DNA of 64,000 bases from Lineus longissimus (lineage: Eukaryota > Nemertea > Pilidiophora > Heteronemertea > Lineidae): assembly GCF_910592395.1 (NCBI RefSeq), contig NC_088310.1:7325501-7389500 (forward strand), read 5' to 3'. The position numbers and the translations under genes were made by a program. A model generated the notes under the pieces. The model was given only the letters and a program-made list of their open reading frames with translations. It did no database searches and was not told the origin of the DNA. Shown here one piece after another: positions 1 through 64,000 of this stretch. Numbering within the stretch: the stretch's first letter is position 1; the number at the start of each line of letters is the position of its first letter.

Positions 1-1250
1 TGTCTTGCACAACTATAGGGACCTTACTTCTGGCCAGTACATCTAAATTGAGCAATTTCGTCACCAACACCGGAACATCTACCAATAGCTGACATGACAT
101 TTTTGATACACTCCGGCTCCAAAGTCATTACAGCTCCAGGTAGATATAGCAGAACCTCCCAGCTAAGCTTATTCAACAACAGGTTTACTCGTTGTTATGA
201 AAATTGAGGTAGCTACCCAACGTGGTTTATAGTCTGCAGTCACCGATGGAGAGTTAACTGCATATGTGATTGTTATGGATGATAACACTAATAGCAACCC
301 TTTGAAGACCAGCACACACAGGCAAACATATCCGGAGCGATTGTCAGAGAAATCAAAAATCCTGGTTGTTCTTTTTCAGGGCTGTATTTAACTTTCTGAT
401 CCAGGGGAGAGGGTCAGTACACAACTTTCTGGCCGAAAAATCCACGAAACTGCCCTATCTTTTAGATGACACTCCAAAATGGCAAGTTGTAGTGGGGTCA
501 ATATCACTGCGGATTAACCTGCCCAAGCATGCTGGATTTGATGGACTGGGCACCTACAGAACCAATGATTTTTATGGTGTTGAAAGCTACATTTTACTTT
601 TTAAATGGGCAGTGTTTTCAATATTGTGCCCAGTCCTCACAGGGAAACAGAGAAAGAGCTCACAACACTACACTCTGTATCAGTCAGATGAAATACACCT
701 AGCGAAAACCTCGTGAATTGCTCAGTCTTACACTACTGTGACGTTAAATTCGCTGTCACAAGAAATACATCTTTTCTGCGATAAAGTCTGCGATGAAGCT
801 AACAGAGGGCACCTCTCAAGAATCTGAGGAAATGGACATTGTGAGAGACTGAGCAGTTTTGAAAGGCATCAAAAGTGTGATTCAAATGATGCTGATTTGC
901 ATAGGATGTAACAATGATCATGTAGGCGACTATAGTCAGGGGGAATGGTGAACCCATGAGTCTGTTTCGTCCTAGCATTGCCAAGAAATCATAGCAAACT
1001 TAGGCAACTCTTGGCCTACAGCAGACCGTGGGCACGAACATCAAGCACTAAGGTAGCTTAAATAGGTTATAGCCAGACTGACGAACAATATGGTTTTAGA
1101 GTAGTTTGTACTAGTTGTATAAAAGATTACAATAGTATACCAATTAAGACAACGAAATATGATGTTGAAATGACTGAGTGTAAACTGTATCATTTTAGCT
1201 TATACAATGTTATAGGAGAATGCTTTCCAATCCATGAATCTATTGTCAAC
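1..1250. other. No gene recognised
   Basis: AT-rich. A 116-codon plus frame at 366-716 begins just inside a good acceptor (TTGTTCTTTTTCAG) but shows no family features. Confidence 0.5.
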
Positions 1251-1252
1251 TA

Positions 1253-1430
1253 CAATAGAACCTCTCTATTAAGGACACTCTCGGGACTGACAAGTACTGT
1301 CCTTAATAGAGAGGTGTCCTGATTAGAGAGGTCAAATTGAATGGAAACAACCAATTTGGGACCAAAACAAGTGTCCTTAATAGAGAGGTTGTCCTTAATA
1401 GAGAGGTGTCCGCTAACGGAGGTTCCACTG
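1253..1430. mobile_element. Tigger/pogo-like MITE, 178 bp
   Basis: The element is flanked by TA at 1251-1252 and 1431-1432, the target duplication expected of Tc1/mariner/pogo transposons. The ends are inverted: left CAATAGAACCTCTCTATTAA, right (reverse complement) CAGTGGAACCTCCGTTAGCG. The interior repeats the word GTCCTTAATAGAGAGGT several times. The CAGTGGAACCTC end is typical of pogo/Tigger families. There is no coding capacity, so it is non-autonomous. Confidence 0.75.
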
Positions 1431-1432
1431 TA

Positions 1433-2869
1433 ATTAAACAGCCAGCTAAAAGGCCTTATTATTGGACTTAAGTCCAATTTCTTAATGAGGTGACCCACTC
1501 ATAAAAACAAATTGGAAATCCACATAACTGTTTTGCAAATTGAAATATAATAAATCTTATAAATTTTTGATTAATATTTCATTGTTTCTGCTGTCCCCAA
1601 ACACGTCCAAGTTTGAGTCTTTGCGTATAGGGCTCAATCATAGTGTTCTGATATATTTGGATACAAATTTTCCAGGTTAAGAATCATACACGATGATGAT
1701 AAGAGTTAATTATTACCATAGACCTGGTGACTCCGACTAAACACATAAGTTAGTAATTTTAAAACAACGACTATTTTACAAAAAGATTGCACAAAAATCG
1801 CAATCGTATCTGAGCTGATTAAAAACTCAAATCAATGGATAATGTTACTCAAATATCATGAAATCAATACAAATACTAAATGACCAAAACTAAACATGGT
1901 CACAATAGATAGAAATAATAGAACACTCGACTACATGGACCCTGTTATTAATTAATCAATTAAGAACAAATAATTTCAACAGGGCACCAATTAAAATATC
2001 CACGCACAATATAGAAAACCATAATTATATTCAGAGCTTATTCATCAGACCATTTAGACAAAATGTTAGATAAAACCCTTCCAAAAAACACCAAATATAC
2101 ATTATATGTCCACATAGATTTACACCATACCTGCTAGAATTCATTTGTATCTCCGACACATATCGCAGATATAGGCCTATTCTTCTAAGAAAAATGTTGC
2201 TTTTCTTTTCAACTTTGAAAACTTTCAGCAAAATCAGACCTATTTTCTGGCTGAAATTTTTAAAATGGTGCGCTAAATCTAGCAGTGACTATGTGTACTT
2301 TACAAAATGCATGATTAGGTCAACTCCAAGAAATTCTAGTTTGCATAACCGCCAAAAGAGGGTATGACCAGATGATGATATTTGACAAAATGGCAGTTTC
2401 GATGAGATGGCAAATGTGTATGAATAAAATGACACCAGGGCCACAAAGAAGTCATTTCAGTTCTGCTGGCAAGAATCTCCGTATGTCAATACACATGAAC
2501 ATACAGTACTTGGAATTCCCGCCAAAGTAGCCTGAAATATCTTCCATAGAATATTATGACGCCAATCGGTGGTCCAAGCTAGTATGACGTGATGACATAT
2601 TTTTTATAGAGTATGTCATGTCAATGAAATGGCACCATTTAATTGATAAACAACTGTTTAAACTCATATAAACATATTGTCTTGAAATGAGACCATCAGA
2701 AATATTATCAACGTTCTCCATTTAAGAAATCTTCACATTCAGATCAACCTACTCCGTCTTTGAGTACAATTCAACACCACAAAGGGTAAACCTAGTGATT
2801 GCTCATTCTCTTAACTTAAGGTGTGGCATCAACCTTCAGTCCAGGAAATAATGACTCCAGTACCTTCCT
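1433..2869. other. No feature recognised
   Basis: AT-rich single-copy-looking sequence on inspection. Confidence 0.5.
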
Positions 2870-3260
2870 TTATATTTCAACCTCAAACACCTTTAAGAAA
2901 CCGCTGAAACTTTCCTTCAGTTAAATTTTAAGATGTCATATAAAAGTTTTACATCTTTTCTTCATTTAACCATCTTCTCATTAATAAAACATCTTTCCTT
3001 GATTTAACCTGTCACATCTAAATATTACATCTTTCCTTAGTTTAACCTTGAAGATGTTTCATCTAAGTGTATGTTACACCTTTCCTTACAAACACCTTTA
3101 AGATGTTCATAGTCTTTCCTTATTCAAAACCTAAAATCTTACAAATTCATTGTCTTTGACCTTTGACCTGTTTCATCAAAGTGTTACATCATTCCTTTCC
3201 TCATTACTCCATCTTTAAGAAATTAGCTTTCACCTTTATTGAACCTTCAAGATGTTTCAA
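2870..3260 (+). repeat. Degenerate minisatellite, CATCTTTCCTT/TTAACC words
   Basis: Diverged tandem copies of roughly 50-60 bp built on ACATCTTTCCTT, TTTAACCTT and AAGATGTTTCATC. The copies are irregular in length. Confidence 0.6.
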
Positions 3261-3559
3261 AAAGGGATGCATCTGCTTCCAACTTGATTACAGCAATTTT
3301 ACTGATTATATTGTTCAAATCTCCTATAAAACACACTGGTGTTGTTAGGTGGTTTAAATTGATTCCCGGAGAAAAAAATGCCCAGTATGTACATTACAAA
3401 ACAATGGGCAGTACCCTCCACAAATATACTGCAGACGATACTGCCTACTGCAACAATGATGTATCGACCTTTATACATTTTCCATTCCTTGAAATAAGGA
3501 TAGTCATTAACATAACTTTCTTCGAGTCTCTTTGAAAGCTAATAATTATATATGATTCG

Positions 3560-4060
3560 TTATCAACACACGACGTAATGACATTTTACACAGGTTGTGA
3601 TGACATAATAACAAGATTCGATGACATAGTATACAGATGTTGATGACATAGTACACAGGTTTTGATGATCTAGAAAATATTTCAATGACATTCAACAGGC
3701 TCTGGTGATGAAACAGTTACGTTAAAAATTGGACACTTCTTATGACAGTAGACAAAACTGATGACATCAGAACACGATTAGATGGCATCAACGACATTTG
3801 ATGACAGTTGAAATAATTCTGGTGACATCAAAGCAAACTGATGACATTCAAATTTAGTGTCATTTGCAAATTCAAATAACATCAAGACAAATTTGAATGA
3901 CATCAAGACAAATTTGAATGACATCAAGACAAATTTGAATGACATCAAGACAAATTTGAATGACATCAACACAAATTTGAATGACATCAACACTTGAACG
4001 ACATCATTATTGTTGATGATATCAGAAACATTTCCAAAGACATCATGAAGGCATATTGTA
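3560..4060 (+). repeat. Minisatellite based on TTTGATGACAT, with a 21-bp core array
   Basis: A diffuse run of TGATGACAT-type words spans the whole interval. At about 3870-3996 it tightens into near-perfect 21-bp units (CAAATTTGAATGACATCAAGA). Because 21 is a multiple of 3, it reads as a repetitive heptapeptide frame on the minus strand, which is an artefact. Confidence 0.8.
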
Positions 4061-5754
4061 CACTAAAACAGCAAGAATCTGATGAAGAACATCAAACACA
4101 GTTTGACAATCATGATTTTGGACAAATTATGATTTATTGTATTAACACCTTTTGATGACTGATGTATGGACAATGTTTTGGACAGATTAGTTTCTGATGT
4201 TGTGCTGAACTCCAAACTGCATGCATATTGATTTAAAACCATGTAAAGTTTCAATTCTTCTGGACTATTGTTTAAGGAATCGTCGACTTGGTCCCATTCT
4301 GTATAAGCAGTAGCTAAACACGATACAAAGGTACAAAATGTACGTCACACGTATACAGCTCGAGATATAAGAATGGTACAGATGTATAAAAGTCACAACA
4401 AGGCGAGTTGGCCAAGCACATAGAAATACACTTGATATATTTCACCACATTCAGGGATTATATTTTTATGATTATAGTTATAACTAGGTGTGTAGTACAA
4501 AGACGAAACAGACACCAGCAACGGTTATGTAAGGAAAGTTAAACTATAAACATTTTGGTAACAAATCAAGCAACTCTAGACTGTTTGGTGAAGATTAATC
4601 AAGGTTGTATTTTTGCAAGATGGCCACCTGGCGGCCATATCTTTCCCAAGTACTGATAGACCAACACATATGGTGGCATTCTGTTACATATTTTCAGATC
4701 TTCTCACCTTCATGAGGGGAAGAAGGATCAGAGACATTCTTCTGTGTTTCCCAATAAAGTATGAGCTTATTTGAAGAACTATTGGATTAGCTGAACCACA
4801 ACAACTACTGAACTTGTACCCACATGAATAAGGACTTTTATTGAGGATTCGCCTATTTATCAGAAATTTCCAGCAAGATATTACAATATATAGCAGGGAA
4901 ACAAAGATGCCTTCAAAGTCATCAAGAAATAGGATTACCATCAATATACGTTTTCATGACATTCACTTGAAATTCGACACTATCAATTTCCAATTGGATG
5001 GCCCGGATGTTGATGTTGCTGCCTACTATATGCTATGAATGAGTCCATGTCAAGTCCAGTTTGCCACAAATTACATTGGAAAACAGTACATCAGTGTATG
5101 TATGATGGTTAGCAACTTAGACTGACACAAAACTTGCCAAAGTTTGTTTTACCTTAAGTTTACGATACTTATAAGTTGAGATTGTACTCAATGCTGCCCT
5201 ACTTGAGGTTATCAATGAAATGATACCACCCACTGTCAAAGAGTCAAATAATCTTGCATAGAACCCTAAAACAAAACACTGCTTACAGTAGCCTCTCTTA
5301 ACAGCAGCAAGCCCATTTAGAAAGGGAGACGATTCAAAACTGAACCGTTCCCTAGTTTGTGCGGTATTAAGGGGACATTGAATGCATAGCGATATTGGCA
5401 ACCAAGAGAGCTGTAAGCTAGAAACATGATAAATATGATAACTCTGGGTCTGGACTCGAGACACTGGGATGGTACCATCAACACATTTACAAACTCTGGC
5501 ACCAAGAAGTCAAACGAGGAAACTGACATTGATCTCAAGGCATTTCCACTTTCTTTTCCCCATCTGGGACACATTATAAAGTGCTGGAGAATGATTTTGC
5601 TTGGTAAAGCTACTCAAGCTTTCAATATTTCCATTTATTTCATTCAATCCTTATTTCTCATTTGCTTCTTAGCTTTAAAACAAAATTTGGTAATGTCGAA
5701 TCGATCAACAGACAGGCATCTTTGCAACCCTTCCAACGCTGATGTAGTAATTTA
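4061..5754. other. No gene recognised
   Basis: A small hairpin ATGGCC/GGCCAT lies at 4620-4638. Overlapping open frames on both strands at 5117-5755 lack protein-like features. Confidence 0.45.
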
Positions 5755-5972
5755 AAGGCTCTAACAGGAAAGTTCTATTTAGAAGAAGGCTGAATTGAAA
5801 CTTTTTATCAAATATTTCCAAGTTGGTCTGATGTGGTAAAAGGTTTGAACAGAAAACTTCTTTTTAGAAGAAGGCGGTTTCTCAGTTGGTCTGATGTGTC
5901 AAAGGCTTGAACAGGAAAGTTCTATTTTGAAGAAGGCTGAATTGACACTTGTTATAAAACATTTCCAAGCTG
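5755..5972 (+). repeat. Three-copy tandem repeat, about 65-90 bp
   Basis: Copies share AACAGGAAAGTTCTATTTAG, AGAAGGCTGAATTGA and CAAGTTGGTCTGATGTG. The middle copy has an internal deletion. Confidence 0.7.
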
Positions 5973-6519
5973 CTCTTACACTTAATCTAACCCCCCACAC
6001 AACAAGAGCATGGAATGATGGAGAGGCCACTTTTCATGAGAGGAACGTTGCTTTTTCCTTGTTCTTGCTTTGAATGCTACAGCCTCAAGGAGTGCTCCAG
6101 GTCACCAAAACAAGAAGTTTTCACCTCATGCTTCTCAAGAAGACGAGCTGCACCCAAAAGATTTTCCAATGACCCCCCACTGCCACTTTTCTGGTACTAA
6201 ATTGATCTTCTTGCTCTAATCATCCACTTTCCTCCCAGGATTTCGTCACAAATCAACTTAAATGCCATTCAAATGACTTCCAGGGCTTTAGCCGATGAGG
6301 GACATACCCAATAAAGAATGATTAATGGCCATAAATCTAGAGAATGGAATTAAGACCTGAATTTAATGACAGGTTTAGTTCAAATCAAGCTTGATTTACG
6401 AAAATACAAGATCCAGGTCGAATGTGGATGTTGGTATAATCGATATTGTTTGATGACATGAGTAAAGTATAAGACCTTTCTGCCTCCTTGGGATATGCAG
6501 GCCATAAAAACCAAACGGG

Positions 6520-6750
6520 AGGAGTCAACCTTCTTCATACTGTATGCTCTAACTGTACAAGTCAAGTCAACCTTCTTCATACTGTATGCTCTAACAGTAC
6601 AAATCAACCTTCTCCATGCTGTAGGGCTTAACAGTACAAGTCAAGTCAACCTTCTCCATGCTGTGGGGCGTTAACACAAGTCAACCTTCTCCATACAGTG
6701 GGGCGTTAATGCATGTCAACCTTCTCCATATTATAGGGCTTAAACATGAA
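6520..6750 (+). repeat. Tandem repeat, about 37 bp, six copies
   Basis: Repeated GTCAACCTTCTTCATACTGT followed by a TAGGGCTTAACAGTAC-like half. Later copies shorten and diverge. Confidence 0.75.
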
Positions 6751-9700
6751 AATTTTCTATACACAAACCGCGCTGGACAAGATTTTCAACCAGAAGATTG
6801 CAATCAAAGAATGCAGTCACAGAGAAAAGTAATGCAAATATACACCGTCATTTCAAAGTTACAAATTAACAACTCTACAACCCTTAAAGATGGACTGATA
6901 CTTTTCACACAATCTAAATGGCAACCTGACGAAGCATCAAAGCTGAACTTCACTTAAATAACGAACACTCAGTCCATGTGTAGGTTCAGCTTTAAGACTT
7001 GCTGTGTGCGCAACTGGACCCTTCGCATATAAATACAAATAAATATATAAATACTCCACATTTTTGGTTTTATTTTGATATTTTTCATAATTTAATGTAC
7101 TGGGTCAAGCTAGCACAATAAACATGTCGATCATTTTTAAGTTCAGTATCATTTAAAACCTTATAATTATGTCGTACGTAACTCACATCCATACCAGTAC
7201 ATGAACTTAAATGTCAATTTAGGATCTGTGATTTCAATTCAGGATACTCGTGCAAAATTATTTATATTTTCAAATCAAAATGTTCCCATCTGAAACAAAC
7301 TTCCAAGAAAACAAACTAAATCGTCATTCACTTGTGCGGTTTTCACCCCTCCAGGGTATAAATTCAACATAAACTTTGGATCTCAAATTATGTGAAAAGT
7401 AAGAGTCGACCCATCCAAGCTACAATCTAGCTTCCCACATTTGGCACTGAAAGTGTTATCCTATACAGCTATTTCACCAACCTATACAGGAAATAAGGCA
7501 ACTTACACTAAACCTTCCATCAAGGAAATTAACCTTCCACCAAAGTCGAGGGCTCATCTGTGTAATTTGTTTGTTTTACTCTAACCCTTACAAGAATTGG
7601 ACAATATTTTGAGAAAACTTCACAAATAATGATCAGGAGAATGGTATCATAAGAAAGAATATGTCGTGAGGTCACATCAATATATTTGAGGCATCTAGTT
7701 TTATTTGAGAGGGGGAAATTTTCCACCCACTTGCTTGACAATGGATATGTCTCTCACTTTAAGTCAGATGAGAGACAAATATTAGTATAAATGCAGCAAG
7801 TTCTCCCGTGAGCTACTTCTGATGTTTGATACCAAGTAATCTTTGCACCTGTAGTTGATAGATCATCAAATTACGGCAACTTTAACTACACCATGTGGAT
7901 AGTACTCTCCAGAAGTGTACACCGAGCTATTTTTTTGTCTTTCTACAAAATGAGCCCCCTCCATGCCTTGCCGTGAAAACAACCAATGTACATTTACAGC
8001 CAAAAGACAAGGAAACAAAGCCAGGTTTTGACAAGTAAGAAATAGAATAACATATCTCAGTCACCTTTAACATTAACATACATCGACATGTATCGTACAA
8101 TCACCACTTTCCAAAAACACTCTGCTGCCGGTTGTTTCTCTCCCATAATCCTCCAACTGCAAATATTGTAAACCCCGTAATTATTTACCTCTAAAAAGTA
8201 TACACCTGTCAATCCTCCCACTAAAATATATCAGAGTGGCTTAAAATAAAATAAATTGGAATTTGATACTCATCACTATTTATCCAATATACCGGTATCT
8301 TTTTATATTTTTGTCTGCGAAACAGATGCTGTTTTAATTTCACTAATTTTTCATTACTTTTTTGTAACTTTTTTAATGCAGCTGAAATGAATATCTGATA
8401 ACACTGAAAGAGTCCGACAATAATTTTCCAGGAGTAATAATTTCTGCTGACAATTCCTGTTTTCAATTCCTTTATATCGATGAAGACGACCCTTCATCAT
8501 GTTCATAATCTGTTATCGCCAATTACCAACCATGTGGGCAAAACCTGTTACGCTAACCAAATAATTGTCATGGGTGTCAAATTTCTTAATAACCTTACGG
8601 TAAAGCTCGCCCCAGATTCCAAATAACCCTTCCACGCCCCCAGGAGAAAAGAAATTATCCTTGAACAAATTTGTTCTCTTCATCCCTCCCTCAAAGCAAC
8701 AAATTGATAAACTGACTTTACAAAAAGAAATTTCAAGATCTTATCAAAATTTTAATTCTCGGGGCAGTGCGGTGGAGCTAGAATTGGCCTGATTTTGAGT
8801 GCTATTGTTCGAAATAGTCTAAACTTGTGCCACAGTGCAAACACCTCAAGTGTTAATTTAATCCAACCATCTGCAGGGACTGAACAATGTCAAGAAGATA
8901 ACAATACAATTTGATTAAAGTAAGAAATTTGTTGAATTTCGCTGATTACGTTAGATTGTTGTTTGTCAGATATTTCACAATCTTGCCCCCAAGGAAAACT
9001 CGGGGCTTCATCAGCCAATTGGTTTAATAAATCTGTAATCTGCCATTGAATCTTTTTTAATTTAGGATGCACTGAGAAAAAGGAGTCAATGTTTTAGTTC
9101 ACAAATTGGTGAATTTAATTGTATTGTCGAACAATTCATTGAAAAATTTCAGGCTAACACATGACAAAGTTTTGCTTTCCGGCAAATATTGATTTCCTAA
9201 GCCCATTTTCTCTTTTGATGAATATCACAACTATGATGCTTGTATACATGCAGGCAATTAGATTTGAATTTAAATAAATTTAAAATGAATTTTCTTTCAT
9301 GATTGATGTTCGTCGGGACCTAGACAGCAGAGTGTTCACCCCTAAAATGTCCAAGTAATCAACAGAACAGTTATAAAATTAGAAGTTGAATTTAAAGGGA
9401 GCTTTGAACCTGGATGTTAAATATATCCCTTAGATAATCTATCAACGAGAAGTAACCATACCCGGAAATTGCACAGAAAGAGGAGAGTGTCTCAGCCCTT
9501 TCTCCCTCATCCAGCTCTGCCCGACATAGAGATTTTTTGTACCAACCTTACATAAGTGAGTTTCGGGAGAGATATAATTTCCATCAAATTGACAGATTAG
9601 TAATATTTTTACCAATATTTCACTTTTTTGATATGAAACACATAGCAACCCTTAATAGTTAGTTACCTTTGATAGCAGGCTACATCTAGGGCCGATCAAG

Positions 9701-10721
9701 AAATCAAATAAAGGGACAGCATCCGTTAGAAAGAGAGTCTTGCTGGTTTTTAGGTTGAATTTACCAACATTCCTGGTCAATTTCACACTAAGGTTTCCCT
9801 CAAATAATCGAGGTGACTTGCCAGTCCTGCACCCCTTTTCATACGTGGTATATGGGCATGTTTCACTTGTCAGAGTGGGTTGAGGTCGTGGGCAAGGGCT
9901 CCGACATGTCTGACATGTCAGAGAAGTGTGCAAAGTGGAAGAACAAAGGGTGAAGGGGTTAAAGAGTGAAAAAGGGCGGAAGCACTTACAGAAGAGTAAC
10001 AAAATCCCTCGGCCAAGGGAGGGTGAGGAAAATTCTATAACTTCAATATCGTAACTGGGTCATACGAAGCCACTGCCACGTTGAGTGATATTACAATAAA
10101 AGACAAACAGAGACCACACCATGACTCAGATGCCGAGGAAGATTCAGAGCAAAACATTTCCAGGAAAGCCACAGAAACCTCCCCATCTGTTATGGGAGTA
10201 AACAACACATGTCAGTTAGGCGTCACCTGGCTGGCATCATTGTCATCGGAGTGACATCCATATTAAGATGTTAGAATTCTCCGTGACACGCTCTAATAGT
10301 TTAACACAGCAAATAAGTGCATTATGTTTTTCAATTACAATGCCTTCAAATTCTCTCGGAGACATGCTCTAATAGCTTACCCTGCCACTGCAAATTAATC
10401 TATCATTTTTTTGAATCACACACAGTTAATTGTCATCATCCGACTGTCTTTTTTTCTCAACAATTTGAGGTCGAGATTATCCAGGAATCTTCGTGACCTT
10501 TTTCAAGAATGGGAACATTCATATTGTTATGTTTTTTCAGTGGGTATTGCTACAAAGCATTTCACCGACAGTACTGACATTTCAAACCACTTGGGAAATG
10601 TTAGATGAATTCAACAAAATCTGGCGGGCATCAATGTGAAAAGTTACCCAGGAAGTGCAAAACCAAATGTGCAATCACAGAGAATGATCAGTATGAAGAA
10701 GACTACAACTTATCGAAAAGA
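6751..10721. other. No feature recognised
   Basis: AT-rich. The 116-codon minus frame at 9652-10002 ends at a possible donor (AAAG|GTAACT) but is low-complexity in composition and not accepted. Confidence 0.45.
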
Positions 10722-10838
10722 ATCTAGAAACCAAACTTTATACAGTAGAGAAAACCTACCAAGAATAATCTAAACCAAACTTTATACAGTAGAGAAAACC
10801 TACCAAGAAGAATCTAACCAAACTTTATACAGAAAAGA
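10722..10838 (+). repeat. Tandem repeat, 43-44 bp
   Basis: CCAAACTTTATACAGTAGAG recurs at 10731, 10775 and 10818. The third copy is partial. Confidence 0.85.
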
Positions 10839-11552
10839 ACATCAGAACATACCGCAAACCCCAAATTATTCGCATTCACCACCTTTATTGGCCAATCAAA
10901 AGCTCTGATGTAAGCTCCATGGCCCATGCTTTCTGAGCTGAACACTGATAGATGTCTACCTGATCGGTAGTCTCAAATTCTTGCCTGAGGAGAGAGGCAA
11001 ATGCCATTTAATTTCACACTTTCCAAGCCAAAATATATCCCAATATATATTTGGGATGAAAAATACGGCCTCCTGTTACGAGCCAAGAAAGCATAAAAAG
11101 CATAAAAGGGTGGAAAGTTCTGAAAATCACTAGAATACTTTGGGGTGCACAGCAATTTTCATAGAAATAAGCACATATTTATTAATGATTTTACTAACTT
11201 TGGCACCTTTTCCGAACTATGTTCAAAATTTGCATAAAATCATATACAAAGAAGAAAGAAATGCAACAATGCTCAACAAACATACAATATGCATTGTTTT
11301 TTTTTTACAGCCATCCAGGTTCATAGCTAATAATGATAACCAACAATGTAGAGTCTGCGTCACCCTAAGTAAGCAAGAAGAAACTGTGCATCTACATATG
11401 TCACTGTAGAGAGATACCCGCTTATTTCTGGCTAACTTCAGGTGACCCAGACTTTGATGCACATTTATGAATATAACTACAACAGTGTTCAAGAATGCGA
11501 TAGGCCATGTACAGAGCGTGAAGCGTTGCCTAAGCTAAGGACCATGGGACAT

Positions 11553-12006
11553 ATTTCATGAAGAAATAGTGAATGATTTCTCTTCGGAGCTAGGGTAAAC
11601 CTTGCAGTGATGACATTAGAAAGAATCTGAGACATACCTAGTTCACGAAAAAAATGGCAACTACTTTGATTTTTGGTGATTTTGCACAGACAATTTGAAC
11701 ATTCAACAGAACTTCAAAGTCCAAAATATCGAAAATACTTACTTTGCCAGAATCAAAGAAAAGCTTGACCAAGGAAGAGGCATTTGAAGTTAATACTGAC
11801 AACTTTTCCATACCATTTTACTGCTTTTTTTGTAGGAAGTGCCATTTTTCCGTGAATTAGTAAATTTCATTTTGTTAATCAGCTTCAACATTTGTGACTT
11901 GGAGCTTTTGCTAGATACCCGTCCTCCTTACTCACAAGGACCACATCAACCAATACAAGGCTATACTTCGAGAGTCAAAAATCATTCCGTTACTTCTTCA
12001 TGAAAT
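11553..12006. mobile_element. Inverted-repeat (MITE/foldback-like) element, 454 bp
   Basis: The left end ATTTCATGAAGAAATAGTGA matches the reverse complement of the right end, ATTTCATGAAGAAGTAACGG. Further in, TAGTTCACGAAAAAAATGGC (about 11640) mirrors TAATTCACGGAAAAATGGC from about 11850. The arms are imperfect over roughly 100 bp or more. No coding capacity is seen and no clear target duplication is visible. Confidence 0.5.
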
Positions 12007-12429
12007 AACTCCCCCAAAATGATACAGTATATACACTAAGCATGCAGAGATGCATGGTCGTCACAACACCCATGCTTACATAATTTTGGTTTTTTGGAAC
12101 ACAGATGGTCCAATTACGATGCCTTATCCACACCAGTTCTCTTTCTCCACCTTTCACAAAGGAATGTAAATTTCATTCCAAATAATCGATCATGACCACC
12201 AGTCTCTTTCGTGAAACCATCCAAACCAACGAACACACTAAATGATACTTTTCCACTGGAGCCAACAAGTGGAAGTTGATCCATCTACCGCAACTAGCTA
12301 TTCTCTTACGATGGCCAATTTCATGCAATTAATGACATAAAAGTCACATATATCGTAAAGTCCAAACCCTCAAAGATGATTTACTTAAGATTCACCGATA
12401 TAAGAACGCTTCATTAATCGCTAGAAATC

Positions 12430-12625
12430 GACACAGATGCCAAGCTGGAACATGATGTCACGACCATTGGATAACTTGGTGTCACCAACTCACTGTATAT
12501 CCAAGTTCAACATTTCAAATAGTATCAAATGACCATGTGCATAATATCTCCCGCTTTTTAAATATTTTTGGATTTTCAGAAATGGTCTTATAGCAGTGAA
12601 ACTAGAGTATATTCATTTTTATACA
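12430..12625 (+). repeat. Dispersed repeat, copy 1
   Basis: Shares collinear words with 20705-20890: CATGATGTCACGACCAT, CTTGGTGTCACC, and AGCAGTGAAACTAGAGTAT at the far end. The copies are strongly diverged but on the same strand. Confidence 0.45.
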
Positions 12626-15600
12626 AGTGAGGCCACTAAAACCTTCTCTTCTGAGGGATTCAAACCGTCCTCGGGAAAATCTGACTGCAGGGTGGGTAGG
12701 AGAAGGAGGTTTACAGTTTAAGAGTAAATCAGGATAGAACTCATCATGAAAATGTAACATAAAATCATATCCCACACAATAAATCAAGATGTCCACAATG
12801 ATGACAATGTTATATGAACATGAAAATTCATGAACTGAAATGATGTTCTTGTCTTACCCAAAATAAATTGCAAAAATAAACCATGCACGCTCACGTTGGC
12901 AAGACTTATTTCAACCCAAGTTTGCCAGGAACAGCAATGCTTTCAATATCATTACTGTATGTTATGCACATGTGATCCTGACCAGCAAGGTGAAATGTCT
13001 AATTGTGCAACAGAATACATGTACAAAGATGTTAGGTTCAAAAATCTTGAACCCTTTTATGCAACACAGGCACTATGATGTACGGAAATATCAAACCTAG
13101 TAATAAAGATTTAAAGCCACTATGCATAGTTGCTGTAAAAAATCTATGAAAAATCTTTTTTTACAAAATTGTAAGCTTCTAAGGGAAATTGCAAGGTAAT
13201 AAGTAAGTATCAAAATGAGGACAAGTTGAGATGTATCAGGGGTTAACCCTGCAGTGACAAAGTGAAGCTATCCAAAACTGGCCAAAATTACCACCATTCC
13301 AAAATGTTCAGTCAGGGATGGTCAGTGACACGCTGAAGCGATTCAGGGATGTCAATTGTGATTTGGACTGTAATCGGCACATGATGGGTAAATGTCCACA
13401 CTCCTTAAACTAAACAAAACTCTCACATGGTCGTTATAGGGTTAATCAAACATTTCTTTAGAGGAAAAATCATGCAGAAGGTGGGAAACATTAATTATAC
13501 TTTACAGCAGGTTAAACCTAGACGTGATACAGTGCGTCTCACCAAGTATCACAGCACCCTCTTTTGTTATCATACCGTACTACACATTTTACATGTCATG
13601 TTCATTATATAAAGCTGGTGATGGGTTAAATAGAGTTACAATTCGACAGTATTAAGGCAGTTTTATGATGAAAAGGCACACAGATACTTGTTTATCTATT
13701 TCACGGGTCTTATTAGGGCTGCATGTTTTTCTTCTACGTGTCGAAAAGAAGCCAGGATTTTAACATACATTTTTGCTTCAACATTTTTTAGCTTGCTTAT
13801 TGGTGTACAGAATACTGATAAAAAATACTCAAAATATTTCAAGAGTAAATAATTAAGCAACCTTAAATATCTTTGAAATTATCATTGTTAAATCAGCCAT
13901 ATCAGATCAAATCTGGTTGAGAAAATCCCAACTGCCCTGGCCTTGGTTGGTCATTCTCCTTAAATTATTTCCTGACCCAAGAATAATTTTTTTAAAGCAG
14001 TAGTTTTTGTAAAACACACATGACTTAGACATTTTCATGAGGTATTTTCTGTGGGAAGGATATACTGCCCAAAAAAATTAAAATACTTGTCAAAACAAAC
14101 CTGAGATCATTAAGAAAAAGAAAAAAATCTAAGCAGTAGAAAATGTGTACACCGAACCAATTGCTAAACTTATTATACTATCAGTGCATTGTCATTTTAT
14201 ACTTTATTTCAAACAGAAATGACTTTATGGCAAAATAAGCAACTACAAAATTTAAACCTGAGAAATTATTCGGAAGAAGCACATGAATCCGCCATCACTC
14301 AGCAAATCATAAGAGAAATCATTTTCTAATTCTTTACAGCTGTCATTATCAAATAGATTAACCGAACATGGCCATATATATACATTGACAAACTGTGACC
14401 ATACTTAAAACAAGATATATTTTCCATACGGAGAAAAAAATATCAATTTCTTAAAAATTACAAATAAAATTTGGACACAAAATGACAATGCACTGGTGAC
14501 AAAACATGCAGACCTAATACGTCTTTGTTAAAGATCAATGCTGCGGCATTTTTTGAAAATTCTATTAATGGTAAATCATATTGGAATCTAATATTATTCA
14601 GAATCCAAGCAAAATAACATAGCGCACAATATTTTCACTGTTTTGCACACAAGTATCCAAAGGAACTTGACAGACCCAAGAATCTTATGATCATTCTTTA
14701 CAGTACTCTTCAGAAGTAATGTGCCTTGATTAACATGTGCATGATACATGCAGCTACCTTACGCTACATTGCATCTGAAGCATCCGGATGCACTACCGAA
14801 CACAAATTTCATGCCCTAAAGTATGTTAATTCTGAACAGCGCTGTATCTCACATGTTTCTGTGAACATATATAGTTTGATCTGTGATTACGAATAACAAT
14901 CACATCCGAGCAGAATTTCGCAACCATTTTAGGTATGACCCAATTCAGATCTTCATAAACAAAACCCTGGTCAAAGTGAGTGGGATTTCGAAAATAAAAT
15001 CTTCAGAAAACAGGTTTGAGACTTGTCTGGGAGCTTTGTTTAAATTTCCACTTTCAACTCATGTTAACTTTACCTTAGAATCCAATACAATAGTGGACAA
15101 AATGTACAGCAAATCTCCACTAACAATTGTCTGGTTATAGAGACTGTCATCGACTGATCCAGGGTTAGATCTAAAAGGTGAAAGGTATTTTATACCCTCA
15201 AGTGAGCTTTTAACCGAGGCAATGACTATTTTAGTTTCTTTATCATGTTTATCATCCATAATCGCTTACTATTCACGCTGTCATTTTGTACCAATAGTAC
15301 AATACACACTATTGAAAACAATTCAAAATCGATGAAAAAATACCTGACATTTTTGATTTTACAGGATAAACAAGAACCTTTGACAAAGAAAGTAAACCAC
15401 CTGATGATATATTTTCAGTTGTGACATTGTTTACCTAATTTAACTTTATTTATCTAATGTCTATTTTGACAAGTGTTTGATTGAACGAAAACATCCTAAA
15501 GGCTTCTTTTTTAAACTGATTTCTACAAAGCTTTTTACTGACTCAGAAAGGAAGTGGTACCCTAGCATAACAATCGGCAATAGAATTTTCTATTTTTTTC

Positions 15601-18600
15601 TTTTTTTTCTTGAAAATCTGGGTTTTTAAAGAGTCTGACACTACTGGCACTTTTCTAAGCACAGCTTTTCATATTCGAAGATATATTTCACAACCTGGTA
15701 AAAGGAATGATGAAAGGCAGCGCAATATTGATGCAGACTCCTGGTTTCCTAATGTACATTGTATAATTTACAAAATACAAAGTTTTTAAAACCCCTGCAA
15801 ATTGTCTTGTTGCTACACAAAATAAATGCAACAAAAAATAAATGCAAAAAATGAGCCTTCTTTCAAAATTGTCATCTGAAATACATGTGTATACTGGATA
15901 TGATACAACCATTTAATAAATTGGTCAATTAAAGCCTTTATAAAAATATCATGTTTTGACATGAGATGTTTCATGACGATTTTGATATATTCAAACATGA
16001 TTTTTCTCCCAAATACCACAAAATGCAACAAATTTGCTACTGCATTTGTAAAATGTATCTAAAAAATTCCTAGAGTCAAGAATATAGTTTGATCTACTCA
16101 GGAAATGAAGATGGATGCTTGCAAAATCAGACTTATGAGAACAAAACCAGATTATCCTGACCATGACTGAAGCAGGTAATAAAAAAATCTACATGGTCTA
16201 GGTAGCTCAAAATACATTAAAGCTATAAACAGAAATAGCTGTATGCATAAAAAAATTCAGTCCAAAATATCTGCAACAACTTTTGTCAACGATGCAGATG
16301 CAAAAGTCTCTGTAATTACTTCAAAAATTCCCATCAAGCCGTCCAGATTCCATCTGGTCATCATTCCACCAGCCACCTAGCATCCTGTCAGACTTGACAA
16401 GGTTTCAATCTCACAGACAATCAAGTCCAACATATTCCTGACATGTACCGATCTGAATTCAACCCAAGATATGCCAAAGAATCCCATACATTTAAACAGA
16501 TCAGTGTATAATCTACAGCATAATCTGAGGTGACATGAAACGAAGAAATTGACAGCTATCAGCCACAGGCAGATTCCAATGGACACTGTTAGAAAAGATA
16601 TTGACAAGCCAGCTAAATGTACATTACAGCATCGGAAATCTTGATGCATTTTTGACAGGAGAAGATAAAATAACAGATACGGAGTGTCACATCTCTCTGG
16701 AAAGCTGTAGTGCTTTGTGTGAATTGCACAGATTGCAGAGAGGAGTCGAGATATTGTAGACCAAGTTGGGATATTTCAATCACAATGTGAACAGATTTTT
16801 CATTTCTCTTTTTACTCCTTGTGGGGCACCAGTGAAACAAGAAACAAAATTGAAATTGAAACGAAGCAGAAATGGGTGTAAATGTTCAACACTAGCATCT
16901 GTCTCTAGACATTGATTCAATTTCATTCTTGTTTCACTGATTGCCTTCAGATGGTAAATCAGTAGAGAAGACTTTCTCCATTACTGACGAACTGGTCAAT
17001 CAATTCAGACAAATTTCTGTCTTCATGAAGACACATTCAAATGCAATGAAAACAACTCCGAGACAGAAGTTTGCAGTAACTTACAACGTCTCAGCATGAA
17101 CATCAACATTTGTGTGACAACTTGGCAATCTGTGATATCATTCCCACCTGATTAGATATTCCCAATGAAAGCCTCTTCTTCCCTTGAATCAACACTTCCC
17201 TGACAGATGACAGCTTAAAGATCTTGCAGATGACATCTTCTCCTCTTCATCTTGTCTTCTGTTTCAGTTCATCAATGAGAAGATCACCAAAGTATACGAG
17301 GAGCAGATTTAGCAACAGTTTGAAAGATGTATGCAATTCTACTCAGGAAAGGACAAGGTGAAATGAAACCACACCCTGGAACCTATAATTCCACGTCAGC
17401 ATTCTTATGCAATGTTTCCACCCTTACCAGAACAAATATACCAATACAATTACTAATGACAACACCTAGTTATATTGGTTCAAGTAAGCATGAATATCAT
17501 TGATGAAATTGAACAGAAATTTCTATACCTTACAGCAAAGTTTAAAATATTGGTGCAAGCATTAGAAAAGTTTTCTAATTCAACGATGAGATGTCAACGA
17601 AACAAAGAAAAGAAGGGAATTCAAACAACGAAATTTAACATCCTGTACAAAAGTTTATTTACAGTTAAGAATACACTGCTCACTTGAATCTTCGAATAAT
17701 TACAGTCATAGTGTGCTATAGGCCCTTTCAGTTTACAAATACCAGTTATTTGTCCAAAAAAATAGAACTTTTTCACAGCCAAATTATGGTTAAATGAACT
17801 AAAGAAGGTTTTTGAGGGCTGTTTTTTTCAGGGCAATGGTTACTATTGGGTGTCAAAAACCCAGCTAGATGGCAATGGCTTACTTCTAGTATGCAATGGC
17901 TGCTTTTAGCAACCTTCACACATTTTAAACAAAAGTTATTAGAGCTAGCAAATGTGCCATGATATTTTTAACACCCAGTCATTTTCTAACAAGGTTGTTT
18001 AAGGCAGGGCAACCAAAGCCCATTTAATCACATTAGAATTGGCTACCACAGATATCTAAATTTCAAATTTCCCTGCAGAAAAAAATGGAAGTTATGTGTA
18101 CTTTTCAGAAATACTGCAGTTTTTGAGAAAATTGTACGCATCAAACAGTGTTGAAGAACTTGGTATAGTCACAGAGATGCCTCACAGTGACAAGGAAACA
18201 CTCATCAATGCCAATGTCTTTTAAGGATACTCTCAAAACTGCTAAAAAGGATAATGAACCAAATCAACTTCACAAAGCAAGAAAAATCTCCAATAGGTTA
18301 TAGTAGACTTTGGCAATTTCCTTCTGAAAAGGTTTGAGTTTAGTTCTACAGTTTTATGCTGCAAGTGTATGGGTCCCTGCCCTACACAGGAACTTTTTTT
18401 TTTGATTCAAATGAATGACAGACCTATGGTTTGGGGTTTGTGTAGGTAGGAAATCAATAGTTGTTTTAGCTTTGTCAGAACAAAAAATTTGAAAAGAATG
18501 AACAGAAAAGCTCCATGATAGAAAAACATATCGGTCGAATTTGAAACAAGTTGAAATCATCATAAACAGAAAGTGAACACAAGAGTGATCCAACTCAAGA

Positions 18601-19554
18601 ATGCCAGAGGGTGCAGTTGATATACAGTTATCTACTGCAATTGGATCCTGGCATAATTCAGAAGGAACTAAGTCAAAAACACTCAAATTGATAGATAATC
18701 TGGGACTTGCATCTTTCGTATTTTTATCAATTCAGGGTTAGAGAGAAACGGCTAGACAAAGTGAAGTATTCAACTTTTGATAATGCTTTGCACCATAGGA
18801 ACAGATAAGACAATAGTGGTACTATTACATCATGAGGAATTATAACATAACCCGACTCAAAGCCATTAGCCGAATGTTCCCCTCAAATAAAAGGAATAAC
18901 CAGGGTAAAATTCATCCCGTATTAATTTTGGCCAAACCAATTTACCACTTTCTCCAGAAAAATCCATGAGTCCATACACAGAGCTAAACATTTTACTCTC
19001 ACCTACGTAAGCACCCTAGCAGAAAGGAGAAAAAATAAGAACTTTTCCCTAGAAAATGCCAGTGGTTCAGAGCTAGGACTCTGACCATCTTATAGGTACA
19101 ATGACCACAATGGTGAAAAGAGTACGACCCTTCACGACTGCTCAAGATAAACCTCTGGCAATTCCTATTAACTTTCCTCAAAATCAACAATTGCCAAAAT
19201 GAGAAAATCAAATCAACTGATTATTTACATGAGGATAGCACTGAATGAAATTACACCATTTACTGTACACGTTTTCACCGGTGGCATCCATCATAGTCGC
19301 CCAAACTAGAATTTGCAAATAAATTGGTTTGGCCATTGCAAATCACAAATTCGACCAAGACTCTGAACTTGATTCAGAACCACATTTGCCAAATACGAAA
19401 TGTGAAATTTATCACCACAAATGGTACCCAACGATAGTCCAAAGAGCAGATAAATTAGTACCTTGTTGTCAAATCACCCTTTCCAAAGCAACATTACTAA
19501 TTCGGCCTCAAAAGAAACAGTTACTTTAAGTGAGTTTGTAGCACACAGGAATTA
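12626..19554. other. No feature recognised
   Basis: Long AT-rich stretch with short A and T tracts and many stops in all frames. Confidence 0.5.
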
Positions 19555-19930
19555 CAAGACATGTCACATCAAATTAGCAACTGACATATCACCAATTGGG
19601 AAACTAACATGTCTAATTGGGCTGCTGACATATCATCAACTGGGCAACGAAAATGTCAGCCATTTCGGCAACCAATATGTCACCAATTGGGCAAATGCCA
19701 TAAGTCACCAATTCCGCAACAAATATGTCACTAACTGGGCAACCAACATGTCATGACATCAAATTGGCAACTGACATTTCATATCAAATTGGCAACTGGC
19801 AAGTCACTAATTGGGCAACCGATATATCACACCATTAGCAACTTTCAAGTCACCAATTTCAGAACTGACATATCACCAATTGGGGAAATGACATGTTACA
19901 CCAAATCGGCAACAGACATATCAACAAACA
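19555..19930 (+). repeat. Degenerate minisatellite, CACCAATTGGGCAAC words
   Basis: About fifteen imperfect copies of a 20-30 bp unit such as AACTGACATATCACCAATTG. The resulting open frames are repetitive and not treated as coding. Confidence 0.75.
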
Positions 19931-20149
19931 AATTCAGGAATCTAACACAATGTTTGACAGCTTCTGAAGACCAAATAACTGGAGGGATACCTACAGGCTC
20001 TAACTGTCAATACATGCACCAAGTATGCAAACATATGTTATGATTTATTATATCAAGCATCCTCAAATCTGACAAATCTGACTCGGCAAATAGTATTCAA
20101 ATTTAGCATTTTTGATTTAATTCATCATTTTGAAAACCATTCGAATTTA

Positions 20150-20470
20150 CGTCCCTCGGTAAATTTATCTCATTATCAGGACACGAGAGACACCGAGCCA
20201 AATGGCTCCTCACATAAACTTTAACACGAGGAGACACAAAAGCCTCGCGAAAATTAGCACAATTACACTAAGTGAAACTTGATAACCCAAAATATTGTTA
20301 AATGACATCTTAACACTCAGGAACAATATCCCACAGGAAAAGATAGTTAAATTTCTGTGAGATAATTGTCCAAACGTTTCTAGAACTACATGACATGATG
20401 CAGGACTCGAACCTACAGTTGTACCAATACACCTAATTTCTAACAGTCACTAAGCCACGCATGCGCACAT
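20150..20470 (-). mobile_element. tRNA-derived SINE
   Basis: On the minus strand a pol III A box (TGGCTTAGTGA, 20457-20447) lies 33 bp before a perfect B box (GGTTCGAGTCC, 20413-20403). The five-base T-arm stem is intact, but the acceptor ends do not pair well, so this is not a working tRNA gene. The following body contains GAGGGACGTAAATTCG, which resembles the conserved central domain seen in many molluscan SINEs. The 3' limit is uncertain. Confidence 0.6.
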
Positions 20471-20704
20471 ATCCCAATCACTCTGCCCATGATAGCAAAC
20501 TGGGCAAAAAGAATATCAACATCCCTTAAACTCTCCGCCCCCAGTTTCCTGAATGGACTCCTCTTATGCATTAACAAAAAGAGCCTACACAGAGAAACAG
20601 GGATGGAAAGGTACAACATCTCAACCTTGTGGGAATCTGTAAAGGATATACTCCAATTTCACCAATCTAAGACCACTTCATGAACGACTACAAAATCAAT
20701 ACAA

Positions 20705-20890
20705 ATGCCAAAGACATGATCTCATGACCATCGGACATCTTGGTGCCACCCATTCGGTATCTGTCCCAATAGAAGACTGTTGAACATGGCATAGCAGAAA
20801 CATGTGCATCTCATAGGGCTTAGCATGAGTATCCAGAAATAGTCTTAGATCAGTGAAACTACAGTATGTTGATCTTTCTGCCCCAAGTTC
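20705..20890 (+). repeat. Dispersed repeat, copy 2
   Basis: Diverged partner of 12430-12625, with CATGATCTCATGACCATC, CTTGGTGCCACC and ATCAGTGAAACTACAGTAT in the same order. Confidence 0.45.
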
Positions 20891-21473
20891 TAAATCGGAC
20901 AAACAAAACATCAAATCTTCTCGATTCTTAAACTCAGAATGTCGCATTCCCGCTACTAGAAGCTGACCTTGAAAACATGCTACGCATAAACTACAAACAT
21001 CGTCACAAATATCAACACACCAAGAGACAGTGAATGTAAAAACAATTTCAACAAGTCAGGCATAAAAAATTTGTGCGATGATTCCAGTTTTGTATCAAAT
21101 AACACCGATCCGACAAAGCTTGAGCTCTTGAACGGGCAGGTCCATGTTGTAGAAGTCCATTGTCTACTTAAAATGTCGGAATTACAAATCAACGTACACC
21201 TACGTATATAATGTGTATATCATTTAAAAAAAGAACGTCTAATTACGTTCAAATTTGTGCGTGATCAGTATGAAGTGTCGTTGATTCACAATGAGGCGCC
21301 TAGCAAAGCTATAATGGGCAGCAAGTCTACAATTGTACATAAAATCAACAAAGATGGCGTCGTCAATTTCATTTGCGTAGATTCGCTGTCGATATCGGTG
21401 TTGATTATGAGCTAGGTTCCCCATTGCCAAGATTTTGGCTGGAATATGCAGTCGATGTACGACTTGATGAATT

Positions 21474-21698
21474 TCACTCATAGAAGTCGTCTCGTCTTGA
21501 AAGTGACATCCTTGACGCGCTCGTCACGTCCGAATGTGCCCGTGGGCGCCCACCAGAGTGTGTTCTCGGCCGCCTCCGCATATTTGGTCTAATGAACTCA
21601 CATAGGTTATCCAGCCAAGTCCCCCTGGCCCCTGGGAAAGAGGCGGAATGATTGTCAGTAAGTTCATCACTATTCAGTCGCTCGTCTATACTGTCAAG
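21474..21698 (-). CDS. BAD: BAD-like gene, exon 3 (C-terminal exon and stop)
   Basis: This candidate last coding exon encodes 74 residues then TGA at 21476-21474. It starts after a good acceptor (TCTTTTTCGTTGCAG before 21698). Read in phase 0, as the exon 2 donor requires, it is open to the stop. The product has an acidic linker (LDSIDERLNSDELTD) and then GTWLDNLCEFIRPNMRRR. That segment resembles the C-terminal Trp-rich amphipathic helix of vertebrate BAD: the Trp, the aromatic or hydrophobic positions, and Asn-hydrophobic-x-Arg can be matched. An Arg/Ser-rich tail follows with two further RxRxxS motifs (RPRTHS and RPRAHS, S136 and S144). Base composition is more GC-rich than the flanks. The doubts are the 34-kb distance from exon 2 and the shortness of the similarity. 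A competing terminal exon at 53523-53639 was considered and set aside. Confidence 0.72.
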   Translation of the reverse strand, partial: LDSIDERLNSDELTDNHSASFPGARGTWLDNLCEFIRPNMRRRPRTHSGGRPRAHSDVTSASRMSLSRRDDFYE

Positions 21699-23334
21699 CT
21701 GCAACGAAAAAGACGATCGAGCATTAGAATGAGACTCGACCGCAAATTTGAAAATGTGGTTATCTTGCACTACTGCTCATCTGAAAAAAAAGTAAAGACA
21801 AACCAATGCTGCCTGATAATGACGACAATGCCGCAGCTGAAAATAATTCAAACATTCCTCCCTGCCACTACCTCATAAGCATGCATGATTCAATATCTGT
21901 CCTGTTTTTTCAGAACCAATGACAACAAATTAAATCTCAGAAATTAATTCCACAATCTTTTGTCATGACAAATAGACAATAAACAGTAAACAACCCAAAA
22001 TGCAAATTGAAAAGACTGTGGGCCACTATTTGCCTGTGGGTAGCAAATTATTGACGGTGCGTCTCCATGCAGCAATTTGCAGTGTCGTTCAACCACGCGC
22101 AATGTTTATCTTGTCTGTTTATCATTTTTTGTTGGCGGGCATTTCATGCAAGTAGGCTAATCTGATGAGATTGAGAAGCGTGGACCCTGGAACGTTCAAA
22201 CCCAATCAAGACTTAGGATGACGATGATGCTGCTGAAGTTGTAGGAACCACACAAGTCTTCAGGGCTCTAGCCACAAGGGTATGACACCCATTTTAAGGC
22301 CAATTGGGCAAAAGAGGAAACCACCAGGGCCAATGGCTTTTGGTCATGGCTAAATGTCCAGCCCTGATGATTTCTGTATTCCTCCTTCAGAGTTGAGACC
22401 TTGACTGTAAAGGAAGTCAACGACCTCAATACATGTTGACAATCATCTCGCACGAGAAAACCTTGCTTCTTTTTGCAGACATGTCCGATCATGTCTATTT
22501 TCCATTGAAAATCAATAGTAACGGAGCTATCTCCTCGCATTTCATGCAGGTTTTTGTTGTGCAAGAACGCTTATGCCGCAATAGATAACCTGCGAGGATG
22601 TTTAGGCTGACATTATTGATCAGGGGAAGAACGTGTTTTGCTCATGGCAGATTTGCAAGATTTGAAAATGGGACCGAGATTGGCAGCAGGAGGAAAGAAC
22701 AGTTATATTCTTCAAAAAAATGATAAACGATAACTTGCAAAGAAATGTCATCAGTGATATTATTTAAAGGTTTGAAAATCTATGAAATACACAACCTTAC
22801 TGTTGTAACTTTTCAAATCGCAGTCAATTATTCTATTTTCTTACAGAGCGCTTATACTCCAGGCCAATTGGCAAGACGCCATTTTCAGAAATACTACAAT
22901 CGTCAACACATCTCAGTAGTATTGACGTATTTTACTAAATATACACGATACGCAAAAATGCTGACGAAGTATCGATAAACGAGTGAACATCTTATTACAA
23001 GAGCAAATAAAGGTGATCAGAGCAAGTGAGATAAAAAGCTTTACAAAGTCATTCAAATTGAGAATTTTTGGAATAACAAACACAAAAACGCATTGCCCAC
23101 GCTGCCCTCTGGTTTTGGTCTACATTTTAGCTCCACCCTCCTGGTGTTTGGTGAGACAACCTATCCCTCCAGTTCAGCAATAGTTCCTTAACCTAAACCC
23201 TTTTTGACATGATGGATATCAACCCAACCATCTTATGACACATTGTTCAAAGTTTCACTGGGATATTTATGCCATGCTAATTCCCAGTTTTATTTACAAC
23301 TTGTGTATCATTCATCCCGCTACCCTTGATTTGG

Positions 23335-23382
23335 GTGGACCCCAGATGCTAAATTAATTGATTCGCATCCCCGGGGGTCCAC
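23335..23382. repeat. Hairpin-forming inverted repeat
   Basis: GTGGACCCC at the left pairs with GGGGTCCAC at the right, and inside them GATGC pairs with GCATC around an AT-rich loop. The role is unknown. Confidence 0.6.
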
Positions 23383-24003
23383 AACTCCACAGTCATCACA
23401 TGAGGTCCGCCAATCCAATAGATGAGCCGTCGCTCCATGCCCCGATCGGATCCTGTGACCTTTATGATTAATCATGACGAAGACATCGCGGATTGCACCA
23501 CCATTCGCACGATTGGGTGGAGCCTGAGTGGATATGCGCTCTTACAATCACCGTACTTCCCAACATGGCAGCTTTTCCAGCAATTTAACATCCTCATTGA
23601 GAAAACTAATTTTGCCCTCTTGAATGATTTGAATGAGCAGCTGAGCATATAATAGGAGAGTGAATCTCTCAGCTTGAGAGCACCAATGCCCTTTCAAGAT
23701 TATCTCCCGCAAATACAGGAAACTCCCTATTTTGAAACTATATTCAAGTCACAGCATAACGGCCTTGATAGAGAGGTTCTGATGTATTTCCCATACGATA
23801 GTGAGAAACCACACATGCAAGTTTACCAGTCTATAATTTGCACGACCATAGACAGCAAATGCGACATCATGTGACATCTTCTCGCGTATTTGAGGCCATG
23901 ATTCAGCGGATTACCAGGCCAGAATAGAGTTCAGCCATATTTGCATAAACCATGTAATTAATTCACAATCAGACAATCCGCATTGATCATCTTCCATGGG
24001 AGG

Positions 24004-24222
24004 TCACTTGCGGAAAAAATCGGTAATTGATGCAGCGCATCCAGCCATGTGGTCACTGTTGCTACATAAACATTGCGAGTCCCCGCAGTAGTCTTCTGAT
24101 ACACCTCTAGGTGGCAGGTCAGGTTCAAAATAGTTGCTGTTGTTGTATTTATTGGAAACGAAACCAGGGCTCTCTCCCGGTGGCAAGCGCACAGCAATCT
24201 GTCTATGTGCGTGATTGATTAA
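24004..24222 (-). CDS. Possible exon with Cys-rich segment
   Basis: A 72-codon open frame on the minus strand. It encodes NYFEPDLPPRGVSEDYCG followed by DSQCLCSNSDHMAGCAA, then ends in TGA. The composition is protein-like and Cys is clustered, as in small extracellular modules. The splice signals are weak: an AACAACAG acceptor candidate inside the frame and a GTGACC donor just before the stop. Another frame of similar length overlaps. The function is unknown and it may be chance. Confidence 0.18.
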   Translation of the reverse strand, partial: LINHAHRQIAVRLPPGESPGFVSNKYNNSNYFEPDLPPRGVSEDYCGDSQCLCSNSDHMAGCAASITDFFRK

Positions 24223-24489
24223 ATAGGTTCAGGGAAACTCAAGCTTCGCCGACATGTATGCACTGTCCAATTAACTCAGAATAGCATAGCGATTCGGTGT
24301 TGTGGAGAAAAAAGGACATAATTGGGCAAGCGAAGCATTCTTATGCGTGTGTGATGAAGTAGGGCACTGGCATCTGAACATGTCAAATACAACTAAGCAA
24401 GGAAAATGAAATCGACATTGAGGGTGCAAATGTTTTGATGTTCTGATCGGCCAAGAAACGCTTCAAAAACTAGAAATATTTGTAAGATT

Positions 24490-24905
24490 GACCAGACAAG
24501 AACCAGCCACTGAACATGTAGGTTATTCTCCTTTCCAGACGCAATGTCTCAGCTAACCAAGGACCTGCTGTCCGGCCATTAAACAAACATGATTATTCTC
24601 TTTTCTCAGAGCATTGCCTCCACTCGCTGTTGCTCTGCCCAAAGCTTCAAGCTCCTTGACCGACCAAGAACTCAGTCCAGCTGGCCAAACACGCATGGTT
24701 CTAGGACAGGTCAGTACTTCCAATTGATTGATTCTTTGCCACATGCCATAAGCTTGTTGACCAACAAGAACCAGTTGTCCAGCATACGCATGATCATGTC
24801 AGGTCTGATTCTCTGCCACATGCCAGAAGCTCCTTCCCCAACAAGAACCAGTTGTCCAGCCACTGAACATGCATGGTCACGTCAGGTCAGTGCCATGCAG
24901 AAATC
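24490..24905 (+). repeat. Degenerate tandem repeat, about 90 bp
   Basis: Copies share CCAACAAGAACCAGTTGTCC, CTGCCACATGCCA, and a GCATGGTCACGTCAGGTCAG-like end. The last two copies are the most similar and the earlier ones are diverged. Confidence 0.7.
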
Positions 24906-25409
24906 ATTACAAATCACCCAGCAACCTGATCTGGACTGACCATGTAATTGAAGTCAATTATTAGGCTAACCGCAGGGTGAATTGCATTTCGTCCATCAGA
25001 AAAATATGACAAATGGACTATTTCCTGACAGCGCGCAGGCAGTGGTGAACTGGTGTGGTGAAGCAGCGTACAGGTTTATCGGGAAGTGGTTTGAGAGTGG
25101 TTCTGATTGATAGAGGTTGTAGACAAATAGCCGGATGTACCTAGAGGTAGAGTCCTCGAAAAAATCCTGGTTTCCCTTTTTGAACGTATTTTAACAGATC
25201 CAATTGCCATCACCGAGTGTGATGGGCCGAGTGCGTTGGTAAATCAACGGCAGTTTAGTGAAAATACCAAGTATACAGTCAACACTTGAAACTGATTTGC
25301 CAAAGAAAATACCACATGAGGCTGCCTGCCCTGACCACAATAAACTCCCCTTTTGAACACATGGTTAATGTTATCTCAGAGCTTTATGCTTCTATTCATA
25401 AAATATTAT

Positions 25410-25640
25410 TCTGATGTTGGAATACTGGACAACACAGACCTCAAAACAATTTGCCATGTGTTGAAAATATTGCAGTGGTGAATATCGAGATAAATCAGAG
25501 ACAAAAGTGGTCAGTTCAAAAAACAAAGTTGTTATTGTGATGTTGGAATGCTCGACAACGCGGACCCTGAAACAATTCATCATGCACTGAAAACATTACA
25601 ATGCAATACGAGATAACTCCAAGACAAAGTGGTCATTAAA
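25410..25640 (+). repeat. Two-copy tandem repeat, about 120 bp
   Basis: TGATGTTGGAATACTGGACA with AACAATTTGCCATG, and TGATGTTGGAATGCTCGACA with AACAATTCATCATG. Both continue into a GAGATAA...AGACAAA...GTGGTCA end. Confidence 0.75.
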
Positions 25641-27149
25641 GTGTCTCTAACTCACCAGTATGCAAACATTACTAAACCACATCAGTCATTCGAAAGCGAG
25701 GAAAATCAATTGATCAAACCTTAGATAATAGTTTGATTGATGAGAGTAATTTTTGCCTCACTACAATGTTATGGTATGCGAGGCAGCAAAAGCTCCGGGC
25801 TGCTGATGGTCATGCATTATACATTATCCAGGGTCAATTGAGCAGCAGTAAGAATGGCTAAAGGGATCCGCATTAACCCTTCAAAGCCAAGTGACAAATT
25901 TTTTAATGTCACATCGGTTAATTTAGTCATACAACTTTGACCATCGCCTTGGACTAGATGGTCAGTTGGTTTCACCACAGCGCAGAATTCACGATGATCA
26001 AGGGAGAGCTTCCTTACTGGTTGAAAGTTACACCAACTAGCAGCTGCTTCATAGGTTTGATGCTCACATCACTTGAAGACCTTATTCCATCAGATTGTTT
26101 TGAAAGTCCAACCACCCACCAAAACGCCCAATGCCAGGAGTCCAACTTCTAGAACCACCAACCGATAGCAATCAGGTATCTTTCCTCCTTCTCTACCATT
26201 GATCCTATGGATTACAGCGCTGCATGAACACACCATAAAGCCATTTGAATGGAAATTTTCACTTTATTTCTCGACTTTGCCATTTTATTGCCCATAAAAT
26301 GGTTAATGGACACTTTACCGCCAGACAGAATCTAACAGGAGTATAAATATTGGCCGGACATCCATTCACTAGTTTATGGTCCGAGGTGAGGTAAGGTCAA
26401 GCCAGTATCATCTATCATACCTATTCTAATATTGATGGATTTATCAATATCGTCTAGACATTTATAGGTAACTAAGAAACCATGTCCCAAATGGCTTGTG
26501 TTGATAACAATGAAGGATTAGCCTATAACATATGCATGTATTGGTGGAAGTATAAAATAAACAGAGCAGTCAGAACTGTTTTGACCTCATCCGCTAAATA
26601 TACAATATTCAGCAAGTTGTGAAATATTTGGTTTGCAGAAGTATATATATATGAACTTCAAACATCAAACACCAATCGACCTACTTTTGACATTAACTTT
26701 AAAACTTTCTCTGCATTCTAATTAGCCCAATCAAATGGGTTTCTCCCCGGCCACCTTGACGCAATTAACCTTCTCCAAGAATAATGACCATAAACCATGC
26801 AATCGCTGCCGATTCCTTCACTATGATCAATTATATTTATCAAGATGCTCGAGCCTTAATTCAAGGAATATCGTAGTAATTTGATCAATTGCTGATGTGG
26901 TCTGACCAGGCACGCCAGAAGATTGAAGCAGAAAACCATTGCTGCTTCTGCAACGTGAGAAGAAGTAAGCAACAATGGCGGGATATTGCTGTCGGGGATT
27001 AATGCAACATGTTAACTCATTGATGGCCAGTTCAGTTTGTTAGTTAGGAATTTAAATTTGATAGTTTCCCATGTACACAACCAACCACACTTTTAAAGAC
27101 AGAAACCTTCACAAAATGAAAAGGCCAGGGGCCATTGCATTCACCATAT

Positions 27150-27175
27150 AGATATTTGGTGGTTAAGAATTCATG
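27150..27175 (+). repeat. Exact 26-bp repeat, copy 1
   Basis: TAGATATTTGGTGGTTAAGA then ATTCAT; identical to 32744-32769, with no similarity to either side. Confidence 0.8.
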
Positions 27176-27489
27176 CTCTATAGTATAGAGCCAAATGCAA
27201 ATAGAGCAAGATGCAAAAACCTTGATGGTCAAGATGCAATAATGATGACATATTCCTCCTTTAACAAAACTAATCTAATTATCATCCATGACAAGTAGTT
27301 TTATTAAAAGAAGAAAGGCATTGTAAGGACAGGAATTAAAATAGTGGCATGGCTAGCTTGACACCAGGACAATGGACACTGGACAATGGACAAGGGATTA
27401 GATTAGATTCAACAATACAGTCATCAGGACATACCTTGATGAATAAAAGGCTAAGAGGGTCAAATGATTATTAGCTCAACCAGTTTTCT

Positions 27490-27505
27490 GGGGGGGGGGG
27501 GGGGG
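27490..27505 (+). repeat. G homopolymer, 16 bp
   Basis: Sixteen consecutive G. Prone to sequencing or assembly error. Confidence 0.9.
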
Positions 27506-28095
27506 TTGGTCACGGTCATGACTTAATTAGCAGAACCACTTCTAACTGCTCTGTGCATTTGGAATCAGACAGAACACAGCTTGTGCCTGGGCTGAGGTGT
27601 GTCTAAAATGGTGAGTGTCTCACATTATGAGCTACAAGATCACATTTATGTCAAACATTTGAGATTTATTTGAAGTAGAAGTGTAATCATGTAGCAATGA
27701 CAGGAACCCAAACTGGATTTCAACACTTGAATATTTCTGTTCCCTTCTCAAATTTTTACTTTCAGTTGATCATCGACGAGAGAGATGTCAGTCCAGTGGT
27801 CAGCTGTACAAGAGGAGCAAGTATAATTTCTCTTCTATCAAGATGTCTTTCAGTCTATTCTGTCTCTTACCGATTGAGCTAAAACTGCTTACAACAAACC
27901 AAGATGCCTTTTTACCATATTTCCATGAAGTCTGAAGTGGTAGTTGAAGTGATAGTCGACAGCGATCATATAGCCAAGCACACACCAAGTTCCGAGTCTA
28001 GTAACTTCCTTATTTGGAAACCTTATTCCTGATTTAGAAATTTCAAGACATAATAGTTGCCTGGTCTCTGCTAGAGCATGATTTAATACAGTCCA

Positions 28096-28392
28096 TATCA
28101 ATGTTTTTAATGGTCAGTATTCTGGTCAGAATATGTATACTATGCTTTGGTGTGCCATGTGACACAGGTGATCAGGTTTTAATTGTCTGATCAGAGCAGT
28201 TCTCTAATAGAGGAGATAGTGAGTCGAATGTGGTGCCGCCATCTGACACAGGAAACCCTGCCGCAATCCTCTGGGCCAGACTGGCAACCAGAGCAGTTCT
28301 CTAATAGAGCAGATAGTGAGTCGAATGTGGTTTCAATGTCTGATACAGGAATTGCAGCCGCAATCCTCTGATCAGAACAGATTATGCTTTTG
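28096..28392 (+). repeat. 1,075-bp array, copy 0 (shortened)
   Basis: First unit of the array, about 300 bp, from ATCAATGTTTTTAATGG to the CAGATTATGCTTTTG word. It then jumps to GGTCTTTGACGGGCC, lacking about 740 bp present in later units. It contains the 97-bp internal duplication (GTTCTCTAATAGAG at 28199 and 28296). Confidence 0.85.
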
Positions 28393-28398
28393 ATAGCG

Positions 28399-29473
28399 GT
28401 CTTTGACGGGCCTAGGCACTTTGAATCTTTATCAATGTTTTTAATGGTCAGTATTCCGGTCAGAATATGTATGCTATGCTTTGGTTTGCCATCTGACACG
28501 AGTGATCAGGTTTTAATCGTCTGATCAGAGTATAGTTCTCTAATAGAGCAGATAGTGAGTCGAATGTGGTTCCGCCATCTGACACAGGAAACGCAGCCGC
28601 AATCCTCTGGGCCAGTCTGGCAACCAGAGCAGTTCTCTAATAGAGCAGATAGTGAGTCGAATGTGGTTTCACCGTCTCATACAGGAAACGCAGCCGCAAT
28701 CCTCTGATCAGAACAGATTATGCTTTTGTCCACTGCATAACGTCCAGACACAGGACAGCCTAGGTCTTTCTTGTGGTAGGGATACCAAGGTGTTGGGGCA
28801 TATTCAAGGAGAGGAAGGACTCTCTTGTCGTTGTTGACTTAAGATCGATGCGAGTCTTACTGTATGTTTCTGCAGAGGAAACCCGTGGTCTTGGTAATTT
28901 TGGGATATACCTTATACATCCTATCTTTAACTTTTTATGAACTGCCAAAAGTGATTCGTTCTCATTCTATTGTTTTTATCGGCCTCATCCTTCATCGGTG
29001 TGTAATATGACATAAATTTTGTCATATTTTCTTGATGGGATATATTTCAAATGATGTTATAAATCAATCAATATGGCAACCACTATTCTCGCCTGTTGTG
29101 TCCCACCGACTGTAACTAGCTAAAGAGGGAGGTAAGCTGTTATGGATGTCAGATAGTGGTCTTCCTGGCATTTGCTTGCAATTTTTGTTGACATTCCACC
29201 ACAATCTCAAGGACCTGGCTTTATCTAATGATACGTTCGCACGGGGGGAGTGGGGGAAGGGTGGAAGAGCCAGTCACCCCCGTGGGAATTATGATTCCCG
29301 AAAGGATGTCTATGGAAAGGGTGAGCATTTGTTAGCCAATAAAGACAAGATTTTAATCCCTCAGCTTCTTTTAGGCATTTGGAGAGACTTCTTGTCTAAA
29401 CAGTACCATTTCGCCACCTCTAAGGCATACAATGGTAACTTATAAACACAAGACTTTGATCCTTGTCTTGGAG
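28399..29473 (+). repeat. 1,075-bp array, copy 1
   Basis: Full unit starting at GTCTTTGACGGGCC. It carries two 97-bp internal copies (GTTCTC at 28535 and 28632), an AT-rich middle with a TATGACA/TGTCATA palindrome, and a GC-rich hairpin pair (CACGGGGG...CCCCCGTG and GGGAATTATGATTCCC). A 99-codon frame (29146-29445) is truncated by a stop in copy 2, which argues against a conserved protein. Confidence 0.9.
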
Positions 29474-30549
29474 GTCTTTGACGGGCCTAGGCACTTCGAA
29501 TCTTTATCAATGTTTTTAATGGTCAGTATTCTGGTCAGAATATGTATGCTATGCTTTGGTTTGCCATCTGACACGAGTGATCAGGTTTTAATCGTCTGAT
29601 CAGAGTATAGTTCTCTAATAGAGCAGATAGTGAGTCGAATGTGGTTCCGCCATCTGACACAGGAAACCCAGCCGCAATCCTCTGGGCCAGTCTGGCAACC
29701 AGAGCAGTTCTCTAATAGAGCAGATAGTGAGTCGAATGTGGTTTCACCGTCTGATACAGGAAACGCAGCCGCAATCCTCTGATCAGAACAGATTATGCTT
29801 TTCTCCACTGCATAACGTCCAGACACAGGACAGCCCAGGTCTTTCTTGTGGTAGGGATACCAAGGTGTTGGGGCATATTCACGGAGAGGAAGGACTCTCT
29901 TGTCGTTGTTGACTTAAGATCGATGCGAGTCTTTACTGTATGTTTCTGCAGAGGAAACCCGTGGTCTTGGTAATTTTGGGATATACCTTATACATCCTAT
30001 CTTTAACTTTTTATGAACTGCCAAAAGTGATTCGTTCGTGCTCTATAGTTTTTATCAGCCTCATCCTTCATCGGTGTGTAATATGACATAAATTTTGTCA
30101 TATTTTCTTGATGGGATATATTTCAAATGATGTTATAAATCAATCAATATGGCAACCACTATTCTCGCCTGTTGTGTCCCACCGACTGTAACTGGCTAAA
30201 GAGGGAGGTAAGCTGTTATGGATGTCAGATAGTGGTCTCCCTGGCATTTGCTTGCGATTTTTGTTGACATTCCACCACGATCTCAAGGACCTGGCTTTAT
30301 CTAATGATACGTTCGCACGGGGGGAGTGGGGGAAGGGTGGAAGAGCCAGTCACCCCCGTGGGAATTATGATTCCCGAAAGGATGTCTATGGAAAGGGTGA
30401 GCATTTGTTAGCCAATAAAGACAAGATTTTAATCCCTCAGCTTCTTTGAGGCATTTGGAGAGACTTCTTGTCTAAACAGAACCATTTCGCCACCTCTAAG
30501 GCATACAATGGTAACTTATAAACACAAGATTTTGATCCTTGTCTTGGAG
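29474..30549 (+). repeat. 1,075-bp array, copy 2
   Basis: Nearly identical to copy 1 over its whole length, with scattered single-base differences and one extra base. The close identity indicates recent duplication or ongoing homogenisation. Confidence 0.9.
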
Positions 30550-31160
30550 ATCTTTGACGGGCTTAGGCACTTCAAATCTTTATCAGTGTTTTTAATGGTC
30601 AGTATTCTGGTCAGAATATGTATGCTATGCTTTGGTTTGCCATCTGACACGAGTGATCAGGTTTTAATCGTCTGATCAGAGTATAGTTCTCTAATAGAGC
30701 AGATAGTGAGTCGAATGTGGTTCCGCCATCTGACACAGGAAACCCAGCCGCAATCCTCTGGGACAGTCTGGCAACCAGAGCAGTTCTCTAATAGAGCAGA
30801 TAGTGAGTCGAATGTGGTTTCACCGTCTGATACAGGAAACGCAGCCGCAATCCTCTGATCAGAACAGATTATGCTTTTCTCCACTGCATAACGTCCAGAC
30901 ACAGGACAGCCTAGGTCTTTCTTGTGGTAGGGATACCAAGGTGTTGTAGCGTATTCTACTAGGAGAAGAAGGACTCTCTTGTAATTGTTGACTTAAGATT
31001 GATGCAAGTTTTACTGTATATTTCTGCAGAGGAAACCCATGGTCTCTGCTTGTGATGTAATTTATGTAATTTAACTAGGTTAGGTTCGGGTTGATATCTG
31101 CTCCAAGGTATTTTGCACTTTATACGTACTGTCTATAAGATTGTCAGGACTTGGTAATTT
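30550..31160 (+). repeat. 1,075-bp array, copy 3 (truncated)
   Basis: Collinear with copies 1 and 2 to about 31045 and more diverged from 30945 on. A stretch of about 100 bp with no match then precedes CTTGGTAATTTTGGGGAT at 31150, after which similarity is lost. Confidence 0.8.
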
Positions 31161-31339
31161 TGGGGATGGAACTCCATGTCCCACTTGATCACCCACTGTC
31201 CCAGTTATTCGCAGGATCGATACGGTATGGCCGCAATCAGTAGTGTGACATCAGAGGGACTAAAATGAGTTCAGGTGTTGATTGCGCAAGAAATCGCGTT
31301 GCCTATCAACCAACCGGCCTGGGCACTTCATATCTGGCC

Positions 31340-31770
31340 ACAAGGAGGAACAGCCAAGGAAATGACCCTGACAAATAATTTAGCACGATAACTATTCAGA
31401 ATTCTGTATGTCCTTTCATCCGTAATCATGGTGCATGTTTCTCTTTAGTACGATATCTTTTCAGAATGGTGTCAGTCCTTCCATCCGTCAATGCAGAATT
31501 CCGTCAACACAAAATGGCGTCTGTCCTACCATGGTGTACATTCTGAAACTGTAAGACACAGGCACAGCAAATCTGCTAATGAGGAAGAGCAGCCAAGGAA
31601 ATGACCTTGACAAAAAATGTAGCACAATAACTATTCAGGATGGTGTCTGTCCTTCCATCTGTCAACACAGAATGGTGTCTGTCCTTCCATCCATCACCAC
31701 AGAATGGTGTCTGTCCTTCCATCCGTCAACCTGGTGCACGTTTTGTAACCGTAAGACGTAGGCACTTCAA
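31340..31770 (+). repeat. Duplicated segment with a 32-bp minisatellite
   Basis: AGCCAAGGAAATGACC with GCACGATAACTATTCAG recurs about 235 bp apart. In the second copy a 32-bp unit (AGAATGGTGTCTGTCCTTCC plus CATCCGTCAACAC) repeats three times at 31637-31732. Degenerate copies lie at 31461-31530. Confidence 0.8.
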
Positions 31771-32382
31771 AACTAGCCATGAGGACAACAGATGGACTAA
31801 AACGAGTTCCAGTGTAATGTCAACCAATCGGGTTGGCAGGCTTGTTTATTGTTACTACAAGTTGAGTTGTTCTGCAGGGTTACGTCAATCGGGGATTGTA
31901 AAGTTCAGACAAATGTTTGTTTTGTTCTTTTAGGTAGAATTATGCACTTTTCCCACCAAATTGGTAAAAAATTACAATTCTTTGTTTTTTATCTTCCAGT
32001 GTTTTAGTCCGTTTGAAAGATGTACTTACCGATTTATACTCCTGCAGTGTTGATCAGGTCCAGTCTCTACATTTTGCAAGAGTTCAGGACCCCATAGAAG
32101 TATATCAGTGAAGAGAAAGGAATCAATGCCACACAATGACGATGACATTGGAACCAATTTGATACATGTTGGTGGATCAGTAGCGTTGCCTCATATCAAA
32201 CTATACACCCTTTTCTAAACTCAATTAATAAACTCTAACTCAAGCCCTGACCCATTGTTGGTGATGAATAAACCTGGTGGGGCTGTGCCCAGGGTGGAAA
32301 TGTCTGCTGAAGAAGCAATTTAAACAAAGGCAGGGGTATCATGTCTAAACAAGAGTATTTATTTGTTGTCTCTTCTTTTCAG

Positions 32383-32536
32383 GCAAGAATCAAATTCTGA
32401 GAGCATCAGCCGACCACTACAGACCGAAGAGAGAATGAGGTTTTTTGGTTCAAATGGTGGCAAATTGGTCTATCAGCCTGGGTTATGGAGTAACGGCATC
32501 ATTGGTTTCAAGTCTGGAGCCACACAGCGAGGTTAA
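32383..32536 (+). CDS. Candidate terminal exon, unknown product
   Basis: A textbook acceptor (TTTGTTGTCTCTTCTTTTCAG, positions 32362-32382) is followed by one split base and 50 open codons ending in TAA at 32534-32536. The product begins QESNSESISRPLQTEER and continues through FFGSNGGKLVYQPGLWSNG, which looks protein-like. The next frame (two split bases) is also open for 18 codons after the same acceptor, so the frame is not settled. The exon lies on the strand opposite to the BAD-like gene, inside its large intron. No upstream partner exon was found and no family is recognised. Confidence 0.3.
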
Positions 32537-32743
32537 TGCACGAAGGCTACCATGGAAGGACATAAGAAAGATAAATGATATCGATGGTCACACAGCAAAC
32601 CTGCCCCTGACTTCAGTCACAATGCAGCTGATGGCTTTGTCAATCATTTCAGGCCATTTCAATGCTGCACAAAAACTTTTCAGTGACATTCTTCCAATCT
32701 TTTTCACATTTTTCAGTAATGTATCACAAGTATTTGTATTTCG

Positions 32744-32769
32744 CTAGATATTTGGTGGTTAAGAATTCA
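32744..32769 (+). repeat. Exact 26-bp repeat, copy 2
   Basis: Identical to 27150-27175. It lies at the left edge of the dispersed-repeat cluster that follows. Confidence 0.8.
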
Positions 32770-33795
32770 TAGATATTGCACTTTTTACCTTTTCAGTTTT
32801 GAAGTCGAGAATCAGATCGGACTGGAATTCCTTGTCCAAGGTTATCTGACGTGAGGTATCATGTGCACCAAATTTCAGGTTCATAGCTTTAGCAGTTAAG
32901 AAACGTGCCATATTTACACTCAAACAGCCAATTTACACCATTTGACCTACGTGACTGTGAAAAGTAGGTCAAATCAAAAACCAGTATGATATGTGATGAA
33001 TCCTTGCTAGGAAATATTATCGAAAGCCATTCACTTATGAGAGAGATATCACACTTTTTAGGTTTTCACTTTAGGCCTGCTGAAGGCTAGTCAAGAATCA
33101 GATCAGACCGAAATCAGTGTCGGAGGTCATCTGACCTGGAGGGGCCTGTGTACAAGGTTTTAAGTTGATAGTTTTACTACATGTAGCAGTTAAGAAATGT
33201 GCCATGGTTTTTGAAACAGGATACAGACGACAACGAACGACGACAGGCGATGACGGATGACTGATGACTGACGACTGACGACTACGGCGACTATGACGAC
33301 CAGGGCGACAAACACCGGACACTGCGGTATTGTACAGACTGTGGGACCTAGACATGAATTATTTGCTGTGCAGTTGCAAGAAGGAGTATCTACCGTAACA
33401 ACATTATTGAAAACGAGTAATTGATAAGATATTGCACTTTTTACCTTTTCAGTTCTGAATTCGAGAATCAGATCGGACCGAAATTTGTTGTCAGAGGTTA
33501 TCTGACGTAGGGAGTCACGTGTACCAAATTTAAGGTTCATAGCTTTTGTGGTTAAGAAATGTGCCATACTTACACTCACAGCCAATTTACACCATTTACA
33601 CCTCGGAGTGCCTACCATAAAAATATTATTGAAAACGATTCACTTATAAAAGAGATATCACACTTTTGAGGTTTTCACTTTTGGCCTGCTGATGGCAAGT
33701 CAAGAATCAGATCGGACCGAAATCAGTGTCTGAGGTCACCTGACCTGGAGAGTCTTAGCAGTTAAGAAACGTACCACTTTTTACAGATGACATGG
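32768..33795 (+). repeat. Cluster of four dispersed-repeat copies
   Basis: Four diverged copies (about 32770-32970, 33078-33260, 33425-33620 and 33640-33790) share AGAATCAGATCGGACCGAAA, AGGTCATCTGACCT, a TTCAAGTTCATAGCT-like word and GTTAAGAAACGTGCCA. One copy runs into a GAC-rich simple stretch at 33220-33310. TTTGACCTAC at 32941 pairs with GTAGGTCAAA at 32964. The 142-codon minus frame here is repeat sequence. Confidence 0.75.
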
Positions 33796-34439
33796 ACAGT
33801 GAGGATCCTGGCTCTATTTGTGGACGTCTCATCAGAAAGATGAGATCTAGGTGGAGCATCTTTACAGTTCGAATACACAGTCACGTCACACTTGGTAGCG
33901 ACATGAGCTTCCAAGCGTTCAGTAGCCAAGGTGTTAGTGATTATTGTGAATGACAGACTCCACTATAGAGCAGTCTGCTCCTTCACTTCCTTTCAACCAT
34001 GTAAACACATCTATTTTCCCAACATCAAATGATTTTTATCAAAAACAGCTCATTTCCACAGACATTCCTTTTTTGATTTCATGGTTTCTAATGTAAAAGT
34101 GAACGGGAAGCTTCTCCTATTTAATACCTTACTCCATTGAATATTCAATTAGTCAATGCATTTTTAATTTGTGCATAAAAACCCTCCCCATTTCACCAAC
34201 TTGTCATTTTTGCTTTGCTGCACTTCACTGCCGCAAGCTCTTGCTGAGAGCTAGTTCATGTTTTGAATGTATGTGTATTTTTGCAATATCTTCGTACCAG
34301 ATTGTTACCTTTCTCCGAACCAACGATGTATTCCTTTGTCTCCTCAATGAATAGTTAGTGTGCAGAAACCTTGCGTAATTTGTCAGTTTTTCTATACAAG
34401 CGTAGGGGTAGGAGACTTGAATTCTAATTGTATTTACTT

Positions 34440-34575
34440 TGTTTTGTCATCTTGAGTTGTATTGCTTGATAAAATAATTTGTATTATTGTAAGGGGCCAA
34501 TGGCTTTAATCATTAATAAAAGTTTATTATTATTATTATTATATTACTATTATTATAATTATTATTATCATAGTT
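34440..34575 (+). mobile_element. Possible 3' tail of a LINE
   Basis: GTAAGGGGCCAATGGCTTTA is followed by an AATAAA-containing word and an ATT/TTA microsatellite (34513-34570). This layout is common at the 3' ends of invertebrate non-LTR retrotransposons. No reverse-transcriptase frame is seen upstream, so this would be a 5'-truncated copy. A lone microsatellite is the alternative. Confidence 0.35.
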
Positions 34576-34953
34576 ATATAAGGAAGTGCAATAATGCGAG
34601 CATCAAGGATCTGGGCATGATGTACGGCCGCCCAGATTGATACTGTGAAAGAGACAAAATTTCATTTCTCCATTGATTCCTCTTGATGTTGTCACCAGAC
34701 AAAGTAAAGAAGACAGAGGTGGATTGACATTCTTCATCTTCATTGTTCACTGGAATAATAGACTCGACATTCATTTCGTTAGATAAGATGATGTAAAGAA
34801 CTTCTTCGGTTCAGGACCAGAACATCAGATGCCGCTTGTGTAGTTGACATTGTTTCAAAGAGAGGATTGTCGCAGTCAATGGGATCCCCTGTTCAACAAC
34901 GTAGAATAGCGTCATTGGGCATCGAATAGTTGAATGTAATAGACATAGATCTA

Positions 34954-35040
34954 TAGGGAGGCCCAAAATTATTTTCCTTTGGACAATAGAATTCTATTAC
35001 GTATCGATTGTGTGAGGGAAAATAATTCTAGGCCACCCTG
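34954..35040. mobile_element. 87-bp mariner-type mini-MITE
   Basis: Flanked by TA at 34952-34953 and 35041-35042. The left end TAGGGAGGCCCAAAATTATT pairs with the right end (reverse complement CAGGGTGGCCTAGAATTATT). The arms are about 25 bp with a few mismatches. TA duplication and a CAGGG end are typical of Tc1/mariner. Confidence 0.7.
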
Positions 35041-35211
35041 TACATCGCTATACACTCAAGGTGTTAACATTCGGTGTCGATTCAGTTTTTGAACCCAGAT
35101 ATCCTTGCTCCTTTACAAAGATGCCCCCTTACCATTCCACACATGACACACTTGTAGAAACTGTCATCTCGACTGTCCTAAATACATTCTACTCTTTAGT
35201 AAGCATGTAAT

Positions 35212-35390
35212 TAAGTCAAGAATCAAAACGGACCGAAATTCATTGTCAGAGGTCACCTGACCTGAGGGGTCCTGTGTACAAAGTTTCAAGTTCATAGCTC
35301 CAGCGGTTAAGAAACATGCCACTGTTTTTGAAACAGGATATAAACAATGATGACGATGACAAAGGACACAGCGGTGATGTATAGACAGTG
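35212..35390 (+). repeat. Dispersed repeat, same family as 32.8-33.8 kb
   Basis: Contains AAGTCAAGAATCAAAACGGA, AGGTCACCTGACCT (35250), TTTCAAGTTCATAGCTCC, GCGGTTAAGAAACATGCCA and a GAT/GAC-rich end, in the family order. Confidence 0.8.
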
Positions 35391-38300
35391 AGCCAATGAG
35401 TACAAAATGACATAATAAGGATTTTCCAGTGGCCAAGTTTTAATTAATTCATCATAAGATTGGGACAATCACAAGAAAGTCAGATGGAAATATCACTCAA
35501 GAAACCTTTATGACAATGAGTCGTTCAATGAGAAATTTTGATTTCTGAGCCACATCAAGCACTTCGGTGTGGTTTCATTTGACAAGTGCTGGATCAACTG
35601 ATTCAGAGATTTGGAGATTCATTAATATAAGGAAACAGCTGTGTATCATTTATGAAAGGAAAAAACTCTTTTGGAGATTGAGAGAAAATGAAATACTACA
35701 ATAAATGGGATGCATTGTGGGACAGCGAGGTTCCATTTACAAATTGCAAACTTGTCTCATCGAGTGACATGGCGCTTAAGATAAATTCTACATCTCAAGT
35801 TCGATATTGATAAACGGATTAGCCGCTAATGCTGTTCTCAGAACCAGGGTTTCACATCACACCACATCCTCCATGGAGCCCAAAAAGCATTATTACATGC
35901 ATAATTCATGACGCCTTTCTACAACAAGAAGGATTATACCGATCAAAGCATAAAAATATGCAATCTGACCTTGAATATATCGTTTTACCCTGTTTAGAGA
36001 CATTATTTTTTGCATACTATTTTACTACAGTTGTAACAAAAGTGCCCACATAATATTTGCGACCTTGAGCAGAGCTATTCTGAGGGTTTAATCATGTATT
36101 AATGTGTCTACCTTTATGTCGATGAATTTCTAATCAACATAAAAGCGAGTGGGATGCTAAAATTATGGTTAGAGGGATAGGAAATTCATTTCAAAGTTTG
36201 CATCCAAAGAGAGATATGGAAGCTACATTCTATCTTCCAGAATCTTTTTTTGGAAGCGAAGTTTTTGTAGATTTTACAAAGAAAGAGTCCAACCCAAGTC
36301 ATGAACAGAGAAAAGAAATAAAGACACCCTGGCTCCCCGGACATCACTGATGAGCCCAATTATAATCACCTTGCCTTATTTCTTTCCCGACCATTTTTTC
36401 TCGAATTCACCAAACACGTCACCAAGCAGAAGAAGCCGGCATGGGAAACGTCACCTGGTTTTGACATGAGCGTTTCAATAACTGATTGAAACATTGCACC
36501 AAAAGATCCGCCACGGCAAACTTTCGATAATTGGCATGGAAAAAACCATCTGAAGGGTCAATTTAGTCTTGTCAATAAAACATGCTACAGTGCCAAATAT
36601 CAATACGTGCCGGGTAATTAAAACAGCGCAGAAGCTATTGGGTCTTTTTAGGTGCTTGTCTGGGCTCCAGGGGAATCAAGGAGTATCTTTCAGGTGCAGA
36701 TCCATGGGTTTCTGGGAGGTGTCTTTACTCCTTGATATCTGTGCAGTAGTCACTTTAAACCCTGAACCCCCCAAAGCCAAGTGATCGACACTTATCTGAC
36801 ACTTGGTATCATTTTCTTGAGCCAGGATTCGACACCAGTTCATCAAGGACTTAAAATGAAGTCATCAGTAGTAACATCATTCTCTACAGATCTTTCACTA
36901 AATAATAAGTAATGATTTTTTAGAAATGATGACAGGATCGACACTTCATATTTTTCTGATTGACAGAGAGTCAACCGGTAGAAACAAAACTGTTCTCTCA
37001 CCTCGGCCTAGTTACTTGTCACCTTAACCAATAACTTACACACAACCAAATCAATACCCAAACAGAACATCCCTGGAATCAGACTATTGGCGTCATCGAG
37101 CCATTTGTAAAATCGACTCCCAATTCGCCAATATTTCTTAATCTGATAATTTCACATGCCATTATCTAATGAATTGCTTTTCTTGGTCTGTGACTGTGGG
37201 TCGATGCTCTCTATTTGCTTTAGACCTCCTTGCGTGGTTTGTAATTTCGAAATGGATATCAACTGGTGTTTTTGTTTTTTATTGGATCACGAGACATTGA
37301 TTTGTGATTTAGAGAGGTGAAGGTCAAATCTTGTTATGATTAAGTGCAAAGTATCTTTGGAACATGTCAAACACCACAAGCCTTTTGATGATGAGGAGAC
37401 CTTGGAGAAGTGATCAAGTCTTGTTCCATTACACACACCACAGTGTATGGACTGATTACACTAAAATGGTTTTGTTCAAAACTGGCAGTTTGCTATTCTT
37501 ACATTTAAAATTTCACTGCAACTGCAAATTGTCACGAAACGGTTTTCAGCTGCACTGGAATCAGTCCTTAAGTCCGTTGAAGAAACCACTTTTAATGTAA
37601 AATCTGTTCATGAACAAGGTGAAAACGTGACAGTTCAACTTTCATATCCTTGGATATGAATAGGCGATCTTTTCCTTGGTTTGAAAATGACAAAATTGAA
37701 CCTTCTTTGGGGGAAAATACATAATGTTTAAACAGTGTTCCTTTCAATCAGCAATGCTCAATCCTTGTGTAGAGAACATTTGTTAAATGCCCCAGGCGAA
37801 CCAGAATTTTCAAAAGGAATCGGGATTCAAAATATGATATTATTTTTAGAAAGAATTGCAACATGAAATGCAAGTGGAATTTTGACCCTGATTTGAACTT
37901 TTTGCTGATAGATAGAAACGCCCTTGAAAAAAAAATATATTCAGAAAAACCTGATCATTTTTAGATCTTGGTAAATGTCAAGGTTGAATATGTGTCTGTA
38001 GTATTATAGTATTTTATTCCCAGGGTTGTCTCTACTACTAGCGTAGAAAGGTCAAAGTTAGCATACACAATAACAGCTTATTTGGCAATTTCAATAATCT
38101 AGAGTCGCAGAATTCCAGCCTACATGTAGCTTCGCACCTCAAATTAGGCAAATTGAGAAAGTGTGTCAAATTCTTTCTGTAATTTGCCGGCACTTGGCAC
38201 TGCAATTACAACTGTGTCTATGTTGAAGTAACTGGCATTTATTAAATATTCAGATGTTATAATGATGGAAGATTGCTCTGCTTTGTACGTTACTATAATG

Positions 38301-41300
38301 ACCATGGCATTCCCAGGGTAGTCGAATGTTTGATGCAATCTACAATGCATTCTACAAGAAATAACACATTAACTTTCAGTCAAGTTGATATGAATCGAAT
38401 TTCATTTCAAGCCATTTTGACACAATCCTCAATACACTTGACTCCAAATTTACACGCAAATGTCTGCTCAAGTCAAGATGAGTTTCCCTGAAGTTCCCTT
38501 GGTGTCGGTTTATCTGGCACAGCAAAACTTCTTGATAAAAACTAAATAAATTCCAAACCAACTTGAAACGAAAAGTACAAACCTATTTCAATCCCTTGGT
38601 GATGTTTCCATATTGAAAGTGACAAGTTTGCACATATTTAATGACTTGATTGATTTTTTGTTGTTCACCAATAATCATGCATCAAGGGTTATAGAGGACT
38701 GCGCAATAAACTCAAGGTTGCTCTTGATGCGTTTCCACCCGACCAAGACACAAATATACACTGCAACTTATGTATATAACATGTGTGGAATTAAGCTCTT
38801 CTTATAAGATAAGTAGACACGGCAAAGCAAAGAACCATTACATTTTATCTGAGAACCAGCCAGATTTTTTTCACCTCCATTTAACAAAATCACTCAAGAA
38901 TATCCTCCAGACGTCCTTGAGCGATAAAAAAACTGAAGGTCAGTATTTTAGAGATTACCACATGTTATTCCCCGTGCTGAGCATTTTGCAAATTACGTCA
39001 CAATGATCCATCAATATAACTCCTCAGATCTATCGGATTTATATTCCAAGGACACAGTCCGCTAGTAATCCATCAGAAACCATTTAACAGCGAGTTGTAT
39101 CACCAGCATATGCATAATTCTCTTTCATCGGTGCAAGTATAATGCTTTCACTATTTTTTCTCTGCAACAACTGACGTATTTTCTTTGCTGAAATAATTTG
39201 ACATTTTTTCAAATTCCTCATCAGTCACCTGTCCGATTGTGCAATTATGGTTTGTGTTTTTTTGTGAAAGAATCAGAATCGTTCACAAGATCACTATTCC
39301 TCAATGTGAAACAGTAACCACACATACCAATTATCTATTCTCTGAAATCTGTCAAAGCCCTTCTCATCTAAAGTATATCATCATCAAAAGGACCAAATAT
39401 TAGCCGCATCAAATGGCCTCAAACACTCCATCTGAGGCTTTGAAATCTAAAGAAAAACACCCAGGACAATGAACTGATCTCATAACCAATATTTGTCTGA
39501 TTCGTGACATCTCAGATTCAGTAGCAACCGATATATCTGACATCTATGCTCACGAGAATGCCATGACATAAAAGTTATCTTCAATGTCGTATATATTTCA
39601 GAGGTATAAATTTCTTATCACAAAGAACATACTATCAGACACCAAAACTTACCAAGTCGTTGGTTTCATAAAAGTTACTCTTATCTAGTTTTGCATTGGG
39701 TACATTGACATATGACCACAAATATGAAAATTGAAACTCGCAACCTGAACATGCATTCCGCGACTCCTTTTATCTTTGCTAGAGGTTTTCACAGATGACA
39801 TTCCCTTGAAATTCGACCAGAGTCTGGGATCTTATTTTTGATCAAGGTTTTGTCATGCTGTAACACTGTAACATCAAACACTTTCAGAAAAGCAGTCTAC
39901 AAGTGAAGCACGAGAAGAACAAATGAAAAGTTTAATAGCATAACACTTTAAGTGCCATATCCAATATAACCACATCATTGCCCATATGGTTACCGATATG
40001 TCCTCTAAATCTCAGGGCATTTGGTCCGACAGTAAAACTTTGATGATAAAAAGTTTTCATTTGACCTCCAAACTTTGAAGTCATTTTTCTCAAAATGGCT
40101 GAAACAGATACATCCCCCTTTTACAAAAAAATCTTCAAATTCAGTTCCGTTGGCATGACTGACTGGTTAACCGGAGAGTTGTCAAAACCAGAGTTGGTTA
40201 ATGGTTTTGTCATATAGTGATTTTGGAATACAGCCAAGTATTTTATGGGATTTCTCTAGGTTTTAAAGAAAACTCCTCTCCAGGGATGAGATTCTCTTAT
40301 CTTTTAGTGTGTGTAACCACCCACATATTAATAACAAACAACACACACGCTGTTTTTGTTTAGTGTTCTGAAGGCATCACTTTGACAACCACGCTGAAAA
40401 GGTCATGACATATACTAAAGTGCAAATATTGGTGTAGACTTATAATTAATACAAATTAAAGCCTTTGTTCTGATAGGAGTATTGAGTATCAATGCTTTGT
40501 TCTATAGTGTTTGTCACTTTAAATAGAAATATGCCTGCAGTAAGCGCCCACATTTACGTAGATTCTTATGGATATTTGTATTTTTGGCTACGTCATAGAA
40601 TCCTGAAAGAAACAACATCAGTTGTTCATTAGAAATGACTTTCAGAAACTTTGCATATTCAATTTCACAGATCAGACATAACAAAACATTAAAGAACTGC
40701 CAAACAACTCCAAAAAGAAGGAAATTAAAAGGAGGCAAACATAACAAAGTCAGATTCCCTTTATTTCATACCACACTCCAAGCTCGACTACCCAATGAAA
40801 ACAATAGCAACAGTTGCCGTGATATACGCATGCCTGTTTGCTTTCTTTCAATAACAGGCTATTTTCATTTCAGCCAAATAATCGAAGCGAAAGCCAAAAA
40901 GGAAATTAGTAGACGAGAGGTTGCAACGACAGCACATCAATATTGAATCAATCGCAAACACCGCGGGCAATGTTCAGAAATTAGTTCTGCATTTTTGGAT
41001 AGTCATTTAATTGATTCGGCGAGTTTCTATGGGGGTTCATTTTAGCAGCATCCCACGGGGAATGGGGCCCTTTTCAAACCTGCTGCATCGATGGTGTTAT
41101 TGTCCCCGTCCGCATCAATCCTGCAGCACGCTCCCCTGACTCGAGCTGGATGATTCAGGGAAAGGGCAACACAGGTCCCCTTTGACTGTGTTCGATGGCT
41201 TTTTGTTCATCGGACACCTGTGACACTTGTGCTGTTGATGAACCTCTGGGGGAGGAGTAGGGAGGAAATTTTCTGCTGCATCCCTTGGCAAAGATACATG

Positions 41301-42029
41301 ACGCTTCGAGCATGAAATGCCAGGGATGTGGTGTCACTGGAAGGGGTTCTTTGTTCTTGTGTTTCTTGCATCTTTGGGCGACATCCATAGGGCTAGTAAT
41401 TGGCAATTTCCCTTGGCAACATTTGCAGCGCTTCAGGCATTTAATGCAAGGAAGCTTTGAGTGCCAAGTTGCAGGGCACTAAAAGCAGGCAATCATTTAG
41501 TTACACCTTTGAGCATGACATCAGAAATGTCCTCCGAAATTAAGATCCCTTTTCAGACGAACACATGACTCTCTGGGTATACCCAGTGGAGACGGCAAGC
41601 TCATGTCTAAATTCTGTCACTCTGCACATAGATGGCAGGCAACAACATAGTCATTATATCACCTCTTAAATAGAACCAGCATTTATCTGAGTTACGGCAC
41701 AAGCACCTCCGAGCTCTCCTCACCGCCGTCATTATTTCTGCAATCATTCAGAATAGACGAATACATCAAAGCGGTAATGACTACATCCATGACAGGATAA
41801 TGGTCACCCAAACATCCCGAAAGCAATGAACCTAATGGTAGTGCACCGGCTGGCACTTCGAGAAGTCTGGTCCATTGTAAGCTGGCTTGAATCATCTGCA
41901 CATCCGCATAGGGATCTACACACAAATGTACAGCAGATTAGAGGTGGAATCGACCACAACACCGCCCAAAGACAACAGGAGGAAGCGCATACATTTCTTT
42001 GCAAACATGCTCAGTTTCCTCATTTCAAA
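35391..42029. other. No gene recognised
   Basis: AT-rich to about 41 kb, then more GC-rich. Frames at 41155-41482 and 41692-42044 are open on both strands, so none can be preferred. Confidence 0.4.
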
Positions 42030-42414
42030 TCACTGGGTAATTAACTGATCAATCTGTAGTACATTTTTGTGAATTAGCGCTTCTGCAACAAATGACCACC
42101 ATATTTCTGATGTGAAATTTGAGAATTGAGATTTCTGGTTGAAAGCTTCAAATAAACCACTGATAATAAGGGTAATACAGAAATTAGGCTGACCACACGC
42201 CTTGTCCATGGCCTGGGGTGGCTTGAGTGAAGACTGGACTCCCTGCAGTGTGGAGAATATATTGCCCGCAGGCATGATGTGGGTACTCAAAAGCGACCAT
42301 TTTGCCAGCGAACACTGCACCTGAGTCAGGGACTCGGGAGTAGGAGCATGGGGAGAAGTTGAATCGCTGAGGTGAGACTGGCGGCCAGGGTGGGCAAGAG
42401 CCCTAATGACCGAG

Positions 42415-42655
42415 TCACTTAATGGTAATTGGTCGCCTCAGGCTGCTGCAGTGGAGAGTGACCTGACTGGCCTCTCTGACAGACGTTGCTGCACTGACCA
42501 TTTGCTGCTGATGCTCAAGGATGCTCAGGGCACCTGATGGGACAAATTTAGTTTGCTTCACGTTTGAACGACCCTCAGAATTTCTGTCAGATTGGTGTCT
42601 CTTACCTTCGTCTGTCACCGTTGCCATCAAGGCCAATTGGCTCCAATGACTACAT
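42415..42655 (-). CDS. Candidate exon or gene relic, unknown product
   Basis: The acceptor CTCTCAATTTTGTTGTCAACAG precedes 42655. One split base is followed by 80 codons ending at 42415, with a peptide rich in Ser, Gln and charged residues (TDEGKRHQSDRNSEGR, SILEHQQQMVSAA). A strong internal donor (GAAG|GTAAGA after 42606) would make a 50-bp exon instead. A second frame, open from about 42446 to 42030, begins GDQLPLSDSVIRALAHPG and overlaps the end of the first by about 10 codons. This suggests an alternative exon or a frame-shifted relic. The entry phase does not fit the exon 2 donor of the BAD-like gene. No family is recognised. Confidence 0.25.
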
Positions 42656-45600
42656 CTGTTGACAACAAAATTGAGAGATATAACTGCTCAAAGTAACATG
42701 TCAAATACTGTGGTTCAATTGAGACATGATAGTGCTATGAATTACTCTCTGATAACATATATGGCCCAGGCTTGATCAAACTGACAAGTTATCATTTATA
42801 GACGGGTTCTCTTTCCTTTGTAACTCATCTGGAATGTTAGAAGACAAAAGAGCAGTTAATAATCTGCTGCTACTCTTATTTTAAATTGCAGACTATTCCC
42901 GTTACTATCATGTCAAGATACCTTCTTTCCTTTGTAATTATCAGGACAGGTCGAGTTGCAGGGGGCTATGCCAGTAAGCTCTCATCAAATGAAAGTTTGA
43001 ACCCAAAGGCAATCAGATGTAATGAAACACCAATAGGTTTGGAAAAGGGCAGAAAGAGGGGAAGCAAAAATATGATCGCTGATTATTTACACCAATGAAT
43101 GTATTGAGGTCTTTGAAAGGAAGATAAAGGACATGTTCGTTGACATAAAGTCCAATCGGCAACTTTAATGGAATCGCTGTTCCAACTTGATCGATTTCAC
43201 AAGTCCTTGTTACTTCCATTCTTGTGAAATATAATAATGTCTTTTTCTCAAGAATCCTTAATGATTCTGATGAAAAACTAATTGACAAAACTCATCAATA
43301 AATGCCTGAAATATGATCCATGGGTCAATACAAGCTGAGGTGGTTGCCAGTCTTGGAGTAGAAACCAACAGGGGTGGTCTTTGTTCGCCAAAAGAGAACA
43401 TCGGCAGGAAAACTTGCCTGAAGCGAGGATCGACAAGTAACGTTGAGGGTAAGATAAAGGATAGTGGTAAGTGCCTCAGGGGCCCTCAAAGTCACTTTGA
43501 AGCAATATGGTATTACTAATACGCCTCAGGGTTTGAGAAGCTCTCGCCTCTTGAACGATATGGTGTCAAACAGCTTCAGGAAAAAGATATTGTGAAGACC
43601 CTCGTGGTGAACTCTGCCGCAGGCTCCCTATAGGAAACGGGCGCCTCCAGATTGAGCCCAAGGATATGGTATTTCTAATAGAATAATGACCATTATAGTA
43701 GAGGACAATAGAATGAGACTGTTAGCTGGATTAGAGGCAATTAGCAAAGGTTAGGGCAATAGCGTTGCATGTTGAGATTGTAATGATGCTAACAGATTGG
43801 TTTAAGTTGTTTGATGGGAAAATGAAGAAAAGATGTTGTGAGGTCATCTGTGTTACGGTACCCTTAGCTACTTCGCTACTGGTCATTATTATGTATACTG
43901 GTATCCTGCTTTCTACAGGATCCTTTGTGGCAAGGACGTTTTGCCATGCACTGGACATGCATTATAGTGCATTGCGTCATAGGGATGCACTGACACAACA
44001 CTGACTGAAGTATTGGCACAGCATAGGGAAGTGAATAAAGCCCTGTCAACGCTGATGACTGCCAAAAATGATGTCTGACCAGAACCCTTATGTTATCTAA
44101 AGGGCCGCCAGTTCAAAAGGGGCCAATTAAGCTGCATGAAAAACGTGTTTTTTACCCCCCCCCCCCCCCCCGCCACTAAACACGACAATCAGAAGGAAAC
44201 AAAATTAATTTTATTGTCATATCAAAGAAAGGAGCCAACAACCATCTGGTCATGAAGTTACCATTCAAGCATGATCAAGAGCAACTTCTCCCTTGATTGT
44301 CTTCCTTCCTTCAATAACGAAGGCAGGAATAACCAATTAAACCACACACTTTGTCACTTGAGAACACCCCTCATGGTGCGACGGAGAAAGGGACATATTC
44401 GAAGCTCATTGATATGCCTCCCTCGAGGGTCTATAGTGGTGATATCGTGGGGTGCCACACCTCTGATTGTTACAAACCAATCTTCTAGATGGGCAAACCG
44501 ATTGAACCAACCCCTATTATTGAACCACATGTTGACATCAAATTGCCTTAATGATTTAGTTGATGTGCGGTGAATGGCGTAACCTTGGGTTAGAAGCGAT
44601 TCTATTACCAATATCGCCCGCCGTATGGTGCTTAGGTTTCTCTGATGAAGTGGGAGGAATTCTATTTGCCTTGCCTTTCTTTATTCTTTGCTCGTAAGAA
44701 ACCCAACAGCTCTTTGCTTACCATGTGTAATCAATGCTACACCAGTTGACAGAGGTGGTGACTTTCTGGATTTTCTTCCGAGAATAAAATTAGTTGGTGA
44801 TGGCTTTTGAGATTTCTTTCCATTCAAAAATCGCACCTTTTAAGAAAGTTAGGAAAGAATGATTATGTTAAGTCCAAGATTCTGACACTTGTTTTGCAAA
44901 CTGCCCTGCAAGAGGAAATTCACGCTGTCCATCATAGAATCAAGCAAGTAGTATCTTTGCTTAGCTTTAGGTGCCAATAATGAGATATAACTTCCAGTTG
45001 CCATGTCCTATTCCTCAAAAATCATTCCAAAGTAAATGATACACCAGATCAAGTATAGATTACCAGATTGATATCATAACAAGTTTATAAGATTCGTTTC
45101 CTGCAAGAATGCAATTGTTTTTCTTTCTTCACCTGGAGTTGTTTTAAGTATACAACCTTGGATCCAAATACTTCAGCATGTTTAGGTCAACAAGATAGGT
45201 TTTCCTCAGCTATGGAGCCTTGGATATCCAGGGTAAGCTATCAGTCTAGACGGCTCATCAGCAACTTACATACATCCTCTTCAAGTTTCAAAGTTTCTAA
45301 GAAAGGAATGCCATCTTATCTTTGATCAATGGCAACACAAATTCCAAGAGATATTTGCTAAAGGTTGAAACTGACCCAGTGTTTTCTTGGCTTTTAACAT
45401 GCCAAACATTAACAGTTTTGACATGATAACACCCAGAGAACAATATTGGTAACTACATGTAAGGGTCTAGGTTTTAAGAATCTCTGGATTTTAAGGCAAC
45501 ATCAGTCTGCCCACACCAATGAAAATTGTGTGAAATTGCCTACAAATGTTATAATTATATCCTCCCCGTTTTCCAAATCACAGCCTTGGTCCTCACTAGG

Positions 45601-48600
45601 TAGGGCTGTGCTCCCCTTTACCAAATTTCTTGATCCCCACTGTATGGTTTCTTTTTATTCTTTGGGATATCTGTGAGAAAAGCCCAGGAAAATAAACTGC
45701 AATGGTCGCTGGCAAGACTATTCTCACTCTGAGCCTCAGATCATTTGACTAGATACTTACCAATGGGCAAAGAGGGACCATGCAATGGACAATGGTGTGT
45801 GTGGATGGAAAATCCAGGATACAGAGAAGTCTGGCCAAGCAAGATATGGGAGGCAGAATTCAAGATTGACAGATTAGGAAGCTATGTCGACTGGTCAACT
45901 AAAAGTAATTCAAATCAACTTCCCGAATAAGACTTCAACCCCTTCACAAAACAATGTCTATATTACGAGCACACTTTACAAGCATCCAAAAACAATGAAA
46001 GATCCAATGCTTCTTATTGCCAAATTACCTAATTAAAGTAAAGTAATCAAGCCGAAACGATCTGAGTTAATCTAGTTAAATCTAGTTAAAGGATGTGCAT
46101 GCTTAATTAACACAAATGACCATGGCTACCCGCATGATAAATCATCGAGATTTTCAAGTTCAGGTTTCGTTCAGCCATATAGGAAAGGCAAAGCAATCAA
46201 AGAGAGTGAAAACCTGTTCAAGTTATCTGTGCAGTGAGTGCATAATTTCGTTTTTCATATCTTGACTCCTCAGAGGATTATCGTACTTAAATACTAATGG
46301 TCTCAATTTAGCAATAATTTGCAAAGATTTGTTTTGCATAAAGGACAATTTGAAGCATACACGTTAAACTCTTCACCTACCCAGACAGACTCGTCAAGAC
46401 AAAGGGCTAAATGAGATAATAGGGGTATTCAGAGCTTTTATCAATGGTGACACCCTTTATCAGATTTCTTAAGCCCCTTTGAGGCATAACTTAGGCATCA
46501 TCTAGACAAAAGAAAGATGAACTGTTAGAATGAAAACCCTGGCAAAACTCATCTCCAATATCAGAGAAATGTCTTTTTGTCATCAAAGTTTCCAACAACA
46601 TCTACACAGCTTCACAAATTCGACAAGTGAGAATTTTCTTACAGGGGATGTCTTTTTTTAATCATTTCCCTAAATCCTGAATCCACATACGGATTAAGAA
46701 GGTCTCCCTTCCACAGTACAGTCTCACAAGCATTTTTCGTTTTCTTTTTTTCCCAATGTCCTGACGACATAACATGATTTCGAAGGTCTTACTTCTATGG
46801 TATGAGCTTACAAGCAATTAATTCCAAGGAAATGTCTTACTTACCATCAAAAAACAATTATCAACTCATGCCTTAACGTCAAAAACATGGAATAATGTGT
46901 TTTTTCATTCACAATATGATAACACAAGGAACACTTTTTATCACTCACTGATCTACTTACACAGCAAGGTCGCACAATAATTATCTCAAGGTAACACTCT
47001 TTTTTATTCTGATGGCGTCATAACATGGATTAAGAGGATCTCAATTCCACAATATGATGTTACAAGCATTTTGCTTCTAAGGTAACATATTTTTCTCACT
47101 AAGTGCTGTCAGGTAACTTAGTTTTCAGCATCCAGGGTTGCGTGACCTATCAGTCAATACATGCACCTTATCAATATCGACTATTGCTTGCAGTCCTTGC
47201 ATCATTGACTGATGCAGTTCACGTAAATTACTAGCAAAAATCCATATGTGAGTACCTTGATTGTTATGTTAACTGCATAAGGAAATAAAGAAGGTATTTT
47301 AAGACATGCTCCAAATCCATCAGGATGATATTTTGAAGGTCAGTTGTGAGCAATTGGGTACCATTTACAACATATTTTTGAAACTGCGCACGTACAGATT
47401 ACCCAGGCTCTTTAAAGGCCAGCGCCGTTTGTTAAAAATTTGAAATTTGAAATTGTATTTGAAATTTTCCAATTGCATAAATACTGACTGAATATAAATT
47501 TCAGCATTGCTGTTGTGTCGACAGAAATACAAATACTATACAAATACCAATTTTCACAAAATTCATACGCAAAATAACTGAACTACAGAATTATTATCAA
47601 ACCCCACATGAAACACTTATAAATTCCTTTTGAACGTAAAAATTTATTATATTTCTCATCACAGACAATCAGTGAATAAAGACACCAAACTGTTGATTTA
47701 GAAATATTTAGAGACATAAAATATTTGCAAACATATTATTTTGCAGTTTTGTAAAATTGCAACATTGGCAAACTTTTAATTTAGTGTTTTGACAACCCTG
47801 TACTAGTAACTTCAAAAGTTGTTTTTCCTGCGGCCAGATCTGCATTGATAAGTACACTTGAAAATAAAAGGCACGCAAACATTTACAGCAATAGCAGAAA
47901 ATAGCTTCAAAAAATATTTACTACGCAGTCAAATTGTTGTTAGGCAACCTTTGGAATTTCACCCAAAGATTACATTTATCGATTTATCGTAATGTTACGT
48001 TTTGTTGATTGAGCCCCCGGCTGATTAAAGGTAAAATGTGATATTTCTGGCAGTGACTACGCACGATAGTAACAAGATCCGCAACATAGTGTTATGACGC
48101 TACTATCTATCTATTTTTCATCAGTTCTAGCAGACATTAAAGGAAGATCAACACAACAATCTCAGGGGCTCTGTCCCAGGGTCGTTTGGAAGGGTTGGCA
48201 TCCCTTTAGCAGACCCGAGTATCCGGACACTAATTATAACCAAAATATCAAAATAATCGATATGACATATCCTTGGCATGGTTTATAACCCCGGGGAGGG
48301 TTATTTGGTACAAAGGGGTGCCTCCATCGGAAATGCACACTCATGATTGACGGCATATTATAACATGTCATCAGAGAACAACAACAAAGAGATATCAAAG
48401 TTCAAATTCCTTTATCTTTCTCAGAAATCTATTTTGTTTTTTGCATGTGAAAAATCAAACGATATATGTCGTAATCGAGGTATTTACATTGTATTTCAAT
48501 ATTTTCATTTTGAAAAATTACATTTGGTTTTTCTACACGACTCGGCAGATAGAACTTATCAGGTGAATAGACCAATTTTTCTTGTAGGACCTACGCCAAT

Positions 48601-51600
48601 GTTGTGATGTTTCCTCTCTCACCTCCAAGTGATACATTTTCAATTAAGTAGTATAACGCAAGATAAAACAGCCATAAATTCGATATCCCTTTTTGCAGCA
48701 ACAAAACGTTTCTCACCCAAATCAAAGATGCATAAGAGTAGTACGTCCTGCTGTTCTGCTGATCACTTGAAACTGATGCTAGCAAAAGGTGCAACCTGGG
48801 CAAAGAGGCGATAAGCAGTTAGGAAAGAAGATACCAGTGCCCCAGGAATTCTAGGAAACTATTGACTATAACAGCCATAGTATTTTGAGCCCGACTTTTT
48901 CTCGTCCATCTATAATGATACATATCATAATGACCTCGGCTCTTTGCCAAGTACATAGTACGATTATTGCAAAATTAATGAGTCACCTAAATGGGAAATG
49001 CTCTAACAGGAAATGTTAAAGTTCCTGAACGCATTCCAACAGCAGTGCTTGTCTGGACAGCGGTAATGAGACAATGATTACACATGTAGCAGCGTTCATT
49101 AAATAGTGATTAGTGATAAACGTTCAAATCGATGATTACTACTTAAGCATGCAGAATAAAAACATGGTGTTATTGATGCAAACATTGACATGTTTTGCAT
49201 GTATGTGTGTTTAGCATGTTTGGAGCAATCAAAATGAGACGACATTGGAATATTCTGCAGCCTAGCAGCATGAAGCAGCTAACTCAAATAGCTAGTGACC
49301 TTGACCTTGGCCAGTGCCAACAAGAAGAATAGCCTATGCAATACCTTGGTTTCTTTGGAGGGGCATCTCTTGGTCACTACATCATTTCCTCTCAATCATT
49401 GTCATCACATCTCCAAAGTTCCTCAGGGGCATCTAATCCACAGACCCTGGCAGTGTGCTGTTATGATGCAAGACCATCTATTTGTATTCAGCGCATTCAC
49501 TCGGCCTTCCACTAGCTTAGCATGACCTTCATTAACACATTTATCGCTTCCTCCTTCATTTACTGCTTCCTTGCAGACAGTCCATGTTTGCTTGATCAGA
49601 TTACCAAAATATGCATAGAGCAGTGCCAGTGGCCTTGAGAAACGAACTACCCAGTCATCAGCGGAAACTTCAAATCAAAAGGCAATTTTTGGTAGAGCGA
49701 CATGATCAAAGAATGACCTTGTTCGATGCTTGATTGCAGAAAGCATTATAGGATTCCTTGATTATGCACATAATACTTCAACGACCTTGTGCAGGAAAAA
49801 ACGTGAATCAGCCCGCCTCAAATAACTTTTTTCTGCATTCAGAACATGCTAGTCGCCTAAATTAGCATCCAGTGCGCAATCCTATGTTAATTGGGAAAGA
49901 TGCCGAGTTAATTGCCCGGAATTACTTCCATCGGTTTCGAACAGAATGCACTCGTTCGATTGGCTGAGACCCTTCGCAACCCTGGATGCGTATTTATGCA
50001 TCGTAATGATCGCGGAAAAGTGATCTCGCCGTCAACATAATTACAGATTACCGCTATATGGATTTCCCTTATCATTGGTAATGAATAAGGAAATGATGTC
50101 ATTTGCTTGGTGAAAGACAGAGTGGACCCTGGATAAACGCCTCGGATGGTGATATTTATAGACCACCTCGTTGATTACTCGATACCAATTCTTGAGTTTG
50201 CAATCCAACAAACCAAGGCTGCCAAAGTCAACAAGAAATTGCATCTTGTTTAACTGATCAATTTTGATGCGATAAGATCTCAAGAGTATGGCACGGTTCT
50301 TCTCTTTGGTGATACGAAGAGAAATGATATAAGCTAGAAAAGTTATCGAGCATAACCTAGCTGGTCAATGTCACAAAGTCAATGGGTGAGCCGATGACAA
50401 AATGTCAATCTCTACTTTACCACTGTTTATGATAAACAACAGGGTCAGGATAGGTTATAACCTTTGCTACCCCAACAGGGAGCTCATCACAAAACACAGA
50501 AACAAGCTCCCAATATCTGCACGTGCAATAACGCACAACTTTAAACGAAATGAGATTTGCCTCAAAAAGAAAGCCTGGCATCATCCAGGGTAATTCGTCT
50601 TCATGCTCAGATGTGCCAGATGAGGCTTACAGGATTGGAACTAATCCCAAAGGAATCTCAACCACGGAAAAGTGAAACTGTGAGCCTTTTTTGTCATTTC
50701 ATCTTGCTTGCAATTTGCCAAGCACTGGTATCTGACTGCATTTGTATCACTGAAAAGCAACATGTAGCAAATTCAAGGCATTAAATTCTCCTTATGCCTA
50801 ATTAGTTCTTCATTTCTTTTGCAGCAGCTGGGCAGAAACATTAGGAAAAGATAAAATATCTTTACAGAGGGAACATCCTGAAGGTGGCAAAATGAATTAT
50901 AACAATCATAGCCCAGGGGGTTGATAGAGATGGACCTAAGTGTCAAATACCAAGAAGAAGACAACTATAGCATTTTCGAAAAATTCGTTTTTCATCAAAC
51001 ATGTCAAAACGTGGAAAGGGATACAAAGAACATATGGGAGTACACATGGAGAAGAATTGGCATGCGAGGATTCTGTTCTGAATAACAACGTTTGAGTAAC
51101 ATGCAGAATTATAAGAAAACATGCATTTCAAGCCGTGAAATCTTTACAATTGTATCCGCTGAAACTGAAACTATAAAGGAAACATGCGGAGAGAGTTCAG
51201 GACACATCCACCTCTTGATTTCTGCCAAGAGAGCCATTTTGACCATCACCAGAGTCAGCCCAACAGACCAGGAGTTTACTCAAAGGCCAAGTTCTTTGGT
51301 TTCAGTTTTGGTGACCTTTCCATAATTGCTATGCAGAAATTTACATTTATATCCTTAAACTCAAATTCAAGTCAGTCGCTCGATGTTGGCGATTACGACA
51401 TCAGTATCCAACGAGTCACCGCCCATCAATCTTCGTGGATGTAAAAGGAGTCGAGAAGCTACCCGATTCTAATCCTAAATCTGCCACAATCTGATTTATA
51501 GCGTGAAAGAACATTCAAAACTACCTGGTGCGTATTCGAAATTAGAAATGCACCGTTAGGTTTTAACGGTACGACCAATTTCGTCATCACCAGCAACAGC

Positions 51601-53681
51601 AGCCTGAATACTGAATACAAATTGAAATTCTGTGATGAATTGTCCTTTTACATAAACACAGATAACATATTAGTCCAAATAGATGGCTGTATATTTCCCA
51701 TTTTCAAGGTCAGGCTGATAAATCAGTTTAGGATGGCTAAAGTACATTATTGGCATTAACGGCCAACCTGCCGATAACAGATATTAACGAAGAAATTTGT
51801 CATCGCCAAGTAAACGAGATAAACGAACACCCACCGCACTAATCTGAATAATTTAAAATATAATACACTCTGAATCAACAAGAAGGCTTCCATCTGTACT
51901 TTAGAGTAACTGCATGGACCATCAGTGAAGCATCATTAAGTAGTATAAAGGTAAACCTATGCCTATTTTCTAAGAATCATGAACGTTAACATCAAACCAA
52001 CTTTGTATTAATGACGGTGCCCCAAGAACAGCCTAATCTGTAACACTGCACCAAGATTTCTTCCCAGATAAAAAGCAGACAGCCATGTTCTATCTGGCAC
52101 GTTATCCTTTAATTCTTTGATGCAACGCACGGCCCGTCTATGTTACCATTTCCAGTTTAAGAGAGCGGCAAGTTTAACTAATGATGCCATCAATCAGGCT
52201 CCGTAGACCTTGATCTTCGCACATCAAACCTTTGTTTACTTTTTCTGAGAGGTTATGGCTTGCGGACATGAGGTTATGGTTGTATTTTCATGTGCTTTCT
52301 TTATTTCTCGGCTTCGATCAAAGACTTATCAAAAATCGGATGGATAATTGAGCAGGATCCTGTAACGTGAGACTCTGAACTCGGGTGAAATATTTTTCAG
52401 ACTTGGGCATCAGATGTTAGCCCACAGGATTATTGAGAGAAAGAAATTAACCCTTGCTGGTGTGGAGTGACAGACAGCTAGAGCATTTGAGAAACCAAAT
52501 GGCATGATACTGTAGTTGAATAAGCCTGATCATGGAAATGTAATGGATGTGCAAGAAAGTGTCACTAACTTTCAAGGAATGAACATGTGATTCTGTAATA
52601 AGCTCAACCAACCACCAGTCATCTTTGTATGACTTACTTCACTTAAACACAAAGCACGAAATTCTGCAAAATTCTCTCCTGTGGCCTTCACATTGCCATC
52701 AACTTGCAATCCATATCATGCATAAAAACCACATTTCCAGATGTCCGGCTAAAAAAACCATAGCTATTCACATGCAGTGTATAAGGCATCCATTTGCCGC
52801 GAAATGCAGAAAATTTGGTCTTAATGACAACGCATTGATTATCTCAGCAGAAATCGATGTAATTGCAAGAAATTGTGTCACAGTATTTCTTATGCTCTAA
52901 TACTGCATCACTTTGGCTGCTACAGGTGGGATCTGGGGGTTTGTAACACTGAGAAGGCAATTCTAGGCGAGAGACACCTGTGACTTAATGAGAACTTTTC
53001 TTCAAGCATGTGGTGAGTGGTTTGGCAATAAAGGGCGTGGAAAAGAACTTCTTCTAGAGAGTGCTACTATAGCTGCTCATTCATTATTCATTCTCAAACG
53101 TTGCTCTCCAGCGATTACATGGGCTTGCAAAGCGAAATCTCAATGCACTGAAGGCAGATCTCCTTTCGACAAAACTGGATACAAAGTGCATTTTACAGTT
53201 GTCATCAATACACAACAGAAACAAGGTGGGCAACTTCACTGTTGTGCTGGAGACTAGCCATCAACCATCAACAAGTGTAATAGTTTTGTTTGGTCTCATA
53301 AATGGAATAAATTTGGCTTTTTTCATTTATTCACTCAAACTAATACATCCCCAATATAAATGCTGAAACTGAAAATACCAGACTGAAAATGTCATCGTGC
53401 AAAGATATCAACCATCAAGGTCTAGGTAAGAATTCAAACAGGAGGTAAAAGACATTAGGACAGACTCCACAACACGGCATTATTCGAGTATTCAGACTTA
53501 CCCAGCCTAAGGTTTTGACCCCCTAAAGTGGTACTAGTGTAAGAAGAAAGAGGGAGTTCAGAAATAATATCAAAGAATTTTTAAACTTAATGTCTATTTT
53601 GATCATTTTGCAATAGTTTGACATGCATGATGAGGCAAGCTGTAATAGAAGTTCAGTAGAGCTGCCCCCATTAAAAACAAT
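42656..53681. other. No gene recognised
   Basis: Mostly AT-rich. A minus frame at about 44354-44680 and plus frames at 43765-44004 and 51184-51444 are protein-like in places but match no family I know. The C17 run lies at 44155. Confidence 0.4.
44155..44171 (+). repeat. C homopolymer, 17 bp
   Basis: Seventeen consecutive C, followed by GCCACTAAACACG. The length is likely unreliable in assembly. Confidence 0.9.
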
Positions 53682-53978
53682 GAGAAAGTCATGTATTGAC
53701 TCCCGCAAGCAACAGAGAAAGTCATGTATAATCTACCGTAGGAAACTGAGAAAGTCATGTATTGTGCACGGCACGAAAGTGATAAAGTCATGTATTGTTC
53801 ACCGCAAGAAACCGAGAAAGTCATGTATTGTGTATGGTATGAAAGTGATAAAGTCATGTATTGTTCACCGCAAGAAACCGAGAAAGTCATGTATTGTGTA
53901 TGGTATGAAAGGGATAAAGTCATGTGTTGTTCACCACAAGAAACCGAGAAAGTCATGTATTGTCCACCACAAGAATAC
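53682..53978 (+). repeat. 33-bp minisatellite, nine copies
   Basis: Exactly nine 33-bp units, each starting GAGAAAGTCATG or GATAAAGTCATG, ending at 53978. From the fourth unit two types alternate, giving a 66-bp higher-order period. Because 33 is a multiple of 3, three frames stay open (up to 144 codons on the minus strand). All are repetitive and none is accepted as a gene. Confidence 0.92.
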
Positions 53979-56070
53979 TTGTGGTAACCCTCAATGTGGA
54001 AAGTCAGAATAAACGTAATGTCTGCTCGAAGGGTCATTCAGCCATTCATACTAAAACCCTAGTTTAAATCAACATTGACAATCTTTCAGCCACTTCATGG
54101 TATTTTCTCCATTCCCTAGGAAGGCGACACCAACATCTTGACAGCCAGATTGCAAACTCGTAACAGCGTCAAATCTAAATATACATCAAGTGTGAAGGCA
54201 TGTCAATTACGTCAATCAATTATGTATAGATACGTTTTTGATTTTTCCATTCGCTCCTCTGGGATTTTTTAGTAAACACTGATTTGCCGCTATTAAACGT
54301 AATGTCAGACTCGAACATGACATATCACAAAGGAGAAAGTTTGCTTGGGGACTTCTCACAGTTATTTAATGCATTATCTGATTAATAGGTAGCGCTGGGC
54401 AAATATGATTTGTTCACGTCGATACATCCCATGGGCGCTTTTGCGTAGATGCTTTCCCTTCATGGTCGATTTGTAAGGCAGATTGGCTGCGTCTTTTCCC
54501 AGAAGCAATCAATTCACAGGTTTTATTTGACTCAGAATCGGAGGCCTGGGGAAAATGGTCAAAGACGGACAAGAATACTGAAAAGAACTGTAATACGATG
54601 GCAGCAGGGGACAGAATTGCACAATTTCATGCCATGTCAGATGTTCAGACTGAAAACCAGGGCGGCATGCAAGTGTGTGTTTCAGCCATGGTTGACCCAA
54701 AATGCAGTTGGTTATGGGTTGACGATAATACCGCCATTCTTGCAAATCTTGAAATCTTAAAGCAATCTGAACTTCTTCAAAATGAAGTGAATGCCCATCT
54801 AAAACCAAGGGGCTATTCTCTGGAAAACTAAGAACAGACTGCCACCCTTGAAATTGGCATTCACTTGTTATGAAGGAGTTCTGGTTGCTTTAGGATTTCA
54901 AGTTCAGGCCAAAATAGTCGTACCTATATGGTCAACCCTTAATTTAAAGCTTAATCAGCTAAAATATTTCACTTGGAATTATAATAGAAACTATCTGATG
55001 GCAAAGGGCTTTCTCACATAAAACAGTGTTCAAGCTAAGCTGTTTTACAGCAAGTACTTTTGACAGAATCCTCACAGCACAACAGTTTACCCATGATATC
55101 ATGAGACAAATTTTCCTGTATTCAACAAAAGCAATGCAGCATGGCCAAATCCTGCCTTATACAGGAAAACATGTTTTTACAAGAGATTGAGTTTCAGGAC
55201 GAACAGAAATTTTGATCGCAGATGAAATATAAAGGTGGCATTCATCATCTGACCTACTTAAGAAATTGCTGCTCACTTTTTGGTTCTTGATTGAATTGTC
55301 ACAAGAACCATCTTTGAGGCGACTCATCAGTGTGACACAAAGTGTGGCGGCCAGTTAACTGCCTGATATAAATGGCTGGGGGAAAACGCATTCTTTGAGT
55401 CATCACAGAACCAGTCCCCAAATCTCCAATGTGTCCTTTTCATGCTCGATGAACTGGCTTGTCACACAAGAGTGGACACTGTTGAGGTCGGGGCAATATC
55501 CATTTCATGCGGTCCAGCTTCCAATATTTGGTTTTCACAGTGACTTGCCCGGTGATTGGATTATGAGGACAGGAGATTTAGAAATGGGAAAATAAATGGA
55601 CAAACCGTCCATGCGGATAACAAGTCTCCTCATGAATGTAAGACATTTTCATATGCTCCTAATTTCTTTAGGAGATTTTTACACATCCCTTCACAAGTTG
55701 GAATCATTTTTTAAGAAACATCTTTCTAACAAATTAGCATGAAATGGGATTACAAACTGGTGATCAGTTACACAAATAGATGCAATATCTCATGAAATGA
55801 TGAGAGAAACAGAGTAATGTTTTATGCAAACATCTTTTATGATACATCCTTTATGATACCAGCACTTTTTGTCAACCTCAATGCCAAAATAATTGCACTT
55901 GACATTTTCCACAGGAAGATTTAATGTGAGATTTGACAAAAGTAGAGATATTCGTCATTTTTGCTTGATTGTAAATGAAGTTTTTAAGCAAACACTTTTT
56001 TCTTCATCAGAGACAGTTTTGGGACATCCTGTAGGTTATCGGCGCTTCACCAATGAAAACCTTTACTCAC
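53979..56070. other. No gene recognised
   Basis: A 77-codon plus frame from a well-placed ATG (54598-54831) overlaps two other open frames and is unassigned. Confidence 0.4.
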
Positions 56071-56291
56071 CAGTCTGCTGCTTTCAGTAGGTGAATACGA
56101 TAGGTGGAATTCGTCACTAATCCGTCGCAGCTCCCGCGCAAACTGTCCCACTTCCTGTCGCAGAAGCGGCTGCACGGCCGACTCGGACCGCGTTCGGTCG
56201 CGGCGGAACTGGATGAGATCTGGCAGAGGTTCGTGACTAATTCGGACCTCATCGCTGTCAGAGTAGCACCGTAATCTCTCTACAGCCGTCC
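56071..56291 (-). CDS. BAD: BAD-like BH3-only apoptosis regulator, exon 2 (BH3 exon)
   Basis: This internal coding exon encodes 73 residues plus the end of a split Gly codon. It is bounded by a strong acceptor (CTCTTTCCAG before 56291) and a consensus donor (GTGAGT after 56071, leaving phase 0). The frame is open throughout. The BH3 domain reads FARELRRISDEFHLSY and fits h1-x3-h2-x2-h3-S-D-x-h4 with F65, L69, I72, S73, D74 and F76 of the predicted protein. Vertebrate BAD has the near-identical core RELRRMSDEF. Upstream lie RLRCYS (S25) and RTRSES (S52), both RxRxxS Akt-type motifs. The S25-S52-S73 spacing (27 and 21 residues) resembles mouse S112-S136-S155 (24 and 19). In vertebrates BAD neutralises BCL-XL and BCL-2 at mitochondria unless it is phosphorylated and held by 14-3-3. 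BIM is the main alternative, but the RRxS serine and paired upstream sites favour BAD. Open frames in the other frames here are shadows. Confidence 0.9.
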
Positions 56292-57362
56292 CTGGAAAGA
56301 GTCAGAAAGCATCTTATAAATCAAGTGCACCAACAAAGGATTCGTAATGACTCTTTCATCGCTGTTTTCTGCTGAATCATCAAATTTGCTGCGGATGAGA
56401 AAACGTGGTGGTGAAACAAAACAGATAAACAGTAATGCAATTCAGGATGATAACCGGGTGGAATGACCTGTAATAACGAAAAAAATCATCCATTTCCAAG
56501 TCGCTAGTAATCAATATCTCCCTGAGCTGACATCCAAGAGTGTGTTTCAGGTCCTGTAACTTCCTTCATGCTGGGGAGGGGGGAGCTTTTGTTCAAAACA
56601 AGAGCGGTAATGAAATAAATAGCTGATTATTTAACAACATCTTGAAGAGTGAATCGAGTCATAAAATTCTAAATAACTGTCTCTAAAATTATAGGAGAAT
56701 GGTATAATTTCTGTACTCGATGATGCAACACAGAATAGCAAAGCAACAAATAAAGTACATCTGGATTAATTCCTATAACCTCTGTCATGTTGATGAAAAT
56801 TTATGCCCCTGCATCAGCAACTGGTGTCCAGTCATGCACAAAGATAACAGCCTTACCATCAATTGTAAGATTGGTAGCCATTAGCAAGCTTTATTCGCCA
56901 GCAGGATTTACGACATCACTATTTATTGCACGTGACTGAATTTTGTTGGGAGCGCTACTGCCCCACTGCCCTGGTACTGCTCTGGAACTGCCCAGGTAGG
57001 TACCACTGCCGTGGTAGATTCTACTGCTCCCTCCGTAGGTATTCAGAAAGTTGGCAGCATACTCCCTGAAGAAGACGACGGGCCACCGTGATGCAGTTCT
57101 TGAAACATAATGAAATTACCACCAGCAATTTTCGACACAAACTCTGCACACCACCCAAGATGTAACCGACGAAAACAACAGTAAGGTGAATCAGATTCAA
57201 AGTCCCTGTTTCAACAACTCTGAACACATATTTCTAAAAGCTTCCTTTAAACATGTCCTTCTCAAATTCTCCAACCCATAAATTTTCAACATCAACATTG
57301 AAAACATAATGATTTATTCAAAGTTGAAGGTTTAGAACTGACAACATTGAAATGAAATGCAC
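56292..57362 (-). other. BAD-like gene, intron 1
   Basis: This 1,071-bp intron is inferred between exon 1 (phase 1 exit) and exon 2. Its 3' end is a clear CTCTTTCCAG acceptor. A short tandem-like stretch of CTGCCCTGGTAC-type words lies at 56950-57030. An open frame of 68 codons inside it (57021-57227) shows nothing protein-like. Confidence 0.5.
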
Positions 57363-57405
57363 CTTCAGGGATGCTGAAGTCCCAGCTTGCCGGCTGCTGT
57401 GCCAT
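57363..57405 (-). CDS. BAD: BAD-like gene, exon 1 (start codon)
   Basis: This candidate first coding exon runs from ATG at 57405-57403 to a GT at 57362-57361. It encodes MAQQPASWDFSIPE and leaves one base of a Gly codon. Exon 2 supplies exactly the two missing bases, so the reading frame continues. The FSIPE stretch resembles the FQIPE near the N-terminus of vertebrate BAD. The donor (GAAG|GTGCAT) is weak beyond the first three intron bases. A pyrimidine-rich run ends in GCACAG at 57397, so the region could instead be a 34-bp internal exon (57363-57396) spliced in the same frame from an upstream exon. Either choice keeps residues QPASWDFSIPE. With this start the whole protein is 162 residues. 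Confidence 0.55.
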
Positions 57406-57798
57406 GATAAGGCAGGAAGCAGTGACAGCAAGAGGAACCCATGTTAGAACAGTGCTGGTTCGATAAAGAATGGTTTATGCGCTGACAAACATCAGATTTG
57501 TATCAAGAGGATTTCGCATGGCCAGTGCTTTAGCCTACCATTTACATTTTCACCACCCGAAAAAAAGGAACCTTCTCATTTCCTGTTTAAAAGTTTGGCC
57601 CAGATCAGTTAGCGAGATGGGGCCCGCAATAGGGTTCCATTCCGAAACTCATGTATGACTTGATGATGCATCAATTACTCTTATACCGACTGCGGCACTG
57701 TGATATTGCTCGTACGAAATTCACTTTGAAGGTCTGATTCAAACTATTCAATTGATTTTAGAGAGAAAGTAGAGGCCATATGTGACTCGCTCTACCAA

Positions 57799-57984
57799 AA
57801 CTAGGCGCTTGTCGCATCTGAACTGGACAGGTTGATACGACTTGTTGTTCATTTCCCTATTGTAGACCTTTTGTGAAATCTATTACAAACTGATTTGGTC
57901 ACATTTCACAAAAGGTCTACAATAGGGAAATGAACAACAAGTCCGTATCAACCTGTCAAGTTCAGATGCGACAAGCGCCTAGTT
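57799..57984. repeat. Foldback element with 81-bp near-perfect arms
   Basis: The left arm 57799-57879 and right arm 57903-57984 are reverse complements apart from one mismatch and one single-base indel, around a 23-bp loop. The outer ends read AACTAGGCGCTTGTCGCATC and its complement. It lies about 0.4 kb upstream of exon 1 of the BAD-like gene. It may be a young foldback transposon or a source of long hairpin RNA. No obvious target duplication is seen. Confidence 0.95.
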
Positions 57985-60767
57985 CACATATTGGTCAAAG
58001 ACTCTGAGGCTCTGTGGTGGAACTACCGAAAGCGGACCGACTGTCTACTGTGCATCTCAAAATTTTCGAACACAGAAGAAGAAGAAGGTCCAAGAGTCAT
58101 CAGAGATCTAACAGGACAACTGCGATAGTTCTGACATGTCTATTCAACATGATTTCTCTAACAAACCACTGATTGCATTGGGATATGTATGACACCAAAC
58201 TGCTCCAAGCAAATTGACAGGCTTGTTACTTTTTTGTTTGTTTTCGTCTTGTGTGCGAGTGGCTCTCTTGTTTCACCCCAGGAGACATGGACATCGATTT
58301 TTAAATCCATCGCTTCCGGAGATAAGGTTTATTGTTTGGTTGGACAGAAGCCATTCCATGATGTCCATGAAGGCTGCAAAACCAACTCAACAAAATTTCT
58401 GTAATTCGTAAACAAGTCTTCATCTGAAGTTGTCATGATATAGAATTCAATAGCTCCAGGAAATTTTTCGGACAAGTTGTTCTACCTTGGGGCTTCAAGT
58501 CTTCAGCAAACAAAGCAATCTCAATCAGATCAAATTTCACACAAAGAACGAGCCCTGCATGACGTCTTTATGCCATCGATGATCATCAACAATGCACTGC
58601 CATTATCTTCTCAATATCATGAATGATACATGACCGCATTAGGAAATACACTTCTCTTGTTGCTCGGTGGTGCTCTGAAAAAGCTCTTAGTGTTGGCCGC
58701 AAAAAAACTGACGATGATTTTTTCAATGTTTGCTAAACTGTCATTTGATGATCAGCACAATGGTCAAATAAAAGGCTGATTCTTGTCTTGCTGTATCTGG
58801 GTCATCATAGCAACTCTAACTGTTGCTTTACTCATGTGCAAAAAGAGGAACGATTTGAAGACGAGTGTTGTATCTTTATCTTTGAACGACACATCAAAGG
58901 GCGATTTTGAACTGTAAGAGACTTTGCAAGCTTTTCATAAAACTGTTGAACACACCAGTTGGTGCAGCATCAACCCTGATCATTGTGTTGCCTTTAGTTC
59001 ATGCAAATAAAACGTTTCTGAGTTAGAAAATTACCCATATACTTTTTAAGTTAGTCTTCTTAAATCATAACGTTATCGTAGGATCTCCCTTCTCCAAATG
59101 ACAGATTGAATTTGAACTCATGACTACCAAGTTGTGAGTCAGATCCTGAACTCAAAACCTGACACTCACTGTCGGGACAAGGACAATTTGTTATCATCTG
59201 TTCCAAGTACCAGGGCCAAGTTATTGAAACAGTGCTAAGCCAACACTCTCTTCAAGCTGGTGCCAATGCTGGTCACACTCATCATCAAGACTACCAAGGG
59301 CTGTCACTACTGAGAATACCGAAAAAAACATGATAAGTCTTCACACAAGTCCCTTGTACTTGGCTCAACTAAAATCATTAAACGATTACTCCCAGTCCAC
59401 ACAATCTCCCTTCGATTTCATCCACATCCACAGCGCTGCAGGAAATTACTGGTGCACCGAGCACGAAGGGTGGGGATCACATCGAGGTTCCTGGTTAGCA
59501 TCGTACAGAGATTCCGTAATCCCTGCACTCAAAATGCCTCGATGTCATGATTTATTGCCAAGGTCATCGAAAACGGCGGCCTGGGCATCGCTCGGTCTCT
59601 CTGAATAATGATTGGACAGTGCAATCAAAGATTGGACATGATAGTGGTGTTTATATGCTATGTTTTACTGGCATTATGTTATGGGGAAGATTGTGCAAAC
59701 GCAAAATATCAGCAGTTTGCATTGGCATAAATCATGTTGTCTTATTGCTGTTTGCTGATTGTGGAGCATGTAAGCTCCTTTTTATGCCAGGCATATATCT
59801 CGACTGGACTTAACAACCGAAAATCTGTATCCATGGTGCGTTTTTCAGGCAAGTTTGGTTTTATTTGTTTATTTACTTGTATCATTGAATTTGCACAGAG
59901 CTCAGCTTCAACACTTGTTTAGACCAAACATGCTAAAGAGAACCAATCGGGAGAATGAATCCCTTATTTCCAGTTTATGATCGCAGTAGATATCAATAGT
60001 TTAGATAGAGATGACCACATTCACAAGTCACTATTTCATGCGACAGGAGAAGTGTTACGTAAGCTGACCTAGATCCCAGCTCACATGATAGCCACTCAAG
60101 TTCATCACAATTAAATTTTGTCCAAAATTCCCTTTTTTATGGCCAAGTGTTTCTTGATTAAACTGTTCGAAGGTGCAGTTGAACATTGCCCATTGAATAT
60201 TGAAGAGAAAACGGATATAAGGAAGCGCAAGACAAGCTGAACACGAGGATAGACACTTCAGCAGATTTCCGACATTTAATTTGAACTTCGCTCATGTTTT
60301 ATCATGATAAGAGTATCTTGAGTCCTCCAATTGAAAAAGTGACAGTCTGGGTCAAGTGCCGGTAGCTTCCTGATGAGTAAATAATAACATTTGTGATTTA
60401 TTTGTGTTTTGTATGTTTCCGTTATGCCATCCGGAAGTTGCATCAACAAATTAAGACTTTAATTGGACAAAGGAATCAAACTCGTTCAAGTAGGTAATAA
60501 CTATCTACTTTACTGCCCTACTTAGCAGTGCAGAAGAGATCACGTCAGCAGCAATATTTTTTCAGAACTTTTTTTCAGGAGTTCGTTTTATCCAGGGGCT
60601 CAGACATAAAACACAACTTTCACGTGAGAACAAGAAATTAAACTGATTCATCCAAACTTATAACCTTTCACATCACCAGATAGACTTGTCCATTTTCGCA
60701 TCAGACCATAAGCAAAAGTGCATTACTGACTAACCTAGAGCATTGCCCAACCATGAATAAATTTTAA
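57985..60767. other. No feature recognised
   Basis: AT-rich, with a small GC-richer patch at 59440-59610 where several short frames overlap. Confidence 0.45.
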
Positions 60768-60977
60768 TTTTTCACACAAGTTCTTTTCTCACGAGAACCT
60801 AAATTTGAAGTAAAATATCCCCATCTATTGTTTTTCTTTACTAAACGCCCCGCCTCAAAGCAAACACGGACACATCGCCGCACCGTGACTGAACCCCAGC
60901 AAGATTATGTGAACGGTTATCGCCAACCGGTGCTAACCACCGACAGTTCCACCGCTGAGCTGTTTTCATTTATTTAA
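60768..60977 (+). CDS. Possible exon in a GC-rich patch
   Basis: A 69-codon plus-strand frame with no ATG near its start, so it does not appear as a normal open frame. Its second half, about 60840-60977, is clearly more GC-rich than the flanks. It encodes a polar, basic peptide including KQTRTHRRTVTEPQQDYVNG and then TAELFSFI before TAA. A pyrimidine run (TTGTTTTTCTTTACTAAACG) precedes the GC-rich half and could serve an acceptor at CTCAAAG. No family is recognised. Confidence 0.18.
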   Translation, partial: FFTQVLFSREPKFEVKYPHLLFFFTKRPASKQTRTHRRTVTEPQQDYVNGYRQPVLTTDSSTAELFSFI

Positions 60978-61354
60978 ACAATCCCTTTAGGCAGCGTTGA
61001 GCCTTTCTCATCGATAATTACCAAAAGAAGCACTGAAAATCGATGAAAACTTGATTCTTTGGCATTACGTTACCGCTGTAATTCTGTTATTCTTGCTGGA
61101 AAAATAATCATGGCCGTTACGTCTTGTTACGGGTTTGAAGTCGGCGGATTTCGCTGCCAGCTATTTCCCAGCGAAACACGGAACACAATTAGCTTCTTTC
61201 ATTAAGGATGACCAGTGCCGCAACGGATAACAAATTTTTCTCAAAGAAGATTCTTAACTGACAGTGAATGCTTGATGAAAGCTAATACGCAGAGTGAAAA
61301 ATTATGCAGATTTATTCTCAAGGGAGTTGTGCATTGATTGAAGCACAGATTTAC

Positions 61355-61541
61355 CCAGGGTAATGGCCGCAATCTGCTTGATCTGGCGACCAGTGAAAAA
61401 GATTCCATTGCCGTCCGCTTAAAAAACTTGTCTGAGTCGTGAGATGAAAGACTGGGCAAGATAGCCATGGCTAAACAAGCGATGCTTAGCAAGGCGATGA
61501 GGTTAATCAAACGTAGAGTGATTGGAGAGACAACTGCTGCG
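61355..61541 (-). CDS. Candidate exon with signal-peptide-like hydrophobic segment
   Basis: This 187-bp minus-strand stretch is bounded by a strong acceptor (CCCCTTTTACTGTCCAG) and a fair donor (TGG|GTAAAT). It holds exactly 62 open codons after one split base and leaves phase 0. It encodes LINLIALLSIACLAMA, which resembles a signal peptide or membrane segment, then an acidic patch and DKFFKR with a dibasic pair, then a Ser/Arg-rich end. An internal ATG in good context (GCCATGG) would start at MAILPS. It could belong to a separate secreted-peptide gene. It could also be an upstream exon of the BAD-like gene, since its phase 0 exit fits the CAG at 57396. No family is recognised, and the frame could be chance. 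Confidence 0.3.
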
Positions 61542-62225
61542 CTGGACAGTAAAAGGGGCTGGATATTTTTAGTTTGTCATTCATCTCTTGAAGCCTGAAG
61601 ATATTCCGACAAAATCCAAAAAAATCTTTTTAGAAATGATAGCTTCAAAGCTGTAAACATTGCTTTAACTTTTAAAAAGCCTTCCACATCCGAGTACAAA
61701 TCCTAGCTTTCTTTCAGAAAACCTTCCCCATCCAGGTCCAAATTCAAGCTTGATGCAGTTTTTCGGTTGGTTTGTTGCTGTTGATTGCTCACTCATTCTC
61801 CCAGATTCCTTTCTTTGACATGTTGCTTGATAGATCACTTTCACCTCTCCGCGGTAATCCCAGCAATACTGACGGTCAGTGACCTGTCCGCACTAAGGAC
61901 CGTGGTCAGTAATTATTCATAGAAAGGCAGCCAGGTGTCAAAAGGTCTTGCATAGATAAAAGTGACCATTTCCTGAAGCCAAGTCTGTACCTGATGTCTC
62001 CCGATGTAAAGTTAATGAATCCCTTTGTCATCAATCTCTGTGGTATCGAAAAAATACTTCAATGATGGGTCCATATCAGTTGTAAGGGCGAGAGAAATTA
62101 CCGACTTTTTCTTGTTTTGTAGGATGATGTCAGTACTGAGAGGATATAGGCAAAGAATCCATCATAACAAAGTGACTGAAAAATTTCGATCAAAAATATA
62201 TCGGGTGAAAAGGTTTTATAAAGTA

Positions 62226-62300
62226 ACAAGAGGCCCAAGGGCCTGGCGCTCAGCTGAGTTAATATCATTAATATCTTCCCGGTGTTTAGTTCATTATGCA
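62226..62300 (+). mobile_element. Left end of a mollusc-type dispersed element
   Basis: AACAAGAGGCCCAAGGGCCT with a GC palindrome, followed by GCGCTCAGCTGAGTTA. I recognise the general form (AACAAGAGGCCCATGGGCC with a CTCACCTGAG follow-on) from molluscan genomes. Whether it continues to the matching right end at 63.9 kb is not established. Confidence 0.55.
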
Positions 62301-62764
62301 TGAAAATGGCATGCTCCATGGTATTTGATATCCTTTTGCGTTCACTACGGTACCAATGTTTTTGGTTGACATAATTATGCCACTGTTCGTTCCTCAATCC
62401 TGACCATAATTCGGGTGAAATCATCGTATGAAAATATTTACCGAAACATGAAGTTTATGCCATGAATGAGGATACTCATTGTCATAGCCTCGTTTACAAG
62501 TACGAAGTATTTCCCGCGAATATTCAAAACTGCTTGGCTCCTTGCCTGTTTGCCAGTTAAATAACATGTGACTATACACAAAATAGAAAACTTTGATGGA
62601 AATTGTAAATCTTTTTTTTATCTATCAGGGGAAACAAGCTGATGATGATCAAATAAATCATTCATGAGAAATCGTTTTGTTGCTGAAGCTTGCATGACGA
62701 AGTTAATGCTAAACCTTTTCGTGTGCTCTACTGCGCCACCGTAGTTTTCTATTTAGACCAGCGA

Positions 62765-62800
62765 TGACGTCATTTCTGGTGATTCCCTACGTTGTCCAAT
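62765..62800. promoter_or_regulatory. CRE palindrome with CCAAT box
   Basis: TGACGTCA at 62765-62772 and CCAAT at 62796-62800, in a local CpG-containing patch. Motif matches only. Confidence 0.3.
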
Positions 62801-63263
62801 GAGCGCTTTTTAAAATGTGCCATTTGGTATTGTACAGTATGCAATGTATTTTTTCAGCGCTGCCAGTTGCCGAACAGAATGCCGTAGCTCCCTCAATTTG
62901 CAATAAATTTTTATGGGAGTGACATTATTGTATTGCTTAGAATGTCTACTTTTTACTCATGAAGGAATCGTAGAACTAAAACTTAATAGGCGAACAGAAT
63001 CATGCCGATTCACTGCACATACTGTGGGAATTCTCCACTTCAAAATACATCGGCGATATCATCACGAACAGAGCATGCACTTCCGATATCGTTTTCACAG
63101 AAATGTGGCCAAATTTTCAAGAACTAATTTCTGAAAGTAGTCCCTAAAGACCTTATCACTACCACTGAAACGAACTGGTGATAATATCGCCTACCAGACT
63201 ACTTTTTAAGCAGAAAATTGGGTACTTGATCGAGTGTCATTGAGCTCCAAGCGTAAACAACAT

Positions 63264-63274
63264 GCCGCCATTTT
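63264..63274 (-). promoter_or_regulatory. YY1-like motif
   Basis: GCCGCCATTTT on plus (AAAATGGCGGC on minus), a full match to the YY1 core, often found at transcription starts. The region around it is richer in CpG than most of the window. Confidence 0.3.
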
Positions 63275-63505
63275 CTCTCCGCTTCGGTATTTCGTACGCC
63301 GCTTATAATGCACCTTCTCAATTAAAACCAACATAGTAAGGCCTTACATCGTTGATTGAATAGGAACACCACACAAAACACAATAAAGTGGGGGTACAAT
63401 CGATTACGAAGCTGAAGTGAACAGTGATTTATTCCTGGAGCTGCTGCTTTTGTTGTGTAGCTGCCATGTTTTGAGAACTGGCAAATAGGAGACTTCATTG
63501 ATGGC

Positions 63506-63524
63506 TGACGTCATCGGGCGGGAA
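63506..63524. promoter_or_regulatory. CRE palindrome next to E2F-like site
   Basis: TGACGTCA at 63506-63513, then GGGCGGGAA at 63516-63524. Second CRE within 750 bp. No adjacent gene start is identified. Confidence 0.3.
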
Positions 63525-63699
63525 TTTGAATCGGCAGAAATAATTAAAAGGCAGGTAGCGCCCTCTCCTGTTAAAATTTTGAACTTTTTCTCAATAAAAT
63601 AGATTTTCAAGAATTTTATCTTAATATTAGAGCATATTTCGACTAATTCTGCTGCTCCTTGGCCGATATAGGCCAGTTTCCTTCATGCACTCTCGCTCG

Positions 63700-63822
63700 C
63701 AGGAAGTAGGTCGAATGGCGACAAATTTTGTTTTGAAAGTAGAGTTTGACCAGAAGTATCCAGAAATGCAAAATTGAAGTCTCTAGGTCTTACGGTTACA
63801 AAATGTGCACCATGGGTTTAAC

Positions 63823-63856
<34 letters not shown>

Positions 63857-63945
63857 ATGGATGGATGGATGGACAGACGGACGCCACTGAACAACTTATT
63901 TGACAAGCTCGGCTGACTTAGTCAGCTGAGCTAAAAAGCAAACAA
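63700..63945 (+). mobile_element. Right end of a mollusc-type dispersed element
   Basis: It holds TCTAGGTCTTACGGTTACAA, related to the 32.8-35.4 kb family, and then a GGAT/GGAC microsatellite (63825-63880). Next come GACGCCACTGAACAACTTAT and a hairpin GCTGACTTAGTCAGC, ending TGAGCTAAAAA. The final CTCAGCTGA-type word is the inverse of the left end at 62.2 kb. Confidence 0.6.
63825..63880 (+). repeat. GGAT/GGAC microsatellite
   Basis: Consecutive GGAT units with GGAC at both edges, inside the right end of the dispersed element. Confidence 0.95.
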
Positions 63946-64000
63946 GAAACTTCACCAATCCGGACATTTCCTTTTTATGTAGATTTTGATTTGTGAACAA

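Follow-up and report, generated by a model that had tools for sequence, protein, structure and literature searches.

Gene model and exon structure

The window, meaning the whole stretch of 64,000 nucleotides analysed here, comes from the nemertean Lineus longissimus and carries on its minus strand two coding exons of an uncharacterised gene model, LOC135485624, whose product (P0005) has 423 residues. The features are listed below with window coordinates and P0005 residue numbers; the 22 sequences are the alignment used for conservation, taken from the 31 listed family proteins.

57363..57405, minus strand: exon 1 of the earlier note, MAQQPASWDFSIPEG; in phase, without counterpart in P0005, a possible alternative first exon
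56071..56291, minus strand: coding exon 2, residues 276-349 at 100% identity; phase 1 in, phase 0 out; holds both Akt-type sites, the LPD motif and the BH3
56260..56277, minus strand: site A, RLRCYS (RxRxxS), residues 281-286; R281, R283 and S286 conserved at 90% or more in the 22 sequences
56215..56229, minus strand: PLPDL motif, residues 297-301; L298, P299 and D300 invariant in the 22 sequences
56185..56202, minus strand: site B, RDRTRS, residues 306-311; R306, R308 and S311 invariant in the 22 sequences
56095..56142, minus strand: BH3 region FARELRRISDEFHLSY, residues 326-341, with site C, RRIS (residues 331-334); BH3 pattern in 31/31 listed family proteins
21474..21698, minus strand: coding exon 3, residues 350-423 and stop, at 100% identity; contiguous with exon 2 in the alignment with Tubulanus P0001
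21603..21656, minus strand: C-terminal conserved block DNHSASFPGARGTWLDNL, residues 364-381; DNQSSSYPGARRNWIQTL in Tubulanus, with SSFP kept in Lingula, Mercenaria and Gigantopelta
21579..21623, minus strand: predicted C-terminal helix, residues 375-389 (AlphaFold2, block mean pLDDT 67 and 73)

The two exons 56291-56071 and 21698-21474, already proposed in the earlier note, are borne out by AG/GT splice signals (ttccag/GG, CTG/gtgagt and ttgcag/CT), by an in-phase join running to a terminal stop and by their identity to P0005. Exon 2 encodes FARELRRISDEF and, as that note had remarked, lacks an in-frame ATG. Its BH3 pattern occurs nowhere else when the window is read in all six frames. The long intron (34 kb) is made credible by Tubulanus P0001, which continues through the corresponding junction of exons 2 and 3, with identity at 38/69 aligned residues in exon 2 and 21/58 in exon 3. 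The gene with exons 2 and 3 is real.

The first exon had been placed at 57405-57363, and this string of three exons does give 162 residues on translation. The deposited model instead begins with an 826-base coding exon about 99 kb upstream (C3:7481345-7480520), beyond the window, and its product has the 423 residues given above. This far-upstream exon ends in a donor of matching phase (CGAG/gtagga) and, joined to exons 2 and 3 of the window, reproduces P0005 letter for letter. When P0005 is compared with the genome, the only matches are its own three exons, that is, one gene. The exon at 57405-57363 shows no match to the first 36 residues of the Tubulanus protein (blastp-short). In the upstream 7.7 kb there are 135 ATG..GT candidates of phase 1; this exon alone among them has 14 codons or more together with a simple donor score of 5 or higher out of 7, and it may therefore still be an alternative first exon of the Lineus gene.

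Of the 12 stop-to-stop frames in the window that reach 120 amino acids, 10 were scanned with Pfam, and none has a match above a curated cut-off; the window contains no Rfam match at the gathering threshold and no predicted tRNA.

Family and conserved sites

Relatives were found in molluscs, one of the groups where the earlier note had suggested that homologues of the exon translations be sought, and also in another ribbon worm, a brachiopod, hemichordates, echinoderms and amphioxus. The family contains at least 31 proteins including that of Lineus, with at least 30 matches at E ≤1 among 7,995 scored candidates (Tubulanus, E 8e-18). The order and spacing of the motifs are kept from nemerteans to amphioxus. 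Beyond the BH3, the 22-sequence alignment is invariant only at the LPD and at the RxRxxS site that matches the main 14-3-3 site of BAD. The LPD[LIV] and RR[IM]S motifs each occur in 30/31 listed proteins, and the latter also in 9/9 BADs; the core motifs were partly included in the profile used to find the family. The earlier view of a lophotrochozoan BH3-only gene akin to BAD thus holds in so far as the gene is conserved and has RELRRISDEF, a pair of RxRxxS sites ahead of the BH3 and an RRxS within it; other bilaterians share these features.

Vertebrate counts come from the best 120 of 965 matches (9 BAD, 93 BIM and 18 BMF), with BIM counted on 91 of its 93 rows (P0049 and P0094 were dropped, their BH3 not being recognised); these counts are not independent because the rows are near relatives (amniotes: mammals and a few lizards, with no fish, shark or lamprey). 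Site B is aligned to the RGRSRSAP of BAD by profile-profile comparison, as the counterpart of the BAD Ser136 14-3-3 site. It is found in 30/31 listed family proteins, 9/9 BADs, 0/91 BIMs and 0/18 BMFs; Lineus has S at +2, where P stands in most members. Site A is proposed as the counterpart of the BAD Ser112 site from its order and motif, the alignment itself not being significant.

The far-upstream first exon supplies a different module. It encodes TSTQTP (P0005 residues 210-215), a candidate dynein light-chain motif of the DKSTQT type, which aligns by profile to the TQTP of BIM. TQT is present in 18/18 family members of at least 240 amino acids, 91/91 BIMs and 18/18 BMFs, and in 0/13 shorter models and 0/9 BADs. 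The same exon also encodes KRDSGYLTD (residues 67-75), a possible SGY-type beta-TrCP phosphodegron region, which in Lineus stands further away from TQT than the SGY of BIM does; SGY occurs in 11/18 long family members. The single P0005 protein therefore unites both modules, the 14-3-3-type site and TQT.

AlphaFold2 predicts a helix at residues 317-340 (block mean pLDDT 90 for residues 321-340) and a further helix after TQTP, with low confidence outside the first of these and an overall mean of 52.9. Apart from the BH3 helix the protein looks disordered, low pLDDT being only an indirect sign of this. The predicted helix at residues 375-389 is a possible membrane-binding helix.

Comparison with BAD, BIM and BMF

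The Pfam models, run on the 22 members at E ≤1, match nearly all of them with BAD (21/22) or Bclx_interact (20/22) and few with BMF (PF15185, 2/22). Two members, P0002 (29.7 bits) and P0022 (29.2 bits), exceed the cut-off of 28.2 for PF10514 (BAD). For Lineus neither the BAD nor the Bclx_interact model rises above its own cut-off: PF10514 reaches 17.2 bits on the 162-residue piece and has no match on P0005 at E ≤1. At the same threshold the scan of P0005 finds neither PF15185 nor a BCL-2 core domain, and the BH3 (LxxxxD) is its only BCL-2 homology region.

Profile-profile comparison (hhalign), made on hand-chosen subsets of 14/31 family, 6/9 BAD, 13/93 BIM (P0049 then dropped) and 7/18 BMF sequences, gives E-values of 9e-9 for family-BAD, 1e-10 for family-BIM, 1e-3 for family-BMF, 4e-4 for BAD-BIM and 3e-3 for BIM-BMF. 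By these values the family is a better match to BAD and to BIM than BAD is to BIM. Once the BH3 is excised, the alignment of the family to BAD falls on site B (E 0.0085) and that to BIM on TQT (E 0.0015); the C-terminal parts of the family and BAD give no significant match (E 0.041).

An HMM built from the invertebrate proteins alone scores BAD at 35.2-45.3 bits, BIM at 16.7-48.0, BMF at 6.6-14.8, PUMA at 12.3 and BIK, HRK, NOXA and BID at 0.7 or less. Masking of the BH3, applied to the BAD, BIM (91 of 93) and BMF rows only (the PUMA, BIK, HRK, NOXA and BID controls were left unmasked), leaves BIM with up to 19.0 bits against 9.1 for the best of 1,750 scored shuffles, while the best BAD (5.8) falls below its shuffles (6.8). 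The core-region HMM places PUMA (17.8 bits) level with the best BMF (17.7), followed by NOXA (7.2) and HRK (3.7), and the BMF N-terminus scores at best 5.4, below the 5.6 of the shuffles. BMF is linked to the family only weakly by these profiles.

A tree of the BH3 region (29 sequences) is a polytomy in which 14 of 26 inner branches are open and the invertebrate proteins are not tied to BAD over BIM. Orthology is therefore argued from motifs, from profiles and from a single linkage.

This linkage concerns phospholipase C (PLC) genes. Two of them lie at C3 6.40 and 6.47 Mb, 0.87-0.95 Mb from the BH3-only gene, and their adjoining exons match PLC-beta best. The best matches of five other Lineus PLC loci are gamma, delta, epsilon, gamma and zeta, although at one (C8:2.58 Mb) delta is ahead of beta by a narrow margin (58.3 vs 56.7 bits). 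A scan with PF08703 (PLC-beta) gave zero matches anywhere, controls included, and is hence uninformative. Mouse Bmf, Bub1b and Plcb2 are described within 0.18 Mb of each other in a passage of PMC3435402, and human BAD and PLCB3 at one locus, 11q13, in a passage of PMC3299192. The Lineus pair, about 0.9 Mb away and in one invertebrate species, would fit these linkages, echoing the mammalian arrangement.

Interpretation

We consider this to be probably a BH3-only pro-death gene belonging to a family of lophotrochozoans and invertebrate deuterostomes and co-orthologous to vertebrate BAD and BIM, possibly also to BMF; its function is judged from sequence. The presence of both sets of control sites in one worm protein suggests that BAD and BIM come from one ancient animal gene.

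According to the proposed mechanism, S311 (with S286 and S334) would be phosphorylated by survival kinases of the Akt/PKA/RSK type; the phosphorylated protein would be held by 14-3-3, and the phosphate on the BH3 would block groove binding. Dynein light chain would tether the protein and an ERK/beta-TrCP route would remove it. As these signals fall, the BH3 helix would enter the groove of pro-survival BCL-2 proteins, and BAX/BAK would be freed. The vertebrates would then have split the control modules, with 14-3-3 control passing to BAD and light-chain control to BIM (and BMF).

A wider scheme can be put forward tentatively. Genome duplications early in vertebrate history might have turned a single bilaterian gene into BAD, BIM and BMF, that gene having combined control by growth factors (14-3-3), by the cytoskeleton (light chain) and by ERK/beta-TrCP in one protein. 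The undivided gene would persist in nemerteans, molluscs, brachiopods, hemichordates, echinoderms and amphioxus. Alternative first exons (the one at 57405-57363 in Lineus, isoform X2 in Pomacea) would give short forms without light-chain or degron control, like BimS.

Several other explanations have to be weighed. The earlier note had called the gene a BAD orthologue. As a direct counterpart of vertebrate BAD, with BIM and BMF having arisen separately, it would account for the three BAD-type sites, for RELRR[IM]SDEF and for the frequent PF10514 matches, and that part of the claim stands. However, all long members also carry TQT, a mark of BIM and BMF that is absent from every BAD counted; the family profile matches BIM no less strongly than BAD; and Bclx_interact outscores the BAD model on the 162-residue piece and is the only one of the two to match P0005. 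In addition, two hemichordate members share the BIM-type ADxRPEI ahead of the BH3 (ADVRPEI, against ADMRPEI in BIM), and the tree does not favour BAD. Strict BAD orthology is thus unlikely, and co-orthology with BAD and BIM is the better description. The converse, a BIM orthologue that gained its phosphorylation sites independently of BAD, seems equally improbable: TQT, SGY, the top profile E-value and the lead of Bclx_interact on the Lineus sequence all speak for it, but site B is invariant in the alignment, carries the alignment to BAD once the BH3 is removed and is missing from every BIM counted, RR[IM]S is shared with the BADs, and the BAD-PLCB3 linkage points to a family tie with BAD as well.

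It is less probable still that a disordered protein, not orthologous to any vertebrate BH3-only gene, acquired its BH3 by convergence. The BH3 is a short motif, reported to have appeared in proteins of unrelated origin, and the remaining signals are likewise short linear motifs, which can converge; against this stand the conserved motif order and spacing, the nearby PLC-beta genes in Lineus and the strength of the profile matches to BIM and BAD. Finally, a chance string of exons with no gene behind it could be suspected from the large introns and from a proposed first exon outside the deposited model, and is given next to no weight; for exons 2 and 3 it is ruled out by the deposited P0005 and by homologues including Tubulanus P0001.

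If co-orthology with BAD and BIM is true, what textbooks describe as two routes controlling mammalian cell death originally lay in one protein. Their separation could then be tested as a division of labour following duplication, in animals with one gene to remove rather than several. Among the titles and abstracts listed by searches of open journal papers, none puts forward a common BAD/BIM gene or describes this family from lophotrochozoans. Passages of PMC5550854, PMC3634015 and PMC8917759 state that BH3-only proteins had not turned up in molluscs or bivalves; the present family now adds members from molluscs, a brachiopod and nemerteans, and connects them with BAD and BIM.

Comparison with known systems

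The echinoderm and hemichordate 'potential BH3-only' proteins of PMC8998228 probably belong to this family. An A. planci protein of 350 residues is reported there, and P0022, also from A. planci, has 345. The orthology of these proteins is left unassigned in that paper, which adds that proteins of this kind are 'potentially present in Lophotrochozoa'. It also relates that schistosome BH3-only proteins, which are lophotrochozoan in the wide sense of that paper, led to no relatives when used as seeds.

BMF resembles the family in its TQT motif and, in the mouse, in the linkage of its gene to a PLC-beta gene (PMC3435402), but differs in its low HMM scores, which are about the level of PUMA, and in having no site B. 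The resemblance to vertebrate BAD lies in the RxRxxS right before the BH3 (Ser136 position), a second RxRxxS upstream (8/9 BADs) and RELRR[IM]SDEF with its Ser155-type serine. Unlike the family, vertebrate BAD has no TQT, SGY or LPD[LIV] (0/9 each), and human BAD has 168 residues vs 423 in Lineus. BIM (BCL2L11) shares TQTP, SGY, ELRRIxDEF and a long disordered N-terminus; where BIM has RRIG and no site B, the Lineus protein has RRIS together with RDRTRS.

Gene structure

The window, C3:7325501-7389500, comes from the bootlace worm Lineus longissimus (phylum Nemertea). The earlier note described a BH3-only gene of three exons on the minus strand. These are listed here together with the repeats found in the window.

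57405-57363, minus strand: exon 1
56291-56071, minus strand: exon 2, carrying the BH3
21698-21474, minus strand: exon 3
57795-57988: near-perfect inverted repeat about 400 bases upstream of exon 1 (arms of about 80 nt, the innermost 23 nt apart; DNA folding energy -97.1 kcal/mol, z -26), possibly a foldback element or hairpin RNA source
53682-53975: tandem repeat of a 33-base unit (8.9 copies; higher unit of 66 bases, 4.3 copies); both strands have open frames, and the minus strand gives weak, below-cut-off Pfam matches
28096-28728: tandemly duplicated 336-base unit (1.9 copies, 93% matches)

The three exons are present as described, with an in-frame translation of 162 residues. In a protein profile search, the deposited Lineus protein LOC135485624 (P0005, 423 aa) was 100% identical to the query across 91% of its length, and exons 2 and 3 agree residue for residue with its residues 276-349 and 350-423. 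Residues 1-275 have no match within the 64-kb window; they form a single exon at C3:7481345-7480520 (C3 being the contig that contains the window), whose donor (CGAG/gtagga) connects to exon 2 in the phase that exon 1 also has. This exon lies outside the window. The coding gene occupies about 134 kb and has two introns, of about 99 kb and 34 kb.

Exon 1 is not used in the deposited model. It is a possible alternative start, being the only one of 135 in-phase ATG..GT candidates to combine 14 or more codons with a donor score of 5/7 or better. The short Pomacea model (isoform X2, P0017) switches sequence at the position matching the Lineus exon 1/2 join, at the same codon (ESG/SAVRRLRYYS, where the long models of gastropods, P0011 and P0013, have ARG/SAVRRLRYYS). 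From their sequences, the short models of Pomacea, Gigantopelta and Tubulanus may be conserved, BimS-like short isoforms.

A conserved family with BAD-type and BIM-type features

A single-sequence search gave four matches, the best from Tubulanus (E 8e-18). A profile of the query and these matches gave at least 30 at E up to 1 among the 7,995 candidates scored, those with most words in common. The family analysed comprises 31 proteins, including Lineus; Tubulanus P0001 was added from the single-sequence search alone. The 19 named members are from nemerteans, molluscs (Gigantopelta, Batillaria, Pomacea, Potamilus and Mercenaria), Lingula, hemichordates, echinoderms and amphioxus.

In an alignment of 22 sequences, LPD (298-300), R306, R308, S311 and, in the BH3, L330, R331, R332, I333, D335 and E336 are invariant; R281, R283 and S286 are close to it. 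The strictest conservation beyond the BH3 is thus that of LPD and a basic-directed kinase site (site B, RxRxxS), whose serine lies 19 residues N-terminal of the BH3 leucine. The search profile included LPD, site B and the BH3 core, so the presence of this core among matches is partly selected; the TQT motif is distant from it.

Motif counts and profile scores (bits); the vertebrate BAD, BIM and BMF are the best 120 of 965 matches
Group; site B; RR[IM]S; TQT N-terminal of BH3; family profile; core-only profile
Family; 30/31; 30/31; 18/18 of at least 240 aa, 0/13 shorter models; -; -
BAD; 9/9; 9/9; 0/9; 35.2-45.3 (n=9); 38.9-42.1
BIM; 0/91; 0/91; 91/91; 16.7-48.0 (n=93); 24.8-37.8 (92 scored)
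BMF; 0/18; 0/18; 18/18; 6.6-14.8 (n=18); 10.4-17.7
PUMA; -; -; -; 12.3; 17.8

The only member without site B is a 64-aa fragment, and with shuffled flanks the site arises in 3.0% of family trials. BAD Ser155 lies inside the BH3, in line with the alignment. As described in PMC1368972, mammalian BAD is phosphorylated at Ser112, Ser136 and Ser155; the first two lie within potential 14-3-3 motifs, Ser136 being the major 14-3-3 site, and a requirement for Ser155 in BCL-XL binding is suggested. The Lineus tail has two more RxRxxS sites (RPRTHS and RPRAHS, residues 392-405; window 21531-21572); a pattern search found none C-terminal of the BH3 in Tubulanus.

According to PMC4695108, DKSTQT is the dynein-binding motif of BIM and is missing from BimS, and Ser93/94/98 of BIM make up a phosphodegron for beta-TrCP that works together with ERK and RSK. 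The TQT part is missing from the short models P0017 (Pomacea isoform X2), P0008 (Gigantopelta) and P0001 (Tubulanus). Of the 31 family proteins 11 have SGY, as do 71 of 91 BIM; hemichordate and amphioxus members do not have it. All five echinoderm members read SSGYGSA..TQT, compared with SSGYFS..STQTP in human BIM, and six of seven long protostome members have KRDSGY. Hemichordates P0002 and P0006 combine both kinds of likeness in one stretch: RNRSHSEP, near BAD's RGRSRSAP, and, ahead of the BH3, SEPADVRPEI, near BIM's AEPADMRPEI.

Profile and tree comparisons

The family profile was built from 18 invertebrate members. BIK, HRK, NOXA and BID scored at most 0.7 bits with it; with the core-only model NOXA scored 7.2 and HRK 3.7, and PUMA (17.8, against 10.4-17.7) is not separated from BMF. 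With the BH3 masked, BIM reached 19.0 bits (median 11.7) against a shuffle best of 9.1 (1,750 scored shuffles), while neither BAD (best 5.8 against 6.8) nor BMF (3.9 against 3.2) was clearly apart from shuffles.

Profile-profile comparison matched the family to BAD (E 9e-9), BIM (1e-10) and BMF (1e-3); among vertebrates the values were 4e-4 (BAD-BIM), 3e-3 (BIM-BMF) and 0.33 (BAD-BMF). In the part before the BH3, the family matched BAD at site B (0.0085) and BIM at TQT (0.0015), with BAD-BIM at 0.27; in the part after it there was no significant match (family-BAD 0.041, family-BIM 0.67). At E up to 1, the Pfam BAD model matched 21 of 22 members (Lineus being the exception) and Bclx_interact 20 of 22. 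In the tree, BAD, BIM and BMF each form one group, and the invertebrates branch from the same polytomy as BAD and BIM. This gives a BAD-only placement no support and co-orthology no proof.

Linkage to PLC-beta

Human BAD adjoins PLCB3, and BMF is close to PLCB2. A linkage prediction was written down before the result of a PLC catalytic-domain scan was known. Two of the loci in the scan, at 6.40 and 6.47 Mb of C3, are separated from the P0005 gene by 0.87-0.95 Mb, and exons about 1 kb beyond each match PLC-beta best. For the other five loci the best matches are gamma, delta (by a narrow margin), epsilon, gamma and zeta. By our arithmetic, a place within 1 Mb represents about 0.5%, and C3 about 7.4%, of the 391,118,348-base assembly. 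A genome scan with PF08703 gave zero matches and is uninformative. The vertebrate linkage is borne out in print: PMC3435402 places Bmf, Bub1b and Plcb2 at 118.354, 118.424 and 118.533 Mb on mouse chromosome 2, and PMC3299192 puts BAD together with PLCB3 at human 11q13.

Predicted structure and overall reading

AlphaFold2 (22 sequences; mean pLDDT 52.9) predicts helices at 217-231 (directly after TQT), 317-340 (the BH3), 345-358 and 375-389, with block means of 90 at residues 321-340 within the BH3 helix. This model fits a disordered BH3-only protein. By analogy with vertebrate relatives, kinases would act on S311, S286 and S334, with 14-3-3 capture; a light chain would tether the protein at TQT, and the SGY region would drive turnover. 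Falling survival signals would then lead to release and groove binding.

The sequence, exon structure and conservation of the Lineus gene are shown. The earlier note was right that it is real and conserved, but its reading as a BAD orthologue was partly mistaken, as TQT, a BIM/BMF motif, is joined to BAD-type sites. Most likely it keeps the undivided form ancestral to BAD and BIM, the position of BMF being uncertain. Statements in PMC3634015 and PMC5550854 report BH3-only homologues as absent from bivalves or any mollusc, and one in PMC8917759 repeated this in 2022. Against this published absence, mollusc, brachiopod and nemertean members have now been found and joined to BAD and BIM.
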